Shown: in pieces, positions 1-52,312 of the stretch
Layout: the number at the start of each line of letters is the position of its first letter
Numbering within the stretch: the stretch's first letter is position 1
Assembly (NCBI GenBank): GCA_017548045.1
Contig: JAFYNR010000054.1
Span: 1 to 52,312 of the forward strand
Direction: 5' to 3'
Source of the DNA: Clostridia bacterium
Lineage (GTDB): Bacteria > Bacillota > Clostridia > Oscillospirales > Acutalibacteraceae
DNA: 52,312 nt
The notes under the pieces: model-generated
Seen by the model: the letters and a program-made list of their open reading frames with translations, nothing else
Database searches by the model: none
What the model was told of the DNA's origin: nothing
Program-made: the position numbers and the translations under genes

Positions 1-1
1 A

Positions 2-979
2 GAGGGACTTCCTATTGAGGAATGTGTTTCAACCATTGCGGCAACTCTTCCCGTCTGCTCCGTCAGAGGCGTTGCATATTCAACCTTTACGATTATTCAT
101 CTGAAAAACAACGATATTGCAGAGGTTATTCAGTATGATAATCCGCAGGTAATCGTTATCCGTGACGAGCAGAATTATGATTACCCCAAAACCGAAATGA
201 ATATCGGCGGCAAAAAGATTTTCAAGAGTGTAATAAAGCTTCGCGAGAATGATATTTTTGTTGCAATGAGTGACGGATGCCCTCACGCAGGCATAGGAAT
301 GTCGTATAATTTCGGCTGGAAGCGAGAAGATATAATTTCGTTTATCGAAACTCTTGCTCCCGTCGGCTACACGGCAAAAACCCTTTCAACAATTATTGTT
401 GACGAATGCTTCAAGCTCTATGGCGGCAAACCCGGTGACGATGCAACCGCTTGTGTTGTGCGTGTCAGAAAGCGTGAGCCGATGAATATCCTTTTCGGAC
501 CTCCGTCAAACAGAGACGATGCAAACAGAATGATGTCGCTCTTTTTCTCTAAAGAGGGCAAACACATCATCTGCGGCGGCACAACATCTTCCATTGCCGC
601 AAAATATCTTAATAAACCGATTAAGGCAAGCCTCAATTTTGAAAAAGCCGATGTGCCTCCCATTGCGGAAATCGAGGGAGTTGACCTTGTAACCGAAGGT
701 GTTATCACAGTCAACAAAGTTCTTGAATATGCAAAAGATTATCTCGGCGAAAACGAACACTATGAGCATTGGAGCTTAAAGCGTGACGGTGCTTCATTAA
801 TTTCCCGCTTGCTTTTTGAAGAAGCAACTGATATAAATTTCTATGTGGGCAGAGCAATCAATCCGGCTCATCAGAATCCCGATCTGCCCATTAATTTCAG
901 CATAAAAATGAATCTTGTTGAGGAACTTTCCGCTTGCCTCAAAAAGATGGGTAAACGCATTAAGGTCAGCTACTTTTAA
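2..979 (+). CDS. SpoIIE-family (PP2C) serine phosphatase, 5' end outside window
   Basis: The frame is open from the first bases of the window, so the gene starts upstream; 325 residues are visible. Metal-binding motifs of the PP2C/SpoIIE fold are present: AMSDG near visible residue 91 and GKPGDDAT near residue 142. These predict dephosphorylation of phosphoserine/threonine on a protein partner. About 165 residues follow the phosphatase domain and form a separate C-terminal region (starting near ILFGPPSN) that I do not recognise. The hydrogenase gene starts 11 bp downstream with its own Shine-Dalgarno (AAGGAG), so the two are probably cotranscribed. Pairing of such phosphatases with group B or sensory [FeFe]-hydrogenases is known in Clostridia. 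Fold assignment is solid; the substrate is unknown. Confidence 0.82.
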   Translation, partial: EGLPIEECVSTIAATLPVCSVRGVAYSTFTIIHLKNNDIAEVIQYDNPQVIVIRDEQNYDYPKTEMNIGGKKIFKSVIKLRENDIFVAMSDGCPHAGIGMSYNFGWKREDIISFIETLAPVGYTAKTLSTIIVDECFKLYGGKPGDDATACVVRVRKREPMNILFGPPSNRDDANRMMSLFFSKEGKHIICGGTTSSIAAKYLNKPIKASLNFEKADVPPIAEIEGVDLVTEGVITVNKVLEYAKDYLGENEHYEHWSLKRDGASLISRLLFEEATDINFYVGRAINPAHQNPDLPINFSIKMNLVEELSACLKKMGKRIKVSYF

Positions 980-990
980 GGAGAATTATT

Positions 991-2412
991 ATGAGAAAGT
1001 TTGACACCAAAGTTCAATATCTTAAATACAAAGTTCTGCGTGAAGTTGCAAGACTCTCGTGGAATGATACCTTGTATGACAACATTCTCGATATCCCCAA
1101 GAATCTTGTTCCCGGTAATGAACCTACAATGCGTTGCTGTGTTTATAAAGAGCGTGCAATTCTTGCCGAAAGAGTAAAAATTGCAATGGGCGGTGATAAG
1201 AATAACCATAATGTTATCGAGGTTATCGATATCGCCTGCGATGAATGCCCCGTCGGCGGTTACGAAGTAACAAATGCCTGCCGTGGCTGTCTTGCTCACA
1301 GGTGCGAGGATGTATGCAAAAAAGGCGCAATCACATTCGATAACAACCATGTTGCACACATTGATAAATCAAAGTGTGTTGAATGCGGTGCATGTGCAAA
1401 GGTTTGTCCTTATACTGCTATTGTCAGCAGAAAAAGACCTTGCCAGAGTGCTTGCAAAATCAAGGCTATTTCAATGAATGAGCATAAGGCGGCTGAAATC
1501 AATAACGATAAGTGTACCGCTTGCGGTGCTTGTGTTTATCAGTGTCCCTTCGGTGCGATAATGGATAAATCCTATATGGTAAATGTTATCGACATCATCA
1601 AAAAGAGCGAAGAAAACAAGAAATACAAGGTCTATGCAGTTGTTGCACCCTCAATTTCAAGCCAGTTCACCTATGCAAAGCTTGGCCAGGTTATCAGCGG
1701 ACTCAAAGAACTCGGATTCTTTACCGTTGTTGAAGCTGCACTCGGTGCGGATATGGTTGCAATGGCTGAGTCAAAAGAGCTTGCGGAAAAAGGTTTCCTC
1801 ACAAGTTCATGTTGTCCTGCATTCGTTTCTTATGTGAAGTCTGCATTCCCTCAGCTTGCAGAACATATTTCGCATAATCTTTCACCCATGGCGGAGCTTG
1901 CAAAGTACATCAAAGAAACCGATGAAGGTGCAAAAGTTGTTTTCATCGGACCTTGCACAGCAAAGAAAGCGGAAGCACAGCTTGAATCAGTCAAGCCTTA
2001 TGTTGACAGCGTTCTTACCTTTGAAGAGCTTCAGGCACTCTTGGACAGCAAGGACATCGACATCACAACTCTCGAAGAAGATGTGCTTGATAACGCATCG
2101 TATTTCGGCAGAATTTTTGCAAGAAGCGGCGGACTTTCAGATGCAGTTGCTCAGGCGATGAAAGAGCAGAATATTGAGTTTGACCTCAAACCCGCAGTCT
2201 GTGACGGAATTGAAGCCTGCAAGCTTGCACTTCTCAAAAAGAGCAAGAATGTTCTTGATGCAAACTTCATTGAAGGTATGGCTTGTGTCGGCGGATGCAT
2301 CGGCGGCGCAGGCTGCCTCACTCACGGCGAGAAGAACAAATCCGAAGTCGATAAATACGGCAGAGAAGCAATGGAAAAAACAATCTCCGATGCCGTTTCA
2401 ATCTTAAAATAA
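991..2412 (+). CDS. [FeFe]-hydrogenase with ferredoxin-like Fe-S domains (group B-like)
   Basis: This 473-residue protein should bind the H-cluster and interconvert protons and H2, or sense H2. The N-terminal third is Cys-rich, with two ferredoxin motifs (CVECGACAKVCP near residue 130 and CTACGACVYQCP near residue 175) and extra Cys before them, indicating at least two [4Fe-4S] clusters. The H-cluster signatures are SSCCPAF (about 272-278), GPCTAKK (about 320-326) and MACVGGCIGG (about 430-439). L2 lacks the Met of classical group A enzymes and L1 ends in AF rather than GW, as in the less studied group B. It is cytoplasmic, with no signal peptide or membrane segment. The SpoIIE-type phosphatase immediately upstream suggests a regulatory or redox-sensing role. 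No HydE/F/G maturases are in the window. Confidence 0.9.
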   Translation: MRKFDTKVQYLKYKVLREVARLSWNDTLYDNILDIPKNLVPGNEPTMRCCVYKERAILAERVKIAMGGDKNNHNVIEVIDIACDECPVGGYEVTNACRGCLAHRCEDVCKKGAITFDNNHVAHIDKSKCVECGACAKVCPYTAIVSRKRPCQSACKIKAISMNEHKAAEINNDKCTACGACVYQCPFGAIMDKSYMVNVIDIIKKSEENKKYKVYAVVAPSISSQFTYAKLGQVISGLKELGFFTVVEAALGADMVAMAESKELAEKGFLTSSCCPAFVSYVKSAFPQLAEHISHNLSPMAELAKYIKETDEGAKVVFIGPCTAKKAEAQLESVKPYVDSVLTFEELQALLDSKDIDITTLEEDVLDNASYFGRIFARSGGLSDAVAQAMKEQNIEFDLKPAVCDGIEACKLALLKKSKNVLDANFIEGMACVGGCIGGAGCLTHGEKNKSEVDKYGREAMEKTISDAVSILK

Positions 2413-2447
2413 ATTTAAGCCTTATTCAAAATATCTACCCCATCTGC

Positions 2448-2483
2448 AAAAGCACCGAGTGTTCAACCCGGTGCTTTTGTCTT
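2448..2483 (+). terminator. Rho-independent terminator after the hydrogenase
   Basis: A 10-bp perfect stem, AAAAGCACCG (2448-2457) with CGGTGCTTTT (2469-2478), is followed by a T-rich tail. It closes the phosphatase-hydrogenase unit. Confidence 0.85.
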
Positions 2484-2587
2484 TTCAAAACTTTCAAAAT
2501 AATCAAAAAATTAACATTAATAAACCCCTGAATGATTGCAACAATAATAAGGCAAACGCAAATTGAATTTGAAGGGGTGTAAACGAA

Positions 2588-2740
2588 ATGTCAAAGAACA
2601 ATTCAGTAGTTCCTCAGGCAAGAGCCGCTCTTGACCAGTTCAAGATGGAAGCTGCAAGAGAAGTAGGCGTTAACCTTAAGCAGGGTTACAACGGCGACCT
2701 CACTTCAAAGGAAGCAGGTTCATTAGAACATCTATGTTGA
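2588..2740 (+). pseudogene. Alpha/beta-type SASP, N-terminal fragment (split by prophage)
   Basis: After a good ribosome binding site (AAGGGG, 2573-2578) and ATG 2588, 45 codons match an alpha/beta-type small acid-soluble spore protein. They include the region around the GPR germination-protease cleavage site (EAAREVGVNL, B. subtilis SspA has EIASEFGVNL) and end in SKEAGS. The conserved family continuation GSVGG is missing. Five prophage-encoded codons (LEHLC) and a stop follow. The missing C-terminal half lies at 36180-36236 in the correct phase. Alpha/beta SASPs coat forespore DNA and protect it from UV and heat. The present 50-residue product lacks the second helix and should not bind DNA. 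No sigma-G promoter could be assigned with confidence in the 170 bp upstream. Confidence 0.93.
2703..2740. other. attL of the prophage (core TTCA 2719-2722)
   Basis: The host SASP sequence ends in GGTTCA and phage sequence continues TTAGAACATC. The four bases TTCA are shared with attR at 36176-36179. The phage half-site TTAGAACATCTATGTT (2723-2738) is the near-inverse of the phage half-site at attR. The centre of this dyad falls on the dinucleotide TC (2720-2721), as expected for a large serine recombinase crossover. The exact cut is inferred. Confidence 0.85.
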
Positions 2741-2760
2741 AGGTAATAGATATAAAAATT

Positions 2761-4392
2761 TTACACTTTCAATTTAACATCAAGCTCAATTGCTGGATTG
2801 TTCCAATTGCTTTTTTTGTTGGAGGATTGTACCCGCTGCGGCTTTTCTCTGTAATAATCAATCCTTTCAATGCAAGCCTTTAACAGCTCATTTTTTAAAA
2901 CTGCTTCTGCGGCGGGATCTTTCAGCGTAATAATGGCATCCTTAAAGGTTTTAATTTTTTCTTTGTAATCAATTGGGGCGGGTTGCGATTCATAAGCCTT
3001 GCGCAGCGCTTGTTTAACATCTTCTTTTTCTTTCAACAGTTTTTTGTTAAGCTGTTTAAAAATCTCTGCGGGCATTCTTTGCGAGGGGTCGGGGTGCGCT
3101 TGCTGTTCCCATTGTGTCAGCTCTTTTGCTTCCAGCTCTTTCAATTTCTTTTCAAGTGTCTTTATTAGCTGAGCATGCAGCTTGCTTGAATCGCTTTCAT
3201 CGTTTTTTATGCAAATTTCAAAATCTTCGATGCTATGTTCAAGGGTTTGGCAAACAAGGTCACTTATTTCAGCATAAGTGCATGACCCTGCGCCGCACCT
3301 CGCTTGATCTATGCAGGAGAATCGGGGCGCGCATTTTTCGTTACCTTGTTTATCTCGGAAATATTTTAATACCATTACTTTGCCGCAGTTACGGCAATAT
3401 AAAAGCGTTGCAAATGGGTTGCGGAGTTTCGTGGTTGGTTTTGTTCGGGGGTTGTTTCCGATGCGGTTTTGAACTCTTTCAAAAAGCTCAGGGGATATAA
3501 TGCCGTTGTGCTTACCTTCATATACAAGCCGATTTTCAGCATTTCCTTGCGGGCGGGTTTTCTTGAATTTGCCATCTTCAACGATAGTTATTGTGGGTCG
3601 CCAGTTTCCTTTAACTTTGCCGATATAGTGAATATTTTTCAACATTTCTTTAAGTGTGGTTGCTGACCATTGTTCACCTTTTGGCGGCTTAATTCCCAGC
3701 TCATCAAGGCGATAGCAAATTGACATTCTTCCCATTCCCTGATTGCCGTACATATCAAAAATCATCCTGACAACATTTGCCTCATCGGGGTTTTCTTTAA
3801 GTGTGGGATATTCTTTTTTGCCTTCTTTCACCTTGATTTTTTCATATCCATAAGGCGGCACAGATGCAATATAATTTCCTTGACTTAGTGAAATATCCCT
3901 GCCCCTTTTTTGAATTTTTTTATAGTAATTTAAATAATCGTTGCCCTTTTTCAATTCAGCTTCAAAAGCGTTCCAGTCATCTTCTTCGTGAAGGTCGTAC
4001 AGTCTTTCGCTGAATCTGTCGGCAGTGATAATATATGTATTTGTATGTTTCAGCAGCTTCATTATTCTGCCGATATCCTCTAAATCGCCGCGGGTTAATC
4101 GTTGCGGCTCTACAATTTTTACCGCTTTGTATTTGGGTGATTCGATTAAGCGCAAAACCTTGTTAATTTCGGGGCGTTCTTTGATTGTTTCACCTGATAC
4201 AATTTCCCTGAATCGGTTTTCTTCGGGCACTAATGCGCCCAAATGCTTTATATCCCATTCGTCAAGAATAGCCTCATGCTTTGCAAGAATTTCCTCAACC
4301 GTCAATAATGGATCATCGGATTGACTTTTTCGCAGATAGTCAATAATTTCATAGGGTTTGAAAAGCTCCGCATAATTATAAAAACGATACAT
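2761..4392 (-). CDS. Large serine recombinase (phage integrase/excisionase)
   Basis: This 543-residue protein has the order typical of large serine integrases. The N-terminal catalytic domain carries YLRKS, with the nucleophile probably Ser23, and QRLTR near residue 98. A recombinase domain follows (about 165-290, ASVPPYGYEK onward). Next comes a zinc beta-ribbon (CRNCGKV near residue 333 paired with later Cys in SCIDQARCGAGSC), and then a charged coiled-coil tail (about 395-500). It cuts both att sites at a central dinucleotide and joins them through 5'-phosphoserine links. The stop codon lies 20 bp from attL, the usual place for the enzyme that made the insertion. Start ATG 4392 has a run of A/G upstream (AAAAGGATG). 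Excision would need a directionality factor, not identified here. Confidence 0.95.
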   Translation of the reverse strand: MYRFYNYAELFKPYEIIDYLRKSQSDDPLLTVEEILAKHEAILDEWDIKHLGALVPEENRFREIVSGETIKERPEINKVLRLIESPKYKAVKIVEPQRLTRGDLEDIGRIMKLLKHTNTYIITADRFSERLYDLHEEDDWNAFEAELKKGNDYLNYYKKIQKRGRDISLSQGNYIASVPPYGYEKIKVKEGKKEYPTLKENPDEANVVRMIFDMYGNQGMGRMSICYRLDELGIKPPKGEQWSATTLKEMLKNIHYIGKVKGNWRPTITIVEDGKFKKTRPQGNAENRLVYEGKHNGIISPELFERVQNRIGNNPRTKPTTKLRNPFATLLYCRNCGKVMVLKYFRDKQGNEKCAPRFSCIDQARCGAGSCTYAEISDLVCQTLEHSIEDFEICIKNDESDSSKLHAQLIKTLEKKLKELEAKELTQWEQQAHPDPSQRMPAEIFKQLNKKLLKEKEDVKQALRKAYESQPAPIDYKEKIKTFKDAIITLKDPAAEAVLKNELLKACIERIDYYREKPQRVQSSNKKSNWNNPAIELDVKLKV

Positions 4393-4463
4393 AAAAACAT
4401 CCTTTTCAAAATCTTTGATGTGTTCGACAATTTTTAGTTTTTTGTGTCAACGCCTTTGTGTTA

Positions 4464-4904
4464 TTATTTTGATAACATTTCCCTTTGCTCTGCAAGGCGT
4501 TCCTCATACATTTGCTTTATATCTGTTATGCGTATTTCGCAATCTTTTCGCACATCGGCAATTCTTACCTCGCAAAGTGCCTTTATATCTTCGTTTCTTG
4601 TTTCGTGAAATTTTGTTATTTCGGCAATTTGATTTTCGTATGATTCTTTAAGCGCTAAGGTTGCGTTTGTGTCAATTTCTTGTTTTTTGTCAAAACCTAC
4701 TGCATCATTCGGGTTGCCGCCCATTGATAATATAAGCTTCATAATTGTTAAAAATCCTGAATTTTTAAGGTTTTTGCCTGCGCAGATATTCCTTATAGTT
4801 GAAACAGGAATACAGCTGACTTGTGCCATGCTTTCATATGTATAATTACCAGCCTTTTTTAATGCGATAATATAATCTCTTGTTTTTTCAAGCAAAACAT
4901 CCAT
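4464..4904 (-). CDS. XRE-like helix-turn-helix protein with coiled-coil tail
   Basis: This 146-residue protein has two parts. Residues 1-65 resemble an XRE helix-turn-helix (YESMAQVSCIPVSTIRNICAG is split over the second and third helices). Residues 75-146 form a long charged coiled coil with repeated E-x-R-I-x-D-I steps (RIADVRKDCEIRITDIKQ). It is encoded just upstream of the serine recombinase on the same strand with a 71-bp gap, so the two are probably cotranscribed. It may regulate integration or partner with the recombinase, but its function is unknown. No membrane segment is seen. Confidence 0.7.
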   Translation of the reverse strand: MDVLLEKTRDYIIALKKAGNYTYESMAQVSCIPVSTIRNICAGKNLKNSGFLTIMKLILSMGGNPNDAVGFDKKQEIDTNATLALKESYENQIAEITKFHETRNEDIKALCEVRIADVRKDCEIRITDIKQMYEERLAEQREMLSK

Positions 4905-5047
4905 TTTTTATCACTTCCATATAAAATTTGATACATTTACCGCAAAGTTTGATTACCTAAAAATCAAAATTTGAGCATTGAATTTTAGTTTGAATTATTT
5001 TACAATTTGACCAACGAAACGCCGATTGCGAAAGGAAGGTTTTACCC

Positions 5048-5194
5048 ATGCCGAACGAAAAAGAATATATTGCCGAAATCAACAGCCTTTTAAACCTTGC
5101 GGATTTGGAGCTTATTGATTTTATATATCAGCTTTTGCAACAGAGCGTTTTCGAATCAATCACCCTTTCAGAAACGCATCAACAACCTGCTTAA
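5048..5194 (+). CDS. Small protein (48 aa) convergent to the repressor
   Basis: ATG 5048 follows GGAAGG (5033-5038). The product is acidic and helical (LLNLADLELIDFIYQLLQQ) and resembles short proteins found beside XRE repressors in Firmicutes phages and conjugative elements. The last 35 bp overlap the end of the repressor gene on the other strand. Function unknown; expression is supported only by the ribosome binding site and family resemblance. Confidence 0.5.
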   Translation: MPNEKEYIAEINSLLNLADLELIDFIYQLLQQSVFESITLSETHQQPA

Positions 5195-5543
5195 TGCTTG
5201 CAAGCTGTTCAGGGTTTAATTTGTTGATGCCTTCAATTAAATTTGCAAATTCTTTATCGCTCCGCATCCTTACTGTTAATTCAGCAAGGGTGCTGTTTTT
5301 TTGCTGCATTTCTCTGTGTTCCGCTGTTTTATCCTCAATTAAATCGCTTTTTAGAATTCCGAAATATTGCGCAAGCTTTTCGATTTTGTCTATGCGCGGA
5401 AACTTTTTGCCTTTTAGCCATTCGTTAAATGTTGGAGCAGAAACGCCAACAACCGCAGCCATTTCTTTTTGGTTTTTTCCTGAACGCTCCATATAATATT
5501 TAAGGTTTTTAGCAAAAACATCTTTTGACCATTCGGCTTTCAT
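5160..5543 (-). CDS. CI-like XRE repressor
   Basis: This 127-residue protein carries an N-terminal XRE helix-turn-helix (about 10-62: NLKYYMERSGKNQKEMAAVV, then SAPTFNEWLKGKKFP) and a short helical C-terminal part. It has no LexA-like autocleavage domain, so induction is probably not by simple RecA-driven self-cleavage. It is divergent from a Cro-like gene across a 168-bp control region with repeated ATTAGCT elements. ATG 5543 has GGAGGCG at the right distance. The likely role is maintaining lysogeny by repressing the rightward early promoter. Confidence 0.85.
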   Translation of the reverse strand: MKAEWSKDVFAKNLKYYMERSGKNQKEMAAVVGVSAPTFNEWLKGKKFPRIDKIEKLAQYFGILKSDLIEDKTAEHREMQQKNSTLAELTVRMRSDKEFANLIEGINKLNPEQLASIKQVVDAFLKG

Positions 5544-5570
5544 TTAATCGCCTCCATGAGTTTTGGATAA

Positions 5571-5685
5571 ATTTTACACCTTATTAGCTAAAAAGTAAAT
5601 AGATTTAGCAAAAAATTTGCCAAAAGCTATTGACAAAATTTTCTTGAAATAGTATTATGTGTGTGTCGATTAGCTTAAAGCTAAT
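5571..5685. promoter_or_regulatory. Divergent repressor/Cro control region with operators
   Basis: Rightward promoter: TTGACA (5630-5635), 17 bp, TATTAT (5653-5658), serving the Cro-like gene. Leftward promoter: TTTACT (minus strand, 5594-5599), 17 bp, TAAAAT (5571-5576), serving the repressor. The palindrome ATTAGCTTAAAGCTAAT (5669-5685) has perfect 8-bp arms and sits just downstream of the rightward -10. A half-site ATTAGCTA (5583-5590) lies between the leftward -35 and -10. The same palindrome recurs at 5907-5923. These look like CI/Cro operators. Confidence 0.75.
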
Positions 5686-5711
5686 AGCGAACGATGAAAG
5701 GTGGTGCAAAT

Positions 5712-5903
5712 ATGCCTCAGATCACATTGAAAGCCGCAAGGGTGAACGCTGGGCTTACTCAGTCGGCGGCAGCGGAAAAACTTAATGTATCAATCAGTAC
5801 GGTTAAAAGTTGGGAAAAGGGCAAGACCTTTCCGAAACAGCCGCAGATTGAACAGCTTTGCGAAATTTACGGTGTATCTTATGACAATATTTTTTTTAAT
5901 TAA
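5712..5903 (+). CDS. Cro-like XRE protein
   Basis: This 63-residue protein is nearly all XRE domain (ARVNAGLTQSAAAEKLNVS, then TVKSWEKGKTFPKQPQIEQL). ATG 5712 is preferred over the in-frame ATG 5694 because AAAGGTGG (5697-5704) is correctly spaced before it. It is the first rightward gene and is divergent from the repressor, the place of a Cro or antirepressor-type regulator. Copies of the operator palindrome lie on both sides of the gene. Confidence 0.8.
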   Translation: MPQITLKAARVNAGLTQSAAAEKLNVSISTVKSWEKGKTFPKQPQIEQLCEIYGVSYDNIFFN

Positions 5904-5906
5904 ACG

Positions 5907-5923
5907 ATTAGCTTAAAGCTAAT
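5907..5923. promoter_or_regulatory. Second operator palindrome
   Basis: ATTAGCTTAAAGCTAAT again, identical over 17 bp (19 with the preceding CG) to the copy at 5669-5685. It begins 3 bp after the Cro-like stop and ends 18 bp before the next start. Such a downstream operator could block elongation or mark a second control point. Confidence 0.7.
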
Positions 5924-5941
5924 TAATGGGAGGCGGTTTGT

Positions 5942-6106
5942 ATGGATTCATACAACACAACAACATTTAATTTCCCGAATGCAATTGTAAGAGTGCATCG
6001 CCCTGAGCTTACGGATCAGGAACGCAGCAAGCGAATGAAGGCGATTCACAAAGCCTCAGCCGACTTGCTGAAAGAAGTTGAAAAAAGAAAAACAGAAAGG
6101 AATTGA
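5942..6106 (+). CDS. Small early phage protein (54 aa)
   Basis: ATG 5942 has GGGAGG (5928-5933) upstream. The basic, helical product (ERSKRMKAIHKASADLL) has no recognised domain. It is the first gene after the second operator and is followed 5 bp later by another small gene, so it belongs to the early operon. Function unknown. Confidence 0.55.
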   Translation: MDSYNTTTFNFPNAIVRVHRPELTDQERSKRMKAIHKASADLLKEVEKRKTERN

Positions 6107-6111
6107 GAACA

Positions 6112-6300
6112 ATGAAAAAAATTAAAGGTTTTATTAATTTGGCCGTCTTAGCTGCCCCAGCTATCGGCTTTTTTGTATGCTGCGCAGCTGTAACCTGTAT
6201 GCAGGCGGGCGAGCCTTTTGCGGGCAAGTTAATCGGCGGCCTTATTGTAATGGCCATTTTGCCCGCTGTTGCCTTTTTCGGAGGGCTTGCGAATGTTTGA
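6112..6300 (+). CDS. Small membrane protein (62 aa)
   Basis: ATG 6112 has AAAGGA upstream. Two hydrophobic segments (about residues 7-29 and 40-60) predict a two-pass membrane hairpin. It lies in the early region rather than beside the amidase, so a classical holin role is not suggested. It may act in superinfection exclusion or membrane recruitment, but no family is recognised. Confidence 0.55.
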   Translation: MKKIKGFINLAVLAAPAIGFFVCCAAVTCMQAGEPFAGKLIGGLIVMAILPAVAFFGGLANV

Positions 6301-6382
6301 AAAATCACATGAGTTAAGAGATATGATGCTTTGGGCGGGCTTTGTTTTTGGCGTTCTTTGCGCTGGCGCTGCCCTTATTTAA
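6293..6382 (+). CDS. Very small membrane protein (29 aa)
   Basis: ATG 6293 overlaps the previous stop and has GGAGGG (6280-6285) upstream. The product is a short charged N-terminus plus one hydrophobic helix (LWAGFVFGVLCAGAALI). The overlap and strong ribosome binding site support translation, but the length makes this tentative. Confidence 0.4.
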   Translation: MFEKSHELRDMMLWAGFVFGVLCAGAALI

Positions 6383-6394
6383 CGGAGGATCAAA

Positions 6395-6736
6395 ATGGAT
6401 AAAACAAGATTGTTAACCGTAATTGAAGAACTCGGCGAGGCAATACAGCAGTATAAAGCTGCGCGCGAGGATAGCAATGCCGAAATTGAATATTTGAGGC
6501 ATGAGCTGAAAGAACATCAAAGCATTATTGTTGACCTTGAAAAAAAGCTTAATTATGAAGTTGAAAACAAACGGCGAAGGCTTGAAAAATTCACGCCTTG
6601 CATTGCTTGCAAAAGTTTTGATGTTGTTGACGGCGTAAGGAAATGCTGTAATTTTGGGTTGCCTTTTCCTGATGGCACAATACAGCCTGAATTGTTCGGC
6701 TGCAATTATGCTGTTGAACGGGGTACGCAATTATGA
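6395..6736 (+). CDS. Coiled-coil protein with Cys cluster (113 aa)
   Basis: ATG 6395 follows CGGAGG. Residues 1-65 form a coiled coil. Residues 66-105 hold CIAC, a CC pair and a final Cys, which look like a small metal-binding knuckle. Its end overlaps the next start by 4 bp, showing tight translational coupling in the early operon. Function unknown. Confidence 0.6.
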   Translation: MDKTRLLTVIEELGEAIQQYKAAREDSNAEIEYLRHELKEHQSIIVDLEKKLNYEVENKRRRLEKFTPCIACKSFDVVDGVRKCCNFGLPFPDGTIQPELFGCNYAVERGTQL

Positions 6737-6936
6737 GTAAAAAAATTAAGCGCATTAACGCGCTGCCTGTATGCAGCGCAACATTGAGAGAAAAATGCGC
6801 AATACATAATTTTTGTGAAAATGCTTGGTGCATAGATGGTTGCCCCATTTATAAACGGGGAGAGCCTTGCCGATGTGCTGAATATATGGAATCAGGCCGC
6901 GGCTGCCCGCACTTCCGAAAGGCGGTTGATACATAA
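6733..6936 (+). CDS. Cys-rich small protein (67 aa)
   Basis: Ten Cys in 67 residues, spaced as C..C..C..C..C..C.C..C, with His, suggest one or two zinc sites. It overlaps the previous gene by ATGA and the next by 1 bp. No known family is recognised; similar short Cys-rich proteins are common in clostridial phage early regions. Confidence 0.6.
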   Translation: MSKKIKRINALPVCSATLREKCAIHNFCENAWCIDGCPIYKRGEPCRCAEYMESGRGCPHFRKAVDT

Positions 6937-7262
6937 TGCAGGATTTGCAAAAGAGTTTAAATAGCCTGTTTGATTTGCTGCACGCTGCATTAACGCAAAT
7001 CGGCAAACGCGGCGAGGAATATGCCCTTGCTGAGGCCGATTATAGAACAGAGTTATCAAAGCGGATGCTTGAACGAAAAACGGAGGGCATTGCAGCAACG
7101 ATTTTAAGCGATGTTTGCCGCGGTGAGCCTGATATTGCAAACCTTAAATTTCAGCGCGATTGCGCTGAGGCAAAATATAAGGCAGCATTAGAGGCCGTGA
7201 ATGTTTACAAGCTTAAAATTAAAAGCCTTGAGGCACAAATTGAAAGGGAATGGAGGGGCTGA
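6936..7262 (+). CDS. Helical early phage protein (108 aa)
   Basis: Almost entirely helical and charged, with two blocks (5-50 and 70-105) that could form an antiparallel coiled coil. It resembles helical proteins seen upstream of SSB and recombination genes in Gram-positive phages, but I cannot name a family. It starts at the last base of the previous stop and lies in the early operon. Confidence 0.6.
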   Translation: MQDLQKSLNSLFDLLHAALTQIGKRGEEYALAEADYRTELSKRMLERKTEGIAATILSDVCRGEPDIANLKFQRDCAEAKYKAALEAVNVYKLKIKSLEAQIEREWRG

Positions 7263-7264
7263 AA

Positions 7265-7480
7265 ATGGATGCTGATATTATTTTACCCGCCGTTTTTGTT
7301 CCGCTTGGGTTTTTGCTTTTTTATGAGGCTGGCAAACGCAAATTGCTTGAATATACATTAAAACGGATTTTTGGAATTTTGGATGCTGCGAATAAAACCG
7401 CTGCGGAAGATGTTGCAGGCCTGCCTGAATCAGCAAAACAGGCTTTGCTTGATAGCTTTATGAAAGGGGCGTACAAATGA
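7265..7480 (+). CDS. Small membrane-anchored protein (71 aa)
   Basis: ATG 7265 is preferred over ATG 7250 because GGAGGGG (7253-7259) lies just before it. A single N-terminal hydrophobic segment (about 4-22) precedes a helical cytoplasmic part. The end overlaps the next start by 4 bp. Function unknown. Confidence 0.55.
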   Translation: MDADIILPAVFVPLGFLLFYEAGKRKLLEYTLKRIFGILDAANKTAAEDVAGLPESAKQALLDSFMKGAYK

Positions 7481-7848
7481 CAAAAAAGCGTTTTGTTAAA
7501 TTGCTTATGTCTTATGGCGTGCAGAGAAATGAGGCGCAGCAGATTGCCCGCGATTTCAACGGCCAAAACATTCCATATAAAACAGCTTACCCAGCTGCAA
7601 CATTCTGTTTTGCATCGCGCTTACGCGTTCGGGTGCTGGTAAAGGGCTTTAAAGAATTATCCGAGGCAATTCGCAGCAGGGTAATTCCCGCGCTTGACAA
7701 ACTAAAAGAGGCTGTTGCTGCTGCTTATGAGGCTTGTGATGAGGCCAAAAAATCCCCCCGCCCTGATTACGGGCAAACCCCAAAAACAACAAGAAAACCC
7801 TATATAAAACCTATTACAAAAAGCAGATCGAGAGAAGGGAAAAAGTAA
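7477..7848 (+). CDS. Basic early phage protein (123 aa)
   Basis: A basic protein with a helical first half and a disordered Lys/Arg/Pro-rich tail. The motif of successive short helices followed by NIPYKTAYP resembles small phage proteins of unknown function. It overlaps its neighbours by 4 bp and 1 bp. The tail suggests nucleic-acid contact, which is inference only. Confidence 0.55.
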   Translation: MTKKRFVKLLMSYGVQRNEAQQIARDFNGQNIPYKTAYPAATFCFASRLRVRVLVKGFKELSEAIRSRVIPALDKLKEAVAAAYEACDEAKKSPRPDYGQTPKTTRKPYIKPITKSRSREGKK

Positions 7849-8033
7849 TGAGGCTTTTGTTTTATAAAATAAAGCGATTGTTTAAATTGCACAGAGCAGA
7901 AAAGATACTTAAAAAAACGCTTAAAGAAATTGAGGCGGGTAAAATAACCCCGAATGAAGCCCGCTGGCGTTTCAGGTTGCCTGCCGTAGAAACAATATTA
8001 TTAAATCTTGAAAGCGAGGAAAACAATGCCTGA
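7848..8033 (+). CDS. Small basic protein (61 aa)
   Basis: ATG 7848 overlaps the previous stop; GAAGGGAAAA lies upstream. The protein is a Lys/Arg-rich helical peptide with a conserved-looking GKITPNEARWRF stretch. Its end overlaps the next start at 8026. No family recognised. Confidence 0.5.
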   Translation: MRLLFYKIKRLFKLHRAEKILKKTLKEIEAGKITPNEARWRFRLPAVETILLNLESEENNA

Positions 8034-8373
8034 ATACATAGAGCGTGAAGCGTTATGCGAATATTTTCAGAAAAAATTTGAGTATTACAAAACAGAGAGT
8101 GAAAAAGCGGTGTGCGGCGGATATGTGTTTGATGAAAAAATGCAATATGCGGCGATTGTTGCAAAGCATTTTCTTGACACAGCAAAAAAATCCCCTGCCG
8201 CCGATGTGGTTGAAATTGATGTTATAAAACAATGGCTTTATAAGATTGCTATTAACAATGTTAATGTTCAGTTTGATGGTGATTTTTCAAAGGCTTGCGA
8301 GGAAATTATATCACGGCTTGACGGCCTGCGAGATTTTCAAAAAAAGTTGGAAGAAGGGAGCTTAAAACTATGA
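8026..8373 (+). CDS. Phage protein of the EYIEREAL...PAADVVE type (115 aa)
   Basis: ATG 8026 (after GAGGAAA) gives MPEYIEREAL, and PAADVVEIDV lies mid-protein. Both stretches typify a widespread phage protein family in Clostridia that is found in early regions and has no known function. The DNA upstream is in frame but lacks a ribosome binding site, so the shorter start was chosen. It is likely part of the operon leading into SSB. Confidence 0.65.
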   Translation: MPEYIEREALCEYFQKKFEYYKTESEKAVCGGYVFDEKMQYAAIVAKHFLDTAKKSPAADVVEIDVIKQWLYKIAINNVNVQFDGDFSKACEEIISRLDGLRDFQKKLEEGSLKL

Positions 8374-8486
8374 TTAAATATTATCTTTTTTGTATTCATT
8401 GGCTTTGGAAAAATCGCAATTGGGATGATACAAGGCAAAAATTTAAAATGATGCAAAGGGAGTGGAAAAAGCGAAATGTTAAATAA
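8370..8486 (+). CDS. Very small protein (38 aa) before SSB
   Basis: ATG 8370 overlaps the previous stop and has GAAGGGAGC upstream. The product is aromatic and basic (YYLFCIHWLWKNRNWDD). It overlaps the SSB start at 8476, so translation could couple into SSB. Tentative because of length. Confidence 0.4.
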   Translation: MIKYYLFCIHWLWKNRNWDDTRQKFKMMQREWKKRNVK

Positions 8487-8886
8487 CTGTGTTTTTATGG
8501 GTAGAATCGCGCAGGATTTGGAGCTTAGAAAAACAACAAGCAATATTTCCGTTTGTGCTTTTACGCTGGCCGTACAGCGCTCATATAAAAAAGAGGGCGA
8601 AGATTATAAAACGGATTGGATTGATTGCATTGCTTTCAGGAATACAGCCGATTTTATAAGCAGATGTTTCCGCAAGGGTGAGCTTATCGCCATAAGGGGT
8701 GAAATGCAAACCCGCACTTATACAGATAAGAACGGCAACAAACGAAAGGCCACGGAGCTTATTATTGAAAAAGCAAGCTTTTGCGGCGGCAAAAAGAGTG
8801 ATACAGCTGAGGCCGCAGATATGCAACAGGGCTTTCAGGATGTACCCGAATTTACCGAAATAAATGAGGATGATTTGCCGTTTTAG
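8476..8886 (+). CDS. ssb: Single-stranded DNA-binding protein
   Basis: This 136-residue protein has the bacterial SSB OB-fold over residues 1-105 (NNCVFMGRIAQDLELRKT, then DWIDCIAFRNTADFI, then GELIAIRGEMQTRTY). A short linker leads to the acidic tip DDLPF. That tip is the protein-interaction tail through which SSB recruits replication and repair enzymes. It should coat single-stranded phage DNA during replication. It ends the rightward early operon, right before the structured non-coding segment. RecT/Erf-type annealing proteins are not seen nearby. Confidence 0.95.
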   Translation: MLNNCVFMGRIAQDLELRKTTSNISVCAFTLAVQRSYKKEGEDYKTDWIDCIAFRNTADFISRCFRKGELIAIRGEMQTRTYTDKNGNKRKATELIIEKASFCGGKKSDTAEAADMQQGFQDVPEFTEINEDDLPF

Positions 8887-9130
8887 CCTCTGCGGGTTTT
8901 TATCAGTAAACTACAAGTAATGCGACAAACTAATGCTTAAACCCGCGCTGTTGCGCTTTGTTGGTAATCCTAAGGAATCACCAACACAAAAAAGCTGGAA
9001 ATTAAAAACCCGCTCGGAATGCAGTGTTAAGGCATTCGGGCGGGCGAGAGCTGGAAACAAAACCGTATTAAATTCGGTGGGTTTTTGGCCGTAAACTACA
9101 AGTAATACACAAAAATAACCTTTTAAAATG
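8887..9130. other. Structured non-coding segment with direct repeats
   Basis: A 244-bp gene-free stretch between SSB and the convergent tyrosine recombinase. GTAAACTACAAGTAAT occurs at 8906-8921 and 9091-9106, each preceded by GGGTTTTT and four variable bases. Between them lie four hairpins: GCGC/GCGC (8945-8956), GTTGGT/ACCAAC (8960-8985), a 13-bp stem with one bulge (9009-9022 with 9032-9044) and ACCG/CGGT followed by GGGTTTTT (9062-9086). AGCTGGAAA occurs at 8993-9001 and 9049-9057, on both sides of the long stem. It could be a small RNA ending in a terminator, or recombinase arm sites. Neither is proven. Confidence 0.6.
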
Positions 9131-10153
9131 TCAATCTATTAAATTGACAGTTGCGTGCAAAACATCTTTCTGTATGTGTGTATAATTTTCGGTTGTATCA
9201 TTTGAGGCGTGCCCCACGATTTTTTTAACAGCGAGCTTATCAGCTCCCGCGGCGTGCAATTTTGATATAAAAGTGTGCCGCGTTTCATGTACTGTGTGAT
9301 TGATATTCAGCTTTTGCATGAGTGGTGTAAATCTTCTTGAATGAAAGGCGTTATATGATAGCGCTGTATTGTTTTTTGAAACAAACAGAAATTCATTGTC
9401 ATGCGCTGCAATATGGCGCTCAATAATGGGCTTAATTTTGCGGTGTATTGGTATATATCTATCGCGCCCCGCCTCAGTTTTTGACCCTGCAATAATATGA
9501 TCCTCAGCAATGTTAATTTGCTCTTTTTTCAGGGTTAAAAGCTCGGAAACCCTCATACCGCTGTAAAGCAGAATCAGCACAATATCAATATTATCATTCG
9601 TGCCCGCTTCGTTCCAAAGCGTTGCAATTTCCGTTTCGGTGAAAACAGTTTTTTCGTTTTGCACTTTAACCGCTGGGGTTGTGAGCGTTTCGGCGTAATT
9701 CTTAAAAACAATATCGTTTTCAATAGCGAATTTGTAAAGCTTTCGAAAAAACCCTGCAACCGTCTTTCTTGTATTTGGTGATTCTATTTCGTCAAGGATG
9801 CCCTGCAAATGCGCGCGGCGCAAATCCTTAAATACAACCTTATGCAGCTTTTCACATTGACCGAAAAGCGATTTGAGGCGAATAAGCATTGTTTTTGCTG
9901 CGGTCTTTTTGACTTCTGCAAAATAGCGCTCATATACCTCGGCAAATGTAATGCTGTTTGCGTTCAGATCATAAGGCGTTTTGTTATACTCAGCAAGCGC
10001 AATAATGGCCTCTTTCTTTGTTGCGTGATAACTCAAATATTTATATTTCTGCGTTCCCTTATCGTTGAAACCCACGGTAATGCGGATTGCATAAGGGCGG
10101 CGGCGCTTGCCTGATAACTTAGTTATACAGCCGTAGCCGTTTGGATGTTTCAT
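9131..10153 (-). CDS. Tyrosine recombinase (phage integrase family)
   Basis: This 340-residue protein has an AP2-like arm-binding N-terminus (GYGCITKLSGKRRRPYAIRI), a SAM-like core-binding domain (about 75-160) and a catalytic domain. The catalytic residues are visible: Arg in SGMRVSELL, HETRH, and the Tyr nucleophile in NYTHIQ after VGHASNDTTE. ATG (10151-10153) has AGGGGG upstream and is preferred over the longer frame. It is unrelated to the serine recombinase at attL and lies far from either prophage end, so it did not make the SASP insertion. It may resolve dimers, move a nested element, or be a relic of recombination with another phage. Confidence 0.93.
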   Translation of the reverse strand: MKHPNGYGCITKLSGKRRRPYAIRITVGFNDKGTQKYKYLSYHATKKEAIIALAEYNKTPYDLNANSITFAEVYERYFAEVKKTAAKTMLIRLKSLFGQCEKLHKVVFKDLRRAHLQGILDEIESPNTRKTVAGFFRKLYKFAIENDIVFKNYAETLTTPAVKVQNEKTVFTETEIATLWNEAGTNDNIDIVLILLYSGMRVSELLTLKKEQINIAEDHIIAGSKTEAGRDRYIPIHRKIKPIIERHIAAHDNEFLFVSKNNTALSYNAFHSRRFTPLMQKLNINHTVHETRHTFISKLHAAGADKLAVKKIVGHASNDTTENYTHIQKDVLHATVNLID

Positions 10154-10296
10154 AATATTCCCCCTGCTTGTTATGTCTATATAACAATACAAGTGTATCA
10201 AATATGCAACAAGCTGGCAAACATTAGCGCACCAAAAAATGAAACAGCTGTTCTATAATTAACACAAGCCCCGATAAATAAAGGAGGTTGTTAATT

Positions 10297-10530
10297 ATGG
10301 TTAACAAGCATTTATTGCGCTATTACATTGCATCAAACAATGATACAACGGAGCAGCTTGCCGAATTGTTATCTATAAGCCGCAGCTCATTATCTGCAAA
10401 GATTAACAATAAGCGTGATTTTACGATTCGCGAGGCTGCAAAAATAGCAGATAGATATAAATTCAATCATGCGCAATTTGTTGAGGTTTTTTGCGGAGGT
10501 GATTGCCTTGAAAATCGCCGAAGCAGCTGA
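10297..10530 (+). CDS. Small XRE-like DNA-binding protein (77 aa)
   Basis: ATG 10297 is chosen because AAAGGAGG (10281-10288) sits before it. The protein is one helix-turn-helix (TTEQLAELLSISRSSLSAKI, then KRDFTIREAAKIA), like Cro or phage antirepressor-type regulators. A TATAAT box (10254-10259) and the palindrome AACAGCTGTT (10243-10252) lie upstream. It is divergent from the tyrosine recombinase, as a control gene would be. Confidence 0.7.
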   Translation: MVNKHLLRYYIASNNDTTEQLAELLSISRSSLSAKINNKRDFTIREAAKIADRYKFNHAQFVEVFCGGDCLENRRSS

Positions 10531-10687
10531 GTTGCTGGGAAAATCAAAACAGTTTATAAGAATCGGTTTGCAAAGGGGCGTTTTGCCCTTTGGCTATGCC
10601 GTTAAAATGTCAAGCAAATACTCATATCACATAAGCAGAAACAAACTATATGAATATTTAGGAGAGCAGGAAAATGACAAAGAATGA
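10508..10687 (+). CDS. Excisionase-like small HTH protein (59 aa)
   Basis: TTG 10508 with GCGGAGG (10493-10499) gives MKIAEAAELLGKSKQFIRIG, a MerR/excisionase-like winged helix start followed by a beta hairpin (YAVKMSSKYSYHIS). Proteins like this act as recombination directionality factors or DNA-binding accessory proteins. It overlaps the previous gene by 23 bp and the next by 14 bp. It is the best candidate in the element for a factor working with one of the two recombinases. Confidence 0.55.
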   Translation: MKIAEAAELLGKSKQFIRIGLQRGVLPFGYAVKMSSKYSYHISRNKLYEYLGEQENDKE

Positions 10688-10979
10688 TTTAAAAACGGTT
10701 GAAGCCCGTATATATAATTTACTTTTTGAAAATTCAAAACTACGCGGCGATGATTATTTGTTATATGCCGAATATATCAACAGATATTTTCCGCGCCTTT
10801 TGAATCAGCCATTGCATGAGGCGTTAACAAAGCACTTCGAAAGGGGCTTGCCTTCTTTTGAGGGTGTAACCCGCGCCCGCCGTAAAGTGCAGCGCAAATA
10901 TCCTGAGTTGTGCAGCGAAAGAGCTGTTGCAGCCCGTGCGCAGCAAGAGGCGGCATATTTGGAATATGCGAGGGGTTAA
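10674..10979 (+). CDS. Helical replication-region protein (101 aa)
   Basis: ATG 10674 after AGGAGAG. A helical, basic protein (SFEGVTRARRKVQRKYPEL) of a type that repeatedly precedes VRR-NUC nucleases in clostridial phages. Role unknown. The next gene starts 3 bp after its stop. Confidence 0.6.
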   Translation: MTKNDLKTVEARIYNLLFENSKLRGDDYLLYAEYINRYFPRLLNQPLHEALTKHFERGLPSFEGVTRARRKVQRKYPELCSERAVAARAQQEAAYLEYARG

Positions 10980-10981
10980 TT

Positions 10982-11320
10982 ATGAGTGAAGCAATAGAGC
11001 AAATCAATGTTGTAAAATACTGCGCCTTTTTAAAAATACCGATATTTGCAATACCAAACGGCGGCAGCCGTGACAGGCGCGAGGCTGCCAACCTGAAAAT
11101 GCAGGGCGTAAAAGCGGGCGTTCCTGATTTGTGTATACCCGTTGCCCGCGGCAAATATCACGGGTTATTTATTGAAATGAAATACGGCAAAAACAAAACA
11201 ACGGCCTTACAAGAGGAATGGCTTGAACTGCTGAACAAAAACGGCTATTGCGCCGCTGTGTGTCACGGATTCGATAAAGCAAAAACCGTTATTGATTGGT
11301 ATATGGGAGGCGCGAAATGA
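10982..11320 (+). CDS. VRR-NUC domain nuclease
   Basis: A 112-residue single-domain nuclease of the VRR-NUC family (PD-(D/E)xK-like fold). Key motifs are PNGGSRD, GVPDL with the catalytic Asp, and EMKYG with the catalytic Glu/Lys. ATG 10982 after GAGGGG is preferred over a longer upstream frame. Phage VRR-NUC proteins are structure-specific DNases thought to process replication or recombination intermediates. ATGA overlap with the initiator gene shows coupling. Confidence 0.88.
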   Translation: MSEAIEQINVVKYCAFLKIPIFAIPNGGSRDRREAANLKMQGVKAGVPDLCIPVARGKYHGLFIEMKYGKNKTTALQEEWLELLNKNGYCAAVCHGFDKAKTVIDWYMGGAK

Positions 11321-11982
11321 GTGAAAGCAGAATAAACCGCGATAATTATATAACAATAAGCGGCTGGATGGTTACGGAGCTTAACCTTAAAGGCAACGAG
11401 CTTATTGTATATGCTATGATTTACGGCTTTTCGCAGGCCGAAAATCAAACCTTTGACGGATCAATGAATTATGTTGCTGAATGGCTGAATACATCGCGGC
11501 AAACCGTCAACAATGCCCTTAAATCGCTTGTAAGCAAGGGGCTTGTTGAAAAGTACGATATAAACGAAAACAGCAAAAAACCGAGTAAATATCGCGCTGT
11601 TAAGAATATCCCCGCTGCGCCTGCACCGCCTGCGGCTGCTCCAAAAGAAACGGAGGCGCACAATTATTATTACAGCGAAATTATTGATTACCTTAACAAA
11701 AAGACGGGCAAAAAATTCAGCGCACAAAATCAAGAAACCCGCAAGCATATTCATGCGAGAATTGCCGAGGGGCGCACGCTGGGTGATTTCAAACAGGTAA
11801 TTGATAATAAATGTGCTGAATGGTTAGGCACTGATTTTGATAAATTCTTACGCCCCAAAACACTTTTTGGCACAAAATTTGAAGCGTACTTAAATCAAAG
11901 CCCCGCCGCCCCTGCTGCAAAGCCTCAAAAAGCCGAAAGCGATAACCCTGCAAAATCGTTCAATGTTGATGATATTTTATAA
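11317..11982 (+). CDS. DnaD-like replication initiator
   Basis: This 221-residue protein has a winged-helix N-terminus (about 15-90, containing YVAEWLNTSRQTVNNALKSL) that should bind the origin. A linker rich in Ala and Pro follows (about 100-115). The C-terminal domain (about 120-205: YYSEIIDYLNKKTGKKFS, then LGDFKQVIDNK) belongs to the conserved phage replisome-organiser type found next to DnaC loaders. The iteron cluster begins 7 bp after its stop, as in other phages of this design. It probably opens the origin and recruits the loader encoded downstream. Confidence 0.87.
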   Translation: MSESRINRDNYITISGWMVTELNLKGNELIVYAMIYGFSQAENQTFDGSMNYVAEWLNTSRQTVNNALKSLVSKGLVEKYDINENSKKPSKYRAVKNIPAAPAPPAAAPKETEAHNYYYSEIIDYLNKKTGKKFSAQNQETRKHIHARIAEGRTLGDFKQVIDNKCAEWLGTDFDKFLRPKTLFGTKFEAYLNQSPAAPAAKPQKAESDNPAKSFNVDDIL

Positions 11983-11988
11983 TTTGCG

Positions 11989-12142
11989 GGGTATGTAAAT
12001 TTTTTTGACATACCATGTAAAATTTTTTGACATACCATGTAAAATTTTTTGACATACCATGTAAAAATTTTTTACACAATAATAAATAGATAATAAATAG
12101 ATATATATATTTATATATTCTTATGGTTAGGAGCGTTATGCA
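11989..12142. other. Candidate replication origin: four iterons and AT-rich stretch
   Basis: A 22-bp unit containing TACCATGTAAAATTTTTT plus GACA repeats head-to-tail at 12011-12032, 12033-12054 and, slightly changed, 12055-12076. A degenerate fourth copy lies at 11991-12010. The period is close to two helical turns, so all copies face the same side. An A/T-only tract follows (12077-12118), a likely unwinding element. Position between initiator and helicase loader fits an origin. Confidence 0.82.
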
Positions 12143-12364
12143 ATGGGTAATAAAACACATATTCCCAACCCATGTACGCGGGATTGCGCTGAGCGCTCCC
12201 CGACTTGTCACGCTGAATGTGAAAAATATCGCACATGGGTAGAATCGCGGCAACCTGAGTTAAAAGCAAAGGCTCAGCAGCAAATTGCTGAGGGCTATTA
12301 TATTGACCATGTGAACGCGAGAAATGAACGGCTGCGGAAGTTTAGGAGGAAAAAGCGAAAATGA
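12143..12364 (+). CDS. Small Cys/His phage protein (73 aa)
   Basis: PCTRDCAERSPTCHAECEKY near the N-terminus is a signature seen in many clostridial phage proteins of unknown function, probably a small zinc knuckle. A basic helical tail ends in KKRK. It lies between the origin and the helicase loader and overlaps the loader start by 4 bp, so a replication accessory role is plausible but unproven. Confidence 0.7.
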   Translation: MGNKTHIPNPCTRDCAERSPTCHAECEKYRTWVESRQPELKAKAQQQIAEGYYIDHVNARNERLRKFRRKKRK

Positions 12365-13206
12365 GTTTTAACGAAGTCTTAAAGGAAATTGCTGCCCGTG
12401 GTGCAAACGGCTTTACAATGGAGGCGGGTGATTATATGCAAGACGGGTTAATATATTGCGGTAAATGTCATACCCCGCGACAAGCCCGCATTGATTTGGG
12501 TGAGGGTATTATGCTTGAACCGCCTTGCTTATGTAAATGCCGCACGGAGGAACGGGATAAGGAAAAGGCTGCCGATAAGGCACGCGCTCAGGCGCTGGAA
12601 AATGAGCGAATGCGCCGCCGCTGCATAAGAGAGGAAAAGCTGCTTGAATTTACTTTTGAAAATGATAAGCAGCCTGCAAGCAAATACTCTGCTATATTTA
12701 AACGCTATTGCGATAAATGGGAGCAGATAAAAGCGGATAATATTGGCCTGATTCTGTGGGGCGATAAAGGCCGCGGCAAGTCCTTTTATGCTGGATGCAT
12801 TTGCAACCGTTTAATCAGCAAGGGCATACAAGCCTATGCAATAACAGAGCCGCAAATTATAAATGATATGTTTAAGGCTGTTGATAAAAACGAATATATT
12901 AACAGGCTTGCAAGATATCCCTTGCTATTGATTGACGATTTCGGCGCTGCCCGTGCAACAGAATATTCCCGCGAGCAGATATATACGATTGTTGATGAAC
13001 GATACAAAGCAAACTTACCAACGATATTTACAACGAATTTAACCCCAGCGCAGTTTGATGCGCCTGATTCAATCGCTGAGGGGCGTATATATGACCGTAT
13101 AAAGGCAATGGGGCAATTCATTGAAATTAAGGGCAAGAATTGGCGGCAGGATGAGGCAAGCCAAAAAGCTGCCGCTTTCATTGAGATAATGAACGGAGGC
13201 GATTAA
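12361..13206 (+). CDS. DnaC-like helicase loader ATPase
   Basis: This 281-residue AAA+ protein has an N-terminal Cys cluster (CGKCHTP near residue 33, then CLCKC), a coiled region, and an ATPase domain. Walker A is GDKGRGKS (about 134-141) and Walker B is LLLIDDFGA (about 193-201). A downstream Arg in YDRIKAMG could be the arginine finger or sensor. It should load the host replicative helicase on the phage origin together with the DnaD-like initiator. No phage helicase gene is seen, so the host enzyme is probably used. Confidence 0.92.
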   Translation: MSFNEVLKEIAARGANGFTMEAGDYMQDGLIYCGKCHTPRQARIDLGEGIMLEPPCLCKCRTEERDKEKAADKARAQALENERMRRRCIREEKLLEFTFENDKQPASKYSAIFKRYCDKWEQIKADNIGLILWGDKGRGKSFYAGCICNRLISKGIQAYAITEPQIINDMFKAVDKNEYINRLARYPLLLIDDFGAARATEYSREQIYTIVDERYKANLPTIFTTNLTPAQFDAPDSIAEGRIYDRIKAMGQFIEIKGKNWRQDEASQKAAAFIEIMNGGD

Positions 13207-13623
13207 ATGACAAAAAACGAATTATATAACATCCGTTACATACGCATTGAAATTGCGCGCATTAATAGCCGCATTGAAAGCCTTGAAGCAGCTGCGGAGC
13301 AAACTGTTGCAGGCAGCGGGAACGGCCGCAGCAGTGGCATAAGTGACAAGGTAGGTAATAACGCTGCAAAAATAGCTGATTTAAAAACCCTGCTTGAAAA
13401 GCATAAGAATAAAATCGAGGCAGAGGAATGCGCTGTTATGCGCTTTTTATCGGAGCTGGAAAATGCACGCTTGCGCCTTATTATTCAGCTGTTTTTTGTT
13501 GATTGCAAATCATGGCAAGAGGTTGCCGCTATAATTGGCGGGGATGAAACTGAAAACAGTTGCAAGCAGTATTTTAAAAGAAAAATGGCAATTTACGAAA
13601 CGGAGCAGCAAACAGCTGTTTGA
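13207..13623 (+). CDS. Sigma-70 region 4-like phage regulator (138 aa)
   Basis: The N-terminal half is coiled coil with a Gly/Ser linker. The C-terminal half (about 85-130: ARLRLIIQLFFVDCKSWQEV, then AAIIGGDETENSCKQY) is a region 4-like helix-turn-helix typical of phage late-gene regulators. ATG 13207 abuts the loader stop. It probably controls late transcription. Confidence 0.7.
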   Translation: MTKNELYNIRYIRIEIARINSRIESLEAAAEQTVAGSGNGRSSGISDKVGNNAAKIADLKTLLEKHKNKIEAEECAVMRFLSELENARLRLIIQLFFVDCKSWQEVAAIIGGDETENSCKQYFKRKMAIYETEQQTAV

Positions 13624-13638
13624 AGGAGCTTAAAGGAA

Positions 13639-14852
13639 ATGCAAAAAACGGTTGAAAACGCCCATACAAAAGGCGAGTTGAGATATATGCAGTCGATGAG
13701 CCTTGACAGCAAAATACAATTCACAAACCGCCGTTTACAAGGTTGGTTTGAAAATTGGGTTAAATATAAAATATACAACGAAAAAACGGGCAAAGTGAGA
13801 TTTGTAACATGGCACGCGGATGAGCTGCCGAAGCTCCGAAAAAATGAAAAACTTGCTGATGAGGATTTTGAGGCGGGACAGGTTTATGTTTCTTTCTCAG
13901 GTGGCAAGGATAGCACGGTACTTGCAGATATAACGGCAAGATTTTGCAAGGCGCACGGGTATACATTATATTTGCTTTTTGTAAATACAGGGCTTGAATA
14001 TCCTGAAATACAGAAGTTTGTTAAATATTTTGCACAATGGTTAAGGGATAAATATGAAATTGATGTTGTGCTTGATATTGTGCGCCCTGAAATGCGCTTT
14101 GACGAAGTTATTAAAACGCACGGATATCCGATAATAAGCAAAAATGTGGCTGATTGTGTAAGAGGCGCAAAAAACGGATCACAAAGCAGATTAAATAATC
14201 TTAACGGTTTGGATTGTGACGGCACAAACAGAAGTACAAAGTTTTCAAAATTAAAATGGCGGCCTCTGCTTGATGTTGATTTTGATATTTCGGAACTGTG
14301 TTGCAACATAAACAAAAAAATCCTGCTTATAAATATCAAAGAGAAACAGGGCGCAAGCAGATAATTGCAACAATGGCAGAAGAAAGTTTATTAAGGGAAT
14401 CGGCATGGCTGCGAAACGGGTGCAATGCATTTGAATCAAAACGCCCTTCAAGTCAACCGCTTTCATTTTGGCTTAATCAAGATATATTGCTATATATTAA
14501 GCGTTATGAAATTCCCATTTGCTCGGTTTATGGCGAAATCGTTTATGAGGATTCACCTGAACAAATGAGGATTGAGGAATTTGGGCTTGATGGCGGTGGA
14601 ATTGATAAGCTGGTAACAACGGGCTGCAACCGTACAGGCTGCATTTATTGTGCTTTTGGCTGTCACCTTGAAAAAGATTTTTCACGCTTTCAAAGTTTGA
14701 AAGAAACGCACCCGCGGCAATATAAATATTGCATTGACGGCGGCGCATACGATGAAAGCGGCAAATGGAAACCGACAAAGGAAGGCCTCGGCATGGGTCA
14801 TGTGTTCGATGAGCTTAATAAAATATATGGCGAAGGTTTTATAAAATATTAA
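13639..14852 (+). pseudogene. PAPS-reductase-like adenine nucleotide alpha hydrolase, interrupted by a frameshift
   Basis: Frame 1 (13639-14364) carries the PP-loop SFSGGKDST near residue 93 and ends off-family soon after ELCCN. Family sequence resumes one frame back: KNPAYKYQRETGRKQIIATM, then SFWLNQDILLYI and a Cys motif CNRTGCIYCAFGC, to the stop at 14852. The frames join at a run of seven A (14314-14320). One added A, or a -1 slip, would give a continuous protein of about 404 residues. Both halves look conserved, so the break is recent, a base-calling error, or bypassed by slippage. Phage members resemble DndC-like sulfur enzymes; substrate unknown. Confidence 0.8.
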
Positions 14853-14864
14853 AGGAGCTTAAAA

Positions 14865-15065
14865 ATGACAAGTGAGGAAATGCGGCAATACAGGATATTG
14901 CGGGAAGTGCTGCACGATTATTGCATTGTTAATGAAAGGCACGGCAAAGGCTGCACGGGTTGCCTGTTGGAGCATGAGCCTGCTTGCTCGGATTGTTACC
15001 CGCGATTATCAACAATTAAAAAGGCTGTGGAGCTTATAAAGAAGGAGCGTGCGAAAAAATGTTAA
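14865..15065 (+). CDS. Cys-rich small protein (66 aa)
   Basis: ATG 14865 follows AAAGGAGC. The pattern CTGCLLEHEPACSDC gives four Cys in a tight cluster, probably a zinc site, flanked by helices. It lies between the PAPS-reductase-like gene and a methyltransferase. Function unknown. Confidence 0.6.
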   Translation: MTSEEMRQYRILREVLHDYCIVNERHGKGCTGCLLEHEPACSDCYPRLSTIKKAVELIKKERAKKC

Positions 15066-15087
15066 AAGAGTTGGTAGGTGAATAACA

Positions 15088-15858
15088 TTGATAAACCTGT
15101 TAAATGGTGATTGCCTTGAATTGATGAAAGATATCCCCGATAAATCAATAGATATGATTCTTTGTGATTTGCCGTATGGGGCAACAAAATGTTCATGGGA
15201 TGTGATTATTCCGTTCAATAAATTATGGGAGCAATACAACCGTATCATTAAAAAGGGTGGTGTTGTTTTGTTATTCAGCGCTGGCTTGTTTACGGTTGAC
15301 CTTATTGAATCTAACAGAAAAATGTTTAAGTATAGATTGATATGGAAAAAGAATGTGCCTACGGGAATGTCAAGCGCTAAATATCGACCTATGAAATATT
15401 ATGAGGAAATATGCGTTTTTGCAAATGGTAAAACTACATATAATCCGATAATGAAAAAAAGAGAGGGAAAAGGCAAGGCTTGTTACAATTACGAACACTA
15501 TTGCAACCCAAATAATCATATCAATCTTGAAAAGCAAAAGCGGCGATATGATCCCGATTTTGTTCAGCCAAGCGATGTGATAGAATTTGATGTTGTTCCA
15601 AACAGAAAGGGTAAATTACATTCAACGCAAAAGCCTGTTGCTTTGCTGGAATACTTAATTAAAACATATACGAATGAGGGCGAAACCGTTCTTGATAATT
15701 GTATGGGTAGCGGCAGCACGGGCGTTGCCTGTGTGAATACAGGCCGCAATTTCATCGGTATGGAGCTTAGTGCCGATTATTTTAATACAGCTTTAAAACG
15801 CATAGCCGAGGCCGAGGCAAACAATTTAATTGAAAGGGGCGAGCAAAATGCTGTTTGA
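15088..15858 (+). CDS. Site-specific DNA methyltransferase (intact copy)
   Basis: This 256-residue enzyme has the beta-class order: catalytic motif IV DLPYG (about residue 28-32, a DPPY variant) near the N-terminus, HSTQKP near residue 177, and motif I DNCMGSGSTG near residue 205 at the C-terminal side. It should transfer methyl from S-adenosylmethionine to the exocyclic amine of adenine or cytosine. The start is TTG 15088 after AGGTGA. No cognate restriction nuclease is nearby, so it may be an orphan protecting phage DNA. Its last 190 bp of motif I region are almost identical to the downstream copy. Confidence 0.92.
   Translation: MINLLNGDCLELMKDIPDKSIDMILCDLPYGATKCSWDVIIPFNKLWEQYNRIIKKGGVVLLFSAGLFTVDLIESNRKMFKYRLIWKKNVPTGMSSAKYRPMKYYEEICVFANGKTTYNPIMKKREGKGKACYNYEHYCNPNNHINLEKQKRRYDPDFVQPSDVIEFDVVPNRKGKLHSTQKPVALLEYLIKTYTNEGETVLDNCMGSGSTGVACVNTGRNFIGMELSADYFNTALKRIAEAEANNLIERGEQNAV
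15623..15812 (+). repeat. 190-bp methyltransferase repeat, copy 1
   Basis: Matches 16738-16927 at 186 of 190 positions by eye (98%). It covers the HSTQKP and motif I (SAM-binding) coding region. Sequence before this block is clearly diverged between the two genes. Confidence 0.9.
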
Positions 15859-16015
15859 AGTAACGAAGAACGGTTACGGAATGAAAACGGATCATATTAA
15901 ATGCATACCCAGCAGGGCGCAGCTTTTGAGTATGCAGAAGAACGGTTATACATTCAAGCTTAACGGCAAGCCCGCAACGGTTGCAAAAATAAGTAAAGTT
16001 ATAGCAGATAAATAA
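15848..16015 (+). CDS. Small basic protein (55 aa)
   Basis: ATG 15848 overlaps the methyltransferase stop by 11 bp and follows AAAGGGGCGAG. The short alpha/beta peptide contains NGYTFKLNGKPATVAKISKV. It is similar in style to small phage proteins of unknown function. No domain recognised. Confidence 0.5.
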   Translation: MLFEVTKNGYGMKTDHIKCIPSRAQLLSMQKNGYTFKLNGKPATVAKISKVIADK

Positions 16016-16216
16016 AAAGCTTTGGAGCTTATCACAGTAAGCCCGCATTTGTTAACAATTTGTAAACTATTCAAAATGTCACAAATGTCACGCAACAAGG
16101 TGCTATTATGTTATTGTGGTTAGTGGACAAATCACAATTTTCCCCTTGAATCGGCACGGAAGGCAGCGCGCAAAGCGTTGCCTTTTTTGCTGCATAAAAA
16201 AAGTAGGTGACTATAT
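16016..16216 (+). other. 201-bp intergenic stretch ending in a terminator
   Basis: No gene seen. It holds a direct repeat AATGTCAC (near 16075 and 16085) and a strong terminator: AAGGCAGCGC (16160-16169) paired with GCGTTGCCTT (16175-16184), then T-run. GGAGCTTA at 16023-16030 looks like a ribosome binding site with no start codon after it, possibly a relic. Confidence 0.6.
16160..16188 (+). terminator. Rho-independent terminator
   Basis: Stem AAGGCAGCGC (16160-16169) with GCGTTGCCTT (16175-16184), loop of five, followed by TTTT. It separates the first methyltransferase block from the second. Confidence 0.75.
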
Positions 16217-16952
16217 TTGAATAGATTTAATATAATGCAGGGCGATTGCTTAGAGCTTATGAAGAAAATCCCTGCAAATTCGGTTGATATGGTTTTGAGT
16301 GATTTACCCATATGGCACAACAAAATGTAAATGGGATAATATAATACCTGTTGCCCCGTTATGGGAAGAATACAACAGAGTAATAAAGCCAAATGGTGCA
16401 ATAGTGCTTTTTGCCGTTCAGCCTTTTACAACAAAGCTGATTGAAAGCAACCTTAAAAATTTCCGTTATTGTTGGTATTGGAAAAAGAACAATGCAACAG
16501 GCGGGCAATTTGCAAAGGTGCAGCCCATGCGCTGCGTTGAGGATATTGTTGTTTTTTACAGCAAAAAGCCAACATACAACCCGCAGGGGCTTACGAAGTT
16601 AAAAAAGCCGATTGAGATAAAGGCAAATGTTAAAACTGATATTTATAATTGGCAAGGCAAAACTTCACAATTACAGCATTATACAAATTACCCCAAAAAT
16701 TTAATTGAGTTTGCAAAGGATAACAAACGCTTTCATCCAACGCAAAAGCCTGTTGCTTTGCTGGAATACTTAATTAAAACATATACCCATGAGGGCGAAA
16801 CCGTTCTTGATAATTGTATGGGTAGCGGCAGCACGGGCGTTGCCTGTGTGAATACAGGCCGCAATTTCATCGGCATGGAGCTTAATGCCGATTATTTTAA
16901 TACAGCTTTAAAACGCATAGCCGAGGCGCAGGAAAACAATGCGCAGGGCTGA
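16217..16952 (+). pseudogene. Second DNA methyltransferase, frameshifted in the catalytic motif
   Basis: Family sequence begins at TTG 16217 (FNIMQGDCLELMKKIP) and runs to DLP, where an extra C in CCC (about 16308-16310) shifts the frame and leads to a stop at 16330. The rest (YGTTKCKWDNIIP to the stop at 16952) is intact in the next frame. With two C instead of three the motif reads DLPYG and the gene gives about 244 residues. The break falls in motif IV itself. The present upstream product has 37 residues. An internal start downstream would lack the catalytic motif, so the protein is inactive unless the base is a sequencing error. Confidence 0.82.
16738..16927 (+). repeat. 190-bp methyltransferase repeat, copy 2
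   Basis: Counterpart of 15623-15812 with four differences. Two of these are adjacent and change ACGAAT to ACCCAT. High identity limited to the 3' part suggests recent gene conversion or a partial duplication. Confidence 0.9.
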
Positions 16953-16993
16953 TGCGTTTTTTATTTAACATCATATGAAAGGAGCTTATTGCT

Positions 16994-17776
16994 ATGGCAA
17001 AAAAAATATGCATTATAGTAGGCCACGGAAAAAGCGAATCAGGCGGCTATGATAGCGGCGCAGTGAGCAAGGATAAAAAATACCATGAGTTTAAAATTGC
17101 CCGTGAGATTGCCCGTTATTGCGCTGAGGAGCTTAATGCCGCAGGGTTTGAATGTGACCTTATGAATTATGAGGGTAATTTATACCTTACCGAAAGAGTT
17201 AAAAAGGTAAATGCAAACGATTATGATTTTATTGCGGAAATTCACCTTAATGCAGGCGGCGGCACGGGCGCAGAGGTATTTTATTATCACGGATCGCCCA
17301 CGGGCAAAAAGTATGCTGCTGCTATTAGCAAATCAATAGCCAGCAAGCTTAACATCCGTGACCGCGGCGCAAAAATAAAGCTGGGTAAATCGGGCAAAGA
17401 TTATTTCGCAATTATCCGTGATACAGAGCCTTGCGCTGTACTTGTTGAAACGGCGTTTATTGATACAGCAACAGACCTTTCAAAAGTATCAACGGCCGCA
17501 GGGCAGTGCGAATGCGGTGAGGCTATTGCTGAGGCGATTGCAAATATTAACGGCGTAAAGCTTAAAGATTCGCCCGCTGCGGCTGAATCCATAAAGCTTA
17601 TTAATTCGCCTGTATATGCAAGCTCAACGGCCAAAACAGCCCGCAGCAAGAAAACGGGCACTTATTATTTTTACGATGGCATTGAATTCAATGGCCGTTA
17701 TCGTATCACGAATAAGGCGGCGAACTGCGGCAAAAAGCCCGCTGGCCTGTATGTAACGGGTTATATTGAATTATAA
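16994..17776 (+). CDS. N-acetylmuramoyl-L-alanine amidase (endolysin)
   Basis: This 260-residue protein has an Amidase_3 domain over about 1-180. Zinc ligands and catalytic residues are visible: His in IVGHGKS, Glu in KYHEFKIA, His in AEIHLNAG and Glu in LVETAFID. It cleaves the amide between MurNAc and L-Ala of peptidoglycan. The C-terminal 60 residues (from about 200) probably form a wall-binding domain. There is no signal peptide, so release should depend on a holin. Unusually, it lies before the packaging genes, some 17 kb from the LLH-type holin. The 25 bp around its start are identical to those at the tail chaperone start (28690-28714). Confidence 0.92.
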   Translation: MAKKICIIVGHGKSESGGYDSGAVSKDKKYHEFKIAREIARYCAEELNAAGFECDLMNYEGNLYLTERVKKVNANDYDFIAEIHLNAGGGTGAEVFYYHGSPTGKKYAAAISKSIASKLNIRDRGAKIKLGKSGKDYFAIIRDTEPCAVLVETAFIDTATDLSKVSTAAGQCECGEAIAEAIANINGVKLKDSPAAAESIKLINSPVYASSTAKTARSKKTGTYYFYDGIEFNGRYRITNKAANCGKKPAGLYVTGYIEL

Positions 17777-17793
17777 AAAGGAGGGTGCTGGGG

Positions 17794-17874
17794 ATGACCT
17801 TGAAAAAGAGTAAAGGGCAGTTAAATGGAGCGCAAGGCTTGCAGCCCTCTTTTAATCGTTTAGGCGGTGAGTAA
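17794..17874 (+). CDS. Possible 26-aa leader peptide
   Basis: ATG 17794 after AAAGGAGGGTG; its stop abuts the next start. The sequence has no domain. The very strong ribosome binding site suggests it may be translated to couple into the next gene, but coding is uncertain. Confidence 0.3.
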   Translation: MTLKKSKGQLNGAQGLQPSFNRLGGE

Positions 17875-18363
17875 ATGGCACGGCCTTCGATGTATGAAAC
17901 AAAAATCAAGCCGTACCTTGCGGAAATTCAGGAGCTTATGGCAAAGGGTGTGCCAAAGGCTGAAATTGCGGAGCAGTTTGGAATATCCGAAAGTACGCTT
18001 TATAAATATCAACGCGAAATAGAAGATTTCAAAAAAGCGGCAACCGCTGGCCGCGGGCGCGCTGTTAGAGATTTGGAAAACGCTGCTTTTCAATCTGCGA
18101 TAGGCCATTATGTAACAGTTGGCAAAGGAATGAAATGCGTTGTTAAAGAATATGACGAAAACGGCAAAGTTAAAAGCGTGCGTGAAACTGTTGTACCATA
18201 TGAGGAAACGCAATACATCCCGCCGAACGCGGCTGTTTTGTGCTTTCTGTTAAAGAATTGGAGCGATTACAGCAATGACCCGCAAGCAGCTGAAATGCGC
18301 AAAAAAGAGTATGAGCTTAAAAAGGCGGTTGCGAAAGAAAATAATTTTGATTTGGAAGTGTAA
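17875..18363 (+). CDS. HTH DNA-binding protein, terminase-small-subunit-like (162 aa)
   Basis: The N-terminus (about 15-60: VPKAEIAEQFGISESTLYKY) is a homeodomain-like helix-turn-helix. The C-terminal part (YIPPNAAVLCFLLKNWSDYS) matches a stretch typical of phage DNA-packaging/small-terminase-like proteins. A second candidate small subunit lies directly before TerL at 21393. This protein may recognise the packaging site or regulate late genes. Confidence 0.6.
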   Translation: MARPSMYETKIKPYLAEIQELMAKGVPKAEIAEQFGISESTLYKYQREIEDFKKAATAGRGRAVRDLENAAFQSAIGHYVTVGKGMKCVVKEYDENGKVKSVRETVVPYEETQYIPPNAAVLCFLLKNWSDYSNDPQAAEMRKKEYELKKAVAKENNFDLEV

Positions 18364-18366
18364 AAA

Positions 18367-19263
18367 ATGAGTGCTGTTTATGTTCTTGATGGCAACAACA
18401 ATTATGTTGAATCAATGACGAAAGAGGAAATACTTGCAGCTATTCAGGCGGCTGCCGCGGGCGGCGAATTTAAGGGCTTTAATAACACTGCTTTTGTTTC
18501 AAAGATCAGGGAGCTTAATAAAAATGCTGAGTTTGGTGTTTGGGTGGGAACTCAGGCCGAATATAATCTTATTACCCCAAAGGCAAAAAATGTGCTTTAT
18601 CTTATTTCGGATGATCCGCTTTGCTATGATTTGCCGATGAAAACTGAAAATGCGCTTAAAGCCATTGATGAAATTGAGTTAAAACTTGAAGGCTATGACA
18701 AAACGGAGCAGGAGCTTAAAACAGGTTATGACAAAACGGAGCAGGAAGTTAAACGGATAACAACAGATTTTGCCGCAGTTAACGAAAACTTTGCAGCTGC
18801 GCAGGCAAGTTATGCGGAATCAAAAAAAGCCTTTGAAGGTATGCAGCTTTCATATGATGATATGCGCGCACAGTTTGAAAAGGCAACAAAGATTGAAACA
18901 ATTTTTGAAAGTGCTGAGGGTACAACACAATGCGAAACAAGCCGCGCATTTAATGAATTTAAAGAGGTTTGTATTGTTTATACGCTTATAACGCCCGCGA
19001 GCTTATTCAGCCCGTATAAAAATCAAATAAGGCTTGTTACGGCTGCGCTTGATGAATATTTGAATATAAGCGAAACAATGCCCTGTAACAGCACTGTTGC
19101 AGAGGATGTAATTACCGCGTATATTCGCCTGCGTATAAGTAACAGGGAATCAAATTCAAGAAAATATACGCGCCTTGAATCGTACAACGGCGCAACAAGT
19201 ATTACAGGGCAAACCTCAACATTTAAAATCCATAAAATTTATGGCATTGGTGAGGTGGTATAA
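18367..19263 (+). CDS. Fibre- or spike-like structural protein (298 aa)
   Basis: Residues 55-85 (EFGVWVGTQAEYNLITPKA, then NVLYLISDDP) match a module found in phage fibre and baseplate proteins. A central coiled coil (about 95-180) contains a tandem repeat, GYDKTEQEL/GYDKTEQEV. The C-terminal 110 residues look beta-rich and could bind a receptor. Position between lysin and terminase is odd for a tail fibre, so it may be a head decoration or relocated adhesin. No family could be named with certainty. Confidence 0.5.
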   Translation: MSAVYVLDGNNNYVESMTKEEILAAIQAAAAGGEFKGFNNTAFVSKIRELNKNAEFGVWVGTQAEYNLITPKAKNVLYLISDDPLCYDLPMKTENALKAIDEIELKLEGYDKTEQELKTGYDKTEQEVKRITTDFAAVNENFAAAQASYAESKKAFEGMQLSYDDMRAQFEKATKIETIFESAEGTTQCETSRAFNEFKEVCIVYTLITPASLFSPYKNQIRLVTAALDEYLNISETMPCNSTVAEDVITAYIRLRISNRESNSRKYTRLESYNGATSITGQTSTFKIHKIYGIGEVV

Positions 19264-19683
19264 ATGGCGTATCTTAACGGAAATTGCACATTTTTAAAGC
19301 CGAGCCTTGAAATTGAAAACACGGTTATTGCTGAACGCCCAACCGCAACAAAAGTTTTATCATATGGCAACGGTGATTATGATTGTTTGAATGATTACAG
19401 CGGCGTACTTGTATTTTATCTGTATGAAAGTTTTCCCGAGCTGCCTGACGGCACGGAAATAAAATCATTATCGTTTCTTATGGATGGTGAATGGCATACG
19501 CTTGAAAGTCTTTCGGCAAAGTATGAAGTTTACGAAAATGTAAATAAAAAAGTGCGGTTTAATGCAGATAATGCATGGACTGAAATTAGCAGGCTGTATT
19601 TTGAGGATGTTAATAATGAATTGGGAATGGCGGCCGTAAACGGCGTTATTTCTGAAATCGAAGTTACATATTACACAGATTAA
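19264..19683 (+). CDS. Unknown beta-rich protein (139 aa)
   Basis: Starts directly after the fibre-like gene stop. Predicted mostly beta (VLVFYLYESFPELPDG, EIEVTYYTD), acidic. Together with its neighbours it forms a three-gene cassette of probable virion or receptor-binding proteins. Function not recognised. Confidence 0.5.
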   Translation: MAYLNGNCTFLKPSLEIENTVIAERPTATKVLSYGNGDYDCLNDYSGVLVFYLYESFPELPDGTEIKSLSFLMDGEWHTLESLSAKYEVYENVNKKVRFNADNAWTEISRLYFEDVNNELGMAAVNGVISEIEVTYYTD

Positions 19684-19705
19684 ATTTTTACGGAGGTAAA
19701 AAGAA

Positions 19706-20086
19706 ATGAATATTAAAATGATTAAGAGCGAAAATAACAGCGGCCTTATTTCAAATGGCTTTTGGGGAGCAAACACGCTTTCATTTTGGGTTGACCTTCC
19801 CAAAAATGCGGCAGTTGATTATATCCGCATTAAGGGCGAATTTGATATTGAAGGCGTTGGCAAGCAGAAGGATAAGCTGCTTAATGATATTGAATGCCCT
19901 GTAATTGTTACATATCACAGGGAATTTGCTGCAAAGGTGCATAACCCTGAGAGAATGCAGCGCATTATTGCAACCGCTTATTTCCCTGAGGGTATACCCG
20001 TTGACCTTTATAACAAAATAAACAGCGGTGAAATTGAGCATTTCGATGTTTATTATCATGAGGAATATGTTGCAGTAACAGAATGA
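19706..20086 (+). CDS. Unknown protein (126 aa) of the fibre-like cassette
   Basis: ATG 19706 after ACGGAGG. Mixed alpha/beta with SFWVDLPKNAAVDYIRIKGE. The end overlaps the HNH-kinase start by 4 bp. No family recognised; operon context suggests late expression. Confidence 0.5.
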   Translation: MNIKMIKSENNSGLISNGFWGANTLSFWVDLPKNAAVDYIRIKGEFDIEGVGKQKDKLLNDIECPVIVTYHREFAAKVHNPERMQRIIATAYFPEGIPVDLYNKINSGEIEHFDVYYHEEYVAVTE

Positions 20087-20778
20087 AGTTATTAAAAAGC
20101 GTTCATGAGCTTTATGTTACAGGCGAATTCAGGGGCTTGCGGCAGGAGCTTATGAATAAGAGGGTTGACGGCTCAGGGCTGTTGCGTTGCCAGCATTGCC
20201 ATGAAGTTATTACAAAGGCTTGCGATTGCATTGCGCACCATATAAAGCCCGTAACGCTGGGAAACCTTAACAATGTTGAAATAACATTAAATCCCGCAAA
20301 TATTGCGCTTGTTCATCATAAGTGCCATAACGAAATACATGAGCGCTTTGGATATGCGCGAAAAAAAATATATTATGTTTACGGCGCGCCGCTTAGCGGT
20401 AAAACAACATGGGTTAAAGATAACAAAGGCAGCAACGATATTGTTATTGATATGGATAGCATATGGCAATGTATAACGGGCGGCCAGCGTTATTATAAAC
20501 CTGATGCGCTGAAAACAAACGCATTTGCAATGCGGGATTTTCTTCTTAGTATGTGCAAAGAAAATAAAGGCTTTTGGAATAACGCCTATATTATTGAGGG
20601 CGGCGCTGTTAAAGTAAAACGGGAGCAGCGGCTGCGGGCGTTAGGTGCTGAGCCTATATATATTGAGGCCACGCAAACGGAATGCCTTGAACGGCTTGAA
20701 CGCGATATTGACAGACAGCCATACATTGAGGAATGGCGGCAATATATTAATGAGTGGTTTGACACATACGAAAGTTAA
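20083..20778 (+). CDS. HNH endonuclease fused to P-loop kinase-like domain
   Basis: Residues 1-90 are an HNH nuclease domain: zinc Cys pairs CQHCHEV and HHKCHNE, with catalytic His in IAHHIKP. Residues 92-231 form a P-loop domain: Walker A GAPLSGKTT (about 105-113), an Asp pair DMDS, and a lid with basic residues (LERLERDIDRQ), resembling polynucleotide kinase or zeta-type kinases. HNH proteins beside terminase are needed for cos cleavage in several HK97-like phages. The fused kinase could modify DNA or RNA ends. The combination is one continuous frame with no sign of sequencing error. Confidence 0.8.
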   Translation: MKLLKSVHELYVTGEFRGLRQELMNKRVDGSGLLRCQHCHEVITKACDCIAHHIKPVTLGNLNNVEITLNPANIALVHHKCHNEIHERFGYARKKIYYVYGAPLSGKTTWVKDNKGSNDIVIDMDSIWQCITGGQRYYKPDALKTNAFAMRDFLLSMCKENKGFWNNAYIIEGGAVKVKREQRLRALGAEPIYIEATQTECLERLERDIDRQPYIEEWRQYINEWFDTYES

Positions 20779-21044
20779 ATTGCTGGCTGACTTTTTTCAT
20801 TTTATATCCTTTCAACCGCTGGCAGGGCGGGTTATACTCTGCCGCAACATGAGGCATTCGCATAACAGTAGTGCGCACGGCTTTGACCCGTGAGGATAAG
20901 GGGCAGCACCTTAATGCCTTGCCAAAGCAGCAAGCGAGTATTGAAGCGCGAAAAGTTAAGTATTGTATTCAGGGTGATGGGCTGGCAATGGCTGATGATA
21001 AGATACGGCGCGGCTGCTATACTTCTAAAATGGGAGCTTATAAC
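20779..21044. other. 266-bp stretch without a convincing gene
   Basis: An open frame runs through part of it (20871 onward) but has no ribosome binding site and no family resemblance. GGCAG/CTGCC (about 20821-20843) forms a hairpin. G+C is not lower than in coding DNA, so it could be decayed coding sequence or a packaging-related site. Confidence 0.4.
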
Positions 21045-21257
21045 ATGGCATACTATGAGCCGCAAAAGCAGGAGCTTAATACAAGCATATATCTGCATAA
21101 TAACAAGCAAGGTTTTCGATATAACATAAATCATCCGAAAATCAACGAATTATACAGGCGTTATAAAAAGTGGCAAGGTATTCCGCAAGGCGATCCGCTG
21201 AGTAATGAGCAGCGGCGCGATTTTGAAAAATATCTTGACGGGATTTTTAAAAAATAA
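21045..21257 (+). CDS. Small basic phage protein (70 aa)
   Basis: ATG 21045 follows GGGAGC (21031-21036) and begins MAYYEPQKQELN. A Tyr/Lys/Arg-rich helical protein (INELYRRYKKWQGIPQ) located just upstream of the small terminase. The longer in-frame extension was rejected for lack of a ribosome binding site. Function unknown. Confidence 0.5.
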   Translation: MAYYEPQKQELNTSIYLHNNKQGFRYNINHPKINELYRRYKKWQGIPQGDPLSNEQRRDFEKYLDGIFKK

Positions 21258-21392
21258 TCCCCCCCGTTTTCATCAAAAGAATTTTGCGCCCATACTGTGC
21301 GCCCAACCTCTTTTACATACGGGGCAAAAAATTGAGATTTTTGAAAAAGTTTGCACAAACCTATTAAAACCGCTGGAAAAGAGGGCAAAGAT
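21258..21392. other. Candidate packaging (cos) region upstream of terminase
   Basis: Gene-free 135 bp between the HNH block and terminase. It starts with C7G (21259-21266), then a perfect direct repeat TGCGCCCA (21285-21292, 21298-21305). HNH plus terminase next to such a site is typical of cos-type phages. No cleavage can be shown from sequence. Confidence 0.4.
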
Positions 21393-21710
21393 ATGGAAAA
21401 ACCCGAAAGGCTTGAAGAATTGCAGGCGATATTTAAGGATATTGATGCGAATATGTATAAAGTTATCACGCCCCTGCTCCCTCAGGTTGTTTTTTTGGAA
21501 AAAAGGCTTGAGGATTTGCGCGGCTTGCCTCATTTGCGAATACATCCGAAAGATGTTGCACGGCAAGAAGTGACCGCAGCGGGGAAACAGTACAAAGAAC
21601 TTTTGCAGCAATATGCAAACTGCATTAAAATCCTTCAAACAACGCTTTACAGAGGCGGCGGCGAGGGCGATGATGCACTTGAAAAAATGTTGAGTGAGTT
21701 TTTAACATGA
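21393..21710 (+). CDS. terS: Terminase small subunit (P27-like)
   Basis: This 105-residue helical protein starts at ATG 21393 with GAGGG upstream. The C-terminal half (RIHPKDVARQEVTAAGKQYK, then LLQQYANCIKILQTTL) matches the P27-type small terminase pattern. It overlaps TerL by 4 bp. Its job is to recognise the packaging site and load TerL on DNA. Confidence 0.75.
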   Translation: MEKPERLEELQAIFKDIDANMYKVITPLLPQVVFLEKRLEDLRGLPHLRIHPKDVARQEVTAAGKQYKELLQQYANCIKILQTTLYRGGGEGDDALEKMLSEFLT

Positions 21711-23362
21711 CCCATTTAGAAAGTTATTATGAAATGATATGCAAGGGCGATGTTATTGCTGGTTACTATTTGCGAAAGCAAGTTGAAAACCTCTTAAATG
21801 ACATGGATAACCCAGCGTATATATACGATACAACCGAAGCTGATAAGCGCATTAAATTTATGGAATCATATTGCTTGCAGAGCAAAGACCCTTTTTATAT
21901 GAAACCCGTTGTTTTAATGCCGTGGCAAAAAGCTTTTTGGGAATCGGTATACTCTTTCAAAATGGCTGATACGGGGTTTCGCCGTTTTTGGGAGGTACTG
22001 CTTGAAGTTGCCCGAAAGAACGGCAAAAGCACAATGTTTGCAGCTGACGGCAACACGGATTTATTTATTGGTGCTGGCGGTGTTGATATTTGTTGCCTTT
22101 CAAATGACGATAGACAAGCAAAGCTTATCTTTAATGAAACCGCTGGTATGCGTTCCCGCCTTGATCCGAAAAAACGCATAACAAAGGATAACTTGACAGA
22201 GTTAAAAAATTACAAGCGAAATATTACGGTTTTCAGGCTTGCCGCAACCGTGCGAAATCTTGACGGCTTTAACCTTTCAAAATGTTATTGCGATGAATCG
22301 CACGAATTGCCGCTTGGCGCTGAGCTTGTGGATGCTGCATGGCGTGCAATGAGCGTTAAAGATGAGCCGTTATTTTTGAATTGCACAACAAACGGCTATA
22401 ATCGCGGCGAATATCTTGATGATAGAATTGAATACGCAAAAAAAGTCATAGATGGGGAAACAATAGACCCCCATTTTATGGCTTTTCTTTATGAGCAGGA
22501 TAGCGAACTTGAAGTTTGGCAGGATGAAGAAAGCTGGGAAAAATCAAACCCCTCTTTGCGCTATGGTGTAAAGAAGATTGCAAAGCTGCGCGCCGATGTT
22601 GAGGCGGCAAAAACCGATAAGAAAAAGCGCGTGAAACTGCTTGTAAAAGATTTTAATATCCCTGTTGGTAATTCGGAGGCGTGGCTTATGGCCGATGAAT
22701 ATATTTACCCGCAGGAGGTTTATAACCTTGATGAATTCCGCGGCTGCGTTGCGCTTGCTGCGGTGGATTTATCAGCAACAACAGACTTAACAAACGCAAA
22801 AATTTTGCTTATGCGGGCGGGTGATCCTGTTAAGTATGTTTATTCGCATTATTGGATTCCCTCCGAAAAGCTCAGCCGTTCCGATGATAGAACGGCGGGC
22901 GCTGAATATCGCGAATGGGCGCGCAAGGGTTTAATTACCATTCACGATGAGCCTGAGAACGATGCGGCCACGGTTGCCCGCTGGCTTGCAGGCCTCAAAA
23001 AGAGCCATAATATAAAAATTTATAAATGTGGTTATGACCAATGGGGCAGCAAGGATTTTATTAATGCAATGGATAATTTCGGCATTGAGTGCGAGAGGAT
23101 TGAGCAGAATGAAAAAGGCATGAGCAATGCAATGAAACTGCTGGAAGGCGATTTGAAAGGCCGCCGCGTTAATTATGGCGGTAATGCAGTTGATGAGTGG
23201 TGTTTTGGTAATTGCGCCGTAAAGGTGAGCGATTCGGGCGGCTATATGCCTATTAAAATAGGCGGCCAAAAAGCCCGCCGCATTGATGGTGCTGTTACTT
23301 GTATTATCTTATGGGAAACATACCGCCGCTTTAAATCCGAATTTACAAATTATATTAAATAA
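21707..23362 (+). CDS. terL: Terminase large subunit
   Basis: This 551-residue motor-nuclease has an ATPase domain with a degenerate Walker A, EVARKNGKST (about 103-112), CYCDESHELP as Walker B and catalytic Glu (about residue 193), and a C-terminal RNase H-like nuclease with an early Asp in AAVDLSATTDL (about 350) and further acidic residues. It cuts concatemeric DNA and pumps it into the prohead through the portal. Length is usual for HK97-like phages. It is followed by portal after 18 bp. Confidence 0.95.
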   Translation: MTHLESYYEMICKGDVIAGYYLRKQVENLLNDMDNPAYIYDTTEADKRIKFMESYCLQSKDPFYMKPVVLMPWQKAFWESVYSFKMADTGFRRFWEVLLEVARKNGKSTMFAADGNTDLFIGAGGVDICCLSNDDRQAKLIFNETAGMRSRLDPKKRITKDNLTELKNYKRNITVFRLAATVRNLDGFNLSKCYCDESHELPLGAELVDAAWRAMSVKDEPLFLNCTTNGYNRGEYLDDRIEYAKKVIDGETIDPHFMAFLYEQDSELEVWQDEESWEKSNPSLRYGVKKIAKLRADVEAAKTDKKKRVKLLVKDFNIPVGNSEAWLMADEYIYPQEVYNLDEFRGCVALAAVDLSATTDLTNAKILLMRAGDPVKYVYSHYWIPSEKLSRSDDRTAGAEYREWARKGLITIHDEPENDAATVARWLAGLKKSHNIKIYKCGYDQWGSKDFINAMDNFGIECERIEQNEKGMSNAMKLLEGDLKGRRVNYGGNAVDEWCFGNCAVKVSDSGGYMPIKIGGQKARRIDGAVTCIILWETYRRFKSEFTNYIK

Positions 23363-23380
23363 AGCATGGGAGGCATTTAA

Positions 23381-24583
23381 TTGGGGCTTTTTAATTTCTT
23401 CAAAAAACCGCCGAAACAGCACGGCACAACATATGCGCCGACAATGACGGGCGCAACCCCTTTTTATTCCGATTTTGGCGCAGATATTTACGCAAGTGAT
23501 ATTGTTATGCAGGCAATAAGCCGTTCGGCGAATGAGTTTAAAAAGCTCCAACCGCGGCATATAAAGACAGTTGAAGGCTTGCAAAAGGTAATTACCGATA
23601 GCAGCATTGCAAAGGTGCTGCGCCGCCCAAATCCTTTAATGTCGCAGGCCGATTTTTTTGAAAAAATCCGCATATTACTTGAATTAAATAAAAATGTTTT
23701 TATCTATCCTGAATGGTACATATCAAAGGGCAATGACAAAATAATAACAGCGCTTTGGCCGTTAAAACCCTCAGCCGTTTCGATGCTGGTGGATGCGGGC
23801 GGGCGCTATTTTTATGCACTTGAATTTTCAAACGGCTATAAAACGGAAATTGCTGTTGAAAATATAATCCATTGGCGAAAAGACTTTTACGATGATTATT
23901 TTGGCGGCCGTGATAGCATTGGCGGCGAGCGTGGAACGCTTAGAATGCTGCGCGAATATGACAAATTAACGCAGAGTATTGCCAAAGCGGCGGCCTGTTC
24001 TTGCACGGTTAACGGCCTTGTAAAGAGCAATACATATTTAAGCGATGATGAACAGATTGCAAAAGAAAAGGATTTTGTTGAACGCCTGCAAAACAATGAA
24101 AGCGGGATATTGTTCACAGACCTTAAAACGGAATATCAGGCGATCAGCCGAGATATAAAAATTGTTGATGCTGAAACGCTTAAATTTTTCCATGAGTGCA
24201 TTATGCGTGCAACGGGTTGCAGCCTGCCGATTCTCAACGGTACATATACCAAAGCCGAAAAAGAGGCTTATTATGAAAGTTTTCTTGAAGCTGATATAAA
24301 ATCGCTGGGGCAGGCGCTCAGTAATTTCGCGTTTTCCGAAAAATCTGTTGCGCATGGCAATGAAATAGTGCTTTATCCGAATGATATTGCGTTTATGTCA
24401 ATGGAAAACAAACTTGCAGCACTTCAAGCGGGTTTACCTGCTGGAATATTTACCAAAAACGAAGCCCGCGAGCTGTTAGGTTATGCCCCGATTGAGGGCG
24501 GCGATGTAATGCCGCGCGGCTACAATGAAATTGATAATGCTGGAAACAGCAAGAAGGAGGAAAATGACAATGCCGAGGAATGA
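23381..24583 (+). CDS. Portal protein (HK97 family)
   Basis: 400 residues, TTG start at 23381 after GGGAGG. The order of conserved stretches (VMQAISRSANEFKKL, IHWRKDF, GCSLPILNGTYT, FTKNEARELLGYAPIEGGD) is that of HK97-type portals. A dodecamer forms the DNA gate at one capsid vertex. Its end overlaps the protease start by 20 bp. Length compares well with the roughly 400 residues of relatives. Confidence 0.93.
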   Translation: MGLFNFFKKPPKQHGTTYAPTMTGATPFYSDFGADIYASDIVMQAISRSANEFKKLQPRHIKTVEGLQKVITDSSIAKVLRRPNPLMSQADFFEKIRILLELNKNVFIYPEWYISKGNDKIITALWPLKPSAVSMLVDAGGRYFYALEFSNGYKTEIAVENIIHWRKDFYDDYFGGRDSIGGERGTLRMLREYDKLTQSIAKAAACSCTVNGLVKSNTYLSDDEQIAKEKDFVERLQNNESGILFTDLKTEYQAISRDIKIVDAETLKFFHECIMRATGCSLPILNGTYTKAEKEAYYESFLEADIKSLGQALSNFAFSEKSVAHGNEIVLYPNDIAFMSMENKLAALQAGLPAGIFTKNEARELLGYAPIEGGDVMPRGYNEIDNAGNSKKEENDNAEE

Positions 24584-25241
24584 TGCATATTTTCATCGCG
24601 GCTATAATGCCGAAATGAGGGCAGCGGGCAACGATGAGGGCGGCGCGGGGCATATTATCGAAGGCCTTGCGGCTGTTTGCGACAATGAAACAAGAATATC
24701 AACCCCGTTCGGCGAATGGATTGAGGTTATACGCGGCGGCGCATTTGATGAAACAAATTTTGATGATGTGCGGCTTTTGGTTAACCATGATTTTAACGGC
24801 ATAGCCCTTGCCCGTTCGCGCAGAAATAATAAAAGCGATAAGCCGAATACAATGCAGCTTACCGCGGATAAAAACGGCGTGAGAATTAAGGCAGACCTTG
24901 ACACGGAAAACAATGAGCAGGCGCGCGCGCTGTATTCAGCCATTGAGCGCGGGGATATGGATGGCATGAGCTTTTGCTTTTATGTTTCCGAAGAAGATCA
25001 GGAATGGGAAAAGAAAAACAATGAGCTTTACCGCTATATCAATAAAGTTGATAGCGTGATTGAGGTATCTGTTGTTAATTTCCCCGCATACCCGCAAACC
25101 GAAATTGATACGCGTTCGCTGGAGAGTGACAAAATGCAGCTGGAGAGCTGCCGCAGGGCGTTGGAGAATGCCCGCAATAGCACCCCCCTTGACTATAAAA
25201 CAAAAATTTTAATTTCACAGTACGGAGGTAACAAAAAATGA
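24564..25241 (+). CDS. Prohead maturation protease (HK97 family)
   Basis: 225 residues. The catalytic His lies in LVNHDF and Ser in MDGMSFCF, as in HK97 prohead serine proteases. ATG 24564 is chosen since AAGGAGG (24553-24559) lies right before it. It cleaves the scaffold part of the major capsid protein during head maturation. ATGA overlap with the capsid gene. Confidence 0.93.
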   Translation: MTMPRNDAYFHRGYNAEMRAAGNDEGGAGHIIEGLAAVCDNETRISTPFGEWIEVIRGGAFDETNFDDVRLLVNHDFNGIALARSRRNNKSDKPNTMQLTADKNGVRIKADLDTENNEQARALYSAIERGDMDGMSFCFYVSEEDQEWEKKNNELYRYINKVDSVIEVSVVNFPAYPQTEIDTRSLESDKMQLESCRRALENARNSTPLDYKTKILISQYGGNKK

Positions 25242-26515
25242 AAAAATTTCTTGAAAAGCTTTTGAGAACAAAGCAGGAGCAGCATAAAAATCTTACTGCT
25301 GCAATTATCAAAGCGGAATCAGAAGAAGAACGCGCACAGATTGGCGCAACCCTTGAGGCTCTTGCGGCTGAAATTGACGAACTTAAAGAAAAGATTGCCG
25401 AAGTTGATGAGCCTGCTGGCGCTGGCGAAGGTGAAGGCGAAGGCAGAAACAACGGCGAAGGCGCTCAGGGCGCAAATGCAGGCGCTGGCGAAGGCCGCGG
25501 CGTTAATGTTGTTGCAACAATGCAGCCCCGCGGCGCAGCTGCTCAGGGTGCGCAGAATGTTGATCCCCGCGATACTCAGGAATATCGCAATGCATTTATG
25601 GAATATATGTGCCGCGGTGTGCAGATTCCCGCAGAGCTGAGAGCAACAACAACAACCGCTGACGGCTCGGCCGCTATTCCTACAACCCTTCTTAATGAAA
25701 TCGTTAAGGAGCTTAAAGGCTACGGCGAAATTTATAATAAGGTGCGCAAGCTCAACATTTTGGGCGGTGTTAAAGTGCCTATTCTTTCGCTTATGCCTAC
25801 TGCTACATGGATTGGCGAAAGCGCTGCAAGCGCTGATAATAAGATTGCGGCAAATGATGCCGTATCATTCAATTATTACGGTGTTGAGTGCAAAATTTCA
25901 CAGACCGTGCTTGTAAATGTAACAACATTTGCAGCGTTTCAGGCTCTGTTTGCACCCCTTGCGGCTGAGGCTGTTATTAAGGCTCTTGAAATCGCATTTG
26001 TTGCGGGTGACGGCAATAACAAGCCCCTCGGCATTACAGCAGATACACGCGTTCCCGAAAAGAATGTTATTTCTCTTACAGCTGCCGAGTTTGCAAGCTG
26101 GGGCGGCTGGAAAAAGAAAGTATTTGCAAAGATGCCTAAGGCTTACCGCAACGGTGAGTTTGTTATGGCTCAGGGTACTTTTGATGGCTACATTGACGGC
26201 ATGGAAGATAAGAACGGCCAGCCCATCGGCCGCGTAAATTACGGCATTGAAAACGGCGAAACATACCGTTTCGGCGGTAAGAATGTTATGACCGTTGAGG
26301 ATGATATTATTGCACCTTATGACAGTGCAAGCGCTGGCGATGTTGTTGCCGTGTTTGTTGATTGGAGCAAGTATGCAATGAACTCAAATCTTGAACTTAA
26401 AGCCGTTAAGTGGGAGGATCACGATACAAACGAAATCAAAAACAAGGTTATCCTTGTTTGTGATGGCAAGCTGCTTGATCCTCATGGCGTGCTTATCATC
26501 AAGAAGGGCGAATAA
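25238..26515 (+). CDS. Major capsid protein (HK97 fold) with N-terminal scaffold domain
   Basis: 425 residues. The first 70 are coiled coil (LLRTKQEQHKNLTAAIIKAE), followed by a Gly/Ala/Glu-rich linker and then the capsid fold from about 105 (DTQEYRNAFMEYM, IPTTLLNEIVKEL). The linker is the likely cleavage zone for the upstream protease. The C-terminus has the usual shell contacts (DPHGVLIIKKGE). A perfect-stem terminator follows, which may reduce expression of downstream connectors relative to capsid. Confidence 0.95.
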   Translation: MKKFLEKLLRTKQEQHKNLTAAIIKAESEEERAQIGATLEALAAEIDELKEKIAEVDEPAGAGEGEGEGRNNGEGAQGANAGAGEGRGVNVVATMQPRGAAAQGAQNVDPRDTQEYRNAFMEYMCRGVQIPAELRATTTTADGSAAIPTTLLNEIVKELKGYGEIYNKVRKLNILGGVKVPILSLMPTATWIGESAASADNKIAANDAVSFNYYGVECKISQTVLVNVTTFAAFQALFAPLAAEAVIKALEIAFVAGDGNNKPLGITADTRVPEKNVISLTAAEFASWGGWKKKVFAKMPKAYRNGEFVMAQGTFDGYIDGMEDKNGQPIGRVNYGIENGETYRFGGKNVMTVEDDIIAPYDSASAGDVVAVFVDWSKYAMNSNLELKAVKWEDHDTNEIKNKVILVCDGKLLDPHGVLIIKKGE

Positions 26516-26526
26516 TTTAATTACTG

Positions 26527-26560
26527 ACCCCGCGCAGGAATATCCCCGCGGGGTTTTCTT
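26527..26560 (+). terminator. Terminator/attenuator after the capsid gene
   Basis: ACCCCGCG (26527-26534) pairs perfectly with CGCGGGGT (26547-26554), followed by TTTCTTTT. Since the late operon continues, partial termination would favour capsid over minor proteins. Confidence 0.75.
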
Positions 26561-26574
26561 TTGAGGTGGTTAAA

Positions 26575-26877
26575 ATGACAAGTGCGGAACTTTTTGAAAT
26601 TGTTAAGCCGAATGTTAACGGCGTAACGCCTTCAAGCAATTTTTATGACAGCAAAATCAAATTTTTAATAAATGAGGTTTTGGGGTATTTGGAATCTGCT
26701 GGCGTACCCGAAAGCGCGCTTACAGAAAAAACGGCGGGCATTGTTACGGTTGGCGTTAACGATTTGTTTGACCTCCCCAGCGGCACAATTAAATTTTCGC
26801 CTTATTTTTATCAGCGCGTAACACAGCTTGAAGCAAAGGCCACGCGTGAAAAAAGGGAGGCGGCTGGCAATGTTTAA
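26575..26877 (+). CDS. Head-tail connector, gp6-like (100 aa)
   Basis: ATG 26575 after GAGGTGG. A helical adaptor-type protein in the standard position right after capsid. FYDSKIKFLINEVLGYLESA is typical of the DNA-packaging/connector family. It should form a ring below the portal. It overlaps the next gene by 8 bp. Confidence 0.75.
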   Translation: MTSAELFEIVKPNVNGVTPSSNFYDSKIKFLINEVLGYLESAGVPESALTEKTAGIVTVGVNDLFDLPSGTIKFSPYFYQRVTQLEAKATREKREAAGNV

Positions 26878-27217
26878 GCCCGCAAAGGCTGCGAATATGC
26901 GCACTGTTGTGCAGCTGCGCATTGTAGCAAGCGAAACACATGACGGCAGGCGCTTAAAGCGCGAGTATGCTGATTCATTTATTTTCCCTTGTAATTTTTC
27001 ATCGCACGGCGGCACTGAAAGCGTTGTTGATGGCTTGCTGGTGATTGATGAAACAGCAACAGTAACAAGCCGCTATTTTCCCGAAATAACCGCAAATTGC
27101 CGCATTAAGCTGCTCCCCAGCGGCGCAGAATATGAAATCATAGGCGAGCCTGAAAATGTTGAAATGGCAAATATGTGGCTTATATTCAAAGTGCGGCGCA
27201 TTAAAGGCGGTGCTTGA
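26870..27217 (+). CDS. Head closure protein (115 aa)
   Basis: ATG 26870 after GGGAGG. A small beta-barrel-like protein (VVQLRIVASETHDGRRLKRE, LLPSGAEYEIIGEPENVEM) in the place of the head-tail adaptor/stopper. It plugs or connects the portal ring and tail. Confidence 0.7.
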   Translation: MFKPAKAANMRTVVQLRIVASETHDGRRLKREYADSFIFPCNFSSHGGTESVVDGLLVIDETATVTSRYFPEITANCRIKLLPSGAEYEIIGEPENVEMANMWLIFKVRRIKGGA

Positions 27218-27218
27218 T

Positions 27219-27677
27219 ATGGCAAAACCGATTTTGCAAATAAGCGGCTTTGATGAAATGATAAAAAAACTTGAATCAACATCAAAAGCAGCGGAGCAAA
27301 TTGGAAAAAAGACCGCGCAAGATTGCGGCGCAATTCTCAAAGCTGAAATTGTGGATCAGGCCAAAAGCGCAGGGCTGCCCGATAAACTTATTAAGCAAAT
27401 TGATGAGGATTTTGAGGCAGAGAGCGCAAGCGGTAAATTTCGTTATTTGGTTGGCTGGCGTAAAGTGGAGCATACCCGCGGCGCGCCCCTTACCGATAGC
27501 GAAAAAGTTATTATTGCAAACTACGGCACGCCTGAGCGTTTCACGAACGCAGGCGCTTCCCGTGGTGAAATCAAAAAGCTTAATTTTTTGAAGAAAGCAA
27601 AGGCAAAGGCAAAGCTTAAAATCAAAAGAAGGATTGAAAGCGGATTTGCTGAGCTTAATAAGGAGCTTGAAAAATGA
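27219..27677 (+). CDS. HK97 gp10-like head-tail joining protein (152 aa)
   Basis: ATG 27219 begins MAKPILQISGFDEMIKKLES, the usual N-terminus of the gp10 family. A conserved NYGTPERF stretch lies near residue 103, followed by a Lys-rich tail. It belongs to the neck/tail-completion set and overlaps the next gene by 4 bp. Confidence 0.8.
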   Translation: MAKPILQISGFDEMIKKLESTSKAAEQIGKKTAQDCGAILKAEIVDQAKSAGLPDKLIKQIDEDFEAESASGKFRYLVGWRKVEHTRGAPLTDSEKVIIANYGTPERFTNAGASRGEIKKLNFLKKAKAKAKLKIKRRIESGFAELNKELEK

Positions 27678-28021
27678 TTGATAAACTTATAAGCGCCCTG
27701 CATTCCTTTTGCAACGGGGAAACCTATGAGCAGGGAACGCTTGCAGCTAACAAAGAATACCCTCCAAAATTTATTACATATTCTTTCGCCTCAAATGACT
27801 GCATTTATTTTGATGATAAAGAAATTGGCAGCCGTTGGAGTGGCGCAGTTATTTTTTACAGCTCCGATTATGCTGAGATAATCAGCGAGCCGCCCAAAAT
27901 ACGGGCAGCGCTGCGGGCGGCTGGCTTTATAGTCATAGGCAAGGGCGCGCCCGTTCCCAGCTCCCGCCCCTCGCATGACGGGTGGGCGTTGGATTTTGAA
28001 TTTGTTGAAATGGAGGCATAA
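27674..28021 (+). CDS. Tail terminator/completion protein (115 aa)
   Basis: Located between the gp10-like and major tail genes. Alpha/beta protein with YYSSDYAEIISE-like features in mid-sequence (FYSSDYAEIIS). The position and length fit a gpU-type tail terminator that caps the tail tube. Confidence 0.7.
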   Translation: MIDKLISALHSFCNGETYEQGTLAANKEYPPKFITYSFASNDCIYFDDKEIGSRWSGAVIFYSSDYAEIISEPPKIRAALRAAGFIVIGKGAPVPSSRPSHDGWALDFEFVEMEA

Positions 28022-28026
28022 AAATA

Positions 28027-28671
28027 ATGGATGCAAAAGATTTGAGATTTCGCAGAGGCCTTAAAAATGTTGTTGTTGCCGAAGTAACAGAGGACACAGC
28101 CGAAAAATATGATGTAGGCACTATAAAGCCCCTTTTTGCGGCTGGCAATATGACCGTTTCGGTTACACAGGATAAGGCTGCAATTTGGCTTGATAACAAG
28201 ATTGTTGCAACAATGGGGCGTGAAGCACCCAGCGAAATCAGCGTTGACGGATCGGCCATTAAAGAAGAGTTGCAGGCTGAGCTTTTCGGCAAGGATATTG
28301 ACGATGAAACAGGCGTTATTATGGATAGCGGCGATTTTGTCGAGAAATATTATGCTTTCGGTGCTGAGGTTGGTAATTACGGCGAAAAGCCTTCTTATGT
28401 GTGGTTTTTGAAAACTACGCTTACAATTCCTAACGATGTAACAAAAACAGAGGATGAAAGCACCGATTGGAACGGTTCAAGCATTACCGTTACAGCACAA
28501 AAAACCGTTCATGAGTTTGAAACAAAGAAGGGCAAAAAGGCTATGAAACGCATGGTACTTGATCCGAATTTGAGCGAACTCCTTCCCGAAAAAGATTGGT
28601 TTGCTCAGGTTGTAACGCCCGATAATGTTAAAACCGTTGCAACGAAAAAGACGGCAGCAGCAACAGAATAA
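28027..28671 (+). CDS. Major tail protein (phi13-type)
   Basis: 214 residues. Conserved features of the phi13-type tail tube protein are present: LRFRRGLKNVVVAEVT at the N-terminus, the acidic turn GKDIDDETGVI and FEVKYYAFG-like core (FVEKYYAFGAEVGN). It polymerises to make the long non-contractile tail tube. ATG 28027 lies 5 bp after the previous stop. Confidence 0.9.
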   Translation: MDAKDLRFRRGLKNVVVAEVTEDTAEKYDVGTIKPLFAAGNMTVSVTQDKAAIWLDNKIVATMGREAPSEISVDGSAIKEELQAELFGKDIDDETGVIMDSGDFVEKYYAFGAEVGNYGEKPSYVWFLKTTLTIPNDVTKTEDESTDWNGSSITVTAQKTVHEFETKKGKKAMKRMVLDPNLSELLPEKDWFAQVVTPDNVKTVATKKTAAATE

Positions 28672-28705
28672 ACAACAATAAATAAAGCAAAAGGAGCTTA
28701 TTGCT

Positions 28706-28996
28706 ATGGCAAAATTTGAACTGAAAATATATAAAGGTGATGAGGTTGAAAAAACCTATGCTGTAAATCATTGCCCGTGGGGGCTTTATACAGAGGCCGC
28801 AGATGTGCAGGATCACATTAAAACTATGGCGGGCAACGATGTTATAAAATCAGTTGGAAATATCATGTTGCAGCTTTTTGAAGGCCTTACAACAGAGGAT
28901 TTGCAGAGGGCTGACGGCCATGAAGTAATGAGCCTCTTTGTACAGCTTGTTTCACCTGATGCAAGCAAAGGCAGCAAGGCAATAAAAAACGCGTAA
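28706..28996 (+). CDS. Tail assembly chaperone gpG-like (zero-frame product, 96 aa)
   Basis: ATG 28706 follows AAAGGAGCTTATTGCT. The helical protein binds the tape measure during tail assembly. Translation ends at TAA 28994 in the zero frame. Just before the stop, A AAA AAC (28984-28990) allows a -1 shift into the next frame, making a longer gpGT-type product. Confidence 0.85.
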   Translation: MAKFELKIYKGDEVEKTYAVNHCPWGLYTEAADVQDHIKTMAGNDVIKSVGNIMLQLFEGLTTEDLQRADGHEVMSLFVQLVSPDASKGSKAIKNA

Positions 28997-29244
28997 AGGC
29001 TGCGGGGGAAACCTCGCGGCCTTTAACTTTATATGAGCAGTTGCTTGATATAACTGTTGAGCTTGCAAAGCTGTTTAATTTAACGCCTTTCGATATCTTT
29101 GAAAAAGATAAAACCCATGTGTTAATGATGATTGATTATTTTCTTTCACGGGATAACGGCGAGGCGGAAAAACCTACACAGGCAAGCCCGCAGCAGATTG
29201 AAAATGCTGGCGGGTATGCCGATCCAATATGGAATTATATTTAA
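28706..29244 (+). CDS. Tail assembly chaperone gpGT-like, made by -1 frameshift (about 179 aa)
   Basis: The product uses codons 28706-28990, slips -1 on A AAA AAC, and continues from 28990 to the stop at 29244 (RVKAAGETSRPLTLYEQLLD, then LFNLTPFDIFEKDK). The T part has no convincing independent start, supporting production only by frameshifting. Both products bind the tape measure protein, and their ratio matters for tail assembly in lambda-like phages. Confidence 0.87.
28984..29025 (+). promoter_or_regulatory. Programmed -1 frameshift signal: slippery site plus hairpin
   Basis: The slippery heptamer AAAAAAC (28984-28990) is in the correct phase, with zero-frame codons ATA AAA AAC. A hairpin follows: AAAGGC TGCGGGG (28995-29007), loop GAAA (29008-29011), CCTCGCG GCCTTT (29012-29024). 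That is 13 pairs with two G-T wobbles and a GNRA tetraloop; one further pair extends it (28994/29025). Confidence 0.9.
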
Positions 29245-29259
29245 AAGCGTGGTGAGCTT

Positions 29260-31509
29260 ATGTCAAACGATAATAATTTTGGTGCTGGTTTTAGCATTGA
29301 TATAAGCAATTTTAAGGCTGGCCTTGCCGCTGCAAATAAACTGATACGCGAAAGCGAGGCAGAATTTAAAGCGGCTGCGGCTGGTATGGATGATTGGAGC
29401 AAATCGCAGGAAGGCCTTGAAAAGCGCGTTAACAGTTTGAATAAAATTGTTGATGTTCAATCGGAAAAGGTGAAGGCGCTCCAACGCGAAAAAGAGCGCA
29501 TTATTTCAACAATGCAGGCAGAAGGCAAAAGCCATGAGGAAATTGCCCGCGCTGTTGATGATGTTAACGGCCGAATTATCAAAGAGAGCAATACCCTTGA
29601 CAGGTACAAAAAAGACCTTGACAAAGCCGAGGGCGCTCTTGATAAATTTAACGCTGAGCAGGAAGATGCGGCCGATGCTGCAAACGATGCAGAGCGCAAG
29701 CTTAAAGATGTTGGCGAGGCCGCTGAGGATGCGGGCGATGGCTTTACAGTTGCAAAGGGTGCGATTGCTGGCTTTATATCAAACGGGCTTTCGGCCTTAG
29801 TGTCAAAGGTGGGCGAAACAATCAGCTCTATTGCTGGGCTTGCTGATGAAACCCGCGAATACAGGAACGAAATGGCAAAGCTTGATACAAGCTTTGAAAC
29901 GGCTGGCCTTTCGGCTGAATCTGCGCAAACAACCTTTAAGGATTTGTATGGCATTATGGCCGATGAGGGCGCTGCAACAGAGGCGGCGCAGCAGCTTGCA
30001 AAAATTTCGGATAATCAAAAGGAACTTGATGCCAATACCCGAATTTTAACGGGCGTATGGGCTGAATATGGTAACAGCATACCCCTTGAAGGCCTTGCGG
30101 AAGGTATTGCCGCAACAAGCAACATGGGAAGTGTGCAGGGCGTGCTTGCCGATGCCCTTGAATGGCAAGGCGTTAACCTTGATGACTTCAACGAAAAGCT
30201 CGGTAAAATGTCAACAGAGGAAGAACGCGCTGCATATATTCAGGAAACCCTTACGGATTTATATGGCGAATCTGCTGACAAATTCCGCGAAAACAACGAA
30301 AGTGTTATTGCGGCAAATGAAGCGCAGGCCGATTATAATGACAAAATGGCCGAGCTGGGTGAAAAGGTTGAGCCTATAACTACGGCTGTTAAAGAGGGCT
30401 TTACGCAAATACTTGATAGCGTGCTTGCGCTTGTTGAGGATGTTGATACGGAGGCAATAAGCGAATCTATTGCGGGCGGCTTTAAAACTTTTGTTGATGA
30501 GGTTATACCCGCAATTAAAGACGGCTTTCAGTGGGTGCTTGATAATAAGGATGGGCTTATTGCTGGCGTTGCTGGTATTGGCGGGGCTTTTGTTGCGTTT
30601 AAGGCGGCAAGTTTGGTTGATACGGCTGTAAGTGCCTTTAAGGCCTTTAAGCTTGCGAATGAGGGCGCAACGGTTGCGCAATGGCTTATGAATGCGGCAA
30701 TGAACGCAAACCCCATAATGCTTATTGTAACGCTTGTGGGCGGCCTTATTGCTGCGCTGGTAACATTTGTTGCAACAAATGAGGATGCCCGCGCAAAATT
30801 TGTTGAAATTTGGGAAAACATAAAAGCCGCGTTTGTTTCTTTCGGTGAAAAAATCAAAGAAACATTCGACAAGGTGAAAAAATGGTTTTCTGAGCTGGGC
30901 GATAAGGCGGCCGAAATTTGGGGAAATCTCAAACAGGGCGCGGCTGATGCGTGGGAAGGTATTAAAAATATCTTTTCAAAAGTTGCATCGTTTTTCGGCG
31001 ATATATTCGGCGATGCTTGGAGCAGAGTAAAAAACATTTTTTCAACAGGCGGCAAAATTTTTGACGGTATAAAAGAGGGTATTTCATCAACCTTCACAAA
31101 TATCGTTAACAGACTTATCCGCGGAATCAATAAAATTGTTGCTGTACCGTTTAATGCGATCAATTCGGCGCTTACCAAAATTAAAAATGTTGAAATTGCA
31201 AATTATAAACCGTTTGCAGATAAAATTTCAACAATATCCGTTCCCGAAATCCCTGAGCTTGCTGAGGGTGGTATTTTAACAAGGGCAACCCATGTTATTG
31301 CGGGTGAGGCTGGCGCTGAGGCCGTGCTGCCCCTTGAAAAAAATACGGGCTGGATGGATATGTTTGCCGAAAAGCTTGCGAGCAAAATGCCCGCTGCTGG
31401 CAATGTATATCAAACAAATCATTTTTCGCAGGCGCATAGCCGTTATGAGCTTTATAAAACAAAGCAGCAAACGCTTGCGGCGCTGCGGCTTGCAACAAAA
31501 GGGGGTTAA
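29260..31509 (+). CDS. Tape measure protein
   Basis: 749 residues. The N-terminus (FSIDISNFKAGLAAANKLIR) is typical of phage tape measures. Long coiled coil occupies about 15-160. Hydrophobic segments appear near 170-190, 440-460 and 490-510 (IMLIVTLVGGLIAALVTFVA), and the C-terminus has MPAAGNVYQTNHF. It sets tail length and may form a channel through the membrane during DNA injection. Tail length could be roughly 100 nm from helix length, a rough inference. Preceded by gpG/GT and followed by Dit, the standard order. Confidence 0.95.
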   Translation: MSNDNNFGAGFSIDISNFKAGLAAANKLIRESEAEFKAAAAGMDDWSKSQEGLEKRVNSLNKIVDVQSEKVKALQREKERIISTMQAEGKSHEEIARAVDDVNGRIIKESNTLDRYKKDLDKAEGALDKFNAEQEDAADAANDAERKLKDVGEAAEDAGDGFTVAKGAIAGFISNGLSALVSKVGETISSIAGLADETREYRNEMAKLDTSFETAGLSAESAQTTFKDLYGIMADEGAATEAAQQLAKISDNQKELDANTRILTGVWAEYGNSIPLEGLAEGIAATSNMGSVQGVLADALEWQGVNLDDFNEKLGKMSTEEERAAYIQETLTDLYGESADKFRENNESVIAANEAQADYNDKMAELGEKVEPITTAVKEGFTQILDSVLALVEDVDTEAISESIAGGFKTFVDEVIPAIKDGFQWVLDNKDGLIAGVAGIGGAFVAFKAASLVDTAVSAFKAFKLANEGATVAQWLMNAAMNANPIMLIVTLVGGLIAALVTFVATNEDARAKFVEIWENIKAAFVSFGEKIKETFDKVKKWFSELGDKAAEIWGNLKQGAADAWEGIKNIFSKVASFFGDIFGDAWSRVKNIFSTGGKIFDGIKEGISSTFTNIVNRLIRGINKIVAVPFNAINSALTKIKNVEIANYKPFADKISTISVPEIPELAEGGILTRATHVIAGEAGAEAVLPLEKNTGWMDMFAEKLASKMPAAGNVYQTNHFSQAHSRYELYKTKQQTLAALRLATKGG

Positions 31510-31514
31510 TTCTT

Positions 31515-32348
31515 GTGTTTATTCTTAAAAATGAAGCGGGCGCAGAATTAAAGCTAATAGGCAACCCCCTTTTTGATTTGTCACATATTGAAGGCTTAAC
31601 AAAATATGCAGGCAGCTTAGCAAGCAGTACCTCAGCCAGCGCAGACGGTGACACGGTTACAAATGCGCAGGCGCTCCCCCGTGATATTGTTATGGATTTA
31701 ACAATAAAAGACGGGGTAAATGTTGAAAACGCCCTTGATGTAATTAAGGGCGTTGTTAAGCCGAAAAAGAAATTAACGCTTATATGGAATGATAAAACGA
31801 TTGAGGGCATTGCTTCCGATATGGATGCGCCCCGATTTTCCGAAAAGGTAGTTTTACAAATTTCGTTGCATTGTTCAAATCCGTGGTGGAAAAATGTGCA
31901 AAACATTATCACGGAAATTGCTGAATCAATCCCGCTTGCGCATTTTGCAATGTCATTTTTAATTGATGATGAGGGAAATGTTGAAAGCAAGCCGCTGGGT
32001 GAAATAGATTTAAACCGCACAAAATCATTTAATAATGATGGCGATGTTGCTGTTGGTATGGATATATCAATTATTGCCGTGGGTGAAGTTGTTAACCCCT
32101 CATTGCGCCGCAATAACGGCGATTTTATCGGCTGTAATGTAACATTGCAGGAAGGTGACGAAATCAAAATTACAACCCATAAGGGCAATAAAACAATTAC
32201 CCTGAACGGTGAAAATGCAATGAGCAAAATAATGCGCGGCAGCAGCTTTATGCAGCTTGATACGGGCGAGCAGGAATTTACACTTGCGGCAGATAGCGGC
32301 GCAAGCTTTTGCTATTTTACTGTATCATACTCGAAAATGTATGTATAA
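31515..32348 (+). CDS. Distal tail protein (Dit)
   Basis: 277 residues, GTG start at 31515 (GGGGG upstream). N-terminus FILKNEAGAELKLIGNPLF and the beta-sandwich pattern with CSNPWWKN mid-protein are typical of siphovirus Dit proteins. A hexamer links tail tube and baseplate. TTG and GTG starts occur in several genes of this phage. Confidence 0.85.
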   Translation: MFILKNEAGAELKLIGNPLFDLSHIEGLTKYAGSLASSTSASADGDTVTNAQALPRDIVMDLTIKDGVNVENALDVIKGVVKPKKKLTLIWNDKTIEGIASDMDAPRFSEKVVLQISLHCSNPWWKNVQNIITEIAESIPLAHFAMSFLIDDEGNVESKPLGEIDLNRTKSFNNDGDVAVGMDISIIAVGEVVNPSLRRNNGDFIGCNVTLQEGDEIKITTHKGNKTITLNGENAMSKIMRGSSFMQLDTGEQEFTLAADSGASFCYFTVSYSKMYV

Positions 32349-32359
32349 GGAGCGGAGGC

Positions 32360-33472
32360 ATGGCAAGGTTTGAATATATCGAAATACGAAATGCGCAGCT
32401 TGAACTCTTAGGCATTATTGATGATGCAAACAGCATGATTTGGCACAGCGTTTATTATGGCATAGGCGATTTTGATATTGAAATTGCCAAAACAAAAAAG
32501 GCGCTGGAACTTTTGCGCAGGGGTAATTTTGTTACCCGTTACGATAGCGATGAAATCGGCATTATTGAAAGCGTTGAAACGCTGACCAATGAGGCGCAAG
32601 AAAAGGTATTGACCGCAAGCGGGCGCTTTGCAAAGGTTTTATTAAATCGCCGCTTGATTTATCAGTTAAGTGGATCACAAAACAAAGCAACCGTTTTAAG
32701 CGGAAATGTGCAAACCGCCGTTCGCGGGCTTGTAAGCAATAACGCCATTAATTGCCCGTTTGACAGCAAGCGCAATATTTCACTTTTGGAGCTGGGCGCA
32801 GCTGATAGCTCAATAAATGAAATTATTGTTGATGAAAACGGCAAGGCGGCAAGCAAGCAAGTGAGTTATCAAAACTTGCAGGAATATACTGATGAATTGT
32901 TGCAGGAATATGAGATTGGCGCAAAGGTTATTTTTGCCGATTTGGGAAAATTGCAATATGTCTGTTATAAAGGCCGCGATTTGTCAAGCGATATTATTTT
33001 TGGCGTTGATTTTGATAACCTGATTAATATATCAGTAAGCGAAAATGATGCGGCTTTGCGTACCACGGCATTAATCGGCGGCGCTGGTGAAGGCCTTGAA
33101 CGCTTTTACTCGCTTATAGGCGGGGAAATGCAGGGGCTTGACCGCCGCGAGGTATTTATTGATGATTCAAGTATTGCCCGTACCTATAAGGATGCGGCAG
33201 AAACGGAGCAGGAATATACTGCGGCCGTTTACAAGGAAATGCTTGACACAGACGGCGCGCAAAAGCTTGCGGATATGAAAGCAACGCAGCTTTTTTCTTG
33301 CGCCTTAGACCTTAACAACAGCCCTTATATTTTCGGCGTTCATTACGATGTGGGCGATGTTGTAATGCTTTCGGAAAATGAGCTTGATATATTTGCCCCC
33401 GTGCGCATTTTGGAAATAACAGAGGTACGCGATTCGGCGGGGTATTCTGTTGATGGCGTGATTGGAGTGTAA
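32360..33472 (+). CDS. Tail-associated baseplate protein (Gp37-like)
   Basis: 370 residues from ATG 32360 (GGAGCGGAGG upstream). The start RFEYIEIRNAQLELLGIIDD and the following GDFDIEIAKTKK match the siphovirus ReqiPepy6 Gp37-like family, which has a Tal-like hub fold. It should form the tail tip below Dit. It lacks a long C-terminal lysozyme or fibre extension. Confidence 0.82.
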   Translation: MARFEYIEIRNAQLELLGIIDDANSMIWHSVYYGIGDFDIEIAKTKKALELLRRGNFVTRYDSDEIGIIESVETLTNEAQEKVLTASGRFAKVLLNRRLIYQLSGSQNKATVLSGNVQTAVRGLVSNNAINCPFDSKRNISLLELGAADSSINEIIVDENGKAASKQVSYQNLQEYTDELLQEYEIGAKVIFADLGKLQYVCYKGRDLSSDIIFGVDFDNLINISVSENDAALRTTALIGGAGEGLERFYSLIGGEMQGLDRREVFIDDSSIARTYKDAAETEQEYTAAVYKEMLDTDGAQKLADMKATQLFSCALDLNNSPYIFGVHYDVGDVVMLSENELDIFAPVRILEITEVRDSAGYSVDGVIGV

Positions 33473-33475
33473 AAA

Positions 33476-33802
33476 ATGGAGTTTAACGATAATGCACTTT
33501 TCATTTTAACCCTTGTTCTTGGCGTTCTTACAATTATTAATTTTGTTTCAGGCCAAAAAGATAAGGCCAGCAAAAGCGGCAAGGGCAACGGGGAAGTGTT
33601 AAGCACTTTGATATCAATTCAGGATAAGCTTGTTGACCTGAAAAGCGATACAAACGAAATTAAAAACAAGCAAAACGAGCAGGGGCTTGAAATTGCAACC
33701 CTGAAAGAGAGTGCGCGACAGTTTGAAGAATGGAAAAAAGCGGCTGAAAAGCGCATACATATTCTTGAAATAACTATTGCAGGAGGCGAAAGCAATGAAT
33801 AA
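33476..33802 (+). CDS. Small membrane-anchored coiled-coil protein (108 aa)
   Basis: A single N-terminal transmembrane helix (FILTLVLGVLTIINFV) is followed by a Lys/Gly linker and coiled coil. It overlaps the holin start by 8 bp. It resembles XhlA-like lysis accessory proteins in design, so a role in lysis is plausible. Confidence 0.6.
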   Translation: MEFNDNALFILTLVLGVLTIINFVSGQKDKASKSGKGNGEVLSTLISIQDKLVDLKSDTNEIKNKQNEQGLEIATLKESARQFEEWKKAAEKRIHILEITIAGGESNE

Positions 33803-34157
33803 TGAATATATCAATGAAATTCTTGGCGTGATAATCACGGCGTTTGTTATTCCTCTTATTACTTATTTGAGCAATGAAGCAATTAAGCTGCTTAAAGAAA
33901 AGGTGGCTGAGCTTAAAATTAAGAAGGCTGAAAGCGTGGCGCAGGCGGCCGTTGCGGAAGTGTCACAAACTTATGTTGATCCCCTCAAAAAGGCGGGAGC
34001 TTTCACGGATGAAAACGCGCTTATTGCGTTCAACAAAGCTTTTGAACTTGGCAAACAGCTGATTAATGAAAGCACGCAGGAGCTTATTGCGGAAATACAT
34101 AATAATTTTGATAGCTGGCTGCAAGCGCAGATTGAAACGGCTGTTAAAAACAAGTAA
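33795..34157 (+). CDS. Phage holin, LLH-like family
   Basis: 120 residues from ATG 33795 with AGGAGG upstream. One N-terminal transmembrane helix (ILGVIITAFVIPLITYL) precedes long helical segments including QTYVDPLKKAGAF, a hallmark of LLH-type holins. It should permeabilise the membrane to release the amidase at lysis. The lysin is about 17 kb away rather than adjacent. Confidence 0.82.
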   Translation: MNNEYINEILGVIITAFVIPLITYLSNEAIKLLKEKVAELKIKKAESVAQAAVAEVSQTYVDPLKKAGAFTDENALIAFNKAFELGKQLINESTQELIAEIHNNFDSWLQAQIETAVKNK

Positions 34158-34172
34158 CAGGAGGGCAAAGCT

Positions 34173-35945
34173 ATGGCACAGAAAAGCGGCTTTTTTAATT
34201 CGCTGCTTGTAGATGGCGAATATGACCGCGCAATTAATGCAAACGACTTCCGCAATTATATGGCGGCAGTTGTTTCAACGGGCGTGCGCCGTTCGTATTT
34301 GAATGATTTGAGGGTTACGGCTGCGGGCGGTATGGCTTTATCAATCGGCGCGGGTTTTGCTGTTGTTGAAGGCGCATATTTTCTCAATGATACGGCTTTC
34401 AATTCTTTCACAGTGCCGACAGCACCCACGGGCGAGCGTTCCCGCATTGACCGCGTTGTAATTCGCCTTGATGATTCTGTAAGCGTGCGCGAGGTTACAT
34501 TTGCATACAAGCAAGGAACGCCTGCGGCTGAGCCTGTTGCGCCTGCGCTTGTTCGCAGCGGTGATATATACGAAATCGCGCTTGCGGATATTGTTGTTGC
34601 TCCGATGGTAACAGAAATTACGCAGGATAAAATTACAGATCAGCGCCCGAATGAGGCGTTATGCGGCTGGGTAAGCACGCCCCTCGGTTATGAGGGCTTA
34701 ATTGCAAAGGTTGATACAGAAATTGAAGAATGGTTTGCGGATAAGCGTGATAAACTTGCCAATGTAACACTTTTTAAGCGTTATATTTGGAGTACAACAT
34801 TGACCGCCGCAGCTGCAAGCGTAACATTTGATATCCCGCAGTATGAGGCGGGCAGCACTTCAATTATTGATGTGTTTGTTAACGGCAATATTGAGCTTGA
34901 AGGCAGTGATTTTACACTGAACGGCAGCACAATTATTTTTTCAGGCACTAAAAATGCAGGCACGGAAATTAATGTTATTTGCTGGAAAAGTATTGACGGC
35001 ACAGGCCTCGGCTCTGTAAGCGATGAGGTAACGCTTTTGCAAAACAAAGTTGCAACCCTTGAAGGCGCTGCAACCTATACATACAGATGCACGGGCGCAA
35101 ATGACAATGTAAGCCTTTCACAGATTGCGCAGGCCTTTTATAGCGGCTATTATGTTGCAGAGGATTGCACCCCCGCAGCGATTGCCTTCTTGGAGGCGCT
35201 GGGCGGCAATGCAAGGCTTGCAGCATTAGGCAACCGCACGCAAATGCTTGTTCGCGTTGTTGGTGCTTGCGGTGTTACTGCTCCGTATTCAGGCGATGGC
35301 TCAGCAACAAGCCGCTTTAAGTGGTTTAATTTGGGCTTATCGGAGCATACGGATAAAAGGCTGATTTTTGATTTTGCATACTGCGATCAGATTGAAATAC
35401 CTTTAAGCGGTGCAACGGGCAATATTGTTTTCTTTGGCACTGACCTTTTCATTAAAAATGTAAGTGTTAAGGCGCTGGGAACTGCAAGCGGCTGCGATTG
35501 CATTATTACAGATGGTGCGCTTAGCAATGGCGATGTTCATTTTGAAAATGCTCGCTTTTATGTTGAAACAACAGGCAAGGCGCAAATTGCTGTAAACGGC
35601 TGTTTTCGTGATTGCGAGGGCGTTGTTATAAGCACAAAAAATCACGCGCTTGCTTTTTCGCCTGAGAGTACCAGCTTAATAAGGCTTGACGGCGGCAAAT
35701 ATCTTGCATATGCAACAGGCACATATATCGGCGCAGTTATTTATATATATGCAAACCGCACAAACGGTGTTGTTTATGCAAACGGTGTTAATTGCCCCAC
35801 GGTTGAAAAAAGCGGATATAATCAAACCCTTTTAGCTGGGGGCTTTGCGGGTAAAGCGCTCATGTTCGGCATGATATCAACATTGCCGAAAGATGGCGAG
35901 TTTGTTGTTGACAGCAACCGAATCAATTTTAATAAGCCTCAGTAA
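34173..35945 (+). CDS. Tail fibre / receptor-binding protein (590 aa)
   Basis: The N-terminal 200 residues (GFFNSLLVDGEYDRAINAND, VEGAYFLND, TDQRPNEALCGWV) match the conserved base of many siphovirus fibre proteins. From about 270 the sequence becomes Gly/Ala-rich and beta-repetitive, with a C-terminal adhesin-like region. It probably binds the host surface polymer. It follows the holin and ends the late operon before a strong terminator. Confidence 0.75.
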   Translation: MAQKSGFFNSLLVDGEYDRAINANDFRNYMAAVVSTGVRRSYLNDLRVTAAGGMALSIGAGFAVVEGAYFLNDTAFNSFTVPTAPTGERSRIDRVVIRLDDSVSVREVTFAYKQGTPAAEPVAPALVRSGDIYEIALADIVVAPMVTEITQDKITDQRPNEALCGWVSTPLGYEGLIAKVDTEIEEWFADKRDKLANVTLFKRYIWSTTLTAAAASVTFDIPQYEAGSTSIIDVFVNGNIELEGSDFTLNGSTIIFSGTKNAGTEINVICWKSIDGTGLGSVSDEVTLLQNKVATLEGAATYTYRCTGANDNVSLSQIAQAFYSGYYVAEDCTPAAIAFLEALGGNARLAALGNRTQMLVRVVGACGVTAPYSGDGSATSRFKWFNLGLSEHTDKRLIFDFAYCDQIEIPLSGATGNIVFFGTDLFIKNVSVKALGTASGCDCIITDGALSNGDVHFENARFYVETTGKAQIAVNGCFRDCEGVVISTKNHALAFSPESTSLIRLDGGKYLAYATGTYIGAVIYIYANRTNGVVYANGVNCPTVEKSGYNQTLLAGGFAGKALMFGMISTLPKDGEFVVDSNRINFNKPQ

Positions 35946-35958
35946 TAATATGAATTTA

Positions 35959-35996
35959 AAAAGCGGGTGGCCTTTATGGGCTGCCCGCTTTTTTCT
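35959..35996 (+). terminator. Terminator of the prophage late operon
   Basis: AAGCGGG (35961-35967) with CCCGCTT (35984-35990), extended inward by GGCC/GGGC, followed by a T-rich run. Strong 11-12-bp stem; it insulates host DNA from the late operon. Confidence 0.85.
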
Positions 35997-36030
35997 TTTG
36001 CTCAGCGAGTTAAAACCCGCCTTATTATCA

Positions 36031-36067
36031 TTAACGCACGGAAATGAGCGTTAAGTGCGTTTTTTTA
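36031..36067 (+). terminator. Second terminator-like element with alternative hairpins
   Basis: TTAACGC (36031-36037) can pair with GCGTTAA (36048-36054), or ACGCAC with GTGCGT (ending 36060) before a seven-T run. The two pairings exclude each other. The second, ending in T7, looks like a terminator. Confidence 0.55.
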
Positions 36068-36141
36068 CTAAGTTAACGCACATTTTTGCGATTTTTTCAC
36101 AATAACTTAGTTAAAACTTGCAATTTTAACTAAGTTAACGC
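36067..36141. repeat. Repeats near attR: 14-bp inverted repeat and ACTAAGTTAACGC direct repeats
   Basis: TAACTTAGTTAAAA (36103-36116) and TTTTAACTAAGTTA (36124-36137) form a perfect 14-bp inverted repeat with a 7-nt spacer. ACTAAGTTAACGC occurs at 36067-36079 and 36129-36141. These lie 35 to 110 bp from attR. They may be protein-binding sites for excision control or a bidirectional terminator. Confidence 0.65.
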
Positions 36142-36157
36142 GAACTTCCAATTATAT

Positions 36158-36196
36158 CCAACATCAGTGTGCTAATTCAGTAGGCGGCCAGATGGT
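36158..36196. other. attR of the prophage (core TTCA 36176-36179)
   Basis: Phage half-site AACATCAGTGTGCTAA (36160-36175), then the shared TTCA, then host SASP codons GTAGGCGGC. The half-site is a 12-of-16 inverse of the phage half-site at attL. The host side resumes in the codon phase of the 5' SASP fragment. Confidence 0.85.
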
Positions 36197-36236
36197 TAAG
36201 AAGATGATCGAAGCTTACGAAAACGGTATGAAATAA
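36180..36236 (+). pseudogene. Alpha/beta-type SASP, C-terminal fragment
   Basis: Eighteen codons, VGGQMVKKMIEAYENGMK, then TAA. VGG-x-hydrophobic-x-KK/R-hydrophobic is the hallmark second motif of alpha/beta SASPs (SspA: VGGEITKRLV). No start codon or ribosome binding site precedes it, so it is untranslated while the prophage is present. Joined to 2588-2722 it gives a 63-residue SASP of normal length. Confidence 0.93.
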
Positions 36237-36253
36237 ATCCGCTTTGCAAAAGG

Positions 36254-36284
36254 GGGCTTCCGCATTGGCGGAGGCTCTTTTTCT
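36254..36284 (+). terminator. Terminator of the SASP gene
   Basis: GGGCTTCCGC (36254-36263) pairs with GCGGAGGCTC (36268-36277) using two wobbles, then TTTTTCT. Confidence 0.8.
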
Positions 36285-36349
36285 CACATAACACCGCATA
36301 AATCTGATAAAATGAAGCAAAATATTACAGATATGAACGGAGTGATTTT

Positions 36350-36790
36350 ATGAAAATAACCGGCGGAGAATACGGCAAAATGGCAAAAAAGGCATCGCCG
36401 CCCACAAACAAGCTGAAAAACGGAATTTTGGCCTTTGTCATCGGCGGCTTGGTGTGTAGTCTTGGTGAGGGCATCGGTATGCTCTATGAAAGGCTCGGTG
36501 CGGATGCAGACGAGGTGAAAATGCTTGTTCCCGTAACGCTTATTGTTGTTGCCGCCTTTCTGACGGCACTTGGTGTGTTTGATAAAATTGCGTACTACGC
36601 AGGCGCAGGGACTATTGTGCCCATAACAGGCTTTGCAAATTCAATCGTTTCGCCTGCAATGGAGCATCAGAGCGAGGGCAGAATCCTCGGCACGGGTGCC
36701 AATATGTTCAAAATCGCAGGCCCCGTGCTTGTCTACGGCACCCTTGCGGCGGTGATTTACGGGGTTGTGTATTATATGACGGGCAGATAG
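36350..36790 (+). CDS. spoVAC: Stage V sporulation protein AC (SpoVAC)
   Basis: 146 residues, ATG 36350 with CGGAGTG upstream. Features of SpoVAC are the hydrophobic segments at about 26-48, 60-78 and 118-140 and the conserved GEGIGMLYERLG and GFANSIVSPAMEHQSEG stretches. It is a membrane subunit of the SpoVA channel for calcium-dipicolinate uptake into the forespore and release at germination. SpoVAD/AE partners are not in the window. Sporulation genes of this class are sigma-G dependent, like alpha/beta SASPs, and it sits 113 bp after the split SASP gene. Confidence 0.9.
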   Translation: MKITGGEYGKMAKKASPPTNKLKNGILAFVIGGLVCSLGEGIGMLYERLGADADEVKMLVPVTLIVVAAFLTALGVFDKIAYYAGAGTIVPITGFANSIVSPAMEHQSEGRILGTGANMFKIAGPVLVYGTLAAVIYGVVYYMTGR

Positions 36791-36811
36791 CCCCAAAATT
36801 TCAATTTGATA

Positions 36812-36840
36812 TTGATAAAAGCACGGAATACTTGTATAAT
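36812..36840 (+). promoter_or_regulatory. Sigma-A type promoter before the GH16 gene
   Basis: TTGATA (36812-36817), 17-bp spacer, TATAAT (36835-36840). The start codon is 33 bp downstream. Confidence 0.75.
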
Positions 36841-36872
36841 ATTTCTGTATAAATTTTTAACGGAGTGATATT

Positions 36873-37727
36873 ATGAAAAGTATTCTGTCTTTTTTTGCGT
36901 CGATAATCATTCTTATCTGCACATCCCTTGATATTCCCTGCTTCCCCATGGGCGAAAAGCTTGATATGGAGAAGTTTGACCCTGTGCCCACCTTTGCTGA
37001 GGATTTCAGCGGCGAGCTTGACCGCAGTGTGTGGTCGGGTCACTATCAGTACGGCAACAGAACCGTTGACAGAAAAGGCAGCTACTGGAATCAGTACCTT
37101 GCTCAGACCAAAGACGGCAACCTTGTTATTCCCGTTGTTTACCTTGAAGAGGGTATGGGCGGCAAGGGTGCAGGCTGGTACACTGCAGGCATTGATACGG
37201 ATTCCGATGCCAAAAACGGCTTCAGCCAGAAATTCGGCTACTTTGAGTGCAGATGTATTCTGCCCGAGGGTGCGGATATATGGAGCGCTTTCTGGCTTAT
37301 GAACAGCGGTGTGTTTGACGAAGACGGCAGCGGCAGAGACGGCACGGAAATCGATATTTTTGAAAGCGACGGCTACGAAAATCTTTTCAAATACAACGTT
37401 TCGTCAAATCTTCATTTTGACGGCTACGGCGATGCACATCAGAAGCTGGGCGCAACCCGCTTTCTTATCAAAAACAATCCCTACGAGGAGTTCAATACAT
37501 ACGGCCTTGAGTGGAACGAAAACGAATATATTTTCTACATCAACGGTGTTGAAACCTTCCGCACCTCCTTCGGCGGAGTGAGTCAGAATGAAGAATATAT
37601 CATTCTTTCCGTTGAAATGCGAGGCGAAAACGGCATTCCCTCCGAAAGAGAGAATGCTCCCGCAGAGGGCGCGGAATTTATCGTTGATTATGTAAAAGTT
37701 TATCAGTATATAGATTTGGCTAAATAA
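36873..37727 (+). CDS. Secreted glycoside hydrolase family 16 (beta-glucanase-like)
   Basis: 284 residues with a hydrophobic N-terminus (about 1-20) that may be a signal peptide or anchor. The catalytic signature EIDIFES (Glu nucleophile and acid/base, about residues 167-173) and WSAFWLMN upstream are those of GH16, which cleaves beta-1,3 or mixed beta-1,3-1,4 glucans and related polymers. The C-terminal strand FIVDYVKVYQ is also typical. Transcription should start at the sigma-A promoter just upstream. A metallophosphoesterase gene follows after 12 bp. Confidence 0.88.
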   Translation: MKSILSFFASIIILICTSLDIPCFPMGEKLDMEKFDPVPTFAEDFSGELDRSVWSGHYQYGNRTVDRKGSYWNQYLAQTKDGNLVIPVVYLEEGMGGKGAGWYTAGIDTDSDAKNGFSQKFGYFECRCILPEGADIWSAFWLMNSGVFDEDGSGRDGTEIDIFESDGYENLFKYNVSSNLHFDGYGDAHQKLGATRFLIKNNPYEEFNTYGLEWNENEYIFYINGVETFRTSFGGVSQNEEYIILSVEMRGENGIPSERENAPAEGAEFIVDYVKVYQYIDLAK

Positions 37728-37739
37728 AAGAGGGTAAAA

Positions 37740-38942
37740 ATGAAAAGATTTATAAAAAAAACAGCGGCGCTTATTCTTGCCGTTGCAATGGTGTTCAGCG
37801 TTCTGACCGTATCGGTTTCGGCACAGACAGATAAGACCTTAAAGTTCAACGAAGACGGAAAATTCAGAATAATGCACGTTACAGATACTCATCTTGAAGA
37901 GTCAAACCTCAAAGCATCTGTCTGGGCAATAGGCGAAGCCTGTGATATTGAAAATCCCGATCTGGTTGTTATAACAGGCGATAATGTTCAGAACTGCAAA
38001 GATGCCGCTGATACAAAGAAGCTTATTGACGGGCTTATGTCGGTTTTTGAAACAAGAAATATTCCCGTTGCGGTAACTTTCGGTAATCACGATTCCGAAA
38101 CAGGCGCAATGTCAAGAGAAGAGCTTATGGCTTATTACAACACCTTCTCCTGTTCGGTTTCCGTTGATGACGGCGAGGCGCTTTCGGGCTGCGGAACATA
38201 TAATCTCCCCATTATGTCATCCGACGGTGAAAAAGTTAAGTTCAACGTCTGGGTATTTGACTCAAACGATTATGATGAAGACGGAAATTATTCCTGTGTT
38301 CAGGCAGATCAGGTTGAGTGGTACAAAGCAAAGTCAGATGAGCTCAAAGCGGCAAACGGCGGCGAGAAAGTTTATTCGCTTGCATTCCAGCATATCATTG
38401 TTGCCGAAATATATGATGCGCTTAAGATGGTTGATTCAGAGAAGCTTTTCTCTTATGAGCATATCTATAACAAAGGCGAATACTATATGTTTGACCCCGA
38501 GGGCACAAACTACGGAACGTTAAATGAGATGCCTTGTCCCGGTCTTGATAACTTCGGTCAGTTTGATGCAATGGTTGAAAAAGGCGACGTGCTCGGTATT
38601 TTTACGGGACACGACCACACAAATGCATTCGGTGTCAGATACCGTGGCATCGATATTATGAACTCTCTCAGCTCGCGTTATAACGGCGATGCATTTTCAA
38701 CTCAGTATGGCTACAGAATGCTTGAGATTGATGAAAATGACACTTCGGTTTACTCAACAAAAGCTGTTCATTGGTATGATATTTTCGATATGGAGTATGC
38801 CGTCAATGAAATGAAAATCGGTGATGATTACAGCTTTAAAACTGCTCTCGACATTGCTTTCAAAGGATTTTTCCAGAAGTACTATGATGAGTTTTGCAGA
38901 TTTTTTGTTTCGGCAATAACAGGCAGAAAAGTGTCGTATTAA
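37740..38942 (+). CDS. Secreted calcineurin-like metallophosphoesterase
   Basis: 400 residues with a clear signal peptide (Lys-rich start, hydrophobic core to about 25, VSA-Q cleavage near 28). Metal-binding motifs are VTDTH (about 49), ITGDNVQN (about 80), FGNHDSE (about 115) and FTGHDH (about 295). It is an extracellular phosphatase or phosphodiesterase, perhaps recovering phosphate or trimming surface polymers. It is probably cotranscribed with the GH16 gene and ends at a terminator. Confidence 0.88.
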   Translation: MKRFIKKTAALILAVAMVFSVLTVSVSAQTDKTLKFNEDGKFRIMHVTDTHLEESNLKASVWAIGEACDIENPDLVVITGDNVQNCKDAADTKKLIDGLMSVFETRNIPVAVTFGNHDSETGAMSREELMAYYNTFSCSVSVDDGEALSGCGTYNLPIMSSDGEKVKFNVWVFDSNDYDEDGNYSCVQADQVEWYKAKSDELKAANGGEKVYSLAFQHIIVAEIYDALKMVDSEKLFSYEHIYNKGEYYMFDPEGTNYGTLNEMPCPGLDNFGQFDAMVEKGDVLGIFTGHDHTNAFGVRYRGIDIMNSLSSRYNGDAFSTQYGYRMLEIDENDTSVYSTKAVHWYDIFDMEYAVNEMKIGDDYSFKTALDIAFKGFFQKYYDEFCRFFVSAITGRKVSY

Positions 38943-38957
38943 TCAAATAACAAAAAG

Positions 38958-38990
38958 CCCTTGATTTGTTTTGAATCAAGGGTAATTTTT
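38958..38990 (+). terminator. Terminator after the phosphoesterase gene
   Basis: CCCTTGATT (38958-38966) with AATCAAGGG (38974-38982), 9-bp perfect stem, then TAATTTTTT. Confidence 0.85.
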
Positions 38991-39000
38991 TATCTTCTTG

Positions 39001-39029
39001 TTGTAATTTGTATATTGTTATGATAAAAT
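39001..39029 (+). promoter_or_regulatory. Promoter of the surface-polymer locus
   Basis: TTGTAA (39001-39006), 17-bp spacer, TAAAAT (39024-39029). It is the clearest promoter before the ten or more following rightward genes. Confidence 0.65.
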
Positions 39030-39063
39030 AATAATACTTATGAGCAATGAAACAGGTGTTTAT

Positions 39064-40215
39064 ATGAAAAAGAACTCAAAGAAAAAAAGGATATTGGCAT
39101 TACTCCTGCTGATTCCGTTTGTTCTGGTAATCGGCACGTTTGCAGGAATCGCGCTTCCGCTTATTATCAGCTATAACAACAATGCTTATGAAGAAGTTGA
39201 TATCGTTGAAAGAAGCGATGAATACGTTGTTCCCGAAATGGATTCTCAGCCTGCCGAATGGGCAGACGTAACAATCGGTGCAGACGAGGTTGGAAGAGAC
39301 TATGAAGACGCAACTCTTGCCAACAACGTCAACGGCGGTGGCGGAAATATAAAAGGTGACAGCTACGACAGAAACGCTTCTTTCGGCAGAAACGAAAATG
39401 CAAAGAGTGTTTACGGCAAAACGCCTATTTATAAAGTCGCAAAAAAAGACCCCAACATTGAAAATATTCTTGTTATCGGAACCGACTCGCGAGACGTTGT
39501 TCGTGAGCGAGGCAGAAGCGATGCGATGATTGTTCTTTCATATAACAAAAAAACAGGTAAAATCAAGATGATTTCAATTCTCCGAGATTCGCTTGTACCT
39601 ATTGAAGGCAGGGGCTGGAACAGAATCAATGCCGCATATTCATTTGACGGCGTAGGTCTTGCAGTAAATACAGTAAACCAGCTTTTTGATCTTGATATTC
39701 AGCGTTTTGTTGTTATCGATTTCAACGGTGTAACAGACTTTATCGATAAAGCAGGCGGTGTAACAATCAACCTTACTCAGAAAGAGGTTGATTATCTTAC
39801 TAACTACAGTGGCGGAAATGTAAATTACAATGTCGGCCCCAACAAATTCAATGGTGACAGAGCCCTTGCATATATGAGAATCAGAAAGATTGACAGTGAC
39901 TTCAAGCGTACGGAAAGACAGAGAAACGTTATTGAAACCCTTGCAAAGAAGATTGTTACAGAAAAGAGTCTTTCTGAAATTTATGATCTTACTAATTTTG
40001 CTTTCGGTCTTGTCAAAACAAATATAAGCATCGGTGAGCTTACATCTATTGTTTCTGAGGTTGCAACAGATGCAATGAGCAGCGGACTTAAAATGGAATC
40101 GCATAACGTTCCGTTCAACGATGCATATGCTTATAAACGTTATAACGGAATGGCTATTATTTCGTTTGATATAGATGATGCCGCAAGAAGAGTAAATAAA
40201 ATAATTTACGGATGA
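39064..40215 (+). CDS. LCP (LytR-CpsA-Psr) family cell-wall polymer ligase
   Basis: 383 residues from ATG 39064 (AGGTG upstream). A short cytoplasmic Lys-rich end, one transmembrane helix (about 10-33) and an extracellular LCP domain (about 140-345) are visible. Conserved residues are seen in NILVIGTDSRD, SDAMIVLSYNKKTGKIKMIS, SILRDSLV and RIRKIDSDFKRTERQR. LCP enzymes transfer teichoic acids, capsule or other polymers from undecaprenyl carriers to peptidoglycan. Its location at the head of the polymer locus fits attachment of the exported chain. Confidence 0.92.
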   Translation: MKKNSKKKRILALLLLIPFVLVIGTFAGIALPLIISYNNNAYEEVDIVERSDEYVVPEMDSQPAEWADVTIGADEVGRDYEDATLANNVNGGGGNIKGDSYDRNASFGRNENAKSVYGKTPIYKVAKKDPNIENILVIGTDSRDVVRERGRSDAMIVLSYNKKTGKIKMISILRDSLVPIEGRGWNRINAAYSFDGVGLAVNTVNQLFDLDIQRFVVIDFNGVTDFIDKAGGVTINLTQKEVDYLTNYSGGNVNYNVGPNKFNGDRALAYMRIRKIDSDFKRTERQRNVIETLAKKIVTEKSLSEIYDLTNFAFGLVKTNISIGELTSIVSEVATDAMSSGLKMESHNVPFNDAYAYKRYNGMAIISFDIDDAARRVNKIIYG

Positions 40216-40223
40216 GGGATAGT

Positions 40224-41294
40224 ATGTTAACTCAGAACGTTAATCTTAACGGTAAAACAGTTCTTGTTACAGGGGCTGCAGGATTTATCGGATCAAATCT
40301 TGTTACCGAGCTTATGAATACTGTTGAAAACATCAGAATTGTCGGCATCGATAATATGAATGATTATTACGATGTTTCAATCAAAGAATACAGACTTCGT
40401 GAAATTGAAAAGCTTGTTGCAGAAAAAAACGGATGCGAATGGATTTTCATAAAAGGCAACATTGCAGACAGAGTACTTATTGATGAAAGCTTTGAAAAAT
40501 ACGGTTTTGACGTTGTTGTTAACCTTGCGGCACAGGCAGGTGTACGCTATTCAATCACAAACCCCGACGTTTATATTGAAAGCAACGTAATCGGCTTCTA
40601 TAATATTCTTGAAGCCTGCCGAAACCATCCCGTTGAGCATCTTGTTTATGCTTCTTCATCATCGGTTTACGGCTCAAATAAAAAGATTCCTTACAGCACA
40701 GATGATAAGGTTGATAACCCCGTAAGCCTTTATGCGGCAACCAAAAAGAGCAATGAGCTTATGGCTCATTCATATTCAAAGCTCTATAATATACCTTCAA
40801 CGGGTCTTCGCTTCTTCACCGTTTACGGACCTGCCGGCAGACCGGATATGGCTTATTTCGGTTTCACAAACAAGCTCAGAGCAGGGGATAACATACAGAT
40901 TTTTAATTTTGGTAACTGCAAAAGAGATTTTACTTTTGTTGATGATATTGTTGAAGGCGTAAAACGTGTTATGCAGTGCGCACCTGAAAAGGAAAACGGC
41001 GAGGACGGTCTTCCTATTCCTCCCTACAGAGTTTATAACATTGGCAACAACAGCCCTGAAAATCTTCTTGATTTTGTTGATATTCTTCAGCAGGAGCTTA
41101 TCAGAGCAGGTGTTTTGCCCGAGGATTATGACTTTGAAGCCCACAAACAGCTTGTGCCTATGCAGGCAGGCGACGTGCCCGTAACATACGCAGATACTTC
41201 CGCACTTGAACGTGATTTCGGCTTCAAGCCCTCAACCTCACTCCGCGACGGACTCCGCAAATTCGCAGAGTGGTATAAAGAGTTTTATATGTGA
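40224..41294 (+). CDS. NAD-dependent nucleotide-sugar epimerase (UDP-glucuronate 4-epimerase-like)
   Basis: 356 residues from ATG 40224 (GAGGG upstream). NAD motif GAAGFIGS near the N-terminus, active-site Ser/Thr in YASSSSVYG, and YAATKK catalytic Tyr/Lys. RDFTFVDDIVEGV and the total length favour the UDP-glucuronate 4-epimerase branch of the extended SDR family, making UDP-galacturonate; other sugars cannot be excluded. It supplies a precursor for the surface polymer. Confidence 0.88.
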   Translation: MLTQNVNLNGKTVLVTGAAGFIGSNLVTELMNTVENIRIVGIDNMNDYYDVSIKEYRLREIEKLVAEKNGCEWIFIKGNIADRVLIDESFEKYGFDVVVNLAAQAGVRYSITNPDVYIESNVIGFYNILEACRNHPVEHLVYASSSSVYGSNKKIPYSTDDKVDNPVSLYAATKKSNELMAHSYSKLYNIPSTGLRFFTVYGPAGRPDMAYFGFTNKLRAGDNIQIFNFGNCKRDFTFVDDIVEGVKRVMQCAPEKENGEDGLPIPPYRVYNIGNNSPENLLDFVDILQQELIRAGVLPEDYDFEAHKQLVPMQAGDVPVTYADTSALERDFGFKPSTSLRDGLRKFAEWYKEFYM

Positions 41295-41337
41295 ATTTAA
41301 CCTTGATTTGGCGCAACTTCAAAAACAGGAGAGAATT

Positions 41338-42312
41338 ATGAAAATTGTCGAAAAAATTCATAAGTTAAGAAAAGAGGTTATCAGAAAGATAAAAGCGTTT
41401 TATCGTGATTTTTTTACTGTTGATGGCGTGTATACTTCGTTACTGCCTGATAAGGTTTATCTTAAGAAATTATATAAGAAGAAAATCGGCAAGGAACTGA
41501 ATTTGAAGAACCCAACCCTTTTTAATGAAAAGTTAAACTGGCTTAAACTGTATGACAGAAGACCAGAGTACACGATGATGGTTGACAAGTATCGAGTTCG
41601 AGAATATATAAAAGAAACCATAGGAGAAGAATATCTTGTTCCGCTTCTTGGTGTTTATGATAAAGTTGAAGATATAGATTTTGACTCTTTACCCAACGAG
41701 TTTGTTCTTAAATGTAATCATGACTCAGAGGTTGTAATTTGCAGAGATAAAGAAAACAATGACTTTCAATGCAAAAAAGGTAAAATCAACAGTATAGAAG
41801 AAGTTAAGGCTTATCTAAAAAAAAGAATGGGTATAAATTTTTATAAAGCAAGCAGGGAATGGCCTTATAAGAATGTTAAGCGAAAAATTGTTTGTGAGAA
41901 ATTTATGAGCGATGGCAAAAATGCAGACCTTACTGATTATAAATTTTATTGTTTTAACGGGAAACCTCAAATTATGTATGTTGCTAATATAAAAGATAGC
42001 GAATTATATATTGATTATTTCGATATGAATTTCAAACATTTATCGATAAGTCGATATGATCATGCAAATTTACCGGGAGATAATATTTTTATAGTACCTG
42101 AAAAATTTGAGGAAATGAAATTAATTGCAGCAAAATTATCTTGCGATATTCCTCAAGTTAGAATAGATTTATACAGCATTTGTGGAGAAATTTATTTTGG
42201 AGAAATAACTTTTTTTACAGCAGGAGGTTTTTTGATTTTTAGCCCCAATGAATGGGATAAAATTTTAGGTGATTATATAGAACTTCCTAAGAAAAAATTC
42301 AGATTAAGATAA
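41338..42312 (+). CDS. TupA-like ATP-grasp protein
   Basis: 324 residues from ATG 41338 (CAGGAG upstream). The pattern NPTLFNEKLNWLKLYDRRPE, then TMMVDKYRVREYI and FVLKCNHDSE is that of TupA-like ATP-grasp proteins found in polysaccharide gene clusters, where they are thought to ligate amino acids or related groups to sugar acids. From this gene on the sequence is visibly richer in A/T than the flanks, suggesting acquired DNA. Confidence 0.85.
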   Translation: MKIVEKIHKLRKEVIRKIKAFYRDFFTVDGVYTSLLPDKVYLKKLYKKKIGKELNLKNPTLFNEKLNWLKLYDRRPEYTMMVDKYRVREYIKETIGEEYLVPLLGVYDKVEDIDFDSLPNEFVLKCNHDSEVVICRDKENNDFQCKKGKINSIEEVKAYLKKRMGINFYKASREWPYKNVKRKIVCEKFMSDGKNADLTDYKFYCFNGKPQIMYVANIKDSELYIDYFDMNFKHLSISRYDHANLPGDNIFIVPEKFEEMKLIAAKLSCDIPQVRIDLYSICGEIYFGEITFFTAGGFLIFSPNEWDKILGDYIELPKKKFRLR

Positions 42313-42335
42313 ATTTTTGAACGGGAGTAGTATTT

Positions 42336-43562
42336 TTGAATAATAAAAAACACATTGTTATTGTGACAACGAATTTTGCCAATGGTGGCACCGAAAGGCG
42401 CGCAATGGTTCTTGCAAATGGTTTTGTAAATAGAGGATATAAGGTAACGTATCTTGTAATAAATAAGATATATGCAGATGTTGTTTACAAATTAGATGAA
42501 AGAATAGAACTTATTTCTCTTTCTGATTTTGCAAGTTCAGATAATGTTTCAGAAGAAAAAGAAATATCAAGGTTACATATAGAAAAAAAGATAAACAAGC
42601 TTAAAATACTGAATAAGATTGCCAAAAGACTAAGAGTAGATAATTCGTTGATAAAAAGAAAAATAAATATTTTGCCTGATTGTAATATTTTAAGAGCTTT
42701 TATAATGTATAATTCAGATGCAACAATTATTTCGTTTGGTTTAGATATTTTTGAAAAAGTGTTCCGCGCCTCTGAAGGATTAAATTGCAAACTGATATTT
42801 TCTGACGCAAGTGCACCGCAGTTTAAGAAAAATCCTGAAGAAAACAAATTGTTTAAGTGTGTCTTATCGAAAATATTAAAGAAAGCCAATGTCTGTATAT
42901 TTCAGACAGAAGAGCAGATGAAGTATTATGGCAGATGCGTAAAATATAACGGACTGATTATTAAAAATCCGATAACTGTTAATATGCCTCCTGTTTATGA
43001 AGGAGCAAGAAAACATACAGTAGTTAATTTCTGCCGAACACATCCGGTAAAGAATCTGATTCTTCTGGTCGACGCATTTAAGTTGTTTTCGGAAAAATTT
43101 CCTGATTATTCACTCGAAATATATGGCTCAACCTCAACCGAAACTGCAGAAAAATATAAAGCAGAAGTAATAAAACGAATTCGTGATTTGGGGCTTGAGA
43201 AAAAGGCATGTGTTTACGATGCTATTCCTAACGTACATGAGAAAATTTTTGATTATGGTATGTATGTTTCTTCTTCGGATTCCGAGGGTTTATCTAATTC
43301 AATGCTTGAAGCAATGGCAATGGGGATTCCGTGTATTTGTACCGATTGTGAGGGTGGAGGACCCAAAGAGGTTATAAATGATGGAGAAAACGGATTGCTT
43401 GTACCTGTCGGAGATGCTGAAGCAATGAAAGATGCGATGTGCAGAATAGTTCAGGAAAATGGTTTGGCGGAAAAACTCAGTAGAAATGCGACAAAAATTC
43501 GAACTGAACTTTCTGTCGAAAATATAGTTAACAAATGGATTGAAATTATAGAATCAAAATAA
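42336..43562 (+). CDS. Family GT4-type glycosyltransferase
   Basis: 408 residues; start TTG 42336 with GGGAG upstream. GT-B fold: N-terminal NFANGGTERRAMVLANGF and C-terminal SDSEGLSNSMLEAMAMGIP with the two Glu of the EX7E motif, followed by GGPKEVI. It transfers a sugar from an activated nucleotide donor during polymer synthesis at the cytoplasmic face. Donor and acceptor cannot be read from sequence. Confidence 0.9.
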   Translation: MNNKKHIVIVTTNFANGGTERRAMVLANGFVNRGYKVTYLVINKIYADVVYKLDERIELISLSDFASSDNVSEEKEISRLHIEKKINKLKILNKIAKRLRVDNSLIKRKINILPDCNILRAFIMYNSDATIISFGLDIFEKVFRASEGLNCKLIFSDASAPQFKKNPEENKLFKCVLSKILKKANVCIFQTEEQMKYYGRCVKYNGLIIKNPITVNMPPVYEGARKHTVVNFCRTHPVKNLILLVDAFKLFSEKFPDYSLEIYGSTSTETAEKYKAEVIKRIRDLGLEKKACVYDAIPNVHEKIFDYGMYVSSSDSEGLSNSMLEAMAMGIPCICTDCEGGGPKEVINDGENGLLVPVGDAEAMKDAMCRIVQENGLAEKLSRNATKIRTELSVENIVNKWIEIIESK

Positions 43563-43578
43563 AAGGGAAGATTGAATT

Positions 43579-44436
43579 ATGACTGAACAAAAATGGACTG
43601 CCATTGTAGACGGCAGTAAAAGTAATAATTTTGATTTTAAAGAAATAGCCAAGAGTAAGGATTTGATATTTCTTTGGGTAAGAAGAAATTTTGTTTCCAG
43701 ATATAAGCAAACAATATTGGGTCCGGCATGGGCTGTAATTCAGCCGTTTTTTACAACAGTTGTTTATTCTGTGTTTTTTGGCAACATTGCAGGGCTTGGA
43801 GCTCAGGGAGTTCCTAATTTTATTTTTTATTTTTGCGGAACGATTATCTGGAATGTTTTTTCAGGTTGTCTTAACAACAATGCAAATACCTTTATAACTA
43901 ATAAGCACATTTTTTCAAAGGTTTATTTTCCCAGGTTGGTTATGCCTATCTCTGCAGCAATTTCTCAATTTATAAATTTTGCTATACAGTTTGCCTTTAT
44001 GTTAATATTTTGGGTATATTATCTTGTTTCAGATGCAGGAATTTCTCCCAATATTTATATTTTAATGGTTCCTGTTGTGCTTGTACAGCTTGCTTTGCTC
44101 GGAATGAGTTGCGGTGTTATCGTTTCTTCACTTACAACAAAATACAGAGATTTACAGATGGTTGTTGGTTTTGGTGTAAGTTTGTGGTCATATTGTTCTC
44201 CTGTTGCCTACGATATGTTCAGCAGAAGTGCTTTGATGCCCGGCAGCAAGTTTTATCCTTTATATATGCTTAATCCCGTTACTCCCGGCATTAACATTTT
44301 CAGATATGCTTTTCTTGGAACAGGCCAGATTGATTGGCTTTACTATGCAATAAGCTGGATTTTTACAATTGTAATTTTGGCTATTGCGATTCGTGTGTTC
44401 TCAAGGGTAGAAAAAACATTTCTTGATACTATTTAA
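43579..44436 (+). CDS. ABC-2 type polysaccharide export permease (TagG/Wzm-like)
   Basis: 285 residues with six hydrophobic segments. The N-terminal cytoplasmic stretch LIFLWVRRNFVSRYKQTILG and PAWAVIQPFF are conserved in TagG/RfbA/KpsM exporters. It forms the channel for an undecaprenyl-linked chain and pairs with the ATPase encoded next. The stop overlaps the first upstream ATG of the ATPase gene, showing coupling. Confidence 0.92.
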   Translation: MTEQKWTAIVDGSKSNNFDFKEIAKSKDLIFLWVRRNFVSRYKQTILGPAWAVIQPFFTTVVYSVFFGNIAGLGAQGVPNFIFYFCGTIIWNVFSGCLNNNANTFITNKHIFSKVYFPRLVMPISAAISQFINFAIQFAFMLIFWVYYLVSDAGISPNIYILMVPVVLVQLALLGMSCGVIVSSLTTKYRDLQMVVGFGVSLWSYCSPVAYDMFSRSALMPGSKFYPLYMLNPVTPGINIFRYAFLGTGQIDWLYYAISWIFTIVILAIAIRVFSRVEKTFLDTI

Positions 44437-44447
44437 TGAGGTATATT

Positions 44448-45710
44448 ATGAAAGAATTAGCAATAAAAGTTGAAAATGTTTCGAAGGAATACAGGCTTGG
44501 TATGATTGGTGGAGGTACCCTTAAAGCTGAACTTCAGTCAAAAATTGCAAAGCTTTTTCACAAAGATGATCCGAACCTGAAGATAGGACAAAAAGTATAT
44601 GGTAAGAACGAAAAATTCCTTGCTCTCGATGATTTGTCTTTGGAGATAAATAAAGGAGAAGCTATCGGAATAATCGGGCACAATGGTGCAGGCAAATCAA
44701 CTTTACTTAAACTCATTTGCCGTGTTACAGCACCTACATCCGGCAAAATATATATTAATGGCAGAATTACATCAATGCTTGAGGTTGGAACCGGGTTTCA
44801 CGAAGAGTTGACAGGCAGAGAGAACGTATATCTTAACGGAGCTATTCTTGGTATGACTAAAGAAGAAATCGATGAATGCTTTGATGAAATTGTTGAATTT
44901 TCTGAAGTTGGTCAGTTTATTGATACTCCTGTTAAAAGATATTCAAGCGGAATGAGAGTTAAACTCGGGTTTGCTGTTGCATCACACCTTAACTCGGAAA
45001 TAATGATTATGGATGAGGTTCTTGCGGTAGGTGATGTTAACTTTCAGAATAAATGCATAAACAGAATGCGTCGGGTTGCCAAAGAAGAAGGAAGAACGGT
45101 TCTTTATGTAAGCCATAACATGGCAACAGTTAAAGGACTTTGTGACAGATGTATTGTATTGAAGCGAGGTAAAGTTGCATTTGTGGGTCCTGTTGAAGAT
45201 GCTATTTCGGTATATGTTCAGAACGAAAAGTATGATAATACTTCATATTTTGATTTGACCCAGGTAAAACGTCCTTCAAAATGCAACTTGAAACATAAAC
45301 TTAACAGTGTTGAAATTCTTGATTCGAAAAACGGAACTGTTGACTATGGCGAAAAGGTTCATTTAAGATTAAGTTGGACAAGTAAACCGGAAGCAGATAA
45401 GTTGAAAATGAAGTTCATCATTAAATGTGTGGATTTGACTCCTGTAGGAATTTCACTGCTTGATGAAATTAATTATACAGAAGGTGAAAACGTAAGAGAT
45501 TTTGTGCTTGATACTTCATATCTGATTCCGGGAAGATATGCAATAGAGAATGTTTTTTATAATGAAGACGAGAACGGAAATGCAGAATATTATGACAGAT
45601 GTATATGTATGAGAATAGAAATTCTTCATTCTGATCAATCAACAAAGTTAAAGCATTGGTTTAAAGATTGGGGTAATGCGGTATTGCCTTGTATCACAGA
45701 ATTGTCTTGA
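44448..45710 (+). CDS. ABC transporter ATPase (TagH/Wzt-like) with C-terminal binding domain
   Basis: 420 residues. Walker A GHNGAGKST, signature YSSGMR, Walker B IMIMDEV and switch His in YVSHNM define the nucleotide-binding domain (about 1-245). About 175 C-terminal residues (from KYDNTSYFDL) are a beta-sandwich like the Wzt carbohydrate-binding domain that selects the chain to export. ATG 44448 (GAGGT upstream) is preferred to ATG 44436. It drives export with the permease encoded upstream. Confidence 0.92.
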   Translation: MKELAIKVENVSKEYRLGMIGGGTLKAELQSKIAKLFHKDDPNLKIGQKVYGKNEKFLALDDLSLEINKGEAIGIIGHNGAGKSTLLKLICRVTAPTSGKIYINGRITSMLEVGTGFHEELTGRENVYLNGAILGMTKEEIDECFDEIVEFSEVGQFIDTPVKRYSSGMRVKLGFAVASHLNSEIMIMDEVLAVGDVNFQNKCINRMRRVAKEEGRTVLYVSHNMATVKGLCDRCIVLKRGKVAFVGPVEDAISVYVQNEKYDNTSYFDLTQVKRPSKCNLKHKLNSVEILDSKNGTVDYGEKVHLRLSWTSKPEADKLKMKFIIKCVDLTPVGISLLDEINYTEGENVRDFVLDTSYLIPGRYAIENVFYNEDENGNAEYYDRCICMRIEILHSDQSTKLKHWFKDWGNAVLPCITELS

Positions 45711-45766
45711 ATGATTTAATTTGCATATTTTTTATCATTGGTATTATGTAATTTTGGAGAGAAGAT

Positions 45767-46039
45767 ATGGAAAACAAGAAATACAGTATAAAGTCTGGCT
45801 ACGTCACCAGAGAAATTGCAGGCGAATTTATAGCTGTGCCCATCGATTCATTGGGCGGTTCAAACATCATTGTACTCAATGAAGTGAGCAAGCTTTTATG
45901 GGATGAGCTTAAAACAGAAAAAACTTTCGATGAGCTTCTCAACGCTATGCTTGGCAACTATGATGTTTCAAAAGAAGAAGCAGAAGCAGACTTGAAGGAT
46001 TTTATAATGCAGCTCACGGAAAACGACTTGATGGTTTAG
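45767..46039 (+). CDS. PqqD-like small protein (90 aa)
   Basis: Pattern KSGYVTREIAGEFIAVPID, then NIIVLNEVSKLLWDEL and FTMQLTENDLM-like end (FIMQLTENDLMV) is typical of PqqD-family peptide chaperones, which present precursor peptides to radical SAM enzymes. No radical SAM gene or precursor is seen within the window, so the role here is unclear. A weak promoter (TTGCAT 45721-45726, TATTAT 45742-45747, only 15 bp apart) may start a new unit here. Confidence 0.75.
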   Translation: MENKKYSIKSGYVTREIAGEFIAVPIDSLGGSNIIVLNEVSKLLWDELKTEKTFDELLNAMLGNYDVSKEEAEADLKDFIMQLTENDLMV

Positions 46040-46097
46040 GGGTTTGCCTTTTTGAAAATATAATATTTAACTTTTGCTTTATTAAGAGAGGAAAGCT

Positions 46098-46967
46098 ATG
46101 TATAAAGTTGACAACGCGGTGATTATGGCAGCAGGAACATCTAGCAGATTTGCACCCATTTCTTACGAAAAGCCTAAAGCCCTCATAGAAGTTAAAGGTG
46201 AAGTACTTATTGAAAGACAAATACGGCAACTGCGTGAGGCAGGAGTACATGAAATTTATATAGTCGTAGGATATAAAAGTGAATTATTTTGCTATCTTGA
46301 AAAAAAGTTTGGAGTTCACATAATTAACAATCCTGATTACAACACAAGAAATAATAATGCAAGCATTTACGCTGTGAAAAATATTCTGGCAAACACCTAT
46401 GTATGTTCGGCAGACAATTATTTTTTAGAGAACCCTTTTGAAAATTATGTAAGCGATTGCTATTATTCTGCTGTTTACGCTGACGGCTATACTAAAGAAT
46501 GGTGTATGGAATATTCAGAAGATAACACCATTACAAATGTATCTATCGGTGGAGAAAACTCCTGGTATATGCTTGGACACACGTTTTGGAATAATGCATT
46601 CAGCAAAAAATTTGTTGAAATTCTTGAGAAGGAATACGATCTTCCTGAAACTGCAAATCTTCTGTGGGAAAGTATTTATATAAATCACATTAATGAACTG
46701 AACATGAAAATCCGCAAGTATTCCGACGATATCATATTTGAATTTGATACACTTGATGAATTAAGAGTATTTGACAAAACTTATATCAGCGACACTCGTT
46801 CAGAAATACTTAAAGCCGTTGCTGCTGAACTTTCCTGTAGTGAATCAGACATCAAAGAAGTTACAGCATACAAAGATATTAACAACGAAGCAGCCGGATT
46901 TACATTTAAATGTGGTGAAAACAAATACAGTTATTCTTATAATGATAAAACTGTAAGGAGACAATGA
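46098..46967 (+). CDS. licC: LicC-like phosphocholine cytidylyltransferase
   Basis: 289 residues from ATG 46098 (GAGAGGAAAG upstream). The nucleotidyltransferase signature NAVIMAAGTSSRFAPISYEK and the following KPKALIEVKGEVLIER bind CTP. It should make CDP-choline from phosphocholine and CTP. A C-terminal extension of about 60 residues beyond the usual fold has no recognised role. The neighbouring kinase, transporter and LicD transferase make the choline assignment strong. Confidence 0.87.
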   Translation: MYKVDNAVIMAAGTSSRFAPISYEKPKALIEVKGEVLIERQIRQLREAGVHEIYIVVGYKSELFCYLEKKFGVHIINNPDYNTRNNNASIYAVKNILANTYVCSADNYFLENPFENYVSDCYYSAVYADGYTKEWCMEYSEDNTITNVSIGGENSWYMLGHTFWNNAFSKKFVEILEKEYDLPETANLLWESIYINHINELNMKIRKYSDDIIFEFDTLDELRVFDKTYISDTRSEILKAVAAELSCSESDIKEVTAYKDINNEAAGFTFKCGENKYSYSYNDKTVRRQ

Positions 46968-47869
46968 AAATGGCAAGAGAAATTTTAGCAGAAGATATTC
47001 CTAAGATTAAACGACTTCTTTCTGTTGTTTTTGGCAAAGAAGAATTTACAGATATTTCCCGAATGGGAGGGCTCACAAATCATACATACAAAGTCACGAT
47101 GTCAGACGGAAAAGAGTATGTAGTCCGCATTCCCGGCGAAGGCACGGAAGAAATGATCGTTCGTAGCGATGAAAAGATAAGCACAAAACTTGCCTGTGAC
47201 CTTAATATCGATGCCGAAATGTTGTATTTTGGCAATGACGGCTCAAAAGTTACAAAATACATTCCAAATGCAATAACAATGTCAACTGAACATCTCCGTA
47301 AGGAAAAGCATATCCTACAGGTAGCCGAAATTTTCAAGGAGCTGCACTCTTGCAATGTTGATACAGGTGTATCGTTTGAAGTTTTTGAAATGGCTACGGG
47401 ATATGAAAAAATTATCTGTGATAACAATGTTTCTATGTTTGAAGATTACAAAGAAAAAAAGGCAGAAGTTATGCAGATCAAATGCGAAATTGATTCTGCA
47501 ATAAACATCAAAAAAGTTCCGTGCCACAACGATCCTCTTTGTGAAAACTGGGTAGAAGGCAACGGAAAAATGTATCTCATAGATTGGGAATATGCAGGAA
47601 TGAACGATGGCATGTGGGACATTGCAGATGTATCTATTGAAGCAGGCTTTGACGAAGAATGCGATCTAAAACTTTTAACCGCATATTTAGGACATACACC
47701 TGATATTATTGACAGAAAAAACTTTCTGGCCAACAAAATCTATGTGGATTTTTTATGGACGCTTTGGGCTAAAGCAAGGGTTCCTTATGATGGTCAGCCT
47801 ATGGAAGTCTGGGCGCAGGAAAGATATGCAAGACTCAAAGGATTTATCGAAGATTATAAAAAATTATAA
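46964..47869 (+). CDS. licA: LicA-like choline kinase
   Basis: 301 residues. ATG 46964 overlaps the LicC end by 4 bp (AAGGAG upstream). Brenner motif CHNDPLCENWV and the metal-binding LIDWEYAG are characteristic of choline/ethanolamine kinases. It phosphorylates choline taken up by the neighbouring permease. The TNHTYKVT and RIPGEGTE stretches near the N-terminus fit the ATP-binding loop. Confidence 0.9.
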   Translation: MKMAREILAEDIPKIKRLLSVVFGKEEFTDISRMGGLTNHTYKVTMSDGKEYVVRIPGEGTEEMIVRSDEKISTKLACDLNIDAEMLYFGNDGSKVTKYIPNAITMSTEHLRKEKHILQVAEIFKELHSCNVDTGVSFEVFEMATGYEKIICDNNVSMFEDYKEKKAEVMQIKCEIDSAINIKKVPCHNDPLCENWVEGNGKMYLIDWEYAGMNDGMWDIADVSIEAGFDEECDLKLLTAYLGHTPDIIDRKNFLANKIYVDFLWTLWAKARVPYDGQPMEVWAQERYARLKGFIEDYKKL

Positions 47870-47890
47870 TTTAATTTGGGAGGATTTATT

Positions 47891-48859
47891 ATGCTTGCAG
47901 GTATTATAGCAGGTGTAACATGGGCGCTCGAAACAATAGTTCTTGGTTATGCACTGGGCATGGCTCCTTTTTGCTCAACTTCAGAGGCTATTTTTCTGGC
48001 ACCTTTTGTGAGCACATTTTTGCACGATGGATTTTCAGCGATCTGGTCGGCAATTTATAATGGTGCAAGAGGAAACAGCAAAAACGTCTTGAAAGCATTT
48101 AAGACAAAGAGTGGCAAATTTGTTGTTATTGCGGCTATTATAGGCGGCCCAGTTGGTATGACGGGATATGTTATGTCCGTAAATTATATGGGAGCATCTA
48201 TAGGTGCGGTTACTTCAGCAATTTTTCCTGCAATCGGTGCAGTTCTCGCTTTTTTCTTCTTAAAAGAAAAAATGAAGTGGTATCAATGGCTTTTTCTTAT
48301 TGCAACACTTCTTGGGGTCTACGGACTTTACTATTCGCCCGAAATGCATGCAACCAACTATGCGCTTGGTATTCTTGGCGCAATTTTGTGCTCGTTCGGT
48401 TGGGGTATCGAGGCTGTTATACTTGCAAAGTCTCTTACAGATCCCGAAGTTACAGATGAATATGCACTCCAGATCCGTCAGACAACATCTGCAATAACTT
48501 ACGGTGTAATTCTTCTCCCGGTTATATCTTTAATCAAAGGTTGGGGTATTGCAGAAAGTTGGAAATTTGCAGGAAGCCTTTTCGCAAGTGAGGCAACTTG
48601 GCTGATCCCAACAATTGCATTGGCTGGCTTATGTGCAACGGTTTCATATCTTTTTTACTACAAATCAATTTCACAAATCGGTGCTTCAAAGGCAATGGGT
48701 CTTAATGTGACTTATGGAGCATGGGCGCTTGTTTTTACAGCAATAATTATGCGAACAATGCCAAGTATGATTTCAATTGTATGTGCGACAGTTGTGCTCA
48801 TCTGCAGTGTTTTTGCGGCTGCTGATTTTAAAGAAATCTTCAAAAACGAATCTAAATAA
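47891..48859 (+). CDS. licB: LicB-like choline permease (DMT superfamily)
   Basis: 322 residues from ATG 47891 (GGGAGGATT upstream). About ten hydrophobic segments in two halves, EamA/DMT style, with GAVTSAIFPAIGAVLAFFFL in the first half and ASKAMGLNVTYGAWALVFTA in the second. The position between LicA and LicD identifies a choline uptake role by analogy with the lic1 locus of Haemophilus and pneumococcus. Confidence 0.87.
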   Translation: MLAGIIAGVTWALETIVLGYALGMAPFCSTSEAIFLAPFVSTFLHDGFSAIWSAIYNGARGNSKNVLKAFKTKSGKFVVIAAIIGGPVGMTGYVMSVNYMGASIGAVTSAIFPAIGAVLAFFFLKEKMKWYQWLFLIATLLGVYGLYYSPEMHATNYALGILGAILCSFGWGIEAVILAKSLTDPEVTDEYALQIRQTTSAITYGVILLPVISLIKGWGIAESWKFAGSLFASEATWLIPTIALAGLCATVSYLFYYKSISQIGASKAMGLNVTYGAWALVFTAIIMRTMPSMISIVCATVVLICSVFAAADFKEIFKNESK

Positions 48860-48880
48860 AATAAAGAGAGTGAAGAATAT

Positions 48881-49705
48881 ATGGATAATAAATCGTTGAA
48901 AGAAATTCAAAAGATTGAACTTGAAATTCTTTTAGAAGTTGATAAAATTTGTAAGAAGCACAACATAAAATACTTTCTTGCAGCGGGTACTTTGTTGGGT
49001 GCAATTCGTCATAAAGGTTTTATTCCTTGGGATGACGATATTGATATATGTATGCCATTAAATGATTATAAAAAGTTTTGTAAAGTAGCACCAAAAGAAC
49101 TGGACAAAAACTATTTTTTTCAAAACTATGAAACGGATTATACAAGTATGTTGTTTGCGAAAGTTCGTAAGAATAACACCACCGCGATTGAAGCAGGAAG
49201 AGAGCACAAAAAACATCATCATGGCGTATGGATTGATATATTTCCTCTTATTGGAATAGCAAATGATAAGGAATGGATTAACAATCTAAAAAAATGGATT
49301 AAGATTTCAAAAAAACTGTTGAGTACTAAAATTGATTATATAGAAGAAAATAATAATCTTCCATTTTTCAAGAGATTTCATAAAATTATACCATTGTGTT
49401 TTGTAAGATTATTTTCAAAGCTAATTTATAATACAATATTTAAAAGTTGTGAGGAGTATGATTTCTGTTATTATTTGTGGGCTGAAAACAATATAAAAGC
49501 TAAGTTCAAATCGGAATTGTTTTCAGAAACGACCTATGTTGATTTTGAAGGGTATATTTTCCCAGCTCCTAAAATGTGGGATGAATATCTACAAGTTGAA
49601 TATGGAGATTATATGACACCGCCACCGCCAGAAGATAGAAATGGTGGTTGCCATACAATATCTATAGTTGATTTAACAAAAAATTATTCCTACTATATAA
49701 AATAG
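48881..49705 (+). CDS. licD: LicD-family phosphocholine transferase
   Basis: 274 residues. N-terminal LKEIQKIELEILLEVDKICK, the nucleotidyltransferase-like GTLLGAIRHKGFIPWDDDID motif with metal-binding Asp residues, and VEYGDYMTPPPPEDR at the end are LicD features. It transfers phosphocholine from CDP-choline to a sugar of the surface polymer. The gene is clearly richer in A/T than licB, suggesting separate origin. Confidence 0.92.
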   Translation: MDNKSLKEIQKIELEILLEVDKICKKHNIKYFLAAGTLLGAIRHKGFIPWDDDIDICMPLNDYKKFCKVAPKELDKNYFFQNYETDYTSMLFAKVRKNNTTAIEAGREHKKHHHGVWIDIFPLIGIANDKEWINNLKKWIKISKKLLSTKIDYIEENNNLPFFKRFHKIIPLCFVRLFSKLIYNTIFKSCEEYDFCYYLWAENNIKAKFKSELFSETTYVDFEGYIFPAPKMWDEYLQVEYGDYMTPPPPEDRNGGCHTISIVDLTKNYSYYIK

Positions 49706-49996
49706 TTTTATTTGATATGTAAGAAATTAGCTAAATTAAGAATCGCCACACAATATAATACTAAAAAAAAGAATCCTCGTTTTAACGGGGATTCTTTTTA
49801 TTGTATATCTTTTAATTTTTATAAAATTGGGAGTTTTTACGCTTTTGTTCAAAACTATTTAAAAGGAAAGATTATAACTTATTATACAATTGACAATATA
49901 ATTGTTGTCATTTAGAGGTGATTGTATAAGTATTTCAACATATACATTATTATTAGAATTAAGATATCTAAAATTTATTTTGATAGTTTTAATTTA
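49706..49996. other. AT-rich intergenic stretch with a bidirectional terminator
   Basis: 291 bp without a convincing gene. It contains one strong terminator (49766-49800) between the rightward lic genes and the leftward subtilase gene. The remainder is A/T-rich with no repeat or RNA motif that I recognise. Confidence 0.6.
49766..49800. terminator. Bidirectional terminator
   Basis: AAAGAATCCTCG (49768-49779) with CGGGGATTCTTT (49786-49797), 12 pairs including one wobble, A-run on the left and T-run on the right, so it can work for both strands. Confidence 0.85.
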
Positions 49997-51805
49997 TCAG
50001 TTTTTTTTGAAATTCTGAATAACCGTTCTGTTCATTCTAAAAAGATTTTTGAAGAATGAAATGAGTTTCTGGAAGAAACCTGAATTTACCGTAACGGTTT
50101 CAGAATCTGAAATTTCATTGCCTTGCGAATCGAGAACAGCATTTCCGTCTGCATCAACGAGCTTGGCGGTTATTGTTACACTGTCCGATTCAGGTGAAAT
50201 TTCAAATGTTTCTCCTTCGGCTGATTTTGTGCCGTTAACATACCACCATATTTTTGCATTTTTGGGTCTGTCGGTAACTTCGGCGGTAAGGCGGAGATAG
50301 TCGCCGTAGTTGATTGTTTTTGTTCCCGGATTGTTTTTTATTTTTATTACGGGAGCCTTGACCGTTATTTCTGCAATATCTGTGTAAAGTCCGTCATTGC
50401 TTGTGACTGTAACGGTTGCTTTTCCTTTTGAAACAGCAGTTATAACATTCTGATTTATTGAAATACAGTTGCTGTCGGAAGAAAGAGTAAAGCCTTTATC
50501 ACTTGCATCTTCGGGATTGAACATGGGATTGATTTCCAAACTGTTGCCCACAGGAATTTCGTATGTATCCTGCGAAAACCTGATTGATTCAACATATTTA
50601 ATATTAGAATTTGCAAGTGCACCGAGTTTAATAATTCCGTGACCGTAGTATATATCCCAGCCTTCGTCACCTCTGTCTTCGGCAGAGTCAATCATAGCTT
50701 TGCGTACCTGAGTTGTGTTGCACTGCGGATTTTTCAATCTGAACATTGCGGCTGCGGCAGATACAAAAGCAGCCGACATTGAAGTACCGCTGAGAACTGC
50801 TTCTTCGCCTAAAGCGTTATATCCTATAATGATTTCGCCGGGTGCGGCAACGTCAACTTCACTGCCGAAATTTGAAAATGACGATGAAAATTCTTCGTAC
50901 ATATTAATTGAAGTTACAGTGATTGTGTTTGAGTTATGCGCAGGGCAGATTTTCTCAATATTACTTTTTGAGTTTCCTGCACAAGTAACAACGCTGATGT
51001 TCTTGCTTTCGGCATAATTAACCGCATCTTCGAGAGATTTACAGTTGTTTGTACTTATAGTAAGGCTGATGTTGATAATGTCAGCACCATTATCGGCGGC
51101 GAAGATAATTCCGTTAACAAGGTTTATGAGAGAGCCCGATTTTGAAGAAAGAACTCTTACGGGCATAATCATAATGGGGAGATTGCGTGTGCAGTCAGTA
51201 ACAATGCTTGCAAGAAAAGTTCCGTGGCTGTCAGTATTTTCATCCTGAGTGGCATCGGAATCGTTTTCAACGAAGTCATAGCCGCCAACAAGTCTGTCTT
51301 TAATGAAATCAATGTCTTCGCAACCGCTGTCAACTATTGCAACTGTAACGCTTTCACCTTCAGAGGGTGTTATAGACTGAGAATAAACGTCAGCTTCAAT
51401 GCTTCTCACACCCCAAGACAGATACTCTGCAGATTCTTCAACAGCCTGAGTGTAAACGGGTCTGTCCTGCTCTGCATAGATAACGTCAGGGTTTTTATTG
51501 AGCTTATCAAGGCATTCAAGAAGCTCATTTTCTGAAGAAAACTGCATTACGAATCTACCGTCATCAGAAGCAACGTAATCAATCGCATTTTCAAAAACTG
51601 AAACAGAAGGAATGTTTCTGAATTTACCGATAATTCTGAGCATCGATGCTTCGTTATCGCTGATAATTTCTGCGGATTCAACAGCAAAATCGGTGTTGTC
51701 TGCGATCGTTTCAACAGTTTCGCTGTCTGATGAAACGGCATAGCCGATCATCATTTGTGTAAGAATTATGCATAATACTAAAAATATTGCTGATGCTTTT
51801 TTCAT
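49997..51805 (-). CDS. Secreted subtilisin-like serine protease with BIG2-like domain
   Basis: 602 residues. A signal peptide (hydrophobic about 5-24) is followed by a prodomain-like region (about 50-115, FVMQFSSENELLECLDKL). The S8 catalytic triad is Asp159 (AIVDSG), His194 (DSHGTFLAS) and Ser342 (GTSMSAA), with Asn278 for the oxyanion hole. A BIG2-type Ig-like domain spans about 425-505 and a second Ig-like region lies near 510-580. The C-terminus is hydrophobic and basic (FQKLISFFKNLFR) and may hold the protein at the surface. A partial LCP gene is encoded upstream on the same strand. Confidence 0.92.
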   Translation of the reverse strand: MKKASAIFLVLCIILTQMMIGYAVSSDSETVETIADNTDFAVESAEIISDNEASMLRIIGKFRNIPSVSVFENAIDYVASDDGRFVMQFSSENELLECLDKLNKNPDVIYAEQDRPVYTQAVEESAEYLSWGVRSIEADVYSQSITPSEGESVTVAIVDSGCEDIDFIKDRLVGGYDFVENDSDATQDENTDSHGTFLASIVTDCTRNLPIMIMPVRVLSSKSGSLINLVNGIIFAADNGADIINISLTISTNNCKSLEDAVNYAESKNISVVTCAGNSKSNIEKICPAHNSNTITVTSINMYEEFSSSFSNFGSEVDVAAPGEIIIGYNALGEEAVLSGTSMSAAFVSAAAAMFRLKNPQCNTTQVRKAMIDSAEDRGDEGWDIYYGHGIIKLGALANSNIKYVESIRFSQDTYEIPVGNSLEINPMFNPEDASDKGFTLSSDSNCISINQNVITAVSKGKATVTVTSNDGLYTDIAEITVKAPVIKIKNNPGTKTINYGDYLRLTAEVTDRPKNAKIWWYVNGTKSAEGETFEISPESDSVTITAKLVDADGNAVLDSQGNEISDSETVTVNSGFFQKLISFFKNLFRMNRTVIQNFKKN

Positions 51806-51826
51806 TATTTCACCTGAAATCTGATC

Positions 51827-52312
51827 TTAAACAGGAAGATATTCCTCAAAAATCATTTTTTTGATTTCATAAAGGTCAGGCACAAGAACTGCCATTCCGT
51901 TTATTGTTGCATTCTGATAGTTACCGCTTGAAGGCACGCCGTAGTTTTCGATTTTGAGTTCCGAAAGAGATGAAGCAAGATTGAATGCAAGCGACATAAG
52001 CTCGTCATCTGTCATATCCGTAGTCATAAGAGGAAGAATTTCGCTGACGAGGGTCATAAGTTCTGTGAGACCGCATCCTTTCATTTTTGAAAAAACAGCG
52101 TTGAGAAGAGTTCTCTGCCTTGCGGTTCGCTGAAAGTCGCTGTCGATTTTTCTGATTCGTGTGTAAGTGAGAGCCTGCGCACCGTTCAGGTGGCAAAGAC
52201 CTTCTGTTGCACCCGAGCCGACGATTTCGGCTTCTGCCGAAGTGAGTTCAATATCAACACCGCCGACAATATCGACAATCTGCTCAAAGCTGTCAAAATC
52301 AACTTCAAGGCA
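51827..52312 (-). CDS. LCP family protein, C-terminal part (gene runs off the window)
   Basis: 161 residues are visible and the frame is open at the right edge, so the start lies outside. GGVDIELTSAE, LTYTRIRKIDSDFQRTARQR and the following LLNAVFSKMK match the second half of the LCP catalytic domain, very like the protein at 39064. It should ligate cell-wall polymers to peptidoglycan. It lies 21 bp upstream of the subtilase on the same strand. Confidence 0.88.
   Translation of the reverse strand, partial: CLEVDFDSFEQIVDIVGGVDIELTSAEAEIVGSGATEGLCHLNGAQALTYTRIRKIDSDFQRTARQRTLLNAVFSKMKGCGLTELMTLVSEILPLMTTDMTDDELMSLAFNLASSLSELKIENYGVPSSGNYQNATINGMAVLVPDLYEIKKMIFEEYLPV

Follow-up and report, generated by a model that had tools for sequence, protein, structure and literature searches.

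A large serine recombinase (LSR) prophage splits an alpha/beta SASP gene in phase in the 52,312-nucleotide stretch of Clostridia bacterium DNA analysed here (the window), leaving codons 1-45 on one side of the element and codons 46-63 with the stop codon on the other (Table 1). An earlier note on this DNA had described the split gene with both halves in phase, the length of the inserted DNA and the shared TTCA, and all of these are present as it described them. Each half scores above the cut-off in a whole-genome PF00269 search (63.4 and 29.3 bits) and the joined protein equals full-length matches in relatives, which is our basis for assigning it to the alpha/beta type; with PF00269 halves on either side, the element interrupts the coding region of a gene specific to sporulation.

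The split SASP gene

The coding part of the right half (36180-36233) is VGGQMVKKMIEAYENGMK, and the stop codon occupies 36234-36236. In alpha/beta-type SASPs we take EVGV to be the protease-site motif, accompanied by the GSVGG motif. Joining the halves at the common TTCA gives a 63-aa SASP, the normal length that the note had expected, and its sequence is that of the intact SASPs of four other species: G030 (both copies), G031, G012 and G018 (genomes, contigs and loci are cited by our own handles). The joined gene differs from these by 12-17 synonymous and 0 nonsynonymous codons, from that of G003 by one nonsynonymous difference and from that of G015 by six. Computed from the sequence, excision would restore the SASP frame exactly, while in the lysogen the 5' frame continues to position 2740 and yields a 50-aa product with the C-terminus SLEHLC. 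The perfect joined gene, together with the inverted repeat of attP described below, rules out a chance in-frame joining.

The gene directly downstream is of the SpoVAC/SpoVAE type, and G004 has the same SpoVA-type right flank with codons 45-46 uninterrupted. In the relatives read, the hydrogenase gene that precedes the window's SASP does not neighbour a SASP gene, which leaves the right flank as the only source of synteny. The note had named as contrary evidence relatives that carry both separated halves and no phage; none was found among 45 genus genomes, where a PF00269 search returned the codon 46-63 half alone only from the window's genome, this being a short piece that could be missed. 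Many SASP 5' copies of ~300 bp occur in the genus. That they are attL scars of another element is not supported: with terminator-like hairpins of their own they resemble small paralogous genes, and the PF00269 search of the 45 genomes reported no 3' halves to pair with them.

Table 1. Coordinates of the split gene, its attachment sites and the genes of the prophage in the window.
Feature	Position	Strand	Evidence
SASP upstream region, common to aligned copies; promoter presumed	2477..2587	+	alignment
SASP gene 5' part, codons 1-45 (MSKNNSVV...SKEAGS)	2588..2722	+	PF00269 4e-18
attL core TTCA; attP inverted-repeat centre TC at 2720-2721	2719..2722	.	junction comparison
Prophage, 33,457 bp	2723..36179	.	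shared core and gene content
Large serine recombinase, 543 aa, the element's integrase	2761..4392	-	PF07508, PF00239, phrog_95
HTH repressor-type regulator	5160..5543	-	Pfam, PHROGs
HTH regulator, divergent from repressor	5694..5903	+	PHROGs
Replication initiation protein	11296..11982	+	phrog_428
DnaC-like helicase loader	12361..13206	+	phrog_50
Endolysin	16994..17776	+	phrog_435
Terminase small subunit	20083..20778	+	phrog_4581
Terminase large subunit	21707..23362	+	Pfam, PHROGs; 59% identical to Arian/Bo-Finn
Portal protein	23381..24583	+	phrog_12
Head maturation protease	24525..25241	+	phrog_80
Major capsid protein	25238..26515	+	Pfam, PHROGs
Major tail protein	28027..28671	+	phrog_88
Tail tape measure protein	29260..31509	+	PHROGs
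Minor tail protein	32309..33472	+	phrog_538
attR core TTCA	36176..36179	.	junction comparison
SASP gene 3' part, codons 46-63 and stop	36180..36236	+	PF00269 whole-genome search
SpoVAC/SpoVAE-type spore membrane protein gene, directly downstream of SASP	36350..36790	+	PF03862

Attachment sites and target DNA

The rebuilt attP reads as an inverted repeat about the TC of TTCA, matching at 18 of 25 positions, a score that is the best of seven centre positions tried. Its symmetry is equalled at 1 of 52,252 window positions (position 49782), and attB does not have it. No tRNA attachment site was found within the window. The note's view that the GSVGG codons are highly conserved holds for the protein motif and fails for the DNA: among 22 genus SASP copies besides the window's, Ser45 is encoded by TCA in 10, AGC in 6, TCC in 3 and TCT in 3, and we reject a target conserved at the DNA level. 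Nor do we find the stable target in most spore-formers that it had supposed, since the core TC is missing where Ser45 is AGC (6/22 copies) and only 20 of the 45 genus genomes have any PF00269 match.

The prophage and relatives of its recombinase

Judged by its genes, the element is a complete-looking temperate tailed phage of the LSR-integrated kind. Sixteen of the 20 prophage ORFs scanned have a PHROG match, covering lysogeny, replication, lysis, packaging, head and tail functions, and the LSR combines a Resolvase catalytic domain and a Recombinase domain in one protein, its gene ending 38 bp from the core. The Butyrivibrio viruses Arian and Bo-Finn resemble the prophage, with genomes of 33.2-33.5 kb; neither is among the best 10 of the 133 phage records with a match to the window LSR. 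Among the phage matches listed for this LSR the best is Roseburia phage Jekyll, at 39%. As a query against genome contigs the LSR found no relative.

The search for relatives of the window LSR drew on 200 genomes of the family. There was no SASP in the stretch read beside the nearest relative of the window LSR (G106, 59%), beside the LSRs of G134 and G191 (about 40%) or beside the viral LSRs L064 and L065 (43%). Three further loci, L308-L310, look like uncut phage. Beside a SASP, an LSR of the window type was seen in only one other locus, the IMG/VR contig described in the next section.

Other LSR elements in SASP genes

In these Clostridia LSR elements settle repeatedly in SASP genes, with three distantly related LSRs using different codons. 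The note had proposed looking for other LSR phages at GSVGG codons; such elements do occur in SASP genes, at codon 53 and near codon 58, and none lies at GSVGG. The second LSR, from the same genus and 21% identical to that of the window, splits the same gene at codon 53; at one downstream flank (I) the site is uninterrupted in G003, G012 and G014 and occupied in G010, G026 and G013. The third shares 44% identity with the window LSR; on an IMG/VR viral contig it lies next to the 5' part of a SASP gene that breaks off near codon 58, and this 5' part is all that was found of SASP in the record (one PF00269 match). G445 has a further LSR of 556 aa, with 22-25% identity to the others, whose end immediately precedes a degraded SASP fragment; its core position is not fixed and it is left out of the count of three.

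Integration at codon 53 exchanges the C-terminal ends of the integrase and the SASP, which gives the codon-53 LSRs their SASP tail. A family search found this tail in 21 of 25 relatives, which were chosen regardless of the tail with a query that itself carries it, at most three candidates per genome being scored and tails being judged by eye on the LSR side alone; a wider scan gave 69 of 80 loci and is biased, KKMIEAYE being among the scan words. Our literature search found no description of an attP inside a serine integrase gene. Carriers include assemblies titled Flavonifractor sp. An10, Pseudoflavonifractor phocaeensis An858 and Colidextribacter sp. OB.20. Codon-53 LSRs are 97-99% identical between species whose SpoVA proteins are 69-82% identical, which shows the insertions to be recent or horizontally renewed, so that gene integrity alone is no proof of use.

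Intact SASP copies and other sporulation genes

Most of the carriers examined are without a detectable second intact alpha/beta SASP, as the Pfam searches show. No intact copy was found by PF00269 in seven of the nine genus genomes with a split gene (G033 is not counted as split: its match only reaches the contig edge, and it yielded no codon-53 LSR), nor in any of the six genus genomes that hold both the codon-53 SASP 5' part and its LSR. The same was true of 12/12 other cellular genomes in which SASP was matched; these came from 15 searched, of which three had no match to SASP, a sign that pieces can be missed. In the two exceptions in the genus, G012 and G014, the split gene is accompanied by an intact copy; G030 carries two intact copies. 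The window's genome is a draft of 68 contigs, 85.7% complete, and another SASP could therefore be missing from it.

Known substrates of GPR, the SASP protease, are SASPs. GPR was found in 6/7 split-only genomes versus 4/25 genomes without a SASP match (p = 0.0014) and 10/11 intact ones; SpoVA was likewise found in 6/7 split-only genomes. Codon-53 hybrids are open to their end in 17 of 18 genomes with such an LSR versus one of three without (p = 0.04), a small, post hoc comparison that includes G445, where the LSR is present and the SASP part broken. The split copies without an LSR contain stop codons in two of three cases (contig C19 of the window's genome and G012:C67) and none in G014:C3.

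Mechanism and alternative explanations

It is very probable that the phage LSR joins attP to attB across SASP codons 45/46, a scarless insertion from which excision would restore the gene. The LSR of a temperate phage would recombine attP with an attB spanning these codons of the alpha/beta SASP gene, strand exchange would occur at the TC of the shared TTCA, and the reverse reaction, carried out by the integrase with a directionality factor, would restore the exact gene. That the contig is instead a chimera of two strains is scarcely credible: a draft in 68 contigs might allow it, but one core stands at both junctions, attP is palindromic about that core, attL has the LSR next to it, and the halves join into a perfect gene. 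Growing cells do not express SASP genes, and a vegetative cell should therefore bear no cost from the insertion. The SASP read from the lysogen chromosome is truncated and lacks its C-terminal part, so that this gene could yield the full-length protein only after phage excision; excision itself, the cells in which it would occur and any dependence of sporulation on it are inferred.

How spores fare with a split gene can be read in several ways. We see an even chance that the gene is plainly disrupted, with spores formed without this SASP or sporulation rare, the cost tolerated and the SASP serving as a safe, conserved landing site. The prophage is of an ordinary type, codon-53 LSRs spread horizontally, and the 25 of 45 genus genomes without a SASP match suggest that SASP or sporulation is easily lost; yet GPR is retained in split-only genomes at about the frequency seen in intact ones, and stop codons mark two of the three split copies without an LSR, the third being free of them. 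Possible, if doubtful, is a programmed excision in which the element leaves the forespore chromosome, the SASP is made, and the circle is packed into the spore, to re-integrate when the spore germinates. A forespore gene would then be under a skin-like switch, with the LSR alone enough for re-integration. Such a cycle would fit the lack of intact copies in most split-gene genomes, the presence of GPR and SpoVA in split-only ones and, within the limits given above, the open hybrids of LSR carriers. Recent or renewed insertions speak against it, as retention may be mere lag, and so does the near-confinement of such elements, in the accessible parts of two accounts, to mother-cell genes, where loss leaves the germ line untouched (PMC6957869, PMC4191935). 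Quite improbably, another SASP, unassembled or of a type missed by PF00269, does the work and the split is without effect. The draft state of the genomes, the intact copies in G012, G014 and G030 and the three cellular genomes without a SASP match are in its favour, but Pfam finds no intact copy in G004 (97% complete), in G013 (95% complete) or in four assemblies titled as named strains.

Relation to known elements and biological meaning

SASP genes are forespore genes. The window element shares with SPbeta/spsM, skin/sigK, vfbin/spoVFB, vrin/spoVR, gin/gerE and yin/yabG a recombinase, a split sporulation gene, a short core and in-frame restoration; excision has been demonstrated for several of those elements, whereas this one is known from its sequence. 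The available parts of two reports give gerE and yabG as hosts of gin and yin (PMC5595907, PMC10747680). Against the mother-cell genes that are almost the only hosts in the accounts cited above stands a forespore SASP gene. Because the mother-cell genome dies, an element that excises there does not lose its place. The forespore genome passes to the next generation, so a SASP gene breaks the mother-cell rule and excision alters the germ line.

SPbeta also touches a forespore alpha/beta SASP, sspC, which the part of the source available places under SigG, that is, in forespore expression; that phage carries the whole gene, whereas the window phage breaks one (PMC8270828). The LSR catalogue of Durrant et al. 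2022 likewise has distant LSRs converging on one conserved gene, its examples, in the portion available, being magnesium chelatase/protease, prolyl isomerase and competence genes and not SASP; the word 'spore' is absent from the main text, and SASP may be in the database (PMC10083194).

Either these elements strip spores of DNA protection, or a germ-line excise-and-return cycle exists, of which we found no description in the literature searched. We offer only tentatively the broader reading that the SASP is a switch point, where unrelated LSRs would excise in the forespore, ride along as a circle and re-integrate on germination, and where the exchange of C-termini at codon 53 could mark the integrated state within the integrase. 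If it were true, protection of spore DNA would be tied to an element's leaving and re-entering the chromosome.

Insertion of a prophage into an alpha/beta-type SASP gene

The earlier note had proposed that a prophage splits an alpha/beta-type SASP (spore DNA-protection protein) gene and leaves its halves in phase, and this was right. The two halves lie 33,457 bp apart, and TTCA is present at the left and right junctions alike; joining the halves there gives a full SASP of 63 residues, the same as the intact SASP of four relatives (G030, G031, G012 and G018), from whose genes the joined gene differs at 12-17 codons, in each case synonymously. Rebuilding the phage site (attP) from the two ends of the prophage gave an inverted repeat with 18 of 25 positions matching about a central TC, a score attained at 1 of 52,252 window positions. 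The sole repeat in the window equal to it lies at 49782, outside the prophage. The symmetry about TC places the crossover at these two bases, with which the codon for Ser45 begins. Among 22 further SASP copies in the genus, Ser45 is encoded by TCA in 10, AGC in 6, TCC in 3 and TCT in 3, so that not every SASP can serve as a target. The insertion, the att sites and the in-phase restoration can be read directly from the sequence, and we consider it highly probable that they establish insertion by a large serine recombinase (LSR) into a SASP gene, reversible in principle.

The 33,457-bp element looks like a complete tailed prophage. Sixteen of its 20 scanned ORFs match a PHROGs family and four match none; the families include HTH regulators, replication initiation, helicase loader and endolysin, as well as both terminase subunits, portal, protease, capsid, major tail, tape measure and minor tail. 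Pfam gave no match for the last large ORF (34173-35945) or for the tape measure. The terminase shares 59% identity with that of the Butyrivibrio viruses Arian and Bo-Finn, and the genome size is the same. Literature searches by title and abstract, several of them covering the best 15-25 of more than 100 results, returned no report of an element inside a SASP gene, which is not proof of absence.

Features of the split SASP gene, the prophage and related loci
Feature	Position	Strand	Evidence
SASP 5' part, residues 1-45	2588-2722		Pfam SASP, 4e-18; over cut-off in whole-genome search
SASP 3' part, residues 46-63 and stop	36180-36236		Over cut-off in whole-genome search
LSR	2761-4392	minus	PHROGs
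Phosphoadenosine phosphosulfate reductase-like gene, phage-borne	13639-14364		phrog_424
Reciprocal C-terminus exchange, codon 53	L045:9588-15039 (G004); L127-L135; L204-L222		
SASP-like units of ~300 bp	G022:C28; G018:C26; G012:C67 and C80; G013:C2 and C13; G010:C7; window genome C45:1264-1559		

Distribution of intact and split SASP genes in the genus

The phenomenon is wider than the earlier note stated. A PF00269 search of 45 genus genomes, the window's included, gave a match in 20. Eleven contain an intact gene (two in G030; the first codons of that in G014 are cut by a contig edge) and seven have a split gene without an intact copy; the split is at codon 45 in the window's genome and at codon 53 in G004, G013, G019, G021, G022 and G026. 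G012 and G014, both among the 11, each have at another place a codon-53 5' part unaccompanied by an LSR of that type. G010 gave only short 5' copies, and the SASP gene of G033 reaches a contig edge, so its state cannot be judged. Judged by the adjacent SpoVA protein (93%), the nearest relative of the window's genome is G004. Here a 5.2-kb element interrupts the gene after 52 codons and two bases, and its LSR (582 aa) is 21% identical to that of the window; downstream of the element lies the same gene as downstream of the window's SASP. The codon-53 LSR is full length in eight genus genomes, two of them (G020 and G029) without a detected SASP 5' part; G004 and G019 alone have the two halves on a single contig.

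One downstream flank is intact in G003, G012 and G014; a 57% relative fills it in G010, and it is also filled in G026 and G013. A second is intact in G030 and G018 and filled in G021. The SASP genes of the genus occupy several neighbourhoods with flanks in varying pairings, as might arise if recombination took place at SASP copies; one copy in G030 (contig C175) and that in G026 have a common upstream flank and different downstream flanks. Units of ~300 bp, each with a copied SASP upstream region, the first 26-28 codons, another short tail and a terminator-like hairpin, look like mini-SASP paralogues, about six of them along one 74-kb contig of G022. Similar short forms were seen in Colidextribacter OB.20 (L325) and G445 (L324).

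Exchange of C-termini at codon 53

The codon-53 LSRs terminate in the SASP tail (KKMIEAYENGMK), and the codon-53 SASP 5' parts in a conserved 32-residue tail (NKCPVRT...GHSKEITYEVALAV). Among eight viral LSR relatives read, two (L193 and L195) have the SASP tail and in three (L194, L196 and L197) the integrase itself, as judged by eye, bears the second kind. This distribution places the codon-53 attP within the integrase gene, at its 3' end, so that on integration integrase and SASP swap their C-termini. At E <= 1e-120, a family search of 398 genomes gave 25 matches to the LSR, spread over 24 genomes, and 21 of these matches end in a SASP tail; a scan of named genomes, with one of its search words taken from the tail, gave 69 of 80 by a strict pattern.

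Among LSR carriers taken from these matches and from others, PF00269 matched 12 of 15 cellular genomes and one of three viral records. None of the 12 contains a full-length alpha/beta SASP. In 11 the LSR shares a contig (matched by length) and a strand with the SASP 5' part, at a distance of 6.4 to 42.3 kb, the exception being G445, with only odd SASP fragments. A further LSR in G445 (556 aa, L327:12798-14576) ends directly before a degraded SASP fragment and is possibly a fourth LSR at a SASP gene. Four of the records bear the titles of named strains: Flavonifractor sp. An10, Pseudoflavonifractor phocaeensis An858, Colidextribacter sp. OB.20 and Clostridiales bacterium NK3B98. From reading the ORFs, we take the cargo of codon-53 elements (loci L329, L330 and L332) to comprise, in An10, putative genes for type I restriction-modification and a putative relaxase-like gene set and, in NK3B98, a large SMC-like ATPase operon, putatively Wadjet-like.

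Relatives of the window LSR

On one viral contig (L192) a SASP 5' part that breaks off near codon 58 is followed by a minus-strand LSR, 44% identical to that of the window, and an HTH gene, the gene order of the window; PF00269 found no matching 3' part in this record. No SASP was present in the stretches read beside a 59% LSR relative in G106, ~40% relatives in G134 and G191, or two viral LSRs 43% identical to the window's. Nor does one adjoin LSRs 60% identical to that of L192 at three viral loci, which look like uncut phage. These absences count against the generality of the window-type LSR at SASP genes.

Disruption or programmed excision

With G010 and G033 left out, the SASP protease GPR was found in 10/11 genomes with an intact gene, 6/7 with only a split gene and 4/25 without a SASP match (p = 0.0014 for the latter two groups), and SpoVA in 11/11, 6/7 and 3/25, respectively. 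Of the four genomes with GPR but no SASP match, two (G020 and G029) carry a codon-53 LSR ending in the SASP tail. Since GPR and SpoVA are kept, the split-only genomes still look like spore formers, which is compatible with restoration of the gene by excision and also with recent insertion; the latter is indicated by LSRs that are 97-99% identical between paired species whose SpoVA proteins are 69-82% identical. A fully open codon-53 hybrid is present in 17 of 18 genomes with such an LSR (the exception is G445) and in one of three without (p = 0.04, from small numbers and post hoc). The window's genome has an orphan codon-53 SASP 5' part broken by stops (C19:71-235; L001, L048) and no codon-53 LSR at E <= 1e-60; the gene that follows is, from our reading of its sequence, presumably TetR-like.

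Where excision is confined to the mother cell, as described in PMC4191935, the element stays in the spore genome, and gerE and yabG are further genes with intervening elements (PMC5595907 and PMC10747680). SASP is a forespore gene, with sspC under SigG (PMC8270828). For the lysogen we rank plain disruption of the SASP gene, to which we give roughly an even chance, as likelier than programmed excision in the forespore, a bold and rather doubtful alternative.
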